Origin: Cephalotus follicularis
Taxonomy: Eukaryota > Streptophyta > Magnoliopsida > Oxalidales > Cephalotaceae
Length of the DNA: 64,000 nucleotides
Assembly: GCA_001972305.1 (NCBI GenBank)
Contig: BDDD01001781.1
Location: 45,114-109,113 of the forward strand
Direction of reading: 5' to 3'
A program made the position numbers and the translations under genes. Below, one piece after another: positions 1 to 64,000 of this stretch. The notes under the pieces were generated by a model. The model ran no database searches, was not told where the DNA came from, and was given only the letters and a program-made list of their open reading frames with translations. Every line of letters begins with the position of its first letter. Within the stretch, counting starts at the first letter, position 1.

Positions 1-615
1 TTTCAAAAGAAAACAACTTTATATTGGATATTATAAACTTATGTAATATTGCTATTGAATTGATTGCATTGTTTATCTATGCTTATTGCCATTAGTTGGG
101 TGATAGGAGACATCACTGGTTACGGGTTACGGTGTGGTCCTATGTGCCAGGAGTTGGCTAGAGCTTCCACCACACTTATCTGCATTGCAGATCCTGATTG
201 TTACCTGCCCGCTAAATGCCGGTAGAATTAACCTGATCTATCATCTTCGGTGTGAGTTAGCGACATGTGACACCCAAAACACTGTGTTGATTGATTTTAC
301 CCTTGTGCGGTATTCCAGAATTGTATTGTCTATGGCCACTTGGCATGTCTGCTTATATATATTGAAATACTTATATATATGTTATTTCAGATAAATGACA
401 TGCATGTGACGATGGAGAAGATTAGCACCATCATACTATGAGGTCCCATAGCTTGTAGCCAAGGGATTGAAGGACAACGGCTAATCATTAGAATTTCAGG
501 CTAAGTGATAGACGTCAAGAAAGGTGCTTGTTGAAGCATAATTTTGGAAAACTTCTCTTTATGTTAAGGTTGTTATTCCAAATGTAAAGTATTGAAATGA
601 ACAATCACACTCCGT
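1..615 (+). mobile_element. Fragment of an L3-family LTR (3' part)
   Basis: This stretch can be aligned by eye with the solo L3 LTR whose halves lie at 18600-18747 and 25927-26300. Shared blocks are the 'ccaggagttggctagagc' block near 147, a 'ttatctgcattgcagat' block, 'acccttgtgcggtattc' near 300, 'ggccacttggcatg' near 334, 'aggacaacggctaat' near 469 and 'aatcacactccg' near 603. The left end lies outside the window and the true LTR 3' end (expected GTGTGACA) is missing because a copia-like LTR begins at 616. No coding potential is visible; the 86-residue open frame at 134-394 has no recognisable domain. The family is inferred to belong to the chromovirus-type LTRs seen elsewhere in the window. 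Confidence 0.7.
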
Positions 616-1750
616 TGTTGTATACCAATGAATAAACTACAAGGGGGGGGGGGGCGGCTGAATTGTAGTTTCTAAGAATTATTTAATCTTTTCGCAATTT
701 AAAACAATGAACAGCAAAAAACAAGCAATAGCAATTTAACCAACAATACAAAGAGAAAGAGTTTGAGAGATTGCAAACACTAGTTTAGAGTGGTTCGGCG
801 TAACTCTTGCCTACGTCCACTTTTCCCAAGGATCTCCTTGAGTTTCCACTAGTTCTCCGAATACAATTCCGGGTGCTATTCGGTACACCTTTGTGATTGA
901 CCTCAATCACTTACAATTCTATTGGGTTCACTCCCCAATTTCACTTAGGGTTCACTCCCCTATTACAATCAAAATAGATGAAGTAGTGTTTTGATCTAAA
1001 CCTCTCACTAGGTTGGATATTACAAGATAAATTTGCTCAATGTAATTGAATACAAAGATAGGTTAAGATATGACAAAGAAAGCTTTTGAGATAAGCTTTT
1101 AATTTGAATGCTTGATGTGTATTTCTCTTGAATGATCTTTGTGCTTGTGTTTCTCTTCTTGTTTTTCTTCAAAACATTCGTGTATATATATCTTCTTGCC
1201 TCATAGATCCGTTGGGAATCTATTGCGATTAGTTCCATAATGGAATGTCCACTAAAACTCTGTCAGAAAGTGTTCCAGCCGACCAAAGCGTCGACTGTCA
1301 CCTTTAAAGCGTCGACGCTTATGTGACCGTTGGAGGCTTTAATTTGAAATAGTCAGCTTAAAGCGCAGGCGTTCTTAGCGTTGGAGTCGACCAGTACCTC
1401 AAAGCGCTGACGCTTAAGGTTGGGCGTCGACGCTTAGGCCCAATTGAATTCCAATTGGCTTCCCTGGTTTAATCGGCAAATTTTGTGTCAAAGCGCAGAC
1501 GCTTTGAATTTGGGCATCGACGGTTGGCTATTTCTTCCACTTCTCCAAGTGCTTCACCGGTAGACGCTTTGTTCTTGTCTCAACTGCCTCTCAAAGCGCT
1601 GACGCTTTATATTTAAGCGTCGAAGGTTTGCCCTGTATCTGCAGAATTCTTGTGCTGTTTTGTGCATTCCATGGCTTTCTTGCACATCAAGAAACTTTGT
1701 TAAACACAAATATGTTATCATCAAAACTTATGATTGAGACATAAATGTCA
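616..1750 (-). mobile_element. Ty1/copia-like (SIRE/Maximus-style) LTR, orientation minus
   Basis: Read on the minus strand the segment starts TGACATTTATGTC, runs through 'gttttgatgataaca', and ends 'tatacaaca', giving TG...CA ends. The run of twelve G at 643-654 next to 'cggctgaattgtagt' and the block 'gagtggttcggcgtaactc' near 788 resemble sequences common in LTRs of SIRE-like copia elements; this resemblance is from memory. No matching target-site duplication is seen (tccgt on the left, aaaag on the right) and the left neighbour is L3 while the right neighbour is L4, so the piece may have been joined by recombination. It contains an array of CGTCGACG words at 1287-1640. The 72-residue open frame at 1020-1238 is not considered a gene. 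Confidence 0.5.
1287..1640. repeat. Phased palindromic word array (AGCGTCGACGCTT type) in copia-like LTR
   Basis: Words related to AAGCGTCGACGCTTT begin at 1287, 1308, 1362, 1377, 1403, 1423, 1492, 1513, 1595 and 1616. Neighbouring words within a pair are 20-21 bp apart (1287/1308, 1403/1423, 1492/1513, 1595/1616). Sequence between words differs from pair to pair. The perfect form contains the palindrome GTCGAC flanked by AAGC/GCTT. Confidence 0.8.
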
Positions 1751-1827
1751 AAAAGGACCAATCCAATCAATCCAGTAAATCCAATCAATCCGCTGTTTCT
1801 TGCACAAAGGTCAAGCAAACAGTGTTT

Positions 1828-2022
1828 GTGGGTGTCCCTAACCATCTCCTGGGCCCTAGGCACACAATCCCGCCCCTAGTCCTCATGACACCTCCGTCAC
1901 GGAACTAGCGCAGCATCAATCCGGTCATTGTGGGTGTCCCTAGCCAACTCCTGGCTCCTAGGCGCACAATCCCGCCCCTAGCCCTCATGACACCTCCGTC
2001 ACGGAACTAGCGCAACATCAAT
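1828..2022. repeat. Two-copy tandem repeat of about 100 bp inside the L4 LTR
   Basis: A unit beginning 'gtgggtgtccctaaccatct' at about 1828 and containing 'cacaatcccgcccctag', 'ctcatgacacctccgtca' and 'ggaactagcgca' is repeated with few differences from about 1927. It overlaps the block containing 'ccaggagttggc' (minus strand) that is shared by L3 and L4 LTRs. The single solo L4 at 24990-25270 carries related but more diverged duplicated blocks. Confidence 0.85.
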
Positions 2023-2315
2023 CCAAACACAAACATCAATCAATCAATCCAAAATCAAACCGTTTCCAAGTAGTTTATAGGTTAAAAATACTGGAATTAT
2101 TACATTTATTCAAAATGTAATCCATCTTTAAACCCCTGCTTCAATCCCTTGAAAACACACATTTATCAAAATACATGTTTTCATTTCAAATAATGATTGT
2201 ATAAAATCATGTATGCACTTCTAAAATGATAAAACGCTTTAGAATTCAATCATATTCAGTCAACAATCCATTCCATATCAAAATGAAATGCAAAGATATG
2301 CTCAAAGTTCGGGTC

Positions 2316-2615
2316 AGTCCCTAACTAGTCGGCTGTGTCTCTTGACAGTCGGCTGTTTTCCTTCAACAGTCGGCTGTCCTAATTCTTGTAGTCGGCTGCC
2401 TCCCTTAACAGTCGGCTGTCTCCTCTTGACAGTCGGCTGTCTACCTCGCCCAGTCGGCTGCCCTCAAATGGCAGTCAACTACACAACCTTCTACAGATAT
2501 GTTCTATTAAACGTATGAACAGTCGACTGATTCTTACGTCCAGTCGGCTGCTTCCTATTGAGTAGTCGGCTGTTCTTGCTCACCAGTCAACTGCCCGCCT
2601 TTGTAGTCGATTGGA
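2316..2615. repeat. Phased palindromic word array (AGTCGGCTG / AGTCGACTG type), L4 LTR
   Basis: Words start at 2327, 2347, 2368, 2390, 2410, 2431, 2452 and 2473, then 2521, 2542, 2564, 2585 and 2605. Intervals are 20, 21, 22, 20, 21, 21, 21, (48), 21, 22, 21, 20. The words are AGTCGGCTG, AGTCGACTG, AGTCAACTG and AGTCGATTG; sequence between them is mostly pyrimidine and not conserved. This is the most regular array in the window. Confidence 0.9.
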
Positions 2616-3063
2616 TTTACATCAGTAGACAAAAACAACAGAAAAATGCATGTCTTTCTCAATTCAATCCAATCCAAAACAAGCATTCAACAGCAATAAC
2701 ACACATTTATGCTCATAACACAGTCCATAGCATGCATTTCGTCCATTAACCTCCATTATAACAAAACTTAAATAACAATTATGAGATTTACCCATACCTT
2801 AGAATTCCAAGTTAGGAATTGCAATCCACCTCTTTAAGTTCCAATCCGAGTTCCCAAGTCTCTGAATCCGTCCGGCAACTCCAACAGATCCGGTTCTCGC
2901 CACTGATCCAAGCTTCCAAAACCACAGCTCAACACAAGGCTCTTTGGATCCACAACACATACACTTCCTCCTCTTCCTCTCCACACTTTGATTCTCTCTT
3001 CTCCTCTCTGCGAAAATGGTGAAGATTGGAGGAAGAAAACGCGTCTTTTATGGAGGAAAACAC

Positions 3064-3064
<1 letters not shown>

Positions 3065-3105
<41 letters not shown>
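3065..3105. repeat. (TC)n microsatellite
   Basis: About twenty uninterrupted TC units. It lies in the L4 LTR. It produces the serine/leucine and arginine/glutamate runs of overlapping open frames on both strands, which are not real proteins. Confidence 0.98.
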
Positions 3106-3107
<2 letters not shown>

Positions 3108-3177
3108 CACCCACATAAAAACACACCCACTTCTGCCAACAGTGTGGCATGCACGTTATGCTGCCAGACCTGTCGAC

Positions 3178-3310
3178 AGTCGACGGCCTAGACCTGGTAG
3201 TCGGATGTCTCTACCGACACACCTCCAGCCGGCTGCTTCCCACAGCAGTCTGCTGGTTTCCACTCAAAAGGTGGTCCAGTCGACTGTCCCTCTTGGGCAG
3301 TCGACTTCCC
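3178..3310. repeat. Second AGTCGACTG word array of the L4 LTR
   Basis: Words start at 3178, 3199, 3227 (AGCCGGCTG), 3247 (AGTCTGCTG), 3278 and 3299, with intervals 21, 28, 20, 31 and 21. It corresponds to the array at 23347-23496 of the other L4 copy and sits about 150-275 bp inside the LTR start. Confidence 0.8.
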
Positions 3311-3452
3311 GCCCTACATCAGTACTTTCCACACTTCAAATTTTGCCCAAGTTTAACATTACAAAAAGGAAAAAGTCATAATTCTCATTAATTAAACGCA
3401 TAAATGCATTGAAAATTACAATATTGCATTAATGAAAATCCCGGGCGTTACA

Positions 3453-3961
3453 CCAACATTCTTGACTAAGGCCCATAGTTCACTATAATCACTATGAGCC
3501 GCCTTAATCCGAGATATAAGAGTAGGCTCTATACTCATACTAGCCATATAACCTCCAGAACCCCAAACAAACACGTTTAAGTCCAACCGTTCTATTTCTG
3601 CTATCAACTGCGGTTGTGTAAGCAAAGCCGCTACACTCCCAGAACTCTTTCTACTCAAAGCATCGGCTACCACGTTTGCTTTTCCAGGGTGGTACTTAAT
3701 ATTCAGGTCATAGTCCTTCAAAAGCTCCAACCGCCTCCTCTGTCGCATGTTCAACTACTTTTGCATGAAGATGTACTTGAGACTCTTATGATTAGTGAAA
3801 ACATCACAAGTTTCTCCGTACAAATAGTGCCTCCAGATCTTCAACACAAAAACCGCAACTGCTAACTCCAGATCATGTGTAGGGTAGTTCACTTCATAAG
3901 GCTTCAATTGTCTTGAAGCATAATCTATCACATGACCATGCTGCATTAGAACACATCCCAA
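3453..3961 (-). pseudogene. G1 RNase H and connection to integrase (truncated)
   Basis: The RNase H part of the polyprotein removes the RNA strand from the cDNA hybrid during reverse transcription. On the minus strand the frame reads [15 protein letters not shown], then [43 protein letters not shown] and [13 protein letters not shown], which are standard gypsy RNase H blocks. A break near 3755 splits it: the KELNMRQR junction of G2 reads K-stop-MRQR here. The expected acidic residues (D of HDLEL, D of FTNHKSL context, D of ADALSR) are largely retained. The frame then reads ELWALVKNV and runs into the L4 LTR at 3452, giving a hybrid tail. Integrase is missing. Confidence 0.85.
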
Positions 3962-5440
3962 CCCTTTCTTGGAAGCATCGCTGTGAATCTGGTATCCCCC
4001 TCACCCAGACGATAACCGAAGAATTGGTGCAGACACCAGACCATTCTTCAATTTCTCAAAACTTGCTTCCCTTTCTTCTTTCCACACAAACTTGGCTCCT
4101 TTTCCTAAAAGTTGTGTCAGTGGCAAGGCTATGGAGGAGTAGCCTTCCACAAACCGCCTATAGTAGCCAGCCGGACCCAAAAAGCTCCTAACTTTCTTTA
4201 CTATAGTAGGCCTCGGCCATTTCGTAATAGCCTCAACCTTAGCAGGATCCACACTAATATCATCTGCTGTAACCACATGGCCTAAGAATGTCACATGCTC
4301 GAACCAAAAATAACATTTTGAAAACTTCGCATAAAGCTGATTCTTCCTCAAAATACCCAGCACTATACGAAGTTGAGCTTCATGTTCTTCTCTCGACTTG
4401 GAATACACAAGGATGTCATCAATGAACACAATCACAAACTTGTCCAAGTATTCATGAAACACTCGATTCATCATATCCATAATGACTGCCGGAGCATTTG
4501 TAAGTCCAAACGGCATCACCAAAAACTCATAATGCCCTTACCATGTATGAGAAGCAGTCTTAGCTATGTCCATATTTCACCCGTAGCTGATGATAACCAG
4601 ATCTCAAATCGATCTTAGAAAAATACCGTGCACCTTCGAGTTGATCAAAAAGGTCATCAATCCTAGGCAAAGGGTATTTATTTCTGATGGTAATCCGGTT
4701 CAGCTCTCTGTAGTCTATGCACAACCTCATGGACCCGTCCTTCTTCTTGACAAAAAGAACCGGAGCTCCCCACGGCGAAACACTAGGCCGGATAAAACCC
4801 CGATCAAACAACTCTTGCAACTGCTCCTTCAGTTCTTGCAATTCTAATGGTGCCATTCTGTAAGGTTCTTTAGATATCAGTGCCGCTCCGAGAATGAGCT
4901 CGATGGTAAACTCCACTTCCCGTTGCGGTGGCAAACCCGGTAACTCCTCCGGAAACACATATGAAAACTCTCTAACAACCGGATAGTCCTCAAGGAGAGG
5001 CTCATCCTTAGAGCTGTCTTTTACAACAGCTAGGTAACCCTCAGCACCCTTAACTTCTTTTCTCGGCTGTGAACCCTGATAAATAAAATCAGGCCTATCC
5101 ACATCCCCAAATAGAACCCTCCGAGTGCGACAGTCAATCGTGGCACGATGGCGATCTAACCAATCCATGCCAAGAATCATTTCAAAGTCATACATATCTA
5201 TCGAGAAAAGATTTGCATCTCGAACGCGATCATCAAAAGCGATAGGACAAGCACGAAAACATCCAGATATCACACCAGATGTCCCTCTAGGGGTCAAAAG
5301 AACAAAAACCGGATCCAGAGATAAAGATGGCACCCTAAGATGCTGAACAAAAGACCTCGCTACCATAGAGTGAGTCAATCTAGTATCATACAAAACATAA
5401 GTCATATGACTACAAACAGAGACATAACCCAAAACAGTAC
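3962..5440 (-). pseudogene. G1 protease and reverse transcriptase
   Basis: Two main frames make up this part. 4560-5432 carries the aspartic protease followed by the RT fingers; 4001-4522 carries the RT palm and thumb. The protease active site, normally DTG or DSG followed by TH, reads [14 protein letters not shown], so the catalytic glycine is replaced by arginine. RT blocks visible are [72 protein letters not shown] (catalytic aspartates kept) and the thumb [18 protein letters not shown] small deletion and frameshift at about 4520-4570, between GYHQLRVK and YGHYEF, disconnects the two frames. The protein cannot be made as one piece. Confidence 0.88.
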
Positions 5441-6616
5441 CTGGAGCACCCGCTTCCTAATCAGTAGTCGAAGCAAAGACTCGGCCACTTACATTGCGCT
5501 GTCCCGCGTCTTCGCCATTACCTTTCCTCTCCTTTGCTCGAGGGTCTGTGCAATCCATAAGACGATGGCCCTACTGTCCTCACACAAAGCATGCTCCTTA
5601 AGCCTTGTAACAATTCCCAACCGGATGCCTCTTCCCACAAGTCTCGAACTGTGCAATCTAAACATTGGGGTTACCCCCACCAGCAGCTCCTTGATTCTTC
5701 CTTTGATCATTTCCAGACTATTCACCTCCTCAGTTATTATTTTTCTTATACTGCTTACCATTTCGGCCTTTACCCTGTTGTCCCGAGTTTTGGCCCTGAG
5801 AATCTCCACTATTTCTCTTCTTTTCTCCTTCTAAACGAGCAGCCTGAAAATCCAACCTTTCCATTTCTATGTTCTTGGCGGCGTTGGCAACCTCTGACAC
5901 ATCCGCAAACATTGAGTTAATCAGCTTACCCCTAAGATAATAGTGCAACCTCGATTTAAACTTTTCTGCCTGTTTCGCTGCTGATCCCATCGCAGGTCCT
6001 GCAAAGCCCGCCAACCTGGTAAACCGAGCTAAAAACTCAGTAACAGATTCACCTTCCTTCTGTCTCGTCAATATAAACTCCCTTGCATAAGCCTCTTTAT
6101 CAGCAGTGAGGAAATACTGCTGATAAAAGATCTCACAGAAATCAGACCCAGACAAAGTCTGACCAAAACCTCCACCCATAGATGTCTTCAAGGTCTTCCA
6201 CCATGTCTGGGCATCGCCCTCCAGCTTATACACGACCAACTTAACCTTCTGATCATCGCTGCATTCCAGCACATCAAAAATCTTCCCCAAATGAGCAAAC
6301 CAATGCTCAGCCTCCACTGGTGTTGGCGCCGAACTAAAGGATCGTAGTCTCTATTTTTTGGAACCTCTCCAACCATACATAAACTTGAGTATCATGATGG
6401 TCCCCAGCTCCCCTAGCTGCATGAGCATCAACTGGTACATTCTCCTCAGCTACCTGCTCACGATGACCCTGCTCATGATTATCTGTTGCTGCATTACTCG
6501 GTTCACTTCCTGAGCCATAGCCTGTCTAACCATCTCGTCCATTGCAAGCTCATTTCTTGCTCCATCCAGGCCACAACTGGTTCGGTTCTTTGAGGGGTGT
6601 TCCTTGTCCATGCCAT
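5441..6616 (-). pseudogene. G1 gag (capsid and broken zinc knuckle)
   Basis: Gag forms the virus-like particle. The likely start is the ATG at 6616 (MAWTRNTPQRTEP), which aligns with the G2 start at 32973; frameshifts then follow. The main capsid frame is 5730-6317 with VEAEHWFAHLGKIFDVLE-type, DAQTWWKTL, FYQQYFLTADKEAYAREF and ESVTEFLARFTRLAGFAG blocks typical of Tekay-like gag, ending in a lysine-rich tail. The CCHC zinc knuckle that follows near 5535-5600 is destroyed: it reads C-F-V-stop where G2 has C-F-V-C. The ORF at 5489-5809 is partly out of frame with it. Confidence 0.85.
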
Positions 6617-6770
6617 CTACGCAACAAACCCAGGACAAGATAAAGACAAAAGAATCAGTGTATCAAAACAAAAAGACACATCAAAAGATCATAACAAAAA
6701 ATTCCTAACCCAGTGTATACCCAATCTCACAGGTCAAACCTAGTTAGGTCTTCTAAGGAACAAAACCTAT

Positions 6771-6784
6771 CTCTTTGATACCAC
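6771..6784 (-). other. G1 primer binding site (tRNA-iMet type)
   Basis: The minus strand reads TGGTATCAAAGAG starting four bases after the LTR end (…GTGTTACA GATTG). It differs by one base from the usual initiator-methionine tRNA complement TGGTATCAGAG. It marks 6789-9398 as the 5' LTR and fixes the orientation of G1. Confidence 0.85.
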
Positions 6785-8253
6785 AATCTGTAACACCCCC
6801 GATGGTGGGAGCCCTTACAGGTCATAATACCAAACTAAAACATAACAGTATATCTAAACAAAAAACTAATGCGAAACGGATGTAGTAGTCTGAAAACATA
6901 TCTTATATCAAAATCTGAATTTTGACAAAGTCTGAAAACTTTAACAAGACATAAACAGAAACATAACCAGAACAAAAACCATAATCTGAAATAGTTAAAA
7001 CGGTTATTAGAAGAAACCAGTCTAATACTATCTCAAACATGACCAATACTACTGAAAACACAATGGACCAACTCCTAGATGATCCTCTGACAAGTGGTTA
7101 ACTCTCATCACACGTTTCCCCCATCCTTTTGAAAACCCGTCGCATAGAAACAAAAACGCGGCTGAGCAAACCTCAGTACGGATAAGGAAGTAAAACAGTA
7201 AACGGTAAATAAAATATCTTGAACTTTAAATTTCAGCAAAGTAACATAGTAAATATTCTTAAAAATGTAAAGAATAATATTAAAAAAAGAGCAATTATAA
7301 AATCATCATAACTTTACAAAAAGCATAACATCATAATTCAAAAGTTTATCTGATTTCATAAATCCATAAAAGAGAATTCTTACATACATACATATATAGG
7401 TGCAAGGGATTCGCAAGGCCCACATGCTCTGACAGAAAAGTCGTGTACGGCACTACACAAAAAATTCCAATACCGAATACTGAATTCTGACAATAACTAG
7501 AGTATACTCATATGCCTCAAAACGATCCATATCCTACCCTTAGGATACATATTTAAAAGAGATGTCGTAGACCGATCACACCGCCACGGTAGGTGTCATG
7601 CCCTCCGTGCCAAAGGACATGCCTATAATACCTCATAGGTAGGGTTTTTCTCTGTATGTTATTATGCCAAAACATTGTTTATTTGAAAACAACTTAAAAC
7701 ATACTTATGTAAACTGTCTCCAGACATATTTGAAATTATTTAAAGAGGATCATAAACATACTTTCATATCAAAAATAAAAATATGATCTGTATCTGAAGT
7801 TTAACATACTTCCTAAAGTGGAAGCCATGTCCAAAATAAATAACATATTTTTGACAGCGGAAAACATGGATATCAATATCCGATGTAACAACATTTCAAT
7901 AAGATTATTATCAAAACGAGAATATCCGTATCAAAATATGAATTTTATTTCGAATAAAACCCGGAATAGAATCATAAAAGCATAAATCCGTTCAATGGGA
8001 GTATAAAAAGAACGATGTATCCGTACATAATCATCAAACAGTAAAAATTGACTTTATTCAATTTAATCGAGGAGATATCCAAGAATGAAGAATCCGTACC
8101 TTAGCAGTTCAAAAAATCTCAACAAACACCAATACCGGACAAAATCACCCTAGAGTGTCCTAAACTCCACCACGGAGAATATTAAGACCTAAACATATAC
8201 GCCCAAACATCACATAAAATAAAAAGAAGCAATTATCAAAACTGCCAAAGAAA

Positions 8254-8380
8254 GCGTTGATGGTTTATTCTTAGGCGTTGACGGTTTCATTGCATAAAAG
8301 GACAAAGCGCTGACCAAAGCGTCGACTAAACACAGCATAAATGGTACAAAGCGGCAACGTTCAAAATACAAGCGTCGACG
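8254..8380. repeat. CGTCGACG word array, downstream cluster of the G1 LTR
   Basis: Words at about 8256 (gttgat), 8277 (gttgac), 8309 (gctgac), 8321 (gtcgac), 8353 (ggcaac) and 8374 (gtcgac). Most intervals are 21 or 32 bp. Flanks follow the AAAGCGtcgaCGGTTT pattern. Confidence 0.75.
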
Positions 8381-9129
8381 GTTTACGTCGAACACAAAAT
8401 GCCAGTTTCAGAAAATTAGTTACAAAACATGAGTAAATCTGATTTTTCATAAACAATGAGCATAACAAGCAATATTCAGGTTCTGTGACATGTTATAGCA
8501 GTTCAAAAACGCCAGAACAAGCCTATGATTTCATGTAAAGTATAAAACACATTTTGAAATAAAATTTTCTGATATATAAACAGTTTATGCAAAATCTTGA
8601 GCTATAATATGATTTTGTTTCCCCAGAGTATAAAATAGTAACATATACGTATCTATAGCGTAATTTATTTGATTAGAATACCAGTATAATGAAATATGCA
8701 CATAAATTTCATATATGAAAAAATTAAGAACAACAGAAAATTAGTTTCAACAGGACTTTTAAATCATGCTCGAAATTAAATTCTAGTCGGTTTTAATACT
8801 AACAAAAGGGTGATAGTGAAACTTCGTAGTACAAACTACAACTTTCGTTTAGAAAATACCTTCAAAAAAACGTCGTTTTGACAACGATCGAGACTGATGA
8901 AGTTGCTGTTCGTGTTTGTAAGAAATATGAAGATTGTTTTTTTTCAAAATAATACTCAGTTTTTAAAACCAGAAAAACGAGTGAAATTAATGGTAAAATC
9001 ATGAAACTAAAGAGTTTCCTTTCATGCAGATTCGGTTTCAAACAACGAAGGAAAATCGGATCAGCAAAAATGGGAAAATTTTCTTTTCTTTAAACAGCCC
9101 ACCGTCCGAAACTGGTATGGAAACAGACC

Positions 9130-9260
9130 ACTAAAGCGTCGACAGTTTACTGAATGCTTCGACGGTTAATTCTTAAGTTACAAAACACGTCACAGTCACA
9201 CGTTTAGGCGTCCACGTGTCCAACAGTATTGCCAAAGCGTCGACGGTTCTAAACAAAGCG
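9130..9260. repeat. CGTCGACG word array, upstream cluster of the G1 LTR
   Basis: Contains aaagcgtcgacagttt, atgcttcgacggtt, aggcgtccacgtg, aaagcgtcgacggtt and aaagcgtaggcacttt within about 130 bp. It lies 140-270 bp inside the LTR start, equivalent in place to the upstream array of L4. Confidence 0.75.
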
Positions 9261-9398
9261 TAGGCACTTTGTGCGCAGAAAAACAAAAAAAAGTATTCTT
9301 AATACAAAATCAAATGGTCCAAAAACCATAGCATAAACCAAGAGACATAAATACAACACAAAACGATATACACATAAGTATCAGAATGGGATATTACA

Positions 9399-11070
9399 TT
9401 AAACATGTTGCAAAGGTCAAATACTGAAAAACATAAACTATTAATTAACTCATTGTTCAAGGACAATTCCTAACAGAAAGCATAGCAGGATCACACTCTT
9501 AGAAGATCCTCTGACATAAGCAAACATCTCTCAATCACACTTTCTCCTGGTGTCCTGATAACCTGCCGCATGGAAACAAAAATGCGGCTGAGCAAACGTC
9601 GGTACGAATAAAGAATGTAAAATAGTAAACAATAATTTAAAAGCAATAAGATTTCAAAAGTCATCTCGAAACAGAAATCTTAAGCAGTATATCAGTGTAA
9701 ACATTCCTTGAAGTCAAATCCATAACTTCAGAAACATACACGAAAACATTACTTTCATATTGAGTCATACAACATATCATGTATCAAAACATATAGATGG
9801 CAAGGGAGGCGCTAATTCCACATGCACAGTAGAATTGAAGTGTACGACACCACACAAGTCAATTCTCATATCATATCATATCACACATTGCATATCTCCA
9901 CACGTATGCCATATACTAGAATCGACTCATACGCCTCAATCATACATAACAGATCCATAAATCCTCCTCATGGGATTTATTCAAAACATAGAGACACGCC
10001 GTAGACTAATCACACTGCTACGGAAGTGTCATGTCCCCATGCCAAGCCTACGACATGCTTATGGTACGCCCTATAGGTGGGTACGAATACTCAGTATTTT
10101 ATCATTTTGAAAACATTGATATATCATAATCAATTTAAAATTCATGAAAACTTGCCTTTTTCGAAACATATTCAAAAATCATTAACAAAAGATATCATAA
10201 CATACATTTCATAATCGGAACATCAACTCATTTATTTCCACTACAAAGAGATGATCATAACATAGTTCATCACATATCATAGCATAAGTATAAAGTCAGG
10301 AACATTCAATTCGCAAGATGTCAAAACTGTCTTTATCTTTAGAATCATATCAAAATCATAAAACATAACCGAGTTCATAAAACCGATGGAACATGTCATA
10401 AAAACAAAGCTGAATTTATCGAACAGAGTGTCAAAGAGCAGAATATTCGTACCTTGTGCAATAAAAAAAATAACTTACGAAAACACTGATAAATCTTAAC
10501 TGCCCTTCGTAGCACAATAATCTAAAACACACAAAACCATTCATATAAGGGTCTGAATATCATTGTGGACATAAAACATTATCATTACGGTGTTTATAAC
10601 AGACCCCGATTAAACAAAAATACAAACTGACCAAAATAATTGAAAGCATAAATTTTCTGGACAAACCAGCCGACTGTTACAGAGCTCCAGCCGACTGTTG
10701 GAAGCTTTGCAATCGACTATCCAATAGGGCTAGCTGACTACATAAACTGGACTACAGCTAGTCGACCATGACAGGGGTCAAATCGACTGTGCAAGGCAAA
10801 GCAGTCGACTGATTCATAAGGCAGTCGTCTACTCAACATATGACAATCGACTGTCCATAAGAACAGTGGACTGTTCTAGATAATAGAACAGTAGAAACTC
10901 TACAATTTTATGCAGAAACTTGTCAAAACATGGATAACAATATACCAGAGGCCTACAAACATTTACATATGACATAGTATGACATCTAGACAGCAGAAAA
11001 ACACAGAATTAACATGACCATGTGACAAGTGGTTAAACTCAAGGAAAAAGGGTGACTTTAAAACACATGC
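9399..11070 (-). mobile_element. L2 LTR, second copy, part 1
   Basis: This matches the complete L2 LTR of G2 (33280-34920) from 'ttaaacatgttgcaaagg' onward, including the 'atcctaacagaaagcata' block, the GCCGCAT...ATGCGGC hairpin near 9562 and the 'cctataggtgggtacgaata' block. Its left part was separated by the G1 insertion at 9398 and is not in the window. It continues at 13604 after the solo L1 LTR. Short open frames at 9760-10004 are chance. Confidence 0.88.
10668..10875. repeat. AGTCGACTG word array in L2 (second copy)
   Basis: Words begin at 10668, 10689, 10711, 10732, 10760, 10781, 10803, 10823, 10845 and 10865; intervals 21, 22, 21, 28, 21, 22, 20, 22, 20. Variants include AGCCGACTG, AATCGACTA, AGCTGACTA and AGTGGACTG. 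The 11-13 bp between words are not conserved. Confidence 0.9.
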
Positions 11071-11197
11071 TGTAATATCCCGTTCTATGTTGACATGTTT
11101 ATATGTTTATTTTTTGGGATCATATCCTCTTTGACTTATGCTATGGTTTGTGGACCTTTTTGATTTTTGCTTGAATTGTTGTTTTCTGGGCACAAAG

Positions 11198-11330
11198 CAC
11201 CGACGCCCTCTTTAGAACCACCGATGCTTTGGCTGCTGTGTGGCACATCGACGCCTAAACGTGTGACTTCGACGTGTTTTGTATTTAAGTGCTTAACCGT
11301 CGACGCTTTAAGTAAACAGTCGACGCTTTG
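11198..11330. repeat. CGTCGACG word array, upstream cluster of solo L1
   Basis: The core CGACG or CGATG begins at 11201, 11222, 11249, 11270, 11301 and 11321, giving intervals 21, 27, 21, 31 and 20. Words read ACCGACGCC, ACCGATGCTTT, ATCGACGCC, TTCGACGTG, GTCGACGCTTT. Confidence 0.82.
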
Positions 11331-12084
11331 TTCGGCTTTCCATATCAGCTTGGACGGTGACAGTGTTTTTGGAAGGTTGGATTCTTTCCTTTTTCTGGAT
11401 ATCCAATTTCCTTAAGTGTTAGACGTGTTTTGGTTAGTATGGTAATGTCCTAATATACTGATTTTGACAATTAAAACGTGGATTTGTACTTTAATCAGAC
11501 AAAATCGTTTTAAAAAGCATAAACCTTTTCTGCACTTTTGACAAACAAACAACAACCTTACAAGCCATTTTCTGCATTGATTTCGACTCTTTCTGGAGGT
11601 AATTTCTAAATGAAATTTGTAGTTTATACTATGTAGTTTTTGTATCATCTTTTAATTTGTGTTAAAACCGACTATAACATGATCTAGAGCATGATTTTGG
11701 AATCTTGTTAAAACTAAATTCTGTTGTTGTTTTTATATGTTCATTCAAGAGTTTTATGCATAACTACTGATGTTAATCCTTAAAAACAAAGAAATCATAC
11801 TATTGATGAAGGTAGATATATGTATATATCACTGGTTTTAGGATTTAAACAAAAGAAATTCGAAATTTTGTTATGGTTGCATAAACTATTTATATGGAAG
11901 AAAATTAGGTTTCAAAATGGGTTTTACTTTCTGTATGAAATCATAAGGTTATTCTGGCATTTTTGAAGTAATATAACATGTCACCGAACCTACATGTTGT
12001 TGGTTATACATTGTGTTTATCAAAAATCGGATTATTCATGAAATTGAAAATGCTTTCTGCAATTGTTATTCTGTGCCTGGCGCA

Positions 12085-12215
12085 AACCGTCGACGCTTTA
12101 GTTCCGAGCGTCGCCGCTTTGTGTTGTTTTATGCCTTAGTCTGTCGACTCTTGGATCGACGCTTTGTCCTTTTGTGCTATTAAACCGTTGACACCTAGGA
12201 ATAAACGGTCGACGC
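12085..12215. repeat. CGTCGACG word array, downstream cluster of solo L1
   Basis: Contains accgtcgacgcttt, agcgtcgccgcttt, gtcgactcttgg, atcgacgcttt, accgttgacacc and ggtcgacgctttat in about 125 bp. It is the inverted counterpart of the 8254-8380 cluster in the G1 LTR. Confidence 0.8.
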
Positions 12216-13598
12216 TTTATGACTGTTTTGATGTTTTGATTCCTTTTATGTTATGTGATATTTGGACTCGTATGTTTAGGTCATTATATCGTTCCTGGTG
12301 AAGTTTAGGACATTCTAGGATACTTTTGTCCAGTATTCGTATTTATTTAGATTGTTCGATCAGCTAAGGTGCGGATTCTTCGTTCTTTGGTACTCCTTCG
12401 TTTAAACTTTAATTGATGATTTTTGTACGTTTTATCGAATGGATTTATGTTCCTGGTTTTATCAGCAATAAAACTTGTGTTTTGATACGGATGTTCTCAT
12501 TTTGATAATAATCTTACGGAAATGGATTTCAACATTGTTACTTCGGATATTGATTATTAATAAGCATATTTTCTGTTATCGAAAGTGTGATAATTGTTTT
12601 AGACATGGCTTCCCCTTTCGGAAGTATGTTAAACTTCAGATACAGTTAAGATTTTGTTTTCAGATAAGATCAGAAATTGTTTAGAAATTGTTAAAATTGT
12701 TTTAGATTAAAACAATGTTTTTAGCATAATAACATACAGAGAAAAACCCTACCTATGAGATATCATAGGCATGTTCTTTGGCACGGAGGACATGACACCT
12801 ACCGTGGCGGTGTGATCGGTCTACGGTGTCTCTTTTAAATATGTATCCTGAGGGTAGGATATGGATCCTTTTGAGGCGTATGAGTATACTCTAGTTATTG
12901 TCAGAACTCAGAAATTCAGTATTGGGATTGATTGTGTAGTGCCATACATGACTTTTCCGTCAGAGCATGTGGGCCTCGCGAACCCCTTGCACCTATATAT
13001 GTATGTATGTCAGAAATTCTCTGTTATGGAATTATGAATCAGATAATGTTTTGAATTATGATATTATGTTTTCGCAAAGTTATGATGGTTTTACGAATGT
13101 TCGCTTTTAATATTCTGTTTTACTTTTCAAGAATATTTATTATGTTGCTTTACTGAATTTAAAGTTCAAATTATTTTGTTTACCGTTTACTGTTTTAATT
13201 CCTTATCCGTACTGAGGTTTGCTCAGCCGCGTTTTTGTTTTTATGCGGCAGGTTTTCAGGAGCATGGGGGAAACAAGTGACGAGAGTTACCCATTTGTCA
13301 GAGGACTATCTTGGAGTCAGTCCTTGTGTTTTCCAGTAGGATCAGATTAGTTTTCGTTAAAAACAGCTTCAGATTTTGGTTTTGTTTCAGTTTATGATCT
13401 CAGTATTTGGTTATAGGATTATGATTCGTTTTTGTTTATGATTTGTTAAAGTTTTCAGACTCTGTTTTATATCAGTTTATTATAAGATCTACTTTCTGAC
13501 CACCACATCCGTTTCGTATCAGTATTTTGTTTAGATTTTCGTTATGTTTCAGTTTGCTATTATGAACTGTAAGGGCTCCCACCATCGGGGGTGTTACA

Positions 13599-14569
13599 CA
13601 TGTATACATAATTTATAGTCCAAGTTTGCTGTCCATACAATTAACAGATTTCCAAACCAGTATGCAACATATCTATGATGCCTAAAACATGTTGACAGCT
13701 TCATAATCCATGACAGAATATACAATGACAAGAATCAAAACAACAAAACACTAACAGCCTATTTGAACATAAGATCGGTTATATAACAACATTAGATACC
13801 ATCACAACACAGAATACTAACATGCAATGGTGTTAAAGACACAGAAACTGTATGGAAAACACCACAATTCAATGATCACTCGGCTGTACACAGGAACAAA
13901 AGAGAAGAGAAAAAAAAAGCAACATACAACCTTATAGTCTACCAAAGGAATGTACAACCCAACAGAACAACAATGGATTGAGATTACAAGTTACAAACCT
14001 GGCTTTTTGATGAGGAAACTTGCACAAGAACAAAACGAATTCCTACTTTGCAGAATTGGCAGAGACCAAGCAAGAGAAACGAATGGCACAAAACCATAAC
14101 TAAAACCATTCTTAAACAGAAATGGATAGGAAATTTCGGGAGAGATAAGGAAAATGAAGGAGAAAACATGTGAAGGAATTAAGAAAGGGAGAGATTTTCG
14201 GGATTGAGGGAGAGAAACGGGTGAGAAAGATAAGGGAGAGGGAGAGATACGGGTGAGAGAGGGATAAGAGAGATAAAAGAAAAGAAATTTTAAATAAAAG
14301 AAAAGTTTGTTTTAATAAGTTTTAAAATAGTAAAATTAGAAATTATGAAAGTTAATTTATTTAAAATGACATAAGCATAACAAATAAACATAATCCTTGC
14401 CACAACACATATACATAATAACATACCCAAAGTTCAGGCTGGTATCTGTCAGCCCAACACAGAGGCCCATAATAGGCTAAACGGACTTCATAACAATAAA
14501 ATTAAAAATCCCAAAAACAAACAGATTAAAAGTCCGTAAAACATGCATACGAACAAACAGGGTATTACA
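13599..14569 (-). mobile_element. L2 LTR, second copy, part 2 (LTR start)
   Basis: Resumes with 'catgtatacata' where the complete L2 of G2 reads the same near 34910. It holds the purine-rich stretch at 14150-14290 and ends 'caaacagggtattaca' at 14569, which on the minus strand is the LTR start TGTAATACCCTG. The flank caaaa (14570-14574) would be one copy of its duplication. Confidence 0.85.
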
Positions 14570-15010
14570 CAAAAACCTTCGATCAACCCATTGGTGATCG
14601 AGACTCACCATGACTCCAGCCAAACGCCGGCCACAGGCGACAGCGAGCTGAACTCACTGAGTCGACTTGGCAACTAAAATCCGGAAGATTCTGGCCAAAA
14701 AACGTCTCAACTGTAATCACAATGGGCATAGCTGACCTTATAGATGAAGGCTGACTCCACCCACGATGATTACCGGTGGTGGAAACGCACGGCAGAGACG
14801 ATAGTGGCGGCAAGGGGAGGAAGAAAAGAAGAAAGAGAAGAGAAGGAGAGTTTACTGTCGATGGCGGAGGACCCGCACGCCTTCATTTTTAGGTTCGGTG
14901 CCTCTGTCTTCTCCAGATTCGTCTCTATCTCTCTCTCTCTCTCATGTTCTCTGGTGCGGGCGCTTTATGGGCCCTCCTCCTTCTATATACGGGCGCTCTA
15001 TGCACCCAAT
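14570..15010 (-). mobile_element. Old L5-like LTR fragment
   Basis: Blocks resemble the L5 LTR at 20290-20760 in the same order: 'cgagactcaccatgac', 'gacagcgagctgaactcac', 'tgagtcgacttggcaact', 'aaaatccgg', 'ggaggacccgcacgcc', CT-rich leader and 'cgggcgctttatgggcc'. Identity is much lower than between the two L5 LTR ends at 20587 and 22946. Both strands have open frames here because of high GC content; none has a recognisable domain. Confidence 0.6.
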
Positions 15011-15507
15011 TTTTTTTTAAAAAAAATTGGGGAATTACATGCATATTTGTGTTGCTTATGATTTTTCATTCAGCTATGTTTTACTCAAACAAGGGTCTTA
15101 AAACAGTATCCCAAAGTTTACTTTGGGACACTTCACAAGTCAACATCCTATGTTCCTTACTAAATAATTATTTGATTGCTGAAGGGTAGTAACTAAAAGG
15201 AAAAGGGAAAGCCTGTAAGACATACACTTCATTACATCTCATCCTATAGGACACAATCTATTCTTCCGTTAACAGAAAATCTCATTCTTGTTTGAGATGG
15301 AACAAAAACTCATTGAACATTTTTCTTACTTTCTCAATCTTATCAAGATGCGCCAAAAACCCTTTCAATTCCTTTTGATAATTCACATTTGAATTCTTTG
15401 AAATTTTCAAAATAATTCACACTTGTACCCTTTCAAGTACAAATGCTCCTTACTTTAATAAAAGACAAGTAAGGATGTGAATTACATAAAATCACCATGA
15501 GCGCCAG
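15011..15507. other. Unassigned sequence between L5-like fragment and G2
   Basis: No gene, LTR end or array was recognised. It is AT-rich with a 'tttttttttaaaaaaaaatt' inverted run near 15008-15028. It is the left flank into which G2 inserted (gccag at 15503-15507 is the duplication). Confidence 0.5.
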
Positions 15508-16360
15508 TGTAACACCCCCGGACGGCGGGAGCCATTACAGGTTATAACTTAACATACCATATCTTAAAAGAACATATGCATAACTTTATTAGCAAAATGC
15601 GTGGCGGTCATAACATAACAATATCTGAAATCATAACCGAAACCTTAACATATTCTAAAAACTTTAACATCTTCCAAGGGTCAATTAAAAACAAAATCCA
15701 AAAGTAACATATAGTTCAAGACCAATCCTAACAGAAAGCATAGTAGGATCACACTCCTAGAGGATCCTTGACATATGGTGGACATCTCCCAATCACACTT
15801 TCCCCCAATTCTCCTGATAACCTGCCGCACGAAAACAAAAATGCGGTTGAGCAAACCTCAGTACGAAAAAAGAATGTAAAACAGTAAACGATAATTTAAA
15901 AGCAGTAAGATTTCAAAAGTTTTCTCGACACAGAAATCTTAAGCAATAAATCAGTTTAAACATTCTTTTAAGTCAAATCCATAACTTCTGAAATATACAC
16001 GAAACATTTCAAAAACATAAATTTCATACTGAATAACACAACATATCATGTATCAAAACATATATATGGAAAGGGAGGCGCTAATTCCACATGCCCAGTA
16101 GAATTGAAGTGTACGGCCCTACTACACAAGTCAATTCTCATATCATATCATATCACACATTGCATATCTCCACACGTATGCCATATACTAGAATCGATTC
16201 ATACACCTCTATCATACATAACGGATCCATAAATCCACCTCATGGGATTTATTCATAACATAGAGAGACGGCGTAGACTAATCACACTGCTACGAAAGTG
16301 TCATGTCCCTGTGTCAGGCCTACGACATGCCTATGGTACGCCCCATAGGTAGGTACAAAT
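15508..16360 (-). mobile_element. G2 3' LTR, end part (family L2)
   Basis: Begins TGTAACACCCCCGG on the plus strand (LTR terminus) and aligns with 33130-33980. It includes the GCCGCAC...ATGCGG hairpin near 15823. It is interrupted after 'ggtacaaat' at 16360, where the solo L3 LTR entered; caaat is duplicated at 26471-26475. Confidence 0.92.
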
Positions 16361-17087
16361 TGTAATGCCCGAGTTTTTTACAAAATGTAATCTTATTATG
16401 GAATTAATGAGGATAGTGAGATTCTTGAATTTGATGATGTTTTCCCTTTATAATGTCGGGTTTTGAAAGTGGAACGATAAGGAAATGTTCATGGCATTTC
16501 GCATTGAAGCCGCAATTACATTGCCGAAAACGGTTAATAAGGCCTATTTTGAATGTGCGACAGTAAATCCCAGTCTCCGCATTATTATGATGATTGTTTT
16601 CGTGGAGGCTAGATTAATTAATATCATAAATTGCAGAATAAACGGGACATAGTCCTTAATGTTTTGTTGGTAAAATACCAATAAGAGAAGCAGAAAAACA
16701 AATAAAGAAAAAAAATAGTTAAAGGGAGGAAGAAAGAGACACGGGCACGTGCGCCCATGAAAAAGAAGAAGCAAATAGAGGAGAGAGAGAGGCAGCGGGA
16801 GAGAGTGGGAGAGAGAGAAGGAGAGAGGCGCCGGAGACGACGCTGGAGCCAGCCACCTGACCAGGAGAGCACGGCGGTCAGCCCAGGACGTCGACCCGTC
16901 GGTAAGCTCTTCTTTCTTCTCCTATTTACTCTATTTTCCTTCTCTTCTCCGCGTCACTGTGCGCCTTGACAACGTGTTTTCCGATGCCGTTAGCGTCACA
17001 GATGGAGGGGGTTTTTCCTCTAGAAGGCCTGCTCTAACCATTTTGACCACCGTTGAGGAGTATTTCAACCGGAATCGGCCGAAAATA

Positions 17088-17265
17088 GTTGACTGAGTCG
17101 ACTTGGCGAGTCAACTCACTGCCGCCTGAGACCATTCATTTAGCGCTGAGTCTCGCCGAGTCTTGGACAGTGGTGTGTAGAACTGATGATTGTGTGGCGT
17201 TTTTGGGTAGTGATCAGACATGTTGAAGTCCGACGAGTTGACTCAGTGAGTCAAACTCACTGCCA
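17088..17265. repeat. GAGTCGACTC-type words in L3
   Basis: Contains 'gactgagtcgacttgg', 'gcgagtcaactcactgcc', 'cgagttgactcagtgagtc' and 'aaactcactgcc'. The same phrases occur in the L5 LTR (20345-20375, 22855-22885) and in the copia LTRs of C1 (43900-43935, 51610-51650). Confidence 0.75.
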
Positions 17266-17727
17266 GCCATGACACGACATTCGTCGCCAAGTCACACCGA
17301 GTCTTGAGAGGTTCTGTGTAGGCCATTCAATATGGAACCTGTTTATGGGTGTTGCACAAGCTGGTTGAGTAGGCCGGAATCTGGCCGGTGCTCCGGTGAT
17401 GACAATGTCAGTTTCAGTGTATTGAGTGTAATGGAAATGTGTTGTGTGTGCAGTGAATGAGCTGGTAGTTTGGTTCGACAGCGAAAGGAAGTGATAATCG
17501 ACAATTGACAACAAATTGGAAATGTTCTATAACTGAGCTTGCAGCTCAACTGTGCTTTCTACTGCTTTAACTGGTAGGGTTTATGACATGATTTATAACA
17601 TATAGTATGTATATATCAAGTCTAGATAGTGCTACATGATTGCATGTTGATTTGGAAGTGAATTGACTATGATTTATGCATGTTCTGTTCTGGATTGTTC
17701 TTCTGGAAATTACCTGCAAGCTATAAA

Positions 17728-18115
17728 GCGTCGATGCTTTGAATGTGACAGTCGACATTTTAGGCTTAAGTGTCGATGCCTTAGAAATATTGTATTGATG
17801 CCTAGAGTCAGGGTCTAAACAGACATTGATGCCACGTGTACACGTTGACGCGTAAGGTTCCTACCTAACGCATTGACGCTAAGTGAAGTGTTAATGCGTA
17901 AGGCTTCCATGCTACACGTCGACGCCATTGATATACCTTGACACCTAAAAGACTTTTGTGGTTGATAAGCATGGTATGCGCATTAACGCTTAAGGATACT
18001 GTCTATACATTGACGTCTAGGTTATACGTCGACGCCATAAGGACTGTTTTACACGTTAACGCCATAGATATACGTTGATGCGATGGATGCACGTTGACAT
18101 CTTTATACACGTCGA
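17728..18115. repeat. CGTCGACG word array in solo L3
   Basis: gtcgat/gtcgac/attgat-type cores begin at 17730, 17751, 17772, about 17794, 17825, 17844 and 17872, with intervals 21, 21, 22, 31, 19 and 28; more degenerate words (acgtcgacgcc, acgttgatgcg, acgtcgatgac) continue to about 18115. Many copies look like CpG-to-TpG decay products. Confidence 0.8.
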
Positions 18116-18854
18116 TGACTTTATGTGATGTTTATGCATAAATGAATGTTTAGTGATTGTATAGTGATTGTTTATTGATTGTTGATGATTGTTGATCCTT
18201 GAACTGCATATTGTTATCGTTATAGATGTTTATATCTATCCAGTATTCTCAAATAGTAGTGTTTAAAGTGTTTTCAAGGATTTCCACAACTGAGTGCTAT
18301 AAGCACCCTTTATTGTTAGTGTTACCAAGTATTTTATACATAAATACTATTGTTCAAGTGTTTTATCGAAAGTGTTCAAGTGTTTCCCAAAAGGGCAAGT
18401 GAAAGTGTTAAAGTGTTTCAGTGGTTCTCTGATAATGAGAACAAGTGATAAGTGAAAGTGTTTTTATGCCATTGAGCTAAAAGTGTTTTATTGTTTTCTC
18501 TACCAAGAGCAAATTGTTACATTACAATATATATGTAATTTTGAGTGATTGATTGTGTCTGAAGTGAAGCTGATGGTTTAGTGATCGGAGTGTATCATTA
18601 GACTACGGCGGTGAGCGGATGTGTCAGGAGTTGGCTCTAGCTTATTCACCCAAATTATCTGCAATGCAGATTGTGATTGTTAAATTGCCAGCCAAGTGTC
18701 GGCAATAAGTGTTTACCTTTTCTATCATCATCGGAGTGCATGGTAGTTGTAACGCCCGTAATTTTCATGTACTGCAATTTCACAATGTAATTTTACCTTA
18801 TTTGTGGAATTAATAAAATGATGGATTTTTCCGAATTTGATGACGTTTTCCCAA

Positions 18855-20908
18855 TGTCACACCCGTTCCCTGTAATAACCAATCTCCTATCGAGAACGGA
18901 TATGACGTCCCACATAACAACTTCCTTTCGGAAGTCACCATATGGATTTATATAGAACTCACTTTAAACTTGGAATTCAAAAAGTTAAACCTTTTCCAAA
19001 ACTTTGAAAATTTTTCTAACTCTTAAATTTTAACGAAAATCGGGCATGTAGTATCTATTTATAGGACTATGCCCCCTGTAAAGAAAAACACAGTTTATAA
19101 TCTCACTCCCGAAGGAGGAATCAACAGTTTATAATCGGGCTCAGCCCTCAGCAAACCAAAATTTAAAGCAGTAAACTTAGGTTGGGCTCAGCCTCAACCA
19201 TTTCAACAAGTAATAAAAGTAAATCTATAGAGCTCGGCCCTTTTAAAAGCAAAACCATAAAAGAAAAACCATTATATGTAAACATAAGTAAATGCTAAAT
19301 TAAATGTTGATGTAGAATGCTATGCATGTTTTAAATCCTGGTAGCATGCCCTGCCTCCATGGTCAATCATCTATAGTAGCTGACCTAGCAACTCCTTGCC
19401 CTCATCTGAAAAGGAAACACTGGGAGGGAGTTAGTCCAAATGACTAAGTGAGTAGAAACAAAACATCTCCTGTACATCCATCAAAGGATTGGATGTGCTG
19501 AAGAAAATAGAGAGTCATATAAAACAAGAATATGTGCAACAACGAGGAAATGTAAATCATAAACAAAGAAATGATCAATAAGATCCCATATGATAGTCAA
19601 CATCAAAAGAAGATCTCAAGATCCACAAGATTTCATGATCCACAAAAGAATATCGAAATCATAAAGAAATGTCGAGATCCTCGAAATGTAAACGAAGTCC
19701 ACAATATAAATGAAATCCATGATGTAAATAAGAATCACAATATAAACAAGATATAGAAAAGTGAACATCAATATTCATAAAGGAAATCGAGATCCATAGA
19801 CAATATTAAGATTTACAACGATATCGAGATCTCATAACGGAATCCACAAATATAATCGATACTCAGCAGTGGCTCCATAACTATAAACATAAGTCAAGAA
19901 TTGAACAAGATCCACAAAAGATAGGATGATCCACAAGGATGTCAAGCACATATCAATACTCAACGATATAGTAACATAAGAATCCACGGGACAAATTTCA
20001 ATGATCAAATCAATGCTCTACAAATACGATAGAATCACAATAATATCAGTATACATGAATATCAAGAATCAAGACATAATCATGGATAATAAATCAAAGC
20101 ATGTGCCCATCATAAGATATAGGAGGATGCTGGTACCAATCCATTACTGCCTCATATCTGCCGCCAAATCACATGGCGTCATATCATACCCCCGCCAAAT
20201 CACATGACGTCATATCATAACCGCTGCAGCAATAATACTAGGTAAGGCTACAGGATGTGATCATCATCCATCATACACCGGTGTAGAGTGCCTACCCGAG
20301 ACTCGCCGGGAATCGGCGCCAAAAGTGGCGCCACAAGCGGCAGCGAGTCGCCTTGACTCAGTCGACTCACTCGCTAAAATCCGGCCGTTTCCGGCCGAAT
20401 CACGCCACAACAGCCGTCGAAATGGGAAGAGGGGGTCTCCTAGACCGAAACCGCACCCATCCGCGACGCCAAAAGTGGCGGACGGCGGTGGCAGTGGCCA
20501 AAGCGCACTGACAGTGGCTATCGGGCGTGGGGAGAAGAGAAGGAAAGAAGAAGAAAAGAGGGAGAGGGAAAGCTTATCGGTGATGGTGAGGACCCGCGCC
20601 GCTCTTCCCGGTGTCGCGCGCTTCCCGGCGTCTCTCTCTCCCGGTTCTGCATCTCTCTCCCGTCTCTCTGTCTCAACTCTCTCCCTCTCTCTGTTCTCTT
20701 TCTTCAATTCGGGCGCTATGCGCCCGAACCCTTACATAAATTTTATGTCTGGCGCGTCTAGCGCCTTCTAGACGCGCCAGACACCATTTTTTTTTTATAT
20801 ATAACATAATTAATATATAATAATAGTAATTACTAAAATACACTTCACCGATTTGCACACTTACGTGTTTTGCACGTCGACCTCGTAAAAGTAACACGGG
20901 GTGTTACA
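18855..20908 (-). mobile_element. L5 3' LTR (2054 bp)
   Basis: The minus strand starts TGTAACACCCCGTGTTAC at 20908 and ends CGGGTGTGACA at 18855. The GC-rich part at 20290-20760 gives overlapping long open frames on both strands (147 and 148 residues), which repeat partly at 22945-23220 and show no domain; I treat them as non-coding. The segment 19565-19990 is rich in a 'gatccacaa' word. Confidence 0.87.
19565..19990. repeat. Degenerate 'AGATCCACAAGAT' word cluster in the L5 LTR
   Basis: Repeated near-copies of gatccacaa, gagatcc and gaaatcc occur, for example near 19580, 19618, 19638, 19675, 19706, 19790, 19830, 19908 and 19930. The cluster is AT-rich and less regular than the GTCGAC arrays; it creates the low-complexity 61-residue open frame at 19571-19756. 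Confidence 0.55.
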
Positions 20909-20923
20909 ATCTCCCCCCCTTAA
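20909..20923 (-). other. L5 polypurine tract
   Basis: On the minus strand TAAGGGGGGGAGAT lies directly next to the LTR start TGTAACACC. It primes plus-strand DNA synthesis and fixes the orientation. Confidence 0.85.
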
Positions 20924-20954
20924 GAAATTTTGTCCTCAAAATTTACTCGCATCA

Positions 20955-21300
20955 CATGATGAAGAAAACTGAGTACTGTTTGCGCATTTCTTCCATAGTC
21001 TCACAAGAAGTATCTATCACATGGTCTCTCTAAAAGAACTGATCTCGTATGTCATGAATCTGTACTGGTATACTCTCAACATCAATACATGGAAACTACC
21101 ATGGATGCATTCTAGTTCTGTAGATAAGTTGGATTGGTAGACAAATGCACCAATACATAGAGTGGTGTCGAAGGATCCAATGTCGTTGAAACTGAGACTT
21201 TCACAAGTTTCTAGCTTAATCACTCTTGTACCGTAATGCCTGTAGGAACACTTTTTCATCCAGCTGAAACTTCATGTTCACGCGACATCTATTTAAGAAC
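20955..21300 (-). pseudogene. L5 integrase C-terminus and chromodomain remnant
   Basis: Minus-strand frames read MKFQLDEKVFLQ (counterpart of the integrase block 'EFKVGEHVFLK' in G2), then IHGSFHVLMLRVYQ (counterpart of HNVFHVSLLRGYQ), then DTSCETMEEMRKQY, which resembles the end of an LTR-retrotransposon chromodomain (EATWE..EEMR..YP). The three blocks are in different frames and carry stops, so the region is dead. The open frame 21017-21259 covers the middle block only. Confidence 0.7.
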
Positions 21301-22945
21301 TCATCAACCTGCTTTGAAATATCAGTAGGCTCTTCACGTATTACTCTCAACGATATTATACCAACATGAGTGTATTTCGTGTTACCAACCATTTAATGTT
21401 CATGGAGGTGTCAAGCGACTATCCTGTATCTATAATAGTCATAAGACAAGCCCATCTTAGAACTATTCTCACCCAAGCACGCTTCCGCTGCGCTACTCTG
21501 ATGGAATCCCGTGCATTAGTGCTGATATGGTTGCCCCTCAAAGTGGTCTAGATCATAGATGAGCTGAATCGATAGAAATGAGCCGTTGGATAGGTCATCC
21601 AAGTATGACTTATATCGCAATGTCCCTTAGTTGTGTCCGTGTCGGTCGTATAGTGAAACCCATCGCAACATGTTCCCATATGACGTCAAAGACTACATGA
21701 GCCACGCATTGAAGCCAACAGGCACATGAATATCATGCATGTCAAACAGCAAACACTTGGTCAGCGAATAAGGAACGAAGTCCCATGCTCATTTCATATC
21801 CCGTATCTGATTGCACGAGAAAGGTGTAGAAGCCCACAACACATCGAATGAACAGCGTATACTTGGAGCACAAAATTACTATGTGATCAGCCAACCTGTA
21901 AAGGCGTTGAGCAAAAATATTCCAAGGAACATTGGGATTCCGTTTCATATGTATGCAACAGATGATCTCAAACGAAATCCACCAATAGCAAGGATGTGTG
22001 AAGACAAAACTGAAAAGGCATGCGTATCGATCGATCGATGAATCAATATGGAGCCAACCGAGCCACGCAATCAGAATCCCGCTCAAGCGCCCGTATGTAT
22101 ACCAAGCGAGAGGTTATCTGAATGAACCAAAATTCAAGACAACGAATAGTCAATACCAAACATGTGGAAACATCGAGAGAATCCCATGCTAACATCGATA
22201 GACGTGATATAAGAAAGAGTAAGACTCTTGGTGCGGATAATCAAAGCTGACAATCGAAGCAAGTCTTAGGATTCACATGATCCATACTAATAACGAAATG
22301 TGCATGTATGCATGCATGAAGTGTCAAAATGCTATTCCGTCTTGTTAGCTCTCAACGCCCACTCTACTATCATTTATTTATATGATTCTACACTTAGCAT
22401 TATCATACTCATAATTACTCCTTAACGCTAATCGACGCACATATGTGAGTTGTTTAATACTACTAACATAGCTTATTCTTAAATCTCGATTCATGCACGT
22501 TTCCAACTTTTTAACAAACATATTTATACACATCTTACTTCCATCATTCATGCTATTCCCGAATCATTATCAATAGCTTAATAAACGACTTTGCACAGGA
22601 AAAGAAAGTGAATTGCGACTTACCGAAAAATTATGGGTCGTCATCGTTTGGAAATTCTATCAGCTGCCACTCTGCATAAACAATACATATCGTTACGACG
22701 TACTCACAGGAAACAAAATCTATCGTAATCGGAACTCCGGCCAACCTGCCGAAGTTCCTATGTCACCCAAAACCGAGCATCCATAATTGCTGGTCAACAC
22801 ATTACTGACCGAATTTCACTGTGACTCGCCCGAGAACGGGCAGCCACCACCGGCAGTGAGTTGACTCACTGAGTCAACTCGCCGGTCCTCCAACAATTAA
22901 GGCCGCTTCACAAAAAAGTCACAAAACCACCAGGCCTACACATCT
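21301..22945. other. Decayed L5 internal sequence, no readable gene
   Basis: No domain could be recognised. Short frames (21366-21551, 21742-22192) have no match to polyprotein blocks I know. Near 22800-22890 there is a GC-rich piece with 'gagttgactcactgagtc', reminiscent of LTR sequence of L5/L3. The part 21301-21420 may still be upstream integrase. Confidence 0.45.
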
Positions 22946-23270
22946 TGAGGACCCGCGCCGCTCTTCCCGGTGTCGCGCGCTTCTCGGCGTCTCTCTCTCC
23001 CTGTTCTGCATCTCTCTCCCGTCTCTCTGTCTCAACTCTCTCCCTCTCTCTGTTCTCTTTCTTCAATTCGGGCGCTATGCGCCCGAACCCTTACATAAAT
23101 TTTATGTCTGGCGCGTCTAGCGCCTTCTAGACGCGCCAGACACCATTTTTTTTTATTTATATATAACATAATTAATATATAATAATAGTAATTACTAAAA
23201 TACACTTCACCGATTTGCACACTTACGTGTTTTGCACGTCGACCTCATAAAAGTAACACGGGGTGTTACA
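22946..23270 (-). mobile_element. L5 5' LTR remnant (325 bp)
   Basis: Aligns end to end with 20587-20908 with only about three substitutions and one small insertion seen by eye (for example cttccc/cttctc, ctcccg/ctccct, cctcgt/cctcat, and extra bases in the T-run). The match starts abruptly at 22946, so the rest of this LTR was removed by deletion. Confidence 0.88.
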
Positions 23271-23346
23271 CCCAAATTATGGTGATGTTTATTTTTAATC
23301 AATTATATACTTAGAAGTGTGATTACTTGGTAATTATACTAGAGGC

Positions 23347-23496
23347 AGTCGACTGGTATGGAGGACCAGCCGACTGGATGGCTGGATATGGGGGCAGTCG
23401 ACTGGTAGGATGAACCAGTCGACTGACCAACTGTCGTGACACTTGGCAACAGACTGCCAGGCGAACAGCCGACTGCTAGGGAAAGGCAGTCGACTA
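23347..23496. repeat. AGTCGACTG word array, upstream cluster of solo L4
   Basis: Words start at 23347, 23368, 23396, 23417, 23467 and 23488; intervals 21, 28, 21, 50, 21. It sits about 180-330 bp inside the LTR start when the nested L5 element is ignored. Confidence 0.88.
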
Positions 23497-24314
23497 GATT
23501 ATGCTCTGTTTGTTGCATGTGATAGAAATAACATGTTACAACTGACATTGGAAGTGGAGGCCATCTGTGCTTCATGCAGCCAAATGGATGGAAGGAGAGG
23601 ACACCTGTGCATCATGCAAAACTTCATGGGGCAGAGAAATCAGACCTGTGAGTGTGTGCATGCGTGTGAATGGGAGAGTGTGGCATTTAGTGCCATGTGA
23701 GGAGTGAAGGAAGAAAAGGAGGAAGGACTCTGCATAAAAACGTTCCACTCATCCTCTCTCGTACTAGTATTGAAAAGTTAGAGAACCAGAAAGAATTGTA
23801 AGAGAAACCACAAGAAAAGATGGAAGAGGAGTGTTTTTCCATTATTGAAGCTTGGAGCTCAAGGTTGGAGCTGTCTTTGGAGCTGCTGGGCTTGGAGTTG
23901 GAGCTTCTGGGGAGCTCAGAACGTCACTGATTGGAACGCAAAGAGGTGGACTTACAGATTCCTAACTTGGAATCAAAGGTAGGGGAAGTTGTAATGGCAT
24001 TTTGAGTTTAAACTTACTGCATGTTCCATGATTCGAAATGCCTGGTTTTGTGAGTCGTAGCTACTGAATTTAGAATGTGGTTGCTACTGTTTTCAACTGT
24101 TATGGCTGCCTACTGAGAATCAAATGTGATTAAGTGTATGCATGTTGAACCTTATCATGATATTGGTTTGCATGATGAAATGTATGTTGGACGTGTTGTC
24201 ATATGGACGATATGATAATCTGTGTTTATCTTCCTGTCCCTGAGCTTAAGTTATCTACTTACCATGATCCGTTGGAGTAGTTAAATCGATTTGCATGCCA
24301 CTGGTTCACAGAGT

Positions 24315-24581
24315 AGCCGACTATCGAAGGAAGACAGTCAACTACTCAATGAGGCCAGTCGACTGCCAATGGAAAGCATTCGACTGTTCATACTTCATAA
24401 TGCCCAGAAAATGGTGGGAAGTGTAACCTGGGTAATGCTCCCGTATGGGTGTACTGTAACAGTCGACTGTTGAAGGACAACAACCGACTGCCTAATGGAA
24501 AGTCGACTGGTAGAAGGAGCCAGCTGACTACTGGTACTGTTAGATCCAGAACAGTCAACTGGTAAGGATTCTAGCCGACTG
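24315..24581. repeat. AGTCGACTG word array, downstream cluster of solo L4
   Basis: Words start at 24315, 24336, 24357, 24378, then 24461, 24482, 24501, 24522, 24553 and 24573. Intervals are 21, 21, 21, (83), 21, 19, 21, 31 and 20. An 80-bp AT-rich spacer divides the cluster just as a 48-bp interval does in the other L4 copy. Confidence 0.9.
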
Positions 24582-26470
24582 GTTGGACTGCTGTTTGCCT
24601 AAAACGATGCGAAACGATCCCGATTCCTGCTAGGATGCATTTGAGCATTTGTATGCATTCCATATGTACTGTTTACTGCCTGTTTGTACTGTTTGTACAC
24701 GGATTATGATTTCTAATGTGTTGTTACTTTAGAAATGCATATGTAATTTGAAACTGCTATATTGAGTACGAAATGAATATTTATATCGTATTTTCAAACA
24801 TCTTTGGAAAGCGATTTCTACTACTGAAACTGTTCAAACGTATTTTCTATTGAAAATGAAATATTTCAAATGTTGTCATGTTTGAAACATTTTGGAAATA
24901 ACCTGTCTGTTGTGGATCTAAATGATCACTACTGTCCTGTTTATTGTACTGTTACTGCTTGAATTCACTGTTTGCTCTGTGAATTGTTATGTGTTTGTGC
25001 TTGAGCCACTAGCTGCATGGCGGAGGCTGCCAGCGCCGGCTAGTGGTAGGGTTGACATAGGGGCCAGGAGTATGGCTGGGTAACTCACTGTACTGTTGCC
25101 TCGCTCGGTTGCCTGAAGTAGGAACCGGAGTGGGAGTGTAGCGTGGGGCCAGGAGTTGGCGGCGTTACACATACTGCTTGCTGTTGTCCTATGTGGACAT
25201 CCTGTACTGCCTGTTGGTCCTTCTCGGACATTACTGTGCTTGTTGATGTAGCCCTGGCCGGGTTACTACTGTACTGTTGTTGCATACATATATTTCACAC
25301 ACACACATATATATATATATATGCCCCACTGATACTTTACTCTGCATACATATATTTTCTTATATATGTACCCACTGATATTTTACCGTACCGTTAAATA
25401 TATATATTTTTTCGTATATATATAAACTGGAATTACTACTGTAATGCATCATCCATGCATCCATATCATGACATGCATTTAATTTTAATCCCGAACTACT
25501 TTTACGACTTAGCCGAGTGAGGACAAAGGCAAACCCCCTACTTTACAGATTGATGCAGTGGACCTGTTGGATTGGCATGGACGAAGAGCAACTATTATGT
25601 TATTCTTAGTTTTACTATTCTCCTGTTGTGAAATAAACTGAGTTGTTAAGGGGTTTCTGATGTATCATTCTTATGGATGTAACTTGTGATGGATTTAAAC
25701 TTGTACTGTGAATCACGCTCCATTTGTGGGCGATTAACAATGATGGACTTGTTGCGTGGCGTGTAGTATGGGATGCACGCTACGATTTTTACAGCTTATG
25801 GATTTTTAATGCTTCCGCAACTGACATCCGTTAAAGTTTAAATTTTATGGTTTCTACATGAGCTGTACTTTATGTGTTAATTGCCTTTACTGCTTAAATG
25901 TCGTTTCTCTTAAACAGGGTGTGACAATAGTAGTTAGGTGGTGCGCAGTCGGTGCTGGGATTGATTGATTGTACCCTTGTGTGGTATTCGTGATAAGTGA
26001 TTGATTGTAGCCACTTGGCATTGTTTTATATATATTGACATATATATTATTGTTTTCAAATGATAAACTATCGTGCATGTTTACATATGTATATTCACAT
26101 TCATGCATAACTCCTACTTAGCCAAGTGAGGACAACGGCTAATACCTACAATTCCAGATTGACGAAGGTATTTGGACAAGTGTCGCTGAAGCTATACTTG
26201 GAAGCTTCGTTGTGTTTTAAGATTATTAAAGTGAGTGAATAATGTAATAATAATCATACTCCATTTGTTATATTTACATTGCAGATATGTAACGTATAAC
26301 TTGTGTTTGTACTTGTAAGCATGTAGTATGGGTTGCGTGCATATATTTATAAATTCATCCGGTGTATCGAATGCTTCCGCAAAGTTTTAAATTTATGAGA
26401 ATTTTGTGAATGCTGGATTATTATAACTGATAACCATATATGTTGTTAAGGTGAAAAACGGGGTGTGACA

Positions 26471-28375
26471 CAAATACTCAGTATTTTATCATTTCGAAAA
26501 CATTGATTTGTCATAATCAATTTAAAATTCATGCAAACATGCCTTTTTCAAAACATATCCAAAAATCGTTAACAAACGATATCATAACATACATTTCATA
26601 ATCGGAACATCAACTCATTTATTTCCACTATAAAGAGACGATCATAACATAGTTCATAACATATCATAACATAAGTAATAACTCAGCAATATTCAATTCG
26701 CAAAATGTCAAAACTGACTTTATTTTCAGAATCATATCAAAATCATAAAACATAACCGAGTTCATAAAACCGATGGAACATATCATAAAAACAAAACTGA
26801 ATATAACGACAAGAGTGCCAAAGAGCAGAATATCCGTACCTTATGCACTCACAGAAAATAACTTATGAAAAGACTGATATATTCTATCTGCCATTCGTGG
26901 CACAAAAATCTAAAAGACACAAAAACCATCCATATAAGGGATAAAACAGTATTATTACGGTGTTTATGACAGACCCCAAATAAACAGAAATGCAAACTGA
27001 CCAGGAAAATTGAAAACAGGAATTGTCTGGACAAACTAGCCGGCTGTTACAGAGCTCCAGTCGACTGTTGGAAGCTTGGCAGTCGACTATGCAACAGGGC
27101 CAGCCGACTACGCAAACTGTACTGCAGCCAGTCGACTGTGACAGAGGTCCAGTCGACTGTGCAAGGCAAAGAAGTCAACTGATTCATAAGGCACGACTAC
27201 CCAACATATGACAGCCGGATGTCCCTAAGAACAACCGACTATTTTGGACGACAGAACAGCAGAAACTTAACAAATTTTATGCAGAAATTTGTTAAACTTG
27301 AATAACATTATACCAGAGGCCTATAAACATTTTCCTAAGACATTATATGGCATTTAGATAGTATAAAAACACATAATTTACATGTACATATGACCAGTGG
27401 CTAACTCAAAGAAAGAGAGTGTGATTTCTAAACACATGTATACATATTTTAATCCAATTTTTTGTCCACTATCATTAACAGATACCAAAACCAGATTACA
27501 GAACCCTTTCATGATGCTAAAACATGTTGACAGCCTCAAAAACCATGACAGAATACAAAGACAGGAATCAACACCACTCTAACAGCCTATATGCATACAA
27601 AACCGAATAACAATGTGCAACAAACCATCACAGCAAGGATTACTAACCTGCAATGGTATTACAGACACAAAAACCGTATGAAGAAACACCACAATCAATG
27701 ATCACTCAGCTGTACACAGAAACAAAAGAGAAGAGAAAAACAGAACAATATATATACAGCCTTAAATTATGCTAGAGGGAAAACACAACCCAACAGGAGA
27801 AACAAAGGATTGAGAGTACATAACAAACCTGACTTTTTGATAAAGAAATTGTACAAAGACACAACAGTTTTCTAGCTTGCAAAATTCGGCAGTGGCAAAA
27901 GAGAGATAAGAAAGAATAACATATAACAAGGCAATGGCGCTCTTTAAACGGGAAAAGGGGGAGAATTATGGGAGAGATAAGGAAAAGAGAATATTTTTAG
28001 GAGATGGATAAGGAACGAGGTAGAAACCGTGTAACCATAAAGAGGAAGAGAAACTTACGGAAGAGGGAGAGAAAATAGGGAAGAAATAGAAATAAAAGAA
28101 ATTTTAAAATAAAAGAAACGGGAATAGAATTTTAAAAGAAATAAAATTGTTTTATTAAGTTTTAAAATTGTATATTTATCATGGACATAAACATAAGCCT
28201 ATCCAAAAATCATATTCATACCCACATATCCAAAATTCAGGCTGGTATCAATCAGCCCAGAACACATAGGCGCATAACAGGGTAAACGGACTTCATCACA
28301 AAACAAATTAAAAAGCCCACAAACAAACAGATTAAAAGTCTGTAAAACATGCATACGAACAAACAGGGTATTACC
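26471..28375 (-). mobile_element. G2 3' LTR, start part (family L2)
   Basis: Resumes with caaatactcagtatt and aligns with 33972-35856. It ends 'caaacagggtattac' at about 28374, the LTR start on the minus strand, with the terminal base changed. It contains the AGTCGACTG array at 27038-27250, the AT-rich and purine-rich stretches, and no gene. Confidence 0.9.
27038..27250. repeat. AGTCGACTG word array in G2 3' LTR
   Basis: Words start at 27038, 27059, 27081, 27102, 27130, 27151 and 27173, then degenerate copies near 27193, 27213 and 27234. Intervals 21, 22, 21, 28, 21, 22, about 20, 20, 21. The 28-bp step is at the same place as in the array at 10668. Confidence 0.9.
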
Positions 28376-28392
28376 TCCACCCCCCTTTAAAA
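28376..28392 (-). other. G2 polypurine tract
   Basis: Minus strand TTTAAAGGGGGGTGGA abuts the 3' LTR start. It follows the polyprotein remnant ('ttcgggacgaaatcc'), as usual for this lineage. Confidence 0.87.
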
Positions 28393-28435
28393 AGGATTTC
28401 GTCCCGAAATAATAAACATAAACATACCTTAAGCA

Positions 28436-28575
28436 AACAAGTGAGGGTATTGCTCCCGAATGTGCTCCTCTAACTCACATGTAGCTTCATGCTTGGGATG
28501 GTTCCTCCACAAAACTCTCACAAAAGGAACAGTCTTGCTACGTGTAACCCGCTCCTGTCTATCTAGAATAGCCTC
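28436..28575 (-). pseudogene. G2 chromodomain (CR-type tail of integrase)
   Basis: The minus strand encodes AEAILDRQERVTRSKTVPFV, then RVLWRNHPKHEATCELEEHI and REQYPHL. This matches the chromodomain-like tail of Tekay/Del chromoviruses, which helps target integration to heterochromatin. Compared with the usual aromatic cage, the W of 'VLW' is present; the second W of 'ATWE' is a cysteine (ATCE). It is separated from the integrase frame at 28563 by an indel around 28560-28600. Confidence 0.85.
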
Positions 28576-29546
28576 TGCCTCTCGTCACAAGATAGGACCT
28601 CCCGAATACTGTCCAGAGGATAGTGAATCACATGTAGGGGATGATACTGATAACCCCTCAACAGAGACACATGGAACACATTATGGATGTGTGCTAACTG
28701 TGGAGGCAAAGCTAACCGATACGCAACCGCGCCTACTTTTTCCAAAACTTCGAAAGGTCCAATAAACCGTGGACTCAACTTTCCTTTCAGCCCTAAACGT
28801 CGGACTCCTTTCCAAAGTGAAACTTTTAAGAACACATGTTCACCTACTTTGAACTCTAAATCCCTCCGATGTCTGTCTGCATAACTCTTCTGTCGAGATT
28901 GAGCTGCCTTCAATCTCTCCCTTGCTATTGCCAATTTTTTAGTAGTGATCTGTACTAGCTCGGGTCTCTCGATAACTCGTTCTCTGATTTCATCCCAACA
29001 TGTCAGAGCTTTACATTTCCTCCTATATAAAGCTTCAAACGGAGCCATACGAATACTAGCGTGCCAACTATTATTGTAGGCAAACTCCACTAAGCTCAAA
29101 TACTCGTCCCAGTTCCCAGTCCACTCCAAAGCACAAGACCTCAACATATCCTCTAAGTTCTGGATAGTCCTCTAAGTCTATCCATCTGTCTGTGGATGGA
29201 AAGCTATACTATAACTGAGTCTAGTACCCCACGCCTTCTGGAACCCTTTCCAAAACCGCAAAATTAAATGAGGATCTCTATCCGAAACAATGGATACCAG
29301 AGTCCCATGGAGTTTCACTATTTCATGTTGAAACACCTCTGCCAAACAATCCACAGATAAATCCTCTCTGATAACCAAGAAGTGAGCCGATTTAGTCAAT
29401 CGATCCACTACTACCCAGATAACATCGTTCCTCCTGAAAGTCCTTGGCAAACCAGTAAAAAAATCCATCGAAATGCTCTCCCATTTCCAAACTCGAACCT
29501 CCAAGGGTTGTAACAAACCACTAGCACGCTGGTGTTCAATCTTTAC
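28563..29546 (-). pseudogene. G2 integrase (catalytic core and C-terminal domain)
   Basis: Integrase joins element cDNA to host DNA. Frame 29178-29516 gives the core with SISMDFFTGLPR, VDRLTKSAHFL, LHGTLVSIVSDRDPHL and SYSIAFHPQTDG. The expected catalytic Asp residues are visible in SMDF and SDRDP. Frame 28563-29147 gives LEWTGNWDEYLSLVEFAYNN, PFEALYRRKC, YADRHRRDLEFKVGEHVFLK, LSPRFIGPFEVLEKVGAVAY and HIHNVFHVSLLRGYQYHP. In-frame stops at 29547-29552 (two TAG) and 29178-29180 (TAG) break it. The zinc-binding HHCC part lies upstream in 29550-29942 (HLGSTKMYIDLKKNFWWNGM...CLVC). Confidence 0.88.
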
Positions 29547-29549
29547 CTA

Positions 29550-30707
29550 CTAACAGACCAAACACCTCCCAATGAGCTCAGCTACATCCCTTTTCATTCC
29601 ATTCCACCAGAAATTCTTCTTCAAGTCTATATACATTTTTGTAGAACCCAGATGTATATAGAATGGAGAACTGTGTGCCTCTAACAAAACAGCATCTCTG
29701 ATAGAAGTATCAGCAGGAACACACAACTGACTACCCAACCATATCACACCATGCTCATCCACACGAAACTTTGATTGCTCACCCTTTTCAACATTCTGGA
29801 CTAAGGCCCAAAGCTCACCATCATCACTCTGAGCTGTCTTAATCCGAGATATAAGTGTAGATTCTACTTTCACCGCAGCAACAAAGCCTCCAGAACCTCG
29901 AACATACAGATTCAAATCCAAACGCTCCATATCAGCTATCAATTACGACTGAGTAAGCAAAGCCGCTACACTCCCAGAACTCTTCCTACTAAGAGCATCA
30001 GCTACCACGCTTGCTTTACCAGGGTGGTACTGAATATTCAGATCATAATCCTTTAGAAGCTCTAACCAGCTTCTCTGACGCATGTTCAATTCTTTATGCG
30101 TGAAGATGTAATTGAGACTCTTATGATCGGTAAAAACGTCACAAGTTTCTGCATAAAAATAATGCATCCAGATCTTCAATGCAAACACAACTGCTGCCAA
30201 CTCAAGATCATGGGTATGATGGTTCACTTCATAAGGCTTCAACAGTCTCGAAGCATAAGCTATCACATGACCGTGTTGCATTAAAACACACCCCGAACCC
30301 TTCTTAGAAGCATCACTGTAAATCTGGTATCCACCTGACCCAGACGGTAACCGAAGAATCTGTACCGACACAAGACCATTCTTCAGTTTCTCGAAACTTG
30401 CTTCATGTTCTTCATTCCAGTCAAACTTAGCTCCCTTTCTCATAAGCTGGGTCAATGGTAAGGCTATGGAGGAAAAGCCTTCCACGAACCGCCTATAGTG
30501 TCCAGCCAAACCCAAGAAGCTCCTAACCTCTGTCATTGTGGTAGGTCTCGGCCATTTAGTAATAGCCTCAACTTTAGCAGGATCCACACTAATTCCTTCC
30601 GTTGTAACCACATGACCCGAGAACGCCACCTCTTCTAACCAGAATTCACATTTTGAAAACTTCACGTATAGTTGATTCTTCCTCATAATACCCAGAACTA
30701 TACGAAG
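29550..30707 (-). pseudogene. G2 RNase H, thumb of RT and N-terminal integrase
   Basis: Frame 29943-30686 starts in the RT thumb ([39 protein letters not shown]), then RNase H ([72 protein letters not shown]). The catalytic aspartates of SDAS, TDHKSL and ADALSR and the glutamate of LELA are kept. A TAA at 29943-29945 splits it from 29550-29942, which carries the linker and the integrase zinc-finger part ending CLVC before two TAG codons. A TAG at 30708-30710 separates it from the RT palm. Confidence 0.88.
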
Positions 30708-31360
30708 CTATTCTTCATGTTCCTCCTTTGACTTGGAATACACAAGGATATCATCTATGAACACAATCACAAAATGATCCAAAAACTCATGAAACACCCG
30801 ATTCATCAGATCCATGAAAATTGCCGGTGCATTAGTAAGTCCGAAAGGCATCACCAGAAACTCATAATGCCCATACCGTTTACGGAAAGCACTCTTAGGC
30901 ACATCTTCATCCTTTATCCGAAGATGATGATATCCAGATCTCATATCGATCTTAGAAAAATACCGAGCACCTTGGAGTTGATCAAATAAATCATCAATCT
31001 GAGGTAGAGGGTATTTGTCCCGAATAGTAATCCGATTCAATTCTCTGTAGTCTATACATAGTCTCATAGAACCGTCCTCCTTTTTCACAAAAGAACTGGA
31101 GCACCGCACGGCGAAACACTAGGCCGAATGAAACCCCGATCCAACAACTCTTGCAACCAATCCTTTAGGTCCTGTGATTTAAGTGGTGCCATCCGATAAG
31201 GTGCTTTAGATATAGGTGCCGCTCCATGAATGAGCTCAATGGTAAACTCCACTTCCCGTTGCGGTGGCAAACCTGGTAACTCCTCTGGAAACAAATCTGA
31301 AAACTCTTGAACTACAGGATAGTCTTCGAGGCAAGGCTCAACCTTAGAGACATCTTTCAT
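30708..31360 (-). pseudogene. G2 reverse transcriptase (fingers and palm)
   Basis: Two overlapping frames, 31085-31360 and 30708-31109, meet at a one-base deletion near 31090, inside GAPVLFVKK. Visible blocks: [105 protein letters not shown] and [11 protein letters not shown]. The catalytic aspartates (KID and FIDD) are intact, so this RT was damaged by a frameshift and one TAG rather than by loss of catalytic residues. Apart from this it is better preserved than in G1. Confidence 0.9.
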
Positions 31361-31800
31361 AACAGCTAAGAACCTTCAGCGCACTTAGCCACCAACTTTT
31401 AGGCCTTCAAAGTAGAAATAACCTTCACTCCCTTTCTCGGCTATGAACCCTGATAAATAAAATCAGGCCTATCCACATCTCCAAACATAATCCTCCGAGC
31501 GTGACAATCAATCGTAGCTCGATGGCGATCCAACCAATTCATACCCAGAATCATATCAAAGCCATACATATCAATAGGAAGAATATCCGCATCACGAATC
31601 TGATCATCAAAAATAAGAGGGCAATCATAAAAACACTCAGATATCACAACAGATGTCCCCGTAGGGGTCGAAAGAAACAGAGTTGGATCAAGCAACTGTG
31701 AAGGCATACTAAGATGCCGAACAAAAGACCTCGCTACAACATAGTGGGTTGATCCTGTATCATATAAAACATAAGCCCTATGGTTACCAACAGAAATAAA
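31361..31800 (-). pseudogene. G2 aspartic protease
   Basis: The minus strand reads YVLYDTGSTHYVVARSFVRH at about 31700-31765, so the active-site DTG-S is intact here, in contrast to the DTR in G1. The frame 31441-31707 follows with TGTSVVISECFYDCPLIFDD, IDMYGFDMILGMNWLDRHRA and [13 protein letters not shown], which is the typical protease core and flap of this lineage. Between the protease and the RT (31361-31440) frames are broken. Confidence 0.87.
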
Positions 31801-32973
31801 ACTCGAAACATTACCTGGTGCATTAGCAGCCTACTATGTAGTGATAGCAAAAACTCAACCTCCCACATTGCGCTGTCTGGAATCTGCACTGTTTCCATTC
31901 CTATCCTTTGCTCTAGGATCAGGACAATCCTTCACAAAATGCCCCTTCTGTCCACATACAAAGCAGACCCCAATGGCCTTATAGCAAACTCCCATTGGAT
32001 GATGTCTACCGTAAGTATCACATCGGGCAATCTGAATGTCTGCAGCTCCCTGTGCCTGCGTCTAATCATTATCGGGCTATTGTTATTGTCCCCGGTTATC
32101 ATTCTTCCTCCGCTATTTGCCAATTCTACCTTTACCATGCTGTCCAAAACTCTGCCATTGAGAATCTCCCCAGTTCCTCTTCTTTCACTTTTCTTGTCGA
32201 GCTGCTTGGAAGCCTAACCTCTCCGTTTCTATATTCTTCACAGCATTGGCCACTTCGGATACATCCGCAAACCTAGCAATGATCAACTTGCCCTGGAGTT
32301 GATAGTGCAGCTTCCACTTGAATTTCTTAGCTTGCTCCAATGCTTTCCTCGCCACGGACCTAACAAAACCAGCAAGTGTAGTGAAACAGGTAAGAAACTC
32401 CGTAACCGATTCTCTATCTTTCTGTCTTGTGTTAATAAACTTTTTTGCATAGGCCTCCTTATCAGTATCGGGAAAATACTACTGATAGAAGACTTCACAA
32501 AACTCTGACCAGGTTAAAGCATCGATGTAATCTCCACCCTTGGCCAATCCCAAAGTCTTCCACCACTTTTGAGCATCACCTTCAAGGTTGTAAGTAGCCA
32601 ACTTGACCTTCTGCTTGTCACTACGTCCCAGCACATCAAAGATCTTATCCATATGCATAATCCAATGCTCAGCTTCCACAGGAAACATGGCTGAACTGAA
32701 GGACTACGGCCTCTGTTTTTGGAACCGCTCAAGCCAAGTATAAACAGGAGTATCGGGCCTGCCTCCAGCTTCCCTACCAATCCGAACATCAGCTGGAGCA
32801 TCATATTAAGCAACTTACACCCTATGGCCTTGTCCCAGATTCTGCTGATCCATCACACGACGTACCTCTTGAGCAACTACCTATCGTACCAACTCTTCCA
32901 TAGTAGGTTCATTCCTAAATTCTCGAGTCTCAGTTGGGGTAGTTCTCTGAGAAGCATTCCTTATACGCACCAT
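31801..32973 (-). pseudogene. G2 gag (capsid and CCHC zinc knuckle)
   Basis: The probable start is ATG at 32973 (MVRIRNASQRTTPTETREF). A TAG at 32881-32883 replaces the glutamine of LVRQ. Capsid frame 32479-32688 reads PVEAEHWIMHMDKIFDVLGR, NLEGDAQKWWKTL and WSEFCEVFYQ, ending at a TAG (32479-32481) where G1 has FYQQYF. Downstream lies KEAYAKKFINTRQKDRESVT and a zinc knuckle near 31935-31975 with C-F-V-C-G-Q-K-G-H-F-V-K-D-C, a perfect CX2CX4HX4C. The knuckle binds element RNA. Confidence 0.87.
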
Positions 32974-33111
32974 CTACGAAAAGATACCGAAACATAAAAT
33001 ATCGAAAGCAAATATAAACCAAAGCATAAGACATATCGAAATAGCCTAACCCAAAGACTACCCAATCTCACAGGTCAAACCTAGTTAGGTCTCCTAAGGA
33101 AACAAAACCTA

Positions 33112-33124
33112 TTCTCTGATACCA
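33112..33124 (-). other. G2 primer binding site (tRNA-iMet)
   Basis: Minus strand TGGTATCAGAGAA follows the LTR end GTGTTACA after five bases. It matches the initiator-methionine tRNA 3' end complement TGGTATCAGAG. Confidence 0.9.
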
Positions 33125-34565
33125 TAATATGTAACACCCTTGAATGGCGGGAGCCATTGCAGGTCATAACTTAACATAACATATCTTAAACAAACATATG
33201 CATAACTTTATTAGCAAAATGCGTGGCGGTCATAACATAACAATATTTGAAATCATAATCCAAACCTTAACGTATTCTACAAACTTAAACATGTTCCAAG
33301 GGTCGATTAAAAACATAATCAAAAAGTAACATATAGTTCAAGACGAATCCTAACAGAAAGCATAGTAGGATCACACTCCTAGAGGATGCTTGACATATGG
33401 TGGACATCTCTCAATCATACTTTCCCCCGGTGCTCCTGATAACCTACCACATGGAAAAAAAATACGGCTGAGCAAACCTTAGTACGAATAAAGAATGTAA
33501 AACAGTAAACGATAATTTAAAATCAGTAAGATTTCAAAAGTTATCTCAAAATAGAATTCTTAAGCAGTAAATTAGTTTAAACATTCTTTGAAGTCAAATC
33601 CATAACTTCTGAAATATACATGAAACATTTCAAAAACATAAATTTCATATGAGAAACACAACATATCATGTATCAAAACATATAGATGGCAAGGGAGGCG
33701 CTAATTCCACATGCCCAGTGGAATTGAAGTGTACGGCACTACACAAGTCAATCCTCATATCATATCGTATCACACATTGCATATCTCCACGCGTATGCCA
33801 TATACTAGAATCGATTCATACGCCTCTATCATACATAACGGATCCATAAATCCAACTCATGGGATTTATTCATAACATAGAGAGACGTCATAGACTAATC
33901 ACACTGCTACGGAAGTGTCAGGTCCAAGTGCCAGGCCTACGACATGCCTATGTTACGCCCCATAGGTGGGTACAAATACTCAGTATTTTATCATTTCGAA
34001 AACATTGATTTGTCATAATCAATTTAAAACTTATGCAAACATGCCTTTTTTGAAACATATCCAAAAATTGCTAACAAACGATATCATAACATACATTTCA
34101 TAATCGGAACATCAACTCATTTATTTCCACTATAAAGAGACGATCATAACATAGTTCATAATATATCATAACATAAGTAATAAGTCAGCAACATTCAACT
34201 CGCAAAATGTCAAAACTGACTTTATTTTCAGAATCATATCAAAATCATAAAACATAACCAAGTTCATAAAACTGATAGAACATATCATAAAAACAAAACT
34301 GAATTTATCGAAAAGAGTGCCAAAGAGCAGAATATCAGTACCTTATGCGCTCACAAAAAATAACTTACGAAAAGACTCATATATTCTAACTGCCCTTCGT
34401 AGCACAGAAATCTAAAAGACATAAAAACCATCCATATAAGGGTTTAAAAATCATTGTGGACATAAAACAGTATAATTACGGTGTTTAGGACAGACTCCGA
34501 TTAAATAGAAATGCAAACTGACAAGGAAAATTGAAAACAGAAATTTTCTGGACAACCCAACCAAC

Positions 34566-34740
34566 TGTTACAGAGCTCCAGTCGACTGTTGGAAGCTTGG
34601 CAGCCGACTATGCAACAGGCCCAGCCGACTACACAAACTGGACTACAGCCAGTCGACTGTGATAGGGGTCTAGTCGACTGATTCATAAGTCAGCCGACTA
34701 CCCAACATATGATAGCCGACTGTTATGGACGAGAGAACAG
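34566..34740. repeat. AGTCGACTG word array in G2 5' LTR
   Basis: Contains ccaactgtt, ccagtcgactg, cagccgacta, cagccgacta, ccagtcgactg, ctagtcgactg, cagccgacta and tagccgactg. Compared with the array in the 3' LTR (27038-27250), it lacks one word and spacer between 'gtcgactg' and 'attcataag'. Confidence 0.87.
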
Positions 34741-35221
34741 CATAAACTTAACAATTTTTATGCAAAAATTTGTTAAACTTGAATAACATCATACCAGAGG
34801 CCTGTTTTCCTAAGACATTATATGGCATTTAGATAGTATAAAAACACAAAATTTACATGTACATATGACCAGTGGCTAACTAAAAGAAAAAGAGTGTGAC
34901 TTCTAAACACATGTATACATATTTTAATCAAATTTTTTGCCCACTATCATTAACAGATACCAAAAATAGATTACACAACCCTTTCATGATGCTAAAACAT
35001 GTTGACAGCCTCATAAACCATGACAGAATACAAAGACAGGAATCAAAACCACTCTAACAACCTATATGCATACAAAACCGAATAACAATGTGGAACAAAC
35101 CATCACAGCAAGGATTACTAACCTGTAATAGTATTACAGACACATAAACCATATGAAGAAACACCACAATCAATGATCACTTGGTTGTACACAGAAACAA
35201 AAGAGAAGAGAAAAACAGAAC

Positions 35222-35232
35222 AATATATATAC
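35222..35232 (-). promoter_or_regulatory. Putative TATA box of the L2 LTR
   Basis: Minus strand reads GCTGTATATATATTG, about 625 bp from the LTR start. The same stretch is conserved in the G2 3' LTR near 27748-27760. The transcription start would be some 30 bases further left; this is inferred from sequence only. The AGTCGACTG array then lies downstream of the start, in the transcribed part. Confidence 0.5.
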
Positions 35233-35856
35233 AGCTTTAAATTCTGCTAGAGGAAAAACACAACCCAATAGGACAAACAAAGGATTGAGAGTACATAAAA
35301 AACCTGACTTTTTTTATGAAGAAATTGTATGAATACACAACATATTTCTAGCTTACAAAATTCGGCGGTGGCTAAAGCAAGATAAGAAAGAATAACGTAT
35401 AACAAGGCAATGGCACTCTTTAAACGAGAAAAATGAGAGAATTGTGGGAGAGATATGGAAAAAAGAAGATTTTTAGGAGATGGATAAGGAAAGAGTTAGA
35501 AACTGTGTGAAGGATAAAGAGGAAGAGAGCGTGACGGAAGAGGGAGGAAAAAAGAGGGAAGAAATAGAAATAAAAGGAATTTTAAAATAAAAGAAAAGTA
35601 AATAGAATTTTAAAAGAAATAAAATTGTTTTATTAAGTTTTAAAATTGTATATTTATCAACAAGGACATAAACATAAGCCCATCCAAAAAGCATATTCAT
35701 ACCCACATATCCAAAATTTAGGCTGGTATTAGTCAGTCCAAAATACATAGGCTCATAACAAGGTAAACACACTTCATAACAAAACAAATTAAAAAGCCAA
35801 CAAACAAACAGATTAAAAGTCCGTAAAACATGTATACGAACAAACAGGGTATTACA

Positions 35857-38494
35857 GCTAGCTATTAGCAGTCCACATAGAATCATGAACTGAACACAAG
35901 ATTGAAAACTTTAAAGACTTCTCCCAATGTCATACAGAAGGAGATTAAGTCATGTTGCCTATAAGATAGAATTCGCATGCCGGATTGAGAATTCAGGATA
36001 CAAACGTACCTGGGATAAACTGACTCGCTAATCCTTATCTCACAGACTTGACTTAGTCTGTATGGTTGAGGGGATAGATTTACGATGCATCCCATGGGTT
36101 CACCCAATATGGCTACATCGTTAACTATGCCCTTCACATTTCATCTATTAATCTATATGCGTCTAATAAGTCCATGCGAACCCTGTGTGTACACAACAAA
36201 TGCGCATAAACAAATTAGCATTAATATTTATTATTTTGGTGAATATATCAATCATCTCATTTTCCTTTTGGTTATATATTTGATATTTAAGTACAATAGA
36301 AAAAATCTATGTACTATTTGAATACAAACCAGACTCTAGACTTTGAAGAAGGAATCACCCTAACATCATTGGCACAAGTGTTGTCTTTGATACAGGATAG
36401 ACAGACTGGTCTCCTGTGATTTTGGATAAAATAGCCTTAATAACCAACCTGACCACCTAATCCCATCGATGTGACTTGCCGGTTCATTTTATCAATATCA
36501 AAAAACTGAGACAATCCTTTTCAAGGTTTGCTTAGAATTATAGGGCAGACCATAAAATTATGTTTTTAGTGCCTATCTTCACCGCAGTGAAAGCACTGAC
36601 TCTTCATAATCAAGAATGTGTTTAATAACCTAATTGATTTCATTATTTCCCTTAGAAGTCCTCCAGTCAGGCAAGCTTTATTCAAAGGTGCCTAAATTTT
36701 TCGGTAATAAGAGGACTCTAAAGTGCGAAAATTATGAATCATATTATTTGAGACCACAATACTAGTAAATATGCTTTGTCTATTATACAACTTTTGTCAA
36801 AGAAGCATAAATCAGAATAACTAGTTGTATTCTCATGCATTCCTTTGTAACTTATAATACCTCAATCAAATTGAGCTTGCAGTCATATTTTGATTTACGA
36901 AATTCTTGCGAGAATATTGAGTGACTTCCACTGCAACTCTTACAGGGAACTTTACCTAAACTATTTAGGCTTCAAGCGAAGTTGAGAACAACTTCTCAAA
37001 TTCCTTAAATAGATCTTAAAAATAAGACCCGTTAAATAACACATTCGCAGCAGATGTTTCAAGGTGGGTTATGGTTTGACCATGCGATACAAATATGAAA
37101 TATTAAAATTAAAAAGAGCAAACATTCAATTTCTATTAAAACCACAAAGATTTGGTCTTTAATCTTTGATGGCACCTCCCACTATTTTATTCGAATCCCA
37201 TAACCCTCAAAATATGGGAGACGGGAAACTAGATCCATATCTGATGGACCTTGTTTCCGAGTGGGGATCGACGTCCCACAACATGTCAACCATAACCTTG
37301 AGTATGCTCAATTAGTCATGGATAACCTTGTGGTTAGGCAAACTTTTTCTGATCGTTTAATAGCACAAACCCCGGTCATTTTGTTTTGCCTCTAGGTACA
37401 CATGACCTTGAGTGTGCTCAACAAGCCTTGCTTATTATAGTACCATTAGACAAAGAGGTCAATCAATGATATAACCCTTGAGTGTACTCAACAAGGTCTC
37501 ATTACTGACTCCTCTCCATCAACATATCATGTTCTAGTGATATAGACATCGGCCAGAGCGCTAACCTTGAGGGTGCTCAACAAGTTCATACTCTGCCGGT
37601 GTACTATATATCAATAGCAATGGAGGAAGGTAGTGATAAAACACTATCTTGTGTTCATTTCACCATTACATGGATTATTATTAGACTTTACTAATGCGAT
37701 TTGCTCTAGCTAAGCAAATCGCTAGGTCTTATCCTAGGTGATTTATTACAAAGCTTCATATCCCATACAAGCATGGGTCTTGCATATTTTCGAAGGCTCT
37801 TGATGCTTTCCAACAATCTTCTAGTTGACAGCTCTTGTACAACAAAAAACTATCTACTATGAAAGAAACCTTAATTTTTTCAATCAAGGGGATGTACATG
37901 GAGGGAGATAGAAATATACAAAGAAAAAAAGAGAGAGAAGTAAGGCATGCAAGCCTCGAATTAAAATAATATTACAATCATTCCCATAAAAGCAATAAAA
38001 CACGCCATTCATCTAATGAAAATAATAAAACAAATAAAATAAGGCCTAAGTCCATAATCTCCATCATGCATATAAAACATTCAATCTCATTGAATATAAG
38101 AAATAAACTTGTGATTTTAATTAGTTATGCATAAAACTAATTTAGTATGAATTTTTTAAAAAATTTCGTGAATGAAAAATTTCTCGCATATCCACATGAT
38201 TTTTGAATTTAGGTCAAAATCAACTTTACGGATATCAGATCGATTATGGCTTGAACCGATATGAATGAGGGACATAATTAACACTTGAGACTATTAACAT
38301 TTGGGTTCGGGTCAACATTGGCACTATTCATATACCGGGCCTTGGTCAATGCTTGACACTATTCACTTCCTGGCCCTTAGACAACTCTTGGTTACCTGAC
38401 TAATATTCCATCAACTATTGATCAATGTTAATCCTTTGATCAACACATGATAAACTCTTGGTTCATGTCCTTTTTTTTCCAAACCTCTGCCTTC
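35857..38494. other. Unclassified repeat-like DNA without a readable gene
   Basis: No polyprotein block, LTR terminus or host exon was recognised in this 2.6-kb stretch. It is AT-rich. Features seen: four copies of a TTGAG-tgtg-CTCAA phrase (37290-37595) and a GA-rich A-run near 37920-37945. It may be an old LTR (copia-like wording such as 'tttggtctttaatctttga' near 37150), but I cannot prove ends. The right side merges into the GAGGTCTGACCTC array. Confidence 0.5.
37290..37595. repeat. Four dispersed copies of a CCTTGAGTGTGCTCAACAAG phrase
   Basis: Copies lie near 37296 (ccttgagtatgctcaatta), 37407 (accttgagtgtgctcaac), 37473 (cccttgagtgtactcaac) and 37564 (accttgagggtgctcaac). Each is an inverted repeat TTGAG-N4-CTCAA. 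Spacing is irregular (about 65-110 bp), unlike the 21-bp arrays. Confidence 0.8.
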
Positions 38495-38965
38495 GAGGTC
38501 TGCCATTAAGCATCGAAGTCTGACTTTGAGCTTTTCCTCTGAGGTCTGCCTTTGGGCAGTGAGGTCTACTCTCTTCCACTGAGGTCTGCCCTCTGCCTCT
38601 GAGGTCTACCTTTAGCAGCGAGGTCTGATCTCTTCCTCTAAGGTCTACATTTAAGCAACGAGGTCTGACCTTCAAGGAGTGAGGTCAGACCTCTTCTTCC
38701 AAGGTCTAAGGTCTTCATTTATGCAGCGAGGTCTCACATCTTCCTCGAGAAATGACCTCATGTAGCGAGGTATGACCTCTTCCTCTGAGGTCTACATTTA
38801 AGCAGCGAGGTCTCATATCTTCCTCTGAGGTCTGCATTTAAGGAGCAAGGTCTGACCTCAAGGTCTAACCTTCAAGGAGCAAGGTCTGACCTCAAGCACC
38901 GAGGTCTGCCATCATGCAACGAGGTCTAACCTCAAGCAGCGAGGTCTGCCTTAGAGCAGCGAGGT
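38495..38965. repeat. GAGGTCTGACCTC word array (20-21 bp phased), left half
   Basis: GAGGTC or close variants start at 38495, 38515, 38541, 38561, 38581, 38601, 38620, 38640, 38660 and 38681, then continue to 38961. Most intervals are 19-21 bp. The consensus word GAGGT-CTG-ACCTC is an inverted repeat with a 3-base centre. The array is split by A1; the rest is at 59650-59815. Confidence 0.88.
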
Positions 38966-39161
38966 TTTTCACGATTTTTGAAAAAGAATTAAATTTAACC
39001 GCAAGTGCACGGTTGTGTAGTAATGGGTCGAACACTAGGAAACAAGATTAAATTAATTTTAAATTTATCAACCTAAGCAAAGTATGCAAACTTGAAGGTA
39101 AATTATGCTAACTACTCCTAAACAGGAATAAATAATCTATATTACCGCAAAATTGATTCAA

Positions 39162-39240
39162 AGCGTCGACGGTATACTTAAAGGCATCGATGGTGAGCTT
39201 TAAGGTGTCGACACTTAGCTTGAAGGCGTCGACGGTTAAC
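39162..39240. repeat. CGTCGACG word array near the end of A1 3' LTR
   Basis: Word cores (gtcgac or atcgat) start at 39165, 39185, 39206 and 39227, intervals 20, 21, 21. The equivalent cluster of the 5' LTR (55612-55702) has five words. Confidence 0.88.
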
Positions 39241-39417
39241 AACACAAAATCGACACTTACAGAAAATCATGCAAAGTTTATTGAATTATTCAAAACAAGA
39301 AATAGACTAAATAAAATATGTAAGATTAAATTGGTTTTAGGGTATAGAAACTAACCATAGATTATATTGAGAACTCACTTACTTTGAACGTTCAAAGCTT
39401 GGTAATCAACAGTTGCT

Positions 39418-39600
39418 AGGTTGATACAGAGTGTGATCGTTTGACACATCGTATGAGTAGACATGCCAGGTCGATATGGAGTGTGACAACTGTGACAAAG
39501 AGTATGAGTAAACAAGCTATGTCTATACGGAGTGTGTTGATTGACAAACTGTTTGATTAGACATCCATCAATTTCTTGTAAGCACCGTTCATTCAAAAAA
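39418..39600. repeat. About 60-bp tandem repeats 'CGTATGAGTAGACATG' in A1 3' LTR
   Basis: The phrase cgtatgagtagacatgcyaggtcgatacggagtgtg, broken here into variants at about 39448, 39507 and 39563, repeats with a period near 57-60 bp. It recurs in the A1 5' LTR (55918-55946 and 58371-58460) and, reversed, in A2 (62815-62975). Confidence 0.8.
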
Positions 39601-40484
39601 AATCTTATTCACGGACAAAGTGTATGTGGATTTTAATCAGACGTACAAAGTGTGTTTGAAGTCAGAAAATTGAAGAACAAATCAAAGGTTCGAGGATTTT
39701 TATTGATTGAGTTTCTCAGTACATCTAAGTGTTGTTCTAACCCTATAAATCTTGAAAGTTTAGCTAGAAAATATTGGAATAAAAACTGTAAAAACTGAAG
39801 AAAGAAAGAGAGAAAGGCCACAATCGGCTGAGAAAGGTTATGTTCCTCTAAGGTTCTTCTTTCCTTTATATAGCCTTACAATACTATGCATAAAAGGAAA
39901 GAAAATCCCTCAACATTCTTACTTAAATTACAACAAAAAGTTTCCTAAAATACAAAGTCAAATGTGCTAGAGAATTCTTATAATTGCCGACCAAACCATG
40001 CTCACGTGCGCAAGTTGCCATTCAGAGCAAACCACTAAGTGTCGACACTTTTGAAGTAAGTGTTGCCCCTTATAGCATTTGTATTGAACCAAAGCGCTAA
40101 CATTCGCATATAATAGTTGGAGATTGAATGGTTAAGCGTCTACGGTATCATTTTAAGTGCCACCACTCAACACAATTTCGTTTTAGCTTTGACAGTAGAG
40201 ACCTCATAAGAGTTGAAAGCAAAGCATCAGACTAGAAAACTATCTATATCAATGAAGAGCACAACCTGGTAGAGCATACTTGAGACAGGCAAAGGCAGAC
40301 CTCATAATTCTTAAAGATCAGACTAGGAAAATGGCAGAGCAGCAAAGTGGTAGACTTGCGGTGTTGGTAATAGGGCAGAGCAAACTATGAAATGCCATTA
40401 GCGGAGCAGAGAAGTTGGTAAGGCTAAAGCAGATTTGATAAAACGGAGCAAACTTGAAGAGCTTGTAGTCTGGTGCAGTGCAAC

Positions 40485-40575
40485 TCTTAAGCGTCGACGA
40501 TTTCTTTAAAACCGCCAGCGCTTTATATCTAAGCGTTGACGCTTTGAATTAACCTGTCGGCGCTTTGATGCAAAT
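40485..40575. repeat. CGTCGACG word cluster near the start of A1 3' LTR
   Basis: Contains aagcgtcgacgattt, accgccagcgcttt, aagcgttgacgcttt and ctgtcggcgcttt at roughly 20-21 bp steps. The 5' LTR equivalent is 59388-59465. Confidence 0.8.
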
Positions 40576-40751
40576 TCTGCAGAACAGAAGCTTTAGTCTC
40601 TTAAATTTTTGCTAATTGAACTAGTATTAATGAATTTTGATCATTTTGCCCTTGTACATGAAAATCAATACAATACAACCGTAGTAATCTTTTCCAAACA
40701 TAAGAACATAATAATTAAATCGTTAAAAACAACATATTTTTATGCTAAAAA

Positions 40752-40768
40752 AATACCCCCATACTTAA
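40752..40768 (-). other. A1 polypurine tract
   Basis: Minus strand AAGTATGGGGGTATT immediately precedes the 3' LTR start TTTTTTAGCATAAAA. This GGGGG tract is the usual plus-strand primer of Athila/Tat elements. Confidence 0.82.
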
Positions 40769-42165
40769 ACCTTGCTTGTCATCAACCAAATGGAACGAAA
40801 AACTAAAACAATAAAACAAAAACAAAAACCATAACTCACTTTCGTAGGAATCACGATTGCATTTAGCATATGCAGCAAGCCTTTAAACCCCTAGGTGTCC
40901 CTAGTGGATGAGTTTCGTCTCGTGAATGTTTTCAGTGAATAAACACACAAAATTCAGTTCATCATAACTTTGTCAATGGAAAAATGTATCTCCACTTAAA
41001 ATTTATAGGCACCCCCATACTTGAATTTTATTATCTTGCTCAAAGTTCTAGAATCATAACATATCTCATTAAGGAGTCTTTACTAAATTTTTCTGTTATT
41101 CCACAGTATTTACCAATCAAGATTTCCATTCTCAGTAACATAAAATCCTACTTTGGAGTCAGACAAAGAACTTTAGTACTCATACATATTTTTCTTTTCT
41201 TTCTCTTTTATCGAACTCATTCCTCCACTACTATTGGTTTGAATGACATGGATGGACCATACACAAGACACCCAAATTACTATGTAGCTTTAGATTTACA
41301 ATTTGCACATGAGATCAATAAAAATTTTACCAACTTAAACTCGTGCAATGTCTTAGTCTCTTAAGCTTTCTATAAGACCCATGTAGCGAGTTTTAGACCA
41401 ATTACTCTCAAGGCAGTTGGCTTTAAGGAATTAGGTGTAGAACATCCCTAAGGCTTTATTACTCGAATCAAATAGGCTACAGACCAAGATTGAAATCAAA
41501 GAGGTAAATGGATATATATATTATATGCAAGAACATCAATTCTTTGTCCTCCTCCTTACTAAGATCAATGAAACTTTGAAGACACACAAGATCGGTCTCT
41601 TTTCTTTTCCTTTCCTTTCTCCCTTTTTTTATAACTCCTACCTCGAGATTTATTCCTTTTATTTTCATTGAAAACAAAAAATTTATTATGTTCTTAGTAA
41701 CATAAAATCCTACTTTGGAGTCAAACACAGAACTTTAGCACTCACACATTTTTTTCTTTTCTTTCTCTTTTATCGAACTCATTCCTCCACTACTGTTGGT
41801 TTGAATAACATGGATGAAGCATACACCAGACACCCAAATTACAAAGTAGCTTTAGATTTACAATTTGCACATGATATCAATAAAAAATTTACCAACTTAA
41901 ATTCATGCAATGTCTTAGTCTCTTAAGCTTTCTATAAGACTCATGTAGCGACTTTTGGACCAATTACTTTCAAGCCAATTTGCTTTAAGGAACTGGGTGT
42001 AGAACACCCATAAGGCTTACTTACTGGAATCAAATAGGCTACAGGTCAAGACCGAATTCAAAGAGGTAAAATCATTGTCCACAAGGAACTAAAAATCTAC
42101 TATAGAAATAACAATGAATGATCAAGAAATATATGTGAAACAATGCAATAAGTAAAAGAACAATA
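40769..42165 (-). other. A1 3' untranslated region with a large direct duplication
   Basis: No integrase or env-like reading frame is recognised. A segment at 41137-41510 ('aacataaaatcctactttgg' to 'caaagaggtaaa') recurs at 41697-42075 with moderate differences, with about 185 bp of other sequence between them. The 126-residue frame 40984-41364 overlaps the first copy and ends within it; the second copy has no matching frame, so I do not call it a gene. C1 is inserted at the right border. Confidence 0.7.
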
Positions 42166-44491
42166 TGTTAGATTAGGGTGTCCATGCAAGCCACGATGAG
42201 GCTGCAGACATATGTACTTTAGATATGACACACTATTGAATCATACATTCTTGGCTCCATTCGTGTTATATTGTGCATATTCAGTAAACATTGGCATCTG
42301 GCTATATGTATTATCCCAAGCCGTCTCAAAGGATCAGTTGATCACCATGTCAATTGAATACACATATAGCGCCCTTTTTATTAAGGGCTGGATCTCGTGC
42401 CTGAAAGGTTATGACAATGAGATCCTTACTTCTTTGTGACAAAAGTTCCAAGTCATAGGTTCACTCTCTTAGGATAATTGATGAACCGCAAAGACTTGTC
42501 GTGTTATGCTTTCTCCCAATGGTAAATGAGGATGGATCATTTCATTGCCATTTGTGTTTTACCCTAAAGTTGATACGGGGAACGTGCAAAGGCACAACTC
42601 TGAACTGACCCACCATAGGTTATCTATATGGGGAGTCAAAACCTCTGTCAATAGAGTTCCTATTTTCGGGGTAGTGTTTAGTCAAAGGTGACTAGTAAAT
42701 CATACGTGATTTACGTTGTGTCCTTAGACCTGAGTGGCTGACATGCATTGTGCAGTAACAGATTGGCTTTGATTTCTACCTCCCCTAGCACTAGCCACGT
42801 GATGGCAAAAGGGTTGTCTCTGGGCCTTGTGGGAGCTGCATCGAGATGTATGGTCGAGTGCGCGAGATGGGATCGTCACACCCGTGTTGAGGATTATAGG
42901 CTCTATAACATCTATGACCGTTGAAGACTTAAAGTCCTGGCCAGGCACTGGGAGATTGGGAACGAGAGGTTTCCGGGGATATCTCCCATCGTCTCAACGC
43001 GATCATGGAATTATAGTTATCGCGGTTTTACCTAGGGGTGAAATTAATCCAAACCCTAGTCCACGGACGAAGACGAGATGATGAAGGACATACGGCACAT
43101 AAACCGATGACATTGATAAAGCACTTGGGAACCAACTAACGGATGATAGATGTGGTACTTTGTAGTCCACGGATCCCGGGGTGATTAAACATCACACCGG
43201 GACTATTAGTTGGATAGTCGTACCAGAACTTTGGGATGTTCTGGGAAATTTATCATCGTACCGAAAATCCACCATGCTTTTAGGTCCTGCCTGATTATTG
43301 GAAAAGAGGAGCATGCTGCACAGATGCTCTCTTGGTGGTAAATCTAGTTTTTAACTAGTATGTATTAATTAGACATTTGTGGTTTGTTTCGCTCTCCATA
43401 ATTTGCCTTATTAATATATTAAGAGATTTAATGCTGGAGCATGATTTAATTTTAATTAAATCAAATTAAAGAGAGAGTCTTTAATTATTAAAGGGAGAAA
43501 CAAATTAAAAATGTGAGAGACATTTTGATAAAAGGAGAAAAAGAAAACAAAATAAGGGACTTTGTCTTTTATTAGACAAGACACACAGAAATACACACGG
43601 CTACGCACAAAACAGCGGAAGCACACTCAATGCGCGGAGTGTTTCCTGCAGGAGAAGACGGTCGTAATTGCGTCGGTGGATGGGAAAGGAATTGTGCTTT
43701 CATCCATGGTACTCTCCCCTCTCTCTCCCCGTTTTTTCTCTTCTTCTCTCTCTGTTTTCAGTGACCCATTTTTGCATCACTCCTGCTGCCGGATTCTCTT
43801 ATGTCGCTGACGGTCATGGTAGGTGGAGCCAATCCTTGGCTCTACCTATCTTGACCCTAGATTAGGTGTTTACCGATGTATTTTGCCCAGATTTTGAATG
43901 GAGAGTCGACTCTGCCGAGTTGACTCGCTGTGCGCCGTGGCATGGCATTTCTGGTCGAGTCACGACCAGTCTTTGGTTGCATTGCAAAGATCGGGAGCTT
44001 GGTGACCTGTGGTGGCACAACCGGTCCATGATGAGTCTCAGTGAGTCATTGCCTCTGCCAGCTGATCCAGCGCATTCCAGGGGGCTTCCCGTCGAGTCTC
44101 TGCCACCAGTGGATAGATAGGCGCATCTGGAGTCAATTGTTGTCTTGATCGGCATCTGACATGCTCACTGGATTTCGGGTAGTGGGTCCGATGACTGGCG
44201 GTGGCTACTGCAAGCTTGTAGCGGCAAAGTGGTGGAGCCTCCAACGTTGGTATGGTTGCTGCCCTTTTATATTTATGTTTACCGATATGGTTTCGGTTTT
44301 TCTTTATGTGCATGTTTGATAATTGGTTTTGTTCGATTGTTAATTAAACAGTGATCCTCGGCTTTTCTATTTGGTACTAAAATGTTAGTGTGAACCTTGA
44401 CTTCGTGTCTTGGTATTTTTGAAAAATTAAAATTATACACACTAGCGTCCTATGACCAAATTGACCGGGAACCCTTGCTAGGTTTCCAACA
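42166..44491 (+). mobile_element. C1 5' LTR (2326 bp)
   Basis: Starts TGTTAGATTAGGGTG and ends GGTTTCCAACA, next to the PBS. It aligns with 49453-52218. GAGTCGACTC-type words occur at 43900-43935 ('gagagtcgactctgccgag', 'gttgactcgctg'). Open frames such as 42212-42439, 43562-43865 and 44038-44313 are not conserved between the two LTRs and carry no domain. Confidence 0.92.
43900..43935. repeat. GAGTCGACTC-type words in copia LTR
   Basis: Reads GAGAGTCGACTCTGCC then GAGTTGACTCGC, two inverted-repeat words about 21 bp apart. The 3' LTR counterpart at 51615-51650 reads GAGTGGACTC then GAGTCGACTC. Confidence 0.78.
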
Positions 44492-44493
44492 AG

Positions 44494-44506
44494 TGGTATC
44501 AGAGCC
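44494..44506 (+). other. C1 primer binding site (tRNA-iMet)
   Basis: TGGTATCAGAGCC two bases after the LTR end CCAACA is the full-length complement of the initiator-methionine tRNA 3' end. Confidence 0.95.
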
Positions 44507-45957
44507 ATCCGTTTAAATTTCAATTGAGCTTTAATTTCAGTTTTGGTGATTATTTTGGAATAATTAAAGTACCTAAAATTCTAGTTTAGTTCCCATCCCA
44601 TGGTTGTTTTATGAAATAAAATATTATTTTTTCGGGAAACTAGGTTTTAATTAATCTAGTGGGAGGTTTACTTGAATATCGGTGGACTTGTGGAATTATT
44701 TCAATTGGTCATCGGAAATTGAATTTGCTTGTGTTTATTTAAAGTCTATAGTGGATGTAGATTTTAAATGTCTTATGCATGATGGCTAGCTATGGGACTA
44801 GACCTAGTTTTTGGTTTCTTTTGTGGATGGTTTAATTTGCTTTATTAACTTGTGCTTTTATTTGGTCTGTAATATGGTTGCCTACGTGCACCATTAATTC
44901 CTTATTTGTATTATTCTCTCTCCCTCCATTTGTATTCTATTCTTTATTTTTTAAATGTATTTGGTAATTTCATTTTTGTAAACAAAGAAGAGAGGAATCA
45001 CAAAGGAGCGAGAAGAGGAAGATCAAGGAATTTGCAAGACCAAGTGAAGGCCATGTATGCATGGTGCATTTTGTAATAAATTAGTTTTAAATAGTTCACC
45101 TAGGAGATCGAGTGATCACATTGGCTCGTGTGATCACTTATAGATTTTGTCCCTGGTCAGACCATATTTATTTCTAAGAGGGAAATAGGTTGCATGAGAT
45201 GGATGTTTTCTTTTTGAAAACAAATCCAAACATGTCAAGCATGCTAAGCCGTCCAAATGGATTGGAAGATAATTAAATTTATCTAAAACGGCTTTGGTAA
45301 ATATATAAAATTTGATGAGACCAAATTCCTCCAACTTGTGAAATAATAAGTCCATAATCGGTGGGACATAAGGCTGCCCCATCGTTGGCCTTCCATAATT
45401 TTCGTTGAATGGTGTGGACATATTGGGGATGGCACCAGCTACAGCTGAGGTCCCCCGTATGACCATTTCTATTCAATTTCAGTACAGTGATTGCACAGGA
45501 AGGAAATGGCATTGTTTTGGCATCAGGACATGGTCACGTGTTGGTGTTAAAAACATGTCAATTTCTTTTAGGATTGCGTACCGAGGTCATACTATTGGCA
45601 TGGCCACAGTTGTGGATTGTATGGTCCGGGAGGCCAGAACTTGTATCGGATCTTGCATTTTGGGCAAGAGGCCTTAATGCAAATATGATGCTTTAAACCT
45701 AACTATCATGAATTATGGTTTGCATAGCTACAGCTGGGACCATGATATGGAGGGACAGATTCTGATCGCCACTAGGAGGCAAGAGGCTTCTCGAGTTCCA
45801 CATTGGAGGTGTGGGTTACGATTAGAATAGTGGGAGGAGCCATAATTACAAATGACCAAGGATTATGGTAGTAACATAAATGGAATGATCTGTTAATATT
45901 CTCTCTCTCTTTTCTCTTATAGGTTGCTAGTTTTCACATACTCGATTTAATACTCAA
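44507..45957 (+). other. C1 leader between PBS and gag
   Basis: About 1.45 kb without a readable domain. It ends with a pyrimidine tract and AG at 45901-45922 (ctctctctttt...cttatag), which resembles a splice acceptor just before gag. The open frames 45134-45466, 45405-45677 and 45487-45696 overlap one another on both strands and match nothing I recognise. Confidence 0.55.
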
Positions 45958-46360
45958 ATGGCAGACAACACGACAAATTCAAACACATTTGGAACTCCTA
46001 AACTTGAATATCTGATTTTCAATGAATGGAAACGCGTTTAACATAACATTCTCATGAGCATGAGAGTCGCTCATGTCATGACTGAGATAACCCCGAGCTA
46101 ATGAACGATGCATCCGACCATCACACGGCCATATGGGCTAAGTAATGGGACGACGATTATCTAGCTCATACCCTATCAATTGCTGGCATGTTGCCTCAAT
46201 TTCATATGATTGGGTTATGCACTCACAGACCTTGTGTGTCATGCTTACACGACTCGAGGAGTTGTATGGCATCCATTCGAGGACTGTAAAGGTAAATTTT
46301 GACCAAGAGAGGTTGACATCGTCTGTGATGCCTCGATTTCCTACTTGAATAATCTCAAGG
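45958..46360 (+). pseudogene. C1 gag
   Basis: The likely start is the ATG at 45958, MADNTTNSNTFGTPKLEYL, soon followed by a stop after FNEWKRV. Downstream fragments in other frames, such as HHTAIWA, WDDDYLA, LSIAGMLPQFHMI, are consistent with a copia capsid but are too broken to confirm. Capsid normally packages the element RNA. The open frame 46138-46485 on the minus strand is a shadow. Confidence 0.55.
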
Positions 46361-47029
46361 GGAGATAGATCAAGTGAATCTAAGTTCCAAGGCTGAAAAC
46401 CCAAGGAAGAGGTAGCTAGTACAAAAGGGAATTCTATTCTAGAAAAACAATTTAAAAGTTTTATATGGAGTTTGCCTACTTCCATTGTGGGAAGCTAAGG
46501 AAATTTCAAGATATTGTAATATGTTCCTATAGTCCATAGCTAGAGATGCCTTGTGGTAAGGCACTTCCATAAACTTTATCTAGCTTACAATGTAAGTTCA
46601 ACTGGGGTAGAGAACCCAGGTTGTGAGACTAACATTTATAACACTTTGCAGTAGCTAAGAGATGCTAGACAGCTGAGAGAGCTACTAAAGCTGAGGACTG
46701 GCGTCATAGTGATGAATAGAGAATTTACACCGGTGTTGTTGGTGCTTATGAATTATAAAATTTGTATATGGATATGTATTCAAGACTTGATCTCTGTGTA
46801 TAAAGAACATTTCAATGTTCTAGTTAGTGCAAGAGGCACGTGGACTAAATAGATCCGCGTCTTATACAATTACCATTACATTACATTAACAATTCAACGA
46901 ACAAATAACAAAAGACTATGAAAGACAAAAAGGATATAAATCCTTCATACTTATTTCATTGAGGATTAGGTCATCCTAGAGGTTCTAGATAAACACAATG
47001 GTTAAGGATGTTCTATTGAACATCCAGGA
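46361..47029 (+). other. C1 gag-protease region, unreadable
   Basis: No zinc knuckle or DSGA protease motif could be recognised. Given its position it should be the remains of nucleocapsid and protease, with deletions. Confidence 0.5.
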
Positions 47030-47335
47030 CTTGTGGTCCTTTCTAATATGTAAGCCATGTTTGATTGGCTTGATGACCAAATCTCCTTGCTCTGAGTGTT
47101 GAGAAAGGACAGTGGACATATTAGGTTAAGTCCACACTGACAGTAGTGAACCAATGTCGGTCAATGCAAATGATGGTTTTCACTACTTCAATTCCTTCAC
47201 CGTTGTTTTATCATGATTTGGGTAAGTGTTTCGGGCGAAACACATGTCTAAAATCCTACGAAAGGGTCATGGATTTATGACAATAAGTAGATAATGGTAA
47301 GGTCCATTATGTCTTTTATACATCTTCCAACTGTA
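47030..47335 (+). pseudogene. C1 integrase fragment
   Basis: Frame pieces read CLIGLMTKSPCSE (zinc-finger end and linker of copia integrase, usually CLLGKMTKSPFSE), ERTVDILG, MSVNANDGFHYF (usually TARGGYRYFITF) and SKILRKGHGF. These are the beginning of the integrase core. The remainder of the core, including the downstream catalytic residues, cannot be followed. Confidence 0.78.
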
Positions 47336-47839
47336 GCTGACAGAGCATATCCTAATCCGGATTCTTTTGATATCCGTCCTCTCCATATCTAGTGAGATAT
47401 TTAAATGGAGGAAACCCAGTCTAAACCGTTTAAGGGTTAAGACTGTCCAGTTTATATAAGAAGGTGGAAACCTTCTAAGCTGGAGGCATGATCAAGACAT
47501 TTCCGGTTTGTGGAATATTCTAAGAACTGCTTAGTATATTATTTTTACCATCCCAGCGAACAAATATGGTTTTGTTTCGCGTATTACAAAATTCCTAAGA
47601 GAAGCAATACCTGATTGCAGGAAGCAGTGGGAGTAAGATGAAACAAAGAGAGTTTTCACCAGGTAGAAACCTACAGGACAATAAGGAACTAGAGGTTTAT
47701 TCCTCTGAAGACATAATTGGGAAAGGATCCCAATATGAGATAGAGTCTCAGTTAGGCACTCCTCTATCGAGGAGAACAGGCAAAGGTTTTCGACAGCGCT
47801 TGAGAAATAAGGTTTTCTCATTAAGGCACTGACGGACCT

Positions 47840-48360
47840 AAAGTCAATGAGATGACGAGCCAGTCAGTTATAAGGAAGCAGTGAAGAGCACTGATTCCAG
47901 GACATGGTAAGAGATCATGAAATCCGAAAAGGTTCCATGTACGCCTACCAAGTGAGGGACTTGGTATATGCACCGAAGGTTTAAAACCCTATCAGATGCT
48001 AAGTAAATCTTCACGAGGAATATTGGCATTAATGGAAAAGGTTAAAACTTTTAAAGCGCAATTGGTTGCGAAAGGGTATACACAAAGACAAGAGGTCTGT
48101 ATATACTGGGAACTTTCTCACCAGTTCCAATGCTTAAGTCCATTCGGATATTACTTGCTATTGCCGCTCATTGTGAGAATGAGCTATGGCAAATGGATGT
48201 CAAGACAGTCTGCAAGAGTGGCTATCTTGAAGAGGACATCTACATGTTCCAAACCTTAGGGGTTTACATCCAAAGAGCATTAGGACAAGAGGTGCAAGCT
48301 CCAAAGGTCTATGATCTTAATCAAGCATCCCATAGCTGAAATATCCATTTTGATTTTATC
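47840..48360 (+). pseudogene. C1 reverse transcriptase, N-terminal half
   Basis: Translated pieces read IFTRNIGINGK, VKTFKAQLVAKGYTQRQEV, then after a frameshift MLKSIRILLAIAAHCENELW, QMDVKTVCKSGYLEEDIYMF. These are the copia RT blocks normally reading KARLVAKGY, ETFSPVA, QMDVKTAFLNG and EEDIYM. The FLNG of the polymerase palm has become CKSG. Frames 47996-48259 and 48130-48339 cover the two sides of the frameshift. Confidence 0.87.
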
Positions 48361-48379
48361 AAATATATGGATAAGCCTA

Positions 48380-48850
48380 ATTTCTACCAGAAAAAGGATC
48401 CCAGAAATCACTTTCTTGTTACTGTATGCAGATGATGCACTACACATAGAGAATGATGTAAGTATGTTGAAGTATAGTTAAGCAAGAACTTCTCTGTAAA
48501 GGATTTGGGAAGGCTTCTTACGTTTTGAGAATGAAGATCTATGAAAGATAGATCAAGTAGGTTGCTTGGACTTTTCCAAAGATAGTACATCAGCAGAGTG
48601 CTGAAATAGTATGGAAAATAATTCCATATATGGCTTACTGCCAATTAGCCAAGGAATTCACCATTCCAAGAGGATGTCTTCCAATACTCATGAGGAAAGA
48701 ACATGCATGAATATGCAACCTTATTCTTTGGCAATAGGCTCCATCATGTATGCCATACTTCGCACTAGGCCTGATGTCAATATGCCTAAGGGTCTGGCTA
48801 GTCTATTTTAGTCCAGTCCCTGTAGGAGACATTGGGACATTGTCAAGAGC
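48380..48850 (+). pseudogene. C1 reverse transcriptase palm end and connection
   Basis: The plus strand contains VTVCR*CTTHR around 48420 in place of the usual LLYVDDIL, so the YVDD catalytic motif is not readable. It is followed by LGRLLTF/EASYVLRMKIYER-like text near 48510 and by LPISQGIHHSKRMSSNTHEE, LAIGSIMYAILRTRPDVN in the frame 48611-48811, which corresponds to the copia LPIRHGI..LSK..P.T.EE and AIGSLMYAM.CTRPDI blocks. Confidence 0.85.
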
Positions 48851-49279
48851 ATATAATGCCTGTGAAAGACTCAGGATTATTTCTTGACACATGGAGAACA
48901 TAGTGAATTGAGACGTAAGAGTTAGGTCAACTCTAGTTTCAATTGTGATCTGGATGATCACAAATCCATCTCATGATATGTGTTGGTCCTGAATGAAAGT
49001 GTTGTGTGAGTGGGAGGAGTTTGTGGCAGTCGAGGATTATAGACTCCACAAGAGAATAAGAGTATGTTGCAACCTGAGATGCCGGTTATATTAGCTGGTT
49101 TGGCAGTGGAAGTTCATTGTGGAACTTTATGTGGTTCTATCCATTATTGTCCAGTTGTGAAGCATAAGGACGATGATGGGGCTTTGCACAAATCATGTAA
49201 CCCATGTCTCATTACCGCCGAAACATATACAACAACAGTATCAATTTGATCATGTATATCATAGATGAATGTAACATTT

Positions 49280-49425
49280 CGAAAGAGATGTTGTTGAGGA
49301 AATATGGGAGACATCATGAGAGTAGATGTCACCATAGAAAGAGTCGCGCAGGAAGCGAACTTAGTAGACCCACTGACCAAGGCCATGAGTAGTGCTAGAG
49401 TGAGATATACTTAAGCTGTAGGTCT
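49280..49425 (+). pseudogene. C1 RNase H C-terminus
   Basis: Reads GDIMRVDVTIERVAQEANLV then DPLTKAMSSARVRYT, followed by GLRGWRAKWEIV, matching the end of copia pol (NxADPLTK). The KWEIV coding runs straight into the PPT and LTR, as in related copia elements. Confidence 0.87.
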
Positions 49426-49433
49426 TCGTGGCT

Positions 49434-49452
49434 GGAGGGCCAAGTGGGAGAT
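49434..49452 (+). other. C1 polypurine tract
   Basis: GGAGGGCCAAGTGGGAGAT directly precedes the 3' LTR start TGTTAGATTAGG. Confidence 0.88.
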
Positions 49453-52218
49453 TGTTAGATTAGGGTGTCCCTGCAAGCCACGAGGAGGCTGCAGACATAT
49501 GTACTTTACATATGACACACTCTTGAATCATACATTCTTAGTTCCATTCATGTTCTGTTGTGCATATTTAGTAAACATTGGCATCTGGCTACATGTATTA
49601 TCCCAAACCGTCTCAACGAATCAGTTGATAACCATGTCAACTGAATACTCATATAGCGCCCTGTCCATAAAAGGTTGGATCTCGTGCCTGAGAGGTTATG
49701 AGTGTAACAACCCGATCCTTAACCACATGAGAAATTTTCCACTTTTGTCCCACGCATAACATACAGCGCCCATACATCTGCATTTCCACATGGGCCATCA
49801 CGGTTTTGTCCTACTTGATGGATTGGTTAGACATACAGGGAGGTCACCAATCCTGATTTTGCCCTGAGCGTAGCACGCTTAACCTTGGATTTTCCACTAA
49901 CTCCTCAGCCAATCCATAAAAAGGCGACTCATAAGATTAGGTTGAAGGATCGTTTCTTATATAGCACAGTCATAGTTTTCCACCTTTTTGATGGATCCAG
50001 TTCATTCCTATGACAAGGGCGACTCCATCTCATGGAGAGCTCTTCCCCATGGTGGCTTCATCTCATGGATAGCCCTTTCCTCTTGTGCACTCTTAAGTGG
50101 GGTGTCACAATGAGAATGAGATCCTTACTCCCTTGTGACGAAAGTTCCAAGTCACAGGTTCGCTCTCTTAGGGAACTTGATGAACCGCAAAGACTTTTCG
50201 TGTTATGCTTGCTCCGAATGGTAAAGGAGGATGGATTATCTCAATGCCATTTGGGTTTTACCCTAAAGCTGATGCGGGGAGCGTGCAGTGGCACAACACT
50301 AAATTGACCCACCATAGGTTATCTATTTTGAGAGTCAACACCTCTGTCAATAGAGTTCCTATTGTCGGGGTAGTGTTTAGTCAAAGGTGACTAGTAAATC
50401 ATACGTGATTTACGTTGTGTCCTTAGACCTAAGTGGCTGGCATGCATTGTGCAGTAACTGCTTGGCTTTGATTTTCGCCTTCCCCAGCACTAGGCACGTG
50501 CTGGCAAAAGGGTTGTCTTTAGGCCTTGTGGGAGCTGTATCGAGATGTATGGACGAGTGCACAAGATGAGACCGTCACACCCGTGTTGAGGGTTATAGGC
50601 TCTATAACATCTATGACCATTGAAGACTTAAAGTCCTGGCCAGGCACTGGGAGATTGGGAACGAGAGGTTTCCGAGGATATCTCCCATAGTCTTAGTGTG
50701 ATCATGGAATTATAGTTATCGTGGTTTTACCTGGGGGTGACATTAATCCAAACCCTAGTCCGCAGTCGGAGTGGAGATGATGAAAGACATATGGCACACA
50801 AACCAATGACAGTGATAAAGCACTGAGGAACTGGCTAATGAATGATAGACGTGGTACTTTGTAGTCCGAGGATTCGGGGGAGATTAAAGATCACACCGAG
50901 GCTATTAGTTGGATAGTCGTACCAGAACTTTTGGATGTTCTAGAAGATTTATCATCGTACCTGAAATCCACCAGGCTTTCGGGTCCCGCCTGATTATTGG
51001 AAAAGTGGAGCTTGCTGCACACATGCTCGCTTGGTGGTAAATCTAGTTGTTAACTAGTATATATTAATTAGACATTTGGGGTTGGTTTCTCTCTCCTCAA
51101 TTTTTCTAATTAATATATTAAGAGATTTAATGCCTGAGCATGATTTAATTTTAATTAAATCAAATTAAAGAAAGAGTCCTTAATTATTGAAGGGAGAAAC
51201 AAATTAACAATGTGAGAGACATTTTTATAAAAGGAGAAAAAGAAAACAAAAGGAGAGAATTTGTATTTTATTAGCCAAGACATGCCAAAATGCGCAGGCT
51301 ACGTGCAAAATAGGGAAAACGCACGCAGTGCGTGCGTTTCGTGCCAGGGGCGTGTTTTCGGCCTGAGAAGATGGCCGTGTTGGCACCGGTGGTTAGGAAA
51401 GGAGTTGTGCTTTCATCCATGGTACTCTCCCGTCTCTCTCTCCTCGTTTTTTTCTTCTTCTTTCTCTGTTTTCAGTGACGCATTTTTGCGTCACTCCCAT
51501 TGCCGGCTTCTCTTCTGCCGCCGACGATCATGGTAGGTGGAGCCAACCCTTGGCTTTACCTATCTTGACCCTAGATTAGGTGTTCCCGGTGTTTTTTGGC
51601 ATGATTTTGAATGGAGAGTGGACTCTGGCGAGTCGACTCGCTATGCACCGTGGCTTGGCGTTCTGAGCAGAGTCAGGGCGAGTCTTTGGTTGCAATGCAA
51701 AGATTGGGAGCTTGGCGACCTGTGGTGGTGTGACCGGTCCATGTCGAGTCTCACTGAGTAAAACTCAGTGAGTCTTCACTGCTACCAGCTATTTCAGCGC
51801 CTTCCAAGGCACTTCCTGCCGAGTCTCCGCCACCAGTGGATAGATAGGCGCATATGGAGTCCATTGGTGTCTTGATCAGCGTCTGACATGCTCGACGGAT
51901 TCCGGGCAGTGGGTCCGACGACGGGCGATGGCTACTGCAAGCTTGTTGCGGCAAAGTGGTGGATCCTCCAACGTTGGTATGGTTGCTTCCCTTTTATATT
52001 TATGTTTACCGATATGGTTTCGGTTTGTCTTTATATGCATGCTTGATAATTGGTTTTGTTCGATTGTTAATTAAATGGTGAGCCTCTCCTTTTCTATTTG
52101 GTACTAAGATGTCAGTGTGAACCTTGACTTCCTGTCTTGGTGTTTTTGAAAAATTAAAATTATACACACTAGAGTCCAAGGACCAAATAGACCGGGAACC
52201 CTTGCCAAGTTTCCAACA
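49453..52218 (+). mobile_element. C1 3' LTR (2766 bp including insertion)
   Basis: Starts TGTTAGATTAGGGTGTCCC and ends AAGTTTCCAACA. It aligns with the 5' LTR except for the 407-bp insertion at 49703-50109. GAGTCGACTC-type words lie at 51615-51650 and 'cactgagtaaaactcagtgag', an inverted repeat, at 51752-51772. Open frames here are not shared in sense with the 5' LTR. Confidence 0.92.
49703..50109 (+). mobile_element. 407-bp TRIM-like solo LTR
   Basis: Starts TGTAACAACCCGATCC and ends GTGGGGTGTCACA, flanked by a perfect atgag duplication (49698-49702 and 50110-50114). It is present in the C1 3' LTR but absent from the 5' LTR, where the text reads 'gaaaggttatgacaatgag'. Contains 'agcgtagcacgcttaacctt', a phrase seen in short plant solo LTRs. 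Too short to encode anything. Confidence 0.92.
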
Positions 52219-52246
52219 TAATAGGGGTGAGGTTTACCAAATATGA

Positions 52247-52948
52247 TCATGGAGGCTTAGAATAGAGAGGCTCATGAAGGTCCATGGCCTCTTCCACTGG
52301 TGCAGTTGGAAACTCTAGAAACTTCTTCAACCGCTGCCCGTTTACCTTAAACGCTGCATCAGTATCTAGCTTAGCAATATCAAACACACCATACGAGAAA
52401 ACATATTTAACAATATAAGAACCTTCACAATAGGATCTCAGCCAATAAAATCCATCAAGAAAATCATAATTATCTTGGCTAGCCAGCCAGTCCAACATAT
52501 GATCAATGAGGATGCATACCCTCCATCCTGTTTGGAACTTAGTAGGGAAAAAACATGTTTGAGGATGATAAGGCATGGCAAGTTTGTGAGTGAAATGGGA
52601 TAAAAGATCACATTGACTATCTGAAATGGGATAAATGATCCCATTGTCCAGCCACTTCAAAATCTCCTTTTGGGTAACTTCCACATCCTCTAATTCCCTC
52701 ATACACTCACTGAAGTTTCTATCAAAATCAATGTAAAAGTACGTATCAATGGTGTCCGGAATTGAATGTATCACGTTGATTTCATCAAAGTTAGCTGGAT
52801 GCTTTCCAAAATGGAAGATGTTAAACTCCATTGATGTCTTTCCAAAGCTCAACTTCATAAGACCATTTCGGTAATTTATCAAAGCATTACTCGTGGCCAA
52901 AAATGGTCTACCAAGAACAACTGGGATTTGCTCGTTGATATTATTCAC
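52247..52948 (-). pseudogene. A1 polyprotein: protease end, RT start fused to integrase tail
   Basis: The 233-codon frame opens in the protease-RT linker (NEQIPVVLGRPFLATSNALI, MKLSFGKTSMEFNIFHFGK) which is typical Athila/Tat text. It continues with VTQKEILKWLDNGIIYPISD (RT fingers), FQTGWRVC (RT VQNGWRVC), DHMLDWLASQDNYDFLDGFY (RT palm block with FLDG). It then jumps directly to YIVKYVFSYGVFDIAKL and AFKVNGQRLKKFLE, the C-terminal end of integrase. The RT active site, RNase H and integrase core are missing, but the reading frame stays open across the junction near 52430. Confidence 0.88.
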
Positions 52949-53433
52949 CGGCTGAGTATCTAAAACGACAAAGTAGACAGGGAAGAAAAACTCACCGATC
53001 TTAATTAAAACATCCTCAGTTTTCCTCTCGCATTTTCACAGACCTATCTGCTAGTTGTATTGTCATACTAGTCAGGTGCAACTCTCCTAAACCAAGCTTC
53101 TCATAAACTAACGATGGAAACAAATTCACACTTGATCCTAAGTCGGGTAGAGCATGTTCAATTTTGGTGTTGCTGATGACACAAGAGATTGTCGGGCTGC
53201 CAGGGTCTTTATACTTTTGTACCATGGGTTGGGGAAGAATAATACTGACGATGGTTGCCAAGAAAGCCTTTTTTCAGAGTCTGAAGGACCCTCTTTTGGG
53301 TGTATAAGTCTTTGAGGACTTTTGCATAAGATGGCATTTGAGCAATTGCGTCCAGCAATGGAATGTTGATTTGTACTTGTTTAAACATTTCTATGATCTT
53401 TTCCATGGCTGGGGCTTTCTTATTTGTCTGCAA
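52949..53433 (-). pseudogene. A1 protease and upstream linker
   Basis: Frame 53209-53433 reads PAMEKIIEMFKQVQINIPLL, DAIAQMPSYAKVLKDLYTQK, the conserved gag-pol linker of Athila/Tat. Frame 53016-53261 reads KYKDPGSPTISCVI, EHALPDLGSSVNLFPSLVYE, KLGLGELHLTSMTIQLADRS, which is the aspartic protease with active-site DLGSS. Two frameshifts separate these from each other and from the frame 52247-52948. Confidence 0.87.
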
Positions 53434-53539
53434 TCTTGATGGGAAGGGAACTTTGGGAACATATGTTCGATCGGTTATTGCTACTGTGTGTTCCTTATTC
53501 TCTTCATGTTGCTCTTCCTTAGATTCCTCATGTGAATTT

Positions 53540-55137
53540 AAATTTTCTGGTTACGCAGAGGAATCTACCAACTGTTCACTAAAATTCCGCATGTGCGCAG
53601 AGGAATCAACCAACTGCTCGCTTAAATTTTCTGTTTGATCCGCTGGTTGGTACTCATTTCCACTCCTCGGGGCATAGATGGAATTAACTTGTTTTGGAGG
53701 TCTCGAGGAGGAAAAGGAGCATTGTGGATTGGAGGTCAGTTGGGTGTGAGCGGGATGGGTCATGGAAGTCCTAGGATTTGGGTCTGGTTGGGAAGGCATC
53801 TTGCCTTTATCTCTTTCATGCAGAGCAGATGCTAGCTAAGAGATTTGCTTCTCCATGTTATGTTGACTAGTCATAACAATGCTCATGAGAAGCTCCATGT
53901 TCTTTTGCAGAGAAGAAATCCTAGAGGCATCTACTGGTCGGTTCAAGATTCTAGATGATTGTTGATTTTGAAATTGGTTTTATGGGAAGGAAGGTCTGAC
54001 ATTATTGAGAGATTGGGGAAACCTTTGAAAGGTCCGCTGAGGCACAGACTGGCCAGAGAAGTTCGAAGGTTATCCAGAAATATTTGAAGTTTGCCTAGGA
54101 TAATTTGATTTTTTTCTTATAAAAGTTCGAAGGTCCTCTTGGGTTATGCCCTTGACTCCATGAGAAGTTTGGATGATTTCTCCAATTGTATTGATTCATA
54201 GCGGACACATCCTTAGAAGGATAATGATTATAAAAGTAATTCAGGCATTCTTCCATCTCATGTCTCGGTGACTGCACTAAGAGCACATGGGAGTGCTCTG
54301 GCACTCAGAGAAGGTAGTCTGATTAATGTGGTTCACTTGCGCGGGTCCACTAGTAACTATCGATTCCAAACACTTGAGGAGGTTGTCTATCTGTGTCTCC
54401 TTGTCTACTATTCCCTCTATAACATACCCCAGCCTTGGTATTGCTCTCTCCATCACTTGAGTGGACTCCCACTCCCTAGTCCACTCACCCAAATCAAAAA
54501 GGAAATTCTAAGCCTCATTTTCATCCCTATTCAAGGTGAGCCCATGAGGACACATCGAGTCCACCAATTGCTTGGTTTGGTAATCGATGCCTTCATATAC
54601 GATTTGGAATAAATTCCAAGTGTTTAAACCATGACGAGGACACTCTAAGAGGAGGTCTTTGAATCGTTCCATACACCGAGAGAATGATTCATTGGGTTTC
54701 TGGCAAAACTGGAGAATATAATTCCTGACTTATTGGTTTTATGGAGAGGAATGAATTTCTTTAAGAACGACACTATGAACTGATACCATGTAGAGATGGT
54801 ATCTGTGGGGAGACTATAGAGCCACTTCTTAGCTCCAACTTTGAGAGAAAAATTTATAAATTGTAACTTGATAGCATCATCAGAGAGTTGCTGGAGCTTA
54901 ACTCACGAAGGAAGAGATATGCATCCTCATTGGGTACACCATGAAAGTGCGGGAGCATGCTAATGAATTGAGATTTTAATTTGAAATTCTTACCCTGAGG
55001 TATAGGCAACTGGATAAGGATGGTTGCGCTGTCCTAGCAGGATAGAATTTATCGCGCAGGGTCGTTCGTCTGCCATTGGTGCTTCTTGTTTGTTAATTCT
55101 CTCTAAACGATTATTTGGGCCACGATCCAATCAGTCA
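53540..55137 (-). pseudogene. A1 gag
   Basis: The upstream ATG at 55137 (MTDW) and a second at 55076 (MADERP) match the start of A2 gag. Frames broken by many indels read MLPHFHGVPNEDAYLFLRE, KVGAKKWLYSLPTD and SFARNPMNHSLG-like text, then CVLMGSPLIG-like region, NWRNHPNFSWSQGHNPRGPS at 54100-54200, and a C-terminal part (53551-53799) with a duplicated NFSEQLVDSSA. These match Athila/Tat gag (MLPxFHG, LYSLP, WRNHPNFSW). The capsid is dead. Confidence 0.82.
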
Positions 55138-55390
55138 TAAACAAAGTCATACCACACATGAAAGCAGGTAACTAACGTAGATAAGGTACGAACGTAGAGC
55201 ACTTCTAAGCTAGACCAGACCACTTGCCAAAGCAAAGAACGCGTTAAGCAGACCAGAGAACGCAAGTCCGAACAAAGAACACACATTTATTTTTTGAAAG
55301 CTTATGCAGAGAACAAAATTAACTAAGTTAGAGTTTGTTAGAAATACTACGAATTAGTTGAATAAATCAAAACTAATCTAAAAGGTTATT

Positions 55391-55407
55391 TCCTCGGCAA
55401 CGGCACC
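55391..55407 (-). other. A1 primer binding site (tRNA-Asp type)
   Basis: Minus strand TGGTGCCGTTGCCGAGG lies six bases after the LTR end TGAACA. It differs at two bases from TGGCGCCGTTGCCGGGG, the known Athila primer site. This fixes 55414-59649 as the 5' LTR. Confidence 0.9.
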
Positions 55408-55611
55408 AAAAACTTGTTCACGATTTTTGAAAAGAATTAAATTTATACCGCAAGTGTACGGTTGTGCAGTAACGGGTCTAACACTAGGAAACAAGATTAA
55501 ATTAATTTTAATTTATCAACCTAAACAAGGTATGCAAACTTGAAGGAAAGTATGCTAACTACTCCTAAATAGGAAGAAATAATCTAAATTTTCACAAAAT
55601 TGATTGAAAGC

Positions 55612-55705
55612 GTCGACTGAATGTCGTAAAGAGTCGACAATAGACTAGCAAAGCATCGACAGTATACTTAAAGGCATCGACGGTGAGCTTTAAGGCGTCG
55701 ACGGT
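55612..55705. repeat. CGTCGACG word array near the end of A1 5' LTR
   Basis: Cores gtcgac/atcgac start at 55612, 55633, 55655, 55676 and 55697; intervals 21, 22, 21, 21. The array has one word more than the 3' LTR and includes an AGTCGAC variant at 55632. Confidence 0.9.
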
Positions 55706-56327
55706 TAACAACACAAAATCGACACTTACAGGAAATCATGAAAAGTTTATTGAATTAATCAAAACAGGAAATAGACTAAATAAAATATGTAAGATCAAAT
55801 CGGTTTTAGAGTATAGAATATAACCATAGATTATATTGAGAACTCACTTACTTTGAACGTTCAAACCTTGGTAATCAACAGTTGCCAGGTCGATACGGAT
55901 TATGATCGTTTGACAAAGCGTATGAGTAGACGTGCTAGGTCAATACTGTCACACCCCTTTTTAATTAACACATGGTTAAGCATTTAATCCAGCATTTACC
56001 AATAATTAAAAACTTTAAACTTTTGCGGAAGCATAAAATAATACTGGCTTGTTCAACATAGCATACACATGTAGCCCATACAACATGCTTAAGCTTATTA
56101 CAAAACAAAGTTATATATTACATATTGGAAATGTAAATATAACAAGGGGTATGACTTAATTAAAATTACAACCAACCTTCCACGTAAAGATTCATCAGCG
56201 CGTCTCCACTTCCTTCGTTAATATGAAATTGTAGGTATTAGCCTTTTGTCTGCTCAACTAAGTATGAATTGTGCATGAAGATGAATATACAGATGTAATC
56301 ATGCATGATAGTTTATATTTTAAAACG

Positions 56328-56328
56328 G

Positions 56329-56388
<60 letters not shown>

Positions 56389-56402
56389 AATATATATATA
56401 TA
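56328..56402. repeat. Compound (TA)n(TG)n(TA)n microsatellite
   Basis: Alternating TA, then TG, then TA again; the whole 70-bp run alternates purine and pyrimidine, a possible Z-DNA or cruciform former. It lies in the solo L3 LTR. Confidence 0.95.
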
Positions 56403-57186
56403 AGCAACCACACCAAGTGACTACAAATAGTCAGATATCAAGAATACCACACAGGGTACAAACAGTACAGTTGTCCGAAGACCAATAATGGGTGTCAAAC
56501 ATCGATACCTCCTGGACCCAACGATGCACCACCTAACTACCACCATACACTCCGATGATGTTAGAAAAGGTAAACAGTATTGTCGGCACTTAGCAGGCAA
56601 TTAATAGTCGCGATTTGCATTGTAGATAGGTTTGGTGTATAAGCTCTAGCCAACTCGTGGCACATAGGCCCACCTCTATAGTCCGTGTTACACTCCGATC
56701 ACAAGACCATCAGACTATCAATCGCAAACAGTACAGTACAACTATTACATATATAATGCAATATAAAAGTGGTTCTCTTTTAAGAAAACAGTAAAACAGT
56801 TCAGTAGGTTCTCATTTTTAGAAAACAGTACAGTAACAGTAATTCTCAGTTTGAGAAAACAGTACAGTGGAATAACTTTAATTGTGCATATAGCACTTAG
56901 TCCTTGAAAACCTTAAAACAGTAGTATTTATGTGAAATACTTCGATAGATATAGTGTATCTATAACAGTCAGCAATATGCAATACATAACAGTACATTCA
57001 TTAGCAGTTCAAAGATCAAACAGTGAATAAACAACACTCAATATCAATTTATGCGAATCAAAGCAGTAGTGATTAAGTTATTCAACTCCGAAAATTTGAC
57101 TACACATAGAAAGGATTGATGGTTGGAATCATCCCATATGGAAGTCAATGTAATCCAGAGAATTGAACATTAAACAGGCACTAAAG

Positions 57187-57335
57187 CGACGATAGTTTTT
57201 TCCCAAAGCATCGAAAGTTTATTCTAAGCGTCGTTAGTTTCCTCCACTTAAAGCGTCGACAATTTCTCCTTAAGCATCGACTATTTCACCTTAAGCGTCC
57301 ACGGTCACTTATTAAGCATCAACGGTTTCTAGCGC
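57187..57335. repeat. CGTCGACG word array in solo L3 (55947-58370)
   Basis: Cores begin at 57210 (atcgaa), 57230 (gtcgtt), 57255 (gtcgac), 57276 (atcgac), 57297 (gtccac) and 57318 (atcaac); intervals 20, 25, 21, 21, 21. A second group lies at 58085-58165 (aaagcgtcaaaag, gagcgtcgacgg, aagcgtcgaagc, ggcatcagcgg). Confidence 0.85.
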
Positions 57336-57857
57336 TCATGGGATTTACAGTAGTGGAGTATGCAATTTTACACTTCAATTCAATCCAATAACAACATGTA
57401 ATCATATATAAACCATCTTGACATAATATACATGCTATATCTTCAAAATCATGTCGTAAACCCTACCTCAATTCGCTATCCCAGAATAAATTGACTGATA
57501 CTTCTTTTTGGAGTTCCAATACTCCACCAATTCAATTCAACTTCAAATTCCATAATTCAATCTATGTTTGCATGTTAACAGAAGATATAGAATGAATTTC
57601 AGTACGTATATACCAATTAAATAATTATAATAACAATTGAATTCTGAAAACGGAAGATTACCAATCAATCTCAGCTTCTATTTCAATCTTGAAACACCAT
57701 TTCCTTCAACATGCCATTCCCAGAAACCAATCTAGATTAATTTCTCTCATAACAGAAGATTCTAACACTCAACTCAACTCTCACAGTCTGTTATAAACGA
57801 ATTTCCTTCAGTGCTTCATCAATTATTCTAACTCAAATTCTCAGCCTTTTCTCCTCT

Positions 57858-57892
57858 CTCTCTCTCTCTCTCTCTCTTTCTCTACTGTTTTC
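57858..57892. repeat. (TC)n microsatellite
   Basis: About sixteen TC units with one interruption, in the likely leader part of the solo L3 LTR. Confidence 0.95.
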
Positions 57893-58760
57893 TTTCTAAT
57901 TTTTGTTTCCTCTTTCTATTTTACAAGTTGCAGGTGGTTGAAGATACTAAACTCATCCATAGTCATCAGCTGGTGCCACGTTTTAGTGTTGTTGACAAGT
58001 TTCCATAACACCCGTCAAGTTTAAAATCAATTCACACCATTGCTCTATTCTAATCGACACGTATCACACACCTGTCCATGTGCAAAGCGTCAAAAGTTTC
58101 GTTTGAGCGTCGACGGTTAAACACAAAGCGTCGAAGCTTTCTCTTTTGGCATCAGCGGTTTGGCGCCATTTTTTGTTTCATTAAACTCTATTCAACGAAC
58201 TTCCAATTTAGTTCAATTTAGTCCAAATGCAATACAATTAAACCCTCATTTGATCCAATAATAACAATTAACTCAATCCAATGGACAATTAAGCATTTAT
58301 TTCAAATCAATGTATAATTTATTCATCATTTATACAACATACATTAAATTTTAAATCTGCGGTTATTACAGATACAGAGTGTGATGACTGTGACAAATCG
58401 TATAAGTAGACATGCTATGTCTATACAGAGTGTGTTGAATGACAAACCGTATGAGTAGACATCCATCAATTTCATGCAAGCACCATTCATTCAACAATAT
58501 TCTTATTCACGGACAAAGTGTATATGGATATTAATCAGACATGCAAAGTATGTTTGAACTTGGAAAATTGAAGAACAAATAAAAGGTTCAAGGATTTTTG
58601 TTGATTGAGTTTCTTTGTACATCTGGGTGTTGTTCTAACCCAAAAAACCTTGAAAGTTTAGCTAGAAAACATTGAAATAAAAACTGTAAAAACTAAAGAA
58701 AGAAAGAGAGAAAGGCCACAATCGGCTGAGAGAGGTTATGTTCCTCTAGGGTTCTTCTTT

Positions 58761-58773
58761 CCTTTATATAGCC
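58761..58773 (-). promoter_or_regulatory. Putative TATA box of A1 LTR
   Basis: Minus strand GGCTATATAAAGG, about 880 bp from the LTR start, conserved in the 3' LTR at 39863-39875. It is the best core promoter match in the LTR; the start of transcription would be about 30 bases to its left. Confidence 0.65.
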
Positions 58774-58934
58774 TTACAATCCTATGCATAAAAGGAAAGA
58801 AAATCCCTCAACATTCTTACATAAATTACAACAAAAAATTTCCTAAAATACAAAGTCAAATGTGCTAGAAAATTCTTATAATTGCCGGCAAAACCATGCT
58901 CACGTGCGCAACTTACCATGCAGAACAGACCACT

Positions 58935-59060
58935 AAGCGTCAACACTTTCGAAGTAAGCATTGTCGCTTATAACATTTTGTTTGAACCAAAGCGCTGACA
59001 TTTGCATATAACAGTTGGCGCTTGAATGGTTAAGCGTCGACGGTATCATTTTAAGCGTCG
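58935..59060. repeat. Middle CGTCGACG word cluster of A1 5' LTR
   Basis: Contains aagcgtcaacacttt, aagcattgtcgctt, aaagcgctgacattt, aagcgtcgacggta and aagcgtcgccactc. More degenerate than the outer clusters. The 3' LTR equivalent is 40028-40150. Confidence 0.7.
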
Positions 59061-59387
59061 CCACTCAACACAATTTTTTTTAGCTTTGACGGCAGAGACC
59101 TTGTGAGAGTTGAAAGCAAAGCGTCAGACTAGCAGACTATATATATCAATGCAATGCATAGCCTGGCAGAGCATACTTGAGACAAGAAAACGTAGACCTC
59201 ATTACAGTTGAAGATCATACTAGAGAAAATGGCAAAGCAGCAAAGTGGTAGACTTGCGGTGTTGGTAATGGGGCAGAGCAGACTATGAAATGCCATTAAC
59301 GTAGCACAGAACTTGGTAAGATTAAGGCAGATTTGATAAAACATAGCAACCTTGAAGAGCATGTGGTCTAGTGCATAGAAACTCTTA

Positions 59388-59468
59388 AGCGTCGACACTT
59401 TCTTTAAAACCGGTAACGTTTTATATCTAAGTGTAGACACTTTGAATGAACCCGTCGACGCTTTGATG
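59388..59468. repeat. CGTCGACG word cluster near the start of A1 5' LTR
   Basis: Contains aagcgtcgacacttt, accggtaacgtttt, aagtgtagacacttt and cccgtcgacgcttt at about 20-21 bp steps. Confidence 0.8.
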
Positions 59469-59649
59469 AAAATTCTGCATAACTGAAGCTTTAGTCTCTT
59501 AAATTTTTGCCAATTGAACTAGTATTAATGCACTTTGATCATTTTGCCCTTGTTGCTAAAAATCAATAGAATACAACCGCAGTAATATGTTCCAAGAATA
59601 AAAACATAATAATTAAATCCTTCAAAAGAACATATTTTTATGCTAAACA

Positions 59650-59815
59650 GTGGTCTGACCTCAAGCAACGAGGCCTGATTTCAGGCCGTGAGGTTTGACC
59701 TTAAGGTATGACTTTCAAGGAGCGAGGTCTTACCTCAAGCACCGAGGTCTGCCATCATGCAACGAGGTTTGCCTTCAAGCAGTGAGGTCTGCCTTCAAGG
59801 AGCGAGGTGTGACGA
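59650..59815. repeat. GAGGTCTGACCTC word array, right half
   Basis: Continues the array interrupted by A1, with ggtctgacctcaagcaacg, gaggtttgacc, gaggtcttacctcaagc, gaggtctgcc and gaggtgtgac. Steps are about 20-21 bp. It ends near 59813. Confidence 0.87.
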
Positions 59816-61929
59816 CGCAAGTCCATTTTGGCTATTGCACTCTTTGGTTTTGGGCCTTGGAAGAAATCTTTTTTTCTTTTGTTTTGTAAAGGTGGGCCTT
59901 ATGTGTTTGGGCTGGTTAGGTTTATGTTTTGTTTGGCTTCTTCCGATTTTGGCTCACGGACGTTGAGGAATTGTGCATGTGGGTATGGTAGGTTGTGTAA
60001 GGGATTTACAGTGTCCCATCTTGTCAAGCACACAACTTTCACGTCAAGGTAGTATAAGCATTAAGGAGCCGTTGTATTAGTGGTTGGTGCCAAAAGTGTG
60101 TTGGTTAAGAGAAGTGTATATTCTCTGTGCTTCATCTTTCCTTCTGAAGTTTCCTTTGGCGAAGGTGAGTTTTGTTGTGAATATCTGGACCTTGAGTTCA
60201 TTGAGGTGACCTATTCCTTTCTTCCTCTTCTTTCCTCTGTTTAGTTTTGCTATGTGCATGCTAAACCTCCCATTCACGGTGGAGTCAGAGATGGCAGTGG
60301 CGATCCTGCTAGTCTATGGTGGATTCTTGAGCAATGTGGATGGTCAGGATGATTGTCCGAGGAGATGATCATGCATGTAGGCTTCATGCATGTTTTGCTA
60401 TGCTTTTGTTACAGACTGCGATAAGTCTGTGTTTGTTTGTTTCTTGTAGCCGCGGAGCTGAGTGTTGATCCTGAGCTATAGGAAGCTGTGGGGTACAGTA
60501 CGATTAAGTGGTGAGTCGGACATTCCTTTCTTTTACCTTGAACTGTTGAAAGTCTTGAGCTTATTCGTGTCCTCTGAATATTTCCTTTTCATGGTGTCTC
60601 ATTTCTGGGAGTTATTCATTCCTTTGGTTTTGATATATATTTCAGTTGGTAGATTTTTGAGCTGGTGAGCTTGATGTTCTAGGACATGTTTTCCCCTAAT
60701 TTATCCTGTTATTATATAATTCTAGATACTAGGTAGAGGGATAAAGTAATGACCGAGCACGACAAGGTGAGGGCGAGCAAGCGTGGATTTCCCCCTCTCA
60801 TAACTGCAGTGGCATTGGTCTATGATACGCTGTAAGAGTGACTGCCCCCAGGTTCCTATTCCTGGATCTGCACATTTCTGTTGTCTATGATGGGATGTGA
60901 GTATGAGTGCAGCCGAGGATCCGCTCCTCTTCACAACAGGCCTTGTAGGATGCTCTACTATGAGATTCCCGACGATGGATGGCTCTTGTAGTGATTCGCC
61001 GACCTCTCAGTCTTTGTTCTTATACGTGATTGCAGACTAGAGTGGTGCCCGAGTAGTGATACGCTGGCCCCTCGATCGATGTTCTCGATCTGCTTGTCTC
61101 TCGGAGGCTGGGTTCGACACTGATCCGTCGACACCTCTGATAGAAGACCCAGACATGTGGCTCCCTGTACCGGTATATGATAGGTGGTGCACATCCTGTA
61201 AGCCCATGATCTTCATCTCCAAGTTTGTGGTGGACTGTGAGATTACCACCGTGAAATTCGGTGCCAGCAAATGTATGGATATGGCAGAGGTGGTTCCAGC
61301 CGAGGTGGTTTGGGTAAGGTGATAGGTACCAGTATTCCTCTGATCAATTTGATCCCTAGAGTCCTTGATCCTCTTTGTTCGGTCCTCGGGATATTTATTT
61401 TGGACACTTGCTTAATTTCTGTCTCTCTTGCTTTTGTTCTTGGTATTATTGATTTTATATACATGTCTCACTATGTTTCATACTCCAAGTAGTCTGTTGA
61501 TTTCTTGTTGAGCATCCTCAGTGTTTGAGCTTTGGTTAGTTGTTGGCCAGTTGGGCATAACCTTTTGCTCAGCGTCCAATACTCGTCAGGCGCTTAAGGA
61601 AAGATTCTTTTCCCCTCTCACTAGTCTTTGGACTAACCCCCTCTCAGGTTGTTTTGCAGTTGAGGTACAGGTGAAGTTTTCCTATCGTTGGACCACTTTA
61701 AGGATATTTTGCGAGATAGACCACGGAGCATGCATTTTCCATGTCCTTCTCAGCCAACCTTTCCTTCATGCATTGGGAGCATATCTTTGGGTTGTATTTT
61801 TGTATTTTGTTTTGTAAACAATTCTTGTATGAACTTTTGAAAAGGATTTCATGTATGATTTTCCTGGATGTTTTTAATGCTATTTCATATATTTTTCTTC
61901 TCGGCTTGTGTTATCTGTGTGATCTTAAG
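59816..61929. other. Unclassified DNA between word array and A2
   Basis: No polyprotein or host exon could be supported. It is more pyrimidine-rich on the plus strand than the rest and has several short overlapping frames (59695-60052, 61056-61492) on both strands without domains. It has the look of an LTR or leader of an element (long T/C-rich stretches, and it carries a word array at its left border), continuing the unclassified unit 35857-38965, but the ends were not found. Confidence 0.45.
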
Positions 61930-62140
61930 TGTTTAGCATAAAAATGTGTTGTTTTTAATGCGTTATTTGTGATATTATTATGCTTGGAATAGACTACTTT
62001 TGTTGTGTTATATTGATTTTCAGGTACAAGTGCAAAATGACCAAAGTGCAAGAATACTACCCAAAAGTGTGTAAATTGGAGCTTGAAAGAGTAAAGATTG
62101 AAGAATGGACTAATCTAACAGAAAAAAAAGAGCAAACGCG

Positions 62141-62425
62141 TCGATGTCTATCATACACATCGATGTCTTTTCTGGGTCTATAGCAAAAGCATCGACGTCT
62201 TTGGATAAGGATCGACGTCTTTTCTGGGCAACACAAAGAACTATGAACAAGGGAACGACGTCTTTCATCATAGGGATCGACGTCTTTGTGTAAAATTGAC
62301 CTGTAACTTAGGACCAGAAGGGATCAACGTCTTTCATCTAAAGGGTCGACGTCTTTCAAGCGCATCTCAGCAAAACGCGACTTTTACAAGAAGACATCGA
62401 CGCCTTTCAAAAGAAGTCGACGCCT
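62141..62425. repeat. TCGACGTCTTT word array in A2 LTR
   Basis: TCGACG or TCGATG cores start at 62141, 62160, 62192, 62212, 62255, 62277, 62324, 62346, 62397 and 62417. Intervals 19, 32, 20, 43, 22, 47, 22, 51, 20: words come in pairs about 20-22 bp apart. The core palindrome here is GACGTC rather than GTCGAC. Confidence 0.88.
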
Positions 62426-62811
62426 TCCTCTGCAGCAGAAATAGAAAGATTAGATTTTTGCCATATTTTGTAACTAGGATTACTTTATTTACGTTTTTGA
62501 TCTGTTTTGTAGTATATAACAATAGGTGGCCGGCCAAAACATGTATGTAGTGTAAGTAGAGGCTGTGGAACCCTAATTTCTTTTATCAATTCAGTTTTTG
62601 TTTCACAATGTTTAGTAGCTAAACTTTTTAAGGTTTTAGGGAATAACAAAGCCTAGATTGTTATTGTTTCAATTCCATCAATAAAAATCTTTGAATATTT
62701 GATTTGTTCTTCAATATTTCTGCCTTCGCACACACTTTGTCTGTCTGATTAAAATCAACAAACATCTTGTCGGTGAAGCTGAAAGTTGGTGAATAAATGG
62801 TGCTTAATTCA

Positions 62812-62980
62812 ACGGAGTCTACTCATACGATTTGTCGCAACGAACACACTTCATATAGACCTAGCATGTCTACTCATACGCCTTGCCGTCGTTATCATGC
62901 AGTACTTCGTATAGACCTAGCATGTCTACTCATACGTCTTGTCATCACCGCCGCACTTCGTATAGACCTAGCTGCCGCTG
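62812..62980. repeat. Tandem 'GTCTACTCATACG' repeats in A2 LTR
   Basis: The phrase gtctactcatacg occurs at about 62817, 62867 and 62925, and 'cttcrtatagacctagc' follows each at about 62850, 62906 and 62956; period about 50-58 bp. It is the reverse complement of the A1 repeat 'cgtatgagtagac', which fits the opposite orientation of the two elements. Confidence 0.88.
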
Positions 62981-63225
62981 ATTATCAAGGTATGATCGTT
63001 GAACTTCATGGAATTGAACTTCTAAACCCTAAAACCACTTTTCAATTATATCTTTTTCTTAGCTTTTATTCATTAGTTTGATAGTTTATCTTGAAATTGG
63101 TATACTTCGCCTAGGTTGGATAGATTATAACTAGTTTATGTTTCCCTGTGTTCAACCCGTTACTGCATGATCCGTGCACTTGCGGCCATAAATTTTAAAA
63201 CATTCTTTTTACGTGAACAAGTTTT

Positions 63226-63243
63226 TGGCGCCATTGCCGGGGA
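63226..63243 (+). other. A2 primer binding site (tRNA-Asp type)
   Basis: TGGCGCCATTGCCGGGGA lies six bases after the LTR end and differs by one base from the standard Athila tRNA-Asp primer site. Confidence 0.93.
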
Positions 63244-63522
63244 AACGGTTTAAATTAGTTTAAATTTATTCGACTGATTCATAGTATTTATTTTTGTGTT
63301 TTTCTAACAATTCCAATTTAATTTAAATAGGTTCAGCAAAACTTTTAACAAACCCTAACCTCATTTGCATAATCTTTAATAAATTCTAACTTAGATAATT
63401 AGGTTCAGCATAAATTTTAACAACATTTTAACTTCATCATTGCATAACCTTTAACAATTTTCTAACCTTAGATAAATTAGGTTTCTTGCATTAGCTTAGG
63501 TTCTCTGACTTAGTTTTAGTTT

Positions 63523-63807
63523 ATGACCGATTGGGTGCGTGGTCCAAACCATCGCTTAGAAAGTATTAATCAACCAAGACCAATGGCGGACGCACGCCCA
63601 CTTCAAACTCTTCGCGATAAATTCTACCCTGCTAGGACAGCGCAACCATCCAGTATCCTGTTGCCTACACCTAACGGAAACAATTTTGAGTTAAAATCAC
63701 AGTTCATTAGCATGCTCCCGCACTTTCATGGTGGTTGGCGAAATCATCCAAACTTCTCATGGAGTCAAGGGCAAAACATGCGAGGACAATCAAGCTTTTT
63801 GGGGTAG
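63523..63807 (+). pseudogene. A2 gag, internally deleted
   Basis: The frame begins MTDWVRGPNHRLESINQPRP, contains MADARPLQTLRDKFYPARTA and FELKSQFISMLPHFHG, then continues in frame directly with GWRNHPNFSWSQGQNMRGQS and a stop. In A1 these two blocks are separated by several hundred codons of capsid (compare 55076-54900 with 54200-54100). Most of the capsid is therefore deleted with the frame preserved. After the stop (63807) related text continues (PSSFPSQSTPHKTFPRFS, SFPPQNHFSNQQTSG) to the end of the window. Confidence 0.87.
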
Positions 63808-64000
63808 CCTTCTAGCGTTGGTGCCCCACCTCAACACCATTCGGGATAACCTTCGAGCTTCCCTAGCCAGTCTACACCACATAAGACATTTCCAAGGTTC
63901 TCCCAAAATTCAAACACTATTCGACCATCCTTCCCACCACAAAATCATTTCTCAAATCAACAAACATCGGGTTTGCCGAACTAAAAGGATGAGACATCTA

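Follow-up and report, generated by a model that had tools for sequence, protein, structure and literature searches.

Arrays of GTCGAC-cored words in LTR retrotransposons of Cephalotus follicularis, putative sites for DNA-binding proteins

A 64,000 nt stretch of the Cephalotus follicularis genome (contig BDDD01001781.1, positions 45,114 to 109,113; hereafter the window) holds several families of LTR retrotransposons whose LTRs contain rows of short, mostly palindromic words. An earlier note on this DNA had drawn attention to them, and the question raised by this locus is whether they are ordinary subrepeats or sites that are read, and if so by what.

Word arrays in the window

No hexamer in the window was more strongly over-represented than GTCGAC (61 occurrences vs 5.8 expected), and 51 of the 61 fell within delimited arrays totalling 4,241 bp. 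CpG observed/expected was 1.13 in the arrays, compared with 0.64 elsewhere in the window. Repeated words were present in all 22 stretches for which they had been claimed, and arrays comprised three to 13 words with one dominant step. Between successive words (one core mismatch at most), 56 of 96 steps measured 20–22 bp, against 7.5 with random placement (2,000 trials, maximum 17), which bears out the reported recurrence at about 21 bp. Looser word calling gave 81 of 125 steps at 20–22 bp; among longer steps, 31–32 bp (eight) and then 28 bp (five) were the commonest, in line with the earlier note, but 42 bp, also named there as a main step, occurred only twice. The proposal that all words face one side of the DNA was not upheld: the 21 bp step is in helical phase but the 28 bp step (2.67 turns) is not, and no significant 10.5 bp phase was detected among window steps outside 20–22 bp (n=42, p=0.12).

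The L1 5' LTR (6789..9397, minus strand; primer-binding-site-like match at 6772 with two mismatches) carries arrays at 9130–9260 and 8254–8380, about +154 to +255 and +1019 to +1116 of the LTR. A further L1 LTR without an internal region (11070..13598, plus strand; arrays 11198–11330 and 12085–12215) is inserted into an L2 LTR. L2 arrays were located in a 5' LTR (34566..34740, minus; LTR 35855–33130, primer-binding-site-like match at 33113 with one mismatch), in a 3' LTR (27038..27250, minus; LTR start 28374) and in a third copy with the word CAGYCGACTG (10668..10875, no strand assigned). The coding parts beside the L1 and L2 LTRs contain RVP_2, RVT_1, Retrotrans_gag and Tf2-1 SH3 domains, and both families therefore fit Ty3/gypsy. 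The domain scan covered 20 of the 96 window ORFs of at least 85 aa; clear domains were of gag, protease, reverse transcriptase and integrase type only, and coding parts of the other families gave no class among these 20 ORFs.

In the L4 LTR beginning at 3452 (minus strand), array 1 lies near the LTR start (3178..3310) and array 2 (2316..2615) holds 13 words, CAGCCGACTG/CAGTCGACTG on the sense strand, with steps of 20–22 bp apart from one of 48 bp. The L4-related LTR (start 23264, plus strand) has its two arrays at 23347..23496 and 24315..24581. Three arrays have no strand assigned: one of AAGCGNNGACGCTT-type words in a putative copia-like LTR, so labelled in the earlier note (1287..1640), an L3 array of CGTCGACG-type words with irregular steps (17728..18115) and an L3-type array (57187..57335).

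The A1 element lies on the minus strand. Its 3' LTR has a first array at about +175 to +265 (40485..40575), one between this and the TATA box which the earlier list had lacked (40041..40160), and one downstream of the box, close to the 3' end of the LTR (39162..39255); the 5' LTR counterparts are at 59388..59470, 58935..59060 and 55612..55705, respectively. Arrays thus occur on both sides of the A1 TATA box, which is present in both LTR copies, and L2 also has arrays downstream of a TATA box. The A2 array (62141..62425, plus strand; word ATCGACGTCTTT) occupies the LTR stretch of the A1 upstream arrays with a different word, and in both families a TATA-like sequence follows the upstream arrays. 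TATA matches in L1 sit at different positions in its two LTRs.

The U array (38490..38965 and 59650..59815, no strand assigned), split by the A1 element, fits the word-array pattern poorly. Its 20 bp repeat is better conserved, has a constant left half, GAGGTCT, and is a weak palindrome; GGTCNGACC occurs at five places and 24 GAGGTC or AAGGTC words were listed. The A1 insertion falls inside a U word.

The earlier description of the host families as many and unrelated stands in part. The same core does recur across families, but several of these are relatives: L1 and L2 are 74.6 % identical in their internal regions and 62–71 % in LTR parts, the two L4 LTRs are related to each other (the demonstrated kinships do not include L4 to L1/L2), and the aligned LTR flanks of A1 and A2 are 69–81 % identical. 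Between A1 and A2 the array block is unaligned and the word different; L1 and L2 LTRs align at 62–64 % downstream of the array, yet their words differ.

Abundance and types of words across the genome

A systematic sample drawn from 20 other contigs, with one 10 kb stretch from each (178 kb readable, 21,709 bases being N), again had GTCGAC as its top hexamer (116 vs 17.8 expected). It contained 27 arrays, distributed over 14 of the 20 stretches, and 64 of the 120 steps within these were of 20–22 bp; extrapolation from 27 arrays per 178 kb gives a genome total of very roughly 200,000. In the whole genome, 105,145 pairs of GTCGAC were spaced at 21 bp, compared with 1,224 for the reversed control. 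Pairs of CAGTCGACTG numbered 25,896 at 21 bp (control 89) and 47 at 25 bp, and those of GCGTCGACG at 21 bp numbered 4,986 on one strand and 4,895 on the other, at partly shared places (control nine and nine). Pairs at 28 bp were also common (12,877 vs 65 in the reversed control). The word arrays are confirmed as real and genome-wide. No TATA-like box was found within 700 bp for nine of 23 arrays, a set made up of two of four search loci and 21 sample arrays out of 27.

Word logos revealed GTCGAC as the common factor and two principal arm types, CAGTCGACTG and AAGCGTCGACGSTT, whose outer arms are CA-TG or GC-GC. The words had been called palindromic, which holds for the core dyad of the main types but not for A2, whose word is a poor palindrome, or for U, whose 20 bp repeat is plainer. 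In 1.58 Gb, an exact CAGTCGACT and an exact GCGTCGACG (CAG-GCG, the two main types) were adjacent at 21 bp just twice. None of 21 window arrays held words of both main types, and two of the 27 sample arrays each contained a single word called as the opposite type; many GCG-type arrays also include words that match neither. Separate arrays within one LTR were of the same type in L1, L4, the L4-related LTR and A1. With types assigned by hand, sample array pairs at most 2 kb apart agreed in six of seven cases and pairs farther apart in seven of 12.

Conservation of words and spacers

Between the units of one array, words were the best conserved part. At arm sites, positions unused when the words were picked, units of the window arrays differed at 623 of 1,816 comparisons (0.343), whereas spacers differed at 2,732 of 4,088 (0.668), which is near random. 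Arm divergence was the lower in 20 of 20 window arrays, several of which are copies of each other, and the sample repeated the contrast (0.318 vs 0.675; lower in 27 of 27 arrays). The observation that words are kept while spacers vary is therefore well founded, and the equal divergence of words and spacers between units that a plain decayed minisatellite would show was not found in window or sample. Spacers within an array retained a slight likeness, with mean scores of −0.167 in CAG arrays and −0.176 in non-CAG arrays, compared with −0.265 and −0.335, respectively, after shuffling.

Comparison of array copies gave a different picture. Over eight pairwise comparisons, partly non-independent, words differed at 108 of 565 positions (0.191) and spacers at 123 of 664 (0.185), word divergence being lower in five comparisons and higher in three. 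In L2a compared with two other L2 LTRs the words had changed more (38/178 vs 18/192 for spacers, p=0.0014). In the most diverged pair, that of L1 (73 % identity), word CG/CHG sites had changed less than those in the rest of the LTR (19/77 vs 153/349, p=0.002), a reduction not seen in L2a. In dead copies, words are without general excess conservation. The earlier note had held that the arrays would be reduced to ordinary subrepeats if family alignments showed words and spacers to be conserved alike; this was literally found, but the unit-to-unit comparison, which spans a longer past of the active lineage, points the other way. For that reason the equal divergence of copies is taken to reflect neutral decay after the elements had died.

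CG and CHG sites abound in the words, and outside the arrays such sites had changed 1.9–4.3 times as much as other LTR sites in seven of seven comparisons. Under neutrality, words should accordingly be the first part to decay. That they are instead the best conserved part between units agrees with the earlier view that the arrays are more than a decayed minisatellite.

Candidate readers of the arrays and related systems

The explanation that we consider probable is that the arrays are cis-regulatory LTR modules, rows of putative sites with the dyad core (G)TCGA(C) for one or more dyad-recognising DNA-binding proteins, kept by selection in active elements; a protein-site role was among the options of the earlier note, and on sequence grounds it is the best one. 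Each protein or protein variant would bind words of one arm type, and several copies bound at two-turn spacing would activate transcription, or shield the LTR from silencing, in the active element. Arrays would lengthen and shorten by unit duplication and deletion, with selection in active lineages holding the words and leaving the spacers free to drift. The simplest guess for the reader is a host transcription factor, and DREB/CBF-type AP2 factors, which we take to be readers of RYCGAC, would fit the core. The near-absence of mixing would, however, also be expected if each array type had arisen clonally and independently. A more specific version, which we regard as doubtful, is that the words form mutually exclusive address codes, each family having one GTCGAC-cored dyad and its own co-evolving DNA-binding or anti-silencing factor, and related families switching codes at the same LTR stretch without mixing, as a VANC-like specificity system in LTR retrotransposons. 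If the protein-site explanation is true, palindromic word arrays extend beyond Sireviruses to Ty3/gypsy-type LTRs and can raise one hexamer above all others in a whole plant genome. The two barely mixing word types and the differing words of related LTRs offer a direct test of what reads LTR control regions, the question being which proteins bind CAGTCGACTG as opposed to GCGTCGACGC arrays, and whether they activate the element or shield it from silencing.

Several other explanations were weighed. VANC-type anti-silencing, in which an element-encoded, trans-acting protein would reduce methylation at arrays with one kind of word but spare the other kind, is unlikely. VANC targets are described as short tandem-repeat motifs that differ between related elements (PMC5735166, PMC10398659), and related LTRs here carry different words (A1 vs A2, L1 vs L2), the two main word types, in their exact forms, are hardly ever adjacent and the words are dense in CG sites; yet no candidate protein was found among the 20 scanned window ORFs, and the classed elements are LTR retrotransposons rather than VANDALs. 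Hairpins that the words would form in transcripts, and that would serve the element or be cut into small RNAs by host dicing, are a quite unlikely basis for the arrays. All seven arrays that were folded, U included, gave stronger predicted folding than shuffled sequences (z −1.94 to −4.99), and palindrome clusters in maize Sirevirus LTRs are reported small-RNA hotspots (PMC5311732, PMC10760457), but any row of palindromes folds more strongly, the two word arms displayed no significant co-variation beyond the consensus, A2 words are poor palindromes, and hairpins require neither a strict 21 bp step nor a central CG.

It is very unlikely that the arrays are ordinary, functionless minisatellites produced by slippage or template switching. 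Units of 21 bp, copies of one array that differ by gaps about one unit long (L2c vs L2b, A1a vs A1c), slight spacer similarity and about equal divergence of words and spacers in array copies all point that way, and the U array matches this description. Neutral decay should not, however, keep words made of the fastest-decaying sites alike beside near-random spacers, nor does it account for a core shared by families that differ in arms and flanks, or for the genome-wide dominance of the 21 bp step. A role in another step of the life cycle, such as genomic RNA packaging or dimerisation, or signalling for recombination or integration, is highly improbable: in A1 and L2 the arrays located downstream of the TATA box would enter the transcript and the A1 element is located within a U word, but a single insertion is an anecdote.

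By analogy, the closest known counterpart is the palindromic repeated motif (RM) in LTRs of Sireviruses (Ty1/copia), described as specific to these among the Ty1/copia elements surveyed (Bousios et al. 2010; PMC2829016). Likenesses to that account are clusters of dyad words in the LTR with divergent flanks, CpG richness, proximity to a TATA box for some of the arrays here, and one consensus word per element, and some RMs share a GTC-(N)-GAC dyad (Vitis CGGTCGACCG, Osr10 CGGTCTGACCG, Osr8 CGGTCAGACCG). A palindromic LTR word in several copies with divergent flanks is found here also, A2 and U being weak palindromes. In contrast, the classed elements (L1, L2) are of Ty3/gypsy and not Ty1/copia type, the arms in the word logos are CA-TG or GC-GC and not the CGG-CCG core signature given for all RMs but Tnd-1 (PMC2829016, table 3), A1 and L2 have arrays downstream of the TATA box too, and the 21 bp step is dominant, no step being known from the RM description (PMC2829016). 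Pairs of CGGTCGACCG at 21 bp numbered zero genome-wide.

The maize Sirevirus palindrome clusters described in 2016, as cited in later accounts (PMC5311732, PMC10760457), are similar in their control-region location and rapid evolution; for them, secondary structure and small RNAs are reported. VANC target arrays of VANDALs are likewise short, non-coding tandem-repeat words of variable copy number that differ between related families; they belong, however, to DNA transposons with a known binding protein, and the words YAGTATTAY, AGTTGTCC and AGTTGTAC are non-palindromic (PMC5735166, PMC10398659). Tandem repeats in Tnt1-type LTR control regions resemble the arrays as repeated cis elements near a promoter (PMC3601003, PMC2829016), but are described as arrays of two or three (PMC2829016), compared with the three to 13 words at a dominant step here.

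Excess and spacing of the palindromic words

GTCGAC, the core of the short palindromic words, occurred 61 times in the window compared with 5.8 expected from dinucleotide shuffles in 1 kb blocks, and was ranked first by z among all 6-mers (100 shuffles were used for palindromes and 60 for the 6-mer ranking). Fifty-one of these 61 copies lay within arrays, i.e. rows of words and spacers, which occupy 4,241 of the 64,000 bp, bearing out the report in an earlier note of recurring words in LTR arrays. The logo of 53 words from the LTR families L2 and L4 gave a 10 bp word, CAGTCGACTG, and that of 52 words from L1, L3, A1 and the LTR at 1287-1640 gave a 14 bp word, AAGCGTCGACGSTT, information falling steeply in the spacers; the seven words of A2 corresponded to ATCGACGTCTTT.

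With successive words called at no more than one core mismatch, 56 of 96 word-to-word steps in the window measured 20-22 bp, compared with 7.5 (maximum 17) in 2,000 trials of random word placement; looser word calling gave 81 of 125. The recurrence at about 21 bp proposed in the note was therefore confirmed. Its further proposal that all words face one side of the helix was not supported, since the 28 bp step, which was common, amounts to 2.67 helical turns and steps outside 20-22 bp had no significant 10.5 bp phase; helical phasing was ruled out as a general rule on both grounds. Among the spacers listed for genome-wide GTCGAC pairs at 28 bp, many contain CACG or CGTG close to their centre, perhaps as a second site between two words. 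Alignment of the L2 5' LTR array (34566-34740) with the 3' array (27038-27250) placed two gaps with their ends drawn inside words, and such gaps in the 5' array would keep the phase.

GTCGAC likewise ranked first among hexamers, with 116 copies against a mean of 17.8 over 20 shuffles, in a sample of twenty 10 kb stretches, one from each of 20 other contigs, taken at regular contig numbers rather than randomly and including 21,709 N among 200,000 bases. This sample contained 27 arrays, distributed over 14 of the 20 stretches, with 64 of 120 steps at 20-22 bp, and its GTCGAC clusters outnumbered those of each of the other palindromic hexamers (64 in all), the next being ATATAT with 16. Across the 1.58 Gb assembly, GTCGAC pairs were counted at steps of 21 bp (at least 105,145 vs 1,224 for the control) and 28 bp (at least 12,877 vs 65), the control being the pattern written backwards, CAGCTG, which is also a palindrome. 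All genome-wide pair counts are lower bounds; a palindromic pattern is identical on both strands. Pairs of CAGTCGACTG numbered at least 25,896 at 21 bp (control 89) and at least 47 at 25 bp (control 0), and pairs of GCGTCGACG at 21 bp numbered at least 4,986 on one strand and at least 4,895 on the other, with 9 control pairs on each. Two pattern scans of viral contigs for the arrays gave 0 matches.

Words compared with spacers

As words were chosen by their core, the arms alone, and not the cores, were set against the spacers. Between units within an array, the differing fraction of sites in the window was 0.343 for arms and 0.668 for spacers, with arms lower in all 20 arrays (copies of one array being counted separately); the corresponding values in the sample were 0.318 and 0.675, with arms lower in 27 of 27. 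Gapped alignment revealed slight spacer similarity within arrays and no more. The statement that words are held while spacers vary thus stands for the units of an array. Copies of one array, however, differed at 0.191 of word and 0.185 of spacer sites (eight comparisons, with words lower in five and higher in three), so that the equal conservation which the note had associated with ordinary subrepeats was found between array copies, the contrary being found between units. In the two comparisons involving L2a, one of three L2 LTR copies, words had changed more than spacers (38/178 vs 18/192).

The words are made of CG/CHG sites, and in the rest of the LTR such sites changed at 1.9-4.3 times the frequency of other sites, in seven of seven comparisons, although the LTR pair named as control still has 69 sites classed as word by chance. 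Words would therefore be expected to decay first; since units nevertheless resemble each other most in their words, selection during the active phase of the lineage is suggested. The most diverged pair was that of L1, and here word CG/CHG sites had changed less than those in the rest of the LTR (19/77 vs 153/349, p=0.002), whereas no such difference was seen in the L2 5'/3' and A1 5'/3' pairs, each taken as one element (27/118 in words and 85/318 elsewhere, p=0.46). The L1 pattern is expected if selection acted before insertion, and that of the same-element pairs if the copies were neutral afterwards. L2a, which lies outside the same-element pairs, was without the L1 effect, and the support from this contrast is therefore mixed.

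Word types and possible function

Two main word types, CAG and GCG, were distinguished by their arms, and related LTRs could carry different words. The alignment of the A1 and A2 LTRs covered the initial 128 bp (81 %) and resumed immediately past the TATA box (69-72 %), the unaligned stretch between containing AAGCGTCGACGCTT words in A1 and ATCGACGTCTTT words in A2. Similarly, L1, with GCG words, and L2, with CAG words, aligned at 62-64 % downstream of the arrays. None of the 21 window arrays contained both main types; in the sample, one word was called as the other type in each of two of the 27 arrays, and exact CAGTCGACT and GCGTCGACG words 21 bp apart were counted only once on each strand of the 1.58 Gb assembly. 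Sample array pairs less than 2 kb apart were of the same type in six of seven cases and more distant pairs in seven of 12, with types assigned by hand (the array L006 8818 was set as GCG with seven of its 10 words fitting neither type).

The best reading of the arrays is a row of putative protein sites, in which binding sites would be spaced two helical turns apart. The CBF/DREB reading of RYCGAC is a possible link to the GTCGAC core. RNA structure is possible as a second use, and the dsRNA option of the note was kept in this form; support from covariation was absent. Indeed, arm-arm covariation beyond the consensus was not significant, and maintenance of the palindrome by base pairing was rejected for this reason.

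Among known systems, the arrays come closest to a repeated palindromic motif in the LTRs of Sireviruses (Ty1/copia). In PMC2829016, 13 elements each have a dyad word of their own, most of them with a TATA box and CpG islands close by, and no common binding factor was identified. Unlike the Sirevirus motif, the words in the logos were without a CGG-CCG signature, and L1 and L2, the elements assignable by their coding parts, were not Sirevirus carriers. Pairs of CGGTCGACCG at 21 bp numbered 0 in the 1.58 Gb assembly. For different words in related elements, the nearest functional analogue is provided by VANC targets, the motif arrays of VANDAL transposons (PMC5735166, PMC10398659). Among the papers listed, titles and the beginnings of abstracts yielded nothing on a GTCGAC palindrome in LTRs besides the Sirevirus paper (PMC2829016).

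Elements of the window and position of the arrays

The window consists of nested LTR retrotransposons in plant-like DNA. In a protein search, the best identity among 120 listed matches (of 7,850) was 77 %, mostly Asteraceae names were returned in that list, and no species was assigned on this basis. Of the 96 window ORFs listed, 20 were scanned with Pfam: three had clear retroelement domains, one had a weak match under the cut-off (PF04113) and 16 had none. Next to the L1 LTR (9397-6789, minus strand) lies an internal region that contains retroelement domains and a match resembling an initiator-Met primer-binding site, and the same holds for L2 (5' LTR 35855-33130, minus strand; 3' LTR 28374-26470). 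Coding parts gave no class for L3, L4, U or the LTR at 1287-1640. A1 and A2 are relatives, and both have a TGGNGCCNTTGCCG-type primer site, a kind characteristic of Athila-like elements. Segments of 60-78 % identity are shared between L4 and the related LTR at 23264.

L1, L4 and the L4 relative each possess two arrays, one approximately 0.1-0.3 kb and the other 0.8-1.3 kb from the LTR start, and L2 only that at the second position. In both A1 LTR copies a TATA box, CTATATAAAG, is located at about +890, with two arrays upstream and one downstream; TATA positions outside A1 are less certain, and the TATA box was rejected as a general landmark, being inconsistent across LTRs. An LTR pair at 42166-44491 and 49453-52218, with parts 87-90 % identical and a primer-site match at 44494, has no listed word array, so arrays are not found in every LTR family here.

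A 102 bp unit is present twice at 1826-2024 (92 % matching), and the L4 array at 2316 lies about 300 bp to its right. Two directly repeated segments of about 325 bp (20587-20908 and 22946-23270, 2.36 kb apart) shared 98 % identity, the highest among the self-matches of the window, and each contained a GTCGAC (20876 and 23238). The array of U, a 20 bp repeat around A1, is interrupted by A1 inside a GAGGTCTGACCTC word (38960-38970 and 59645-59660); one published study, PMC6911290, reportedly deals with LTR retrotransposons that insert into palindromes. The flanks of A1 in U, GAGGT and GTGGT, represent a target duplication matching at four of five positions.
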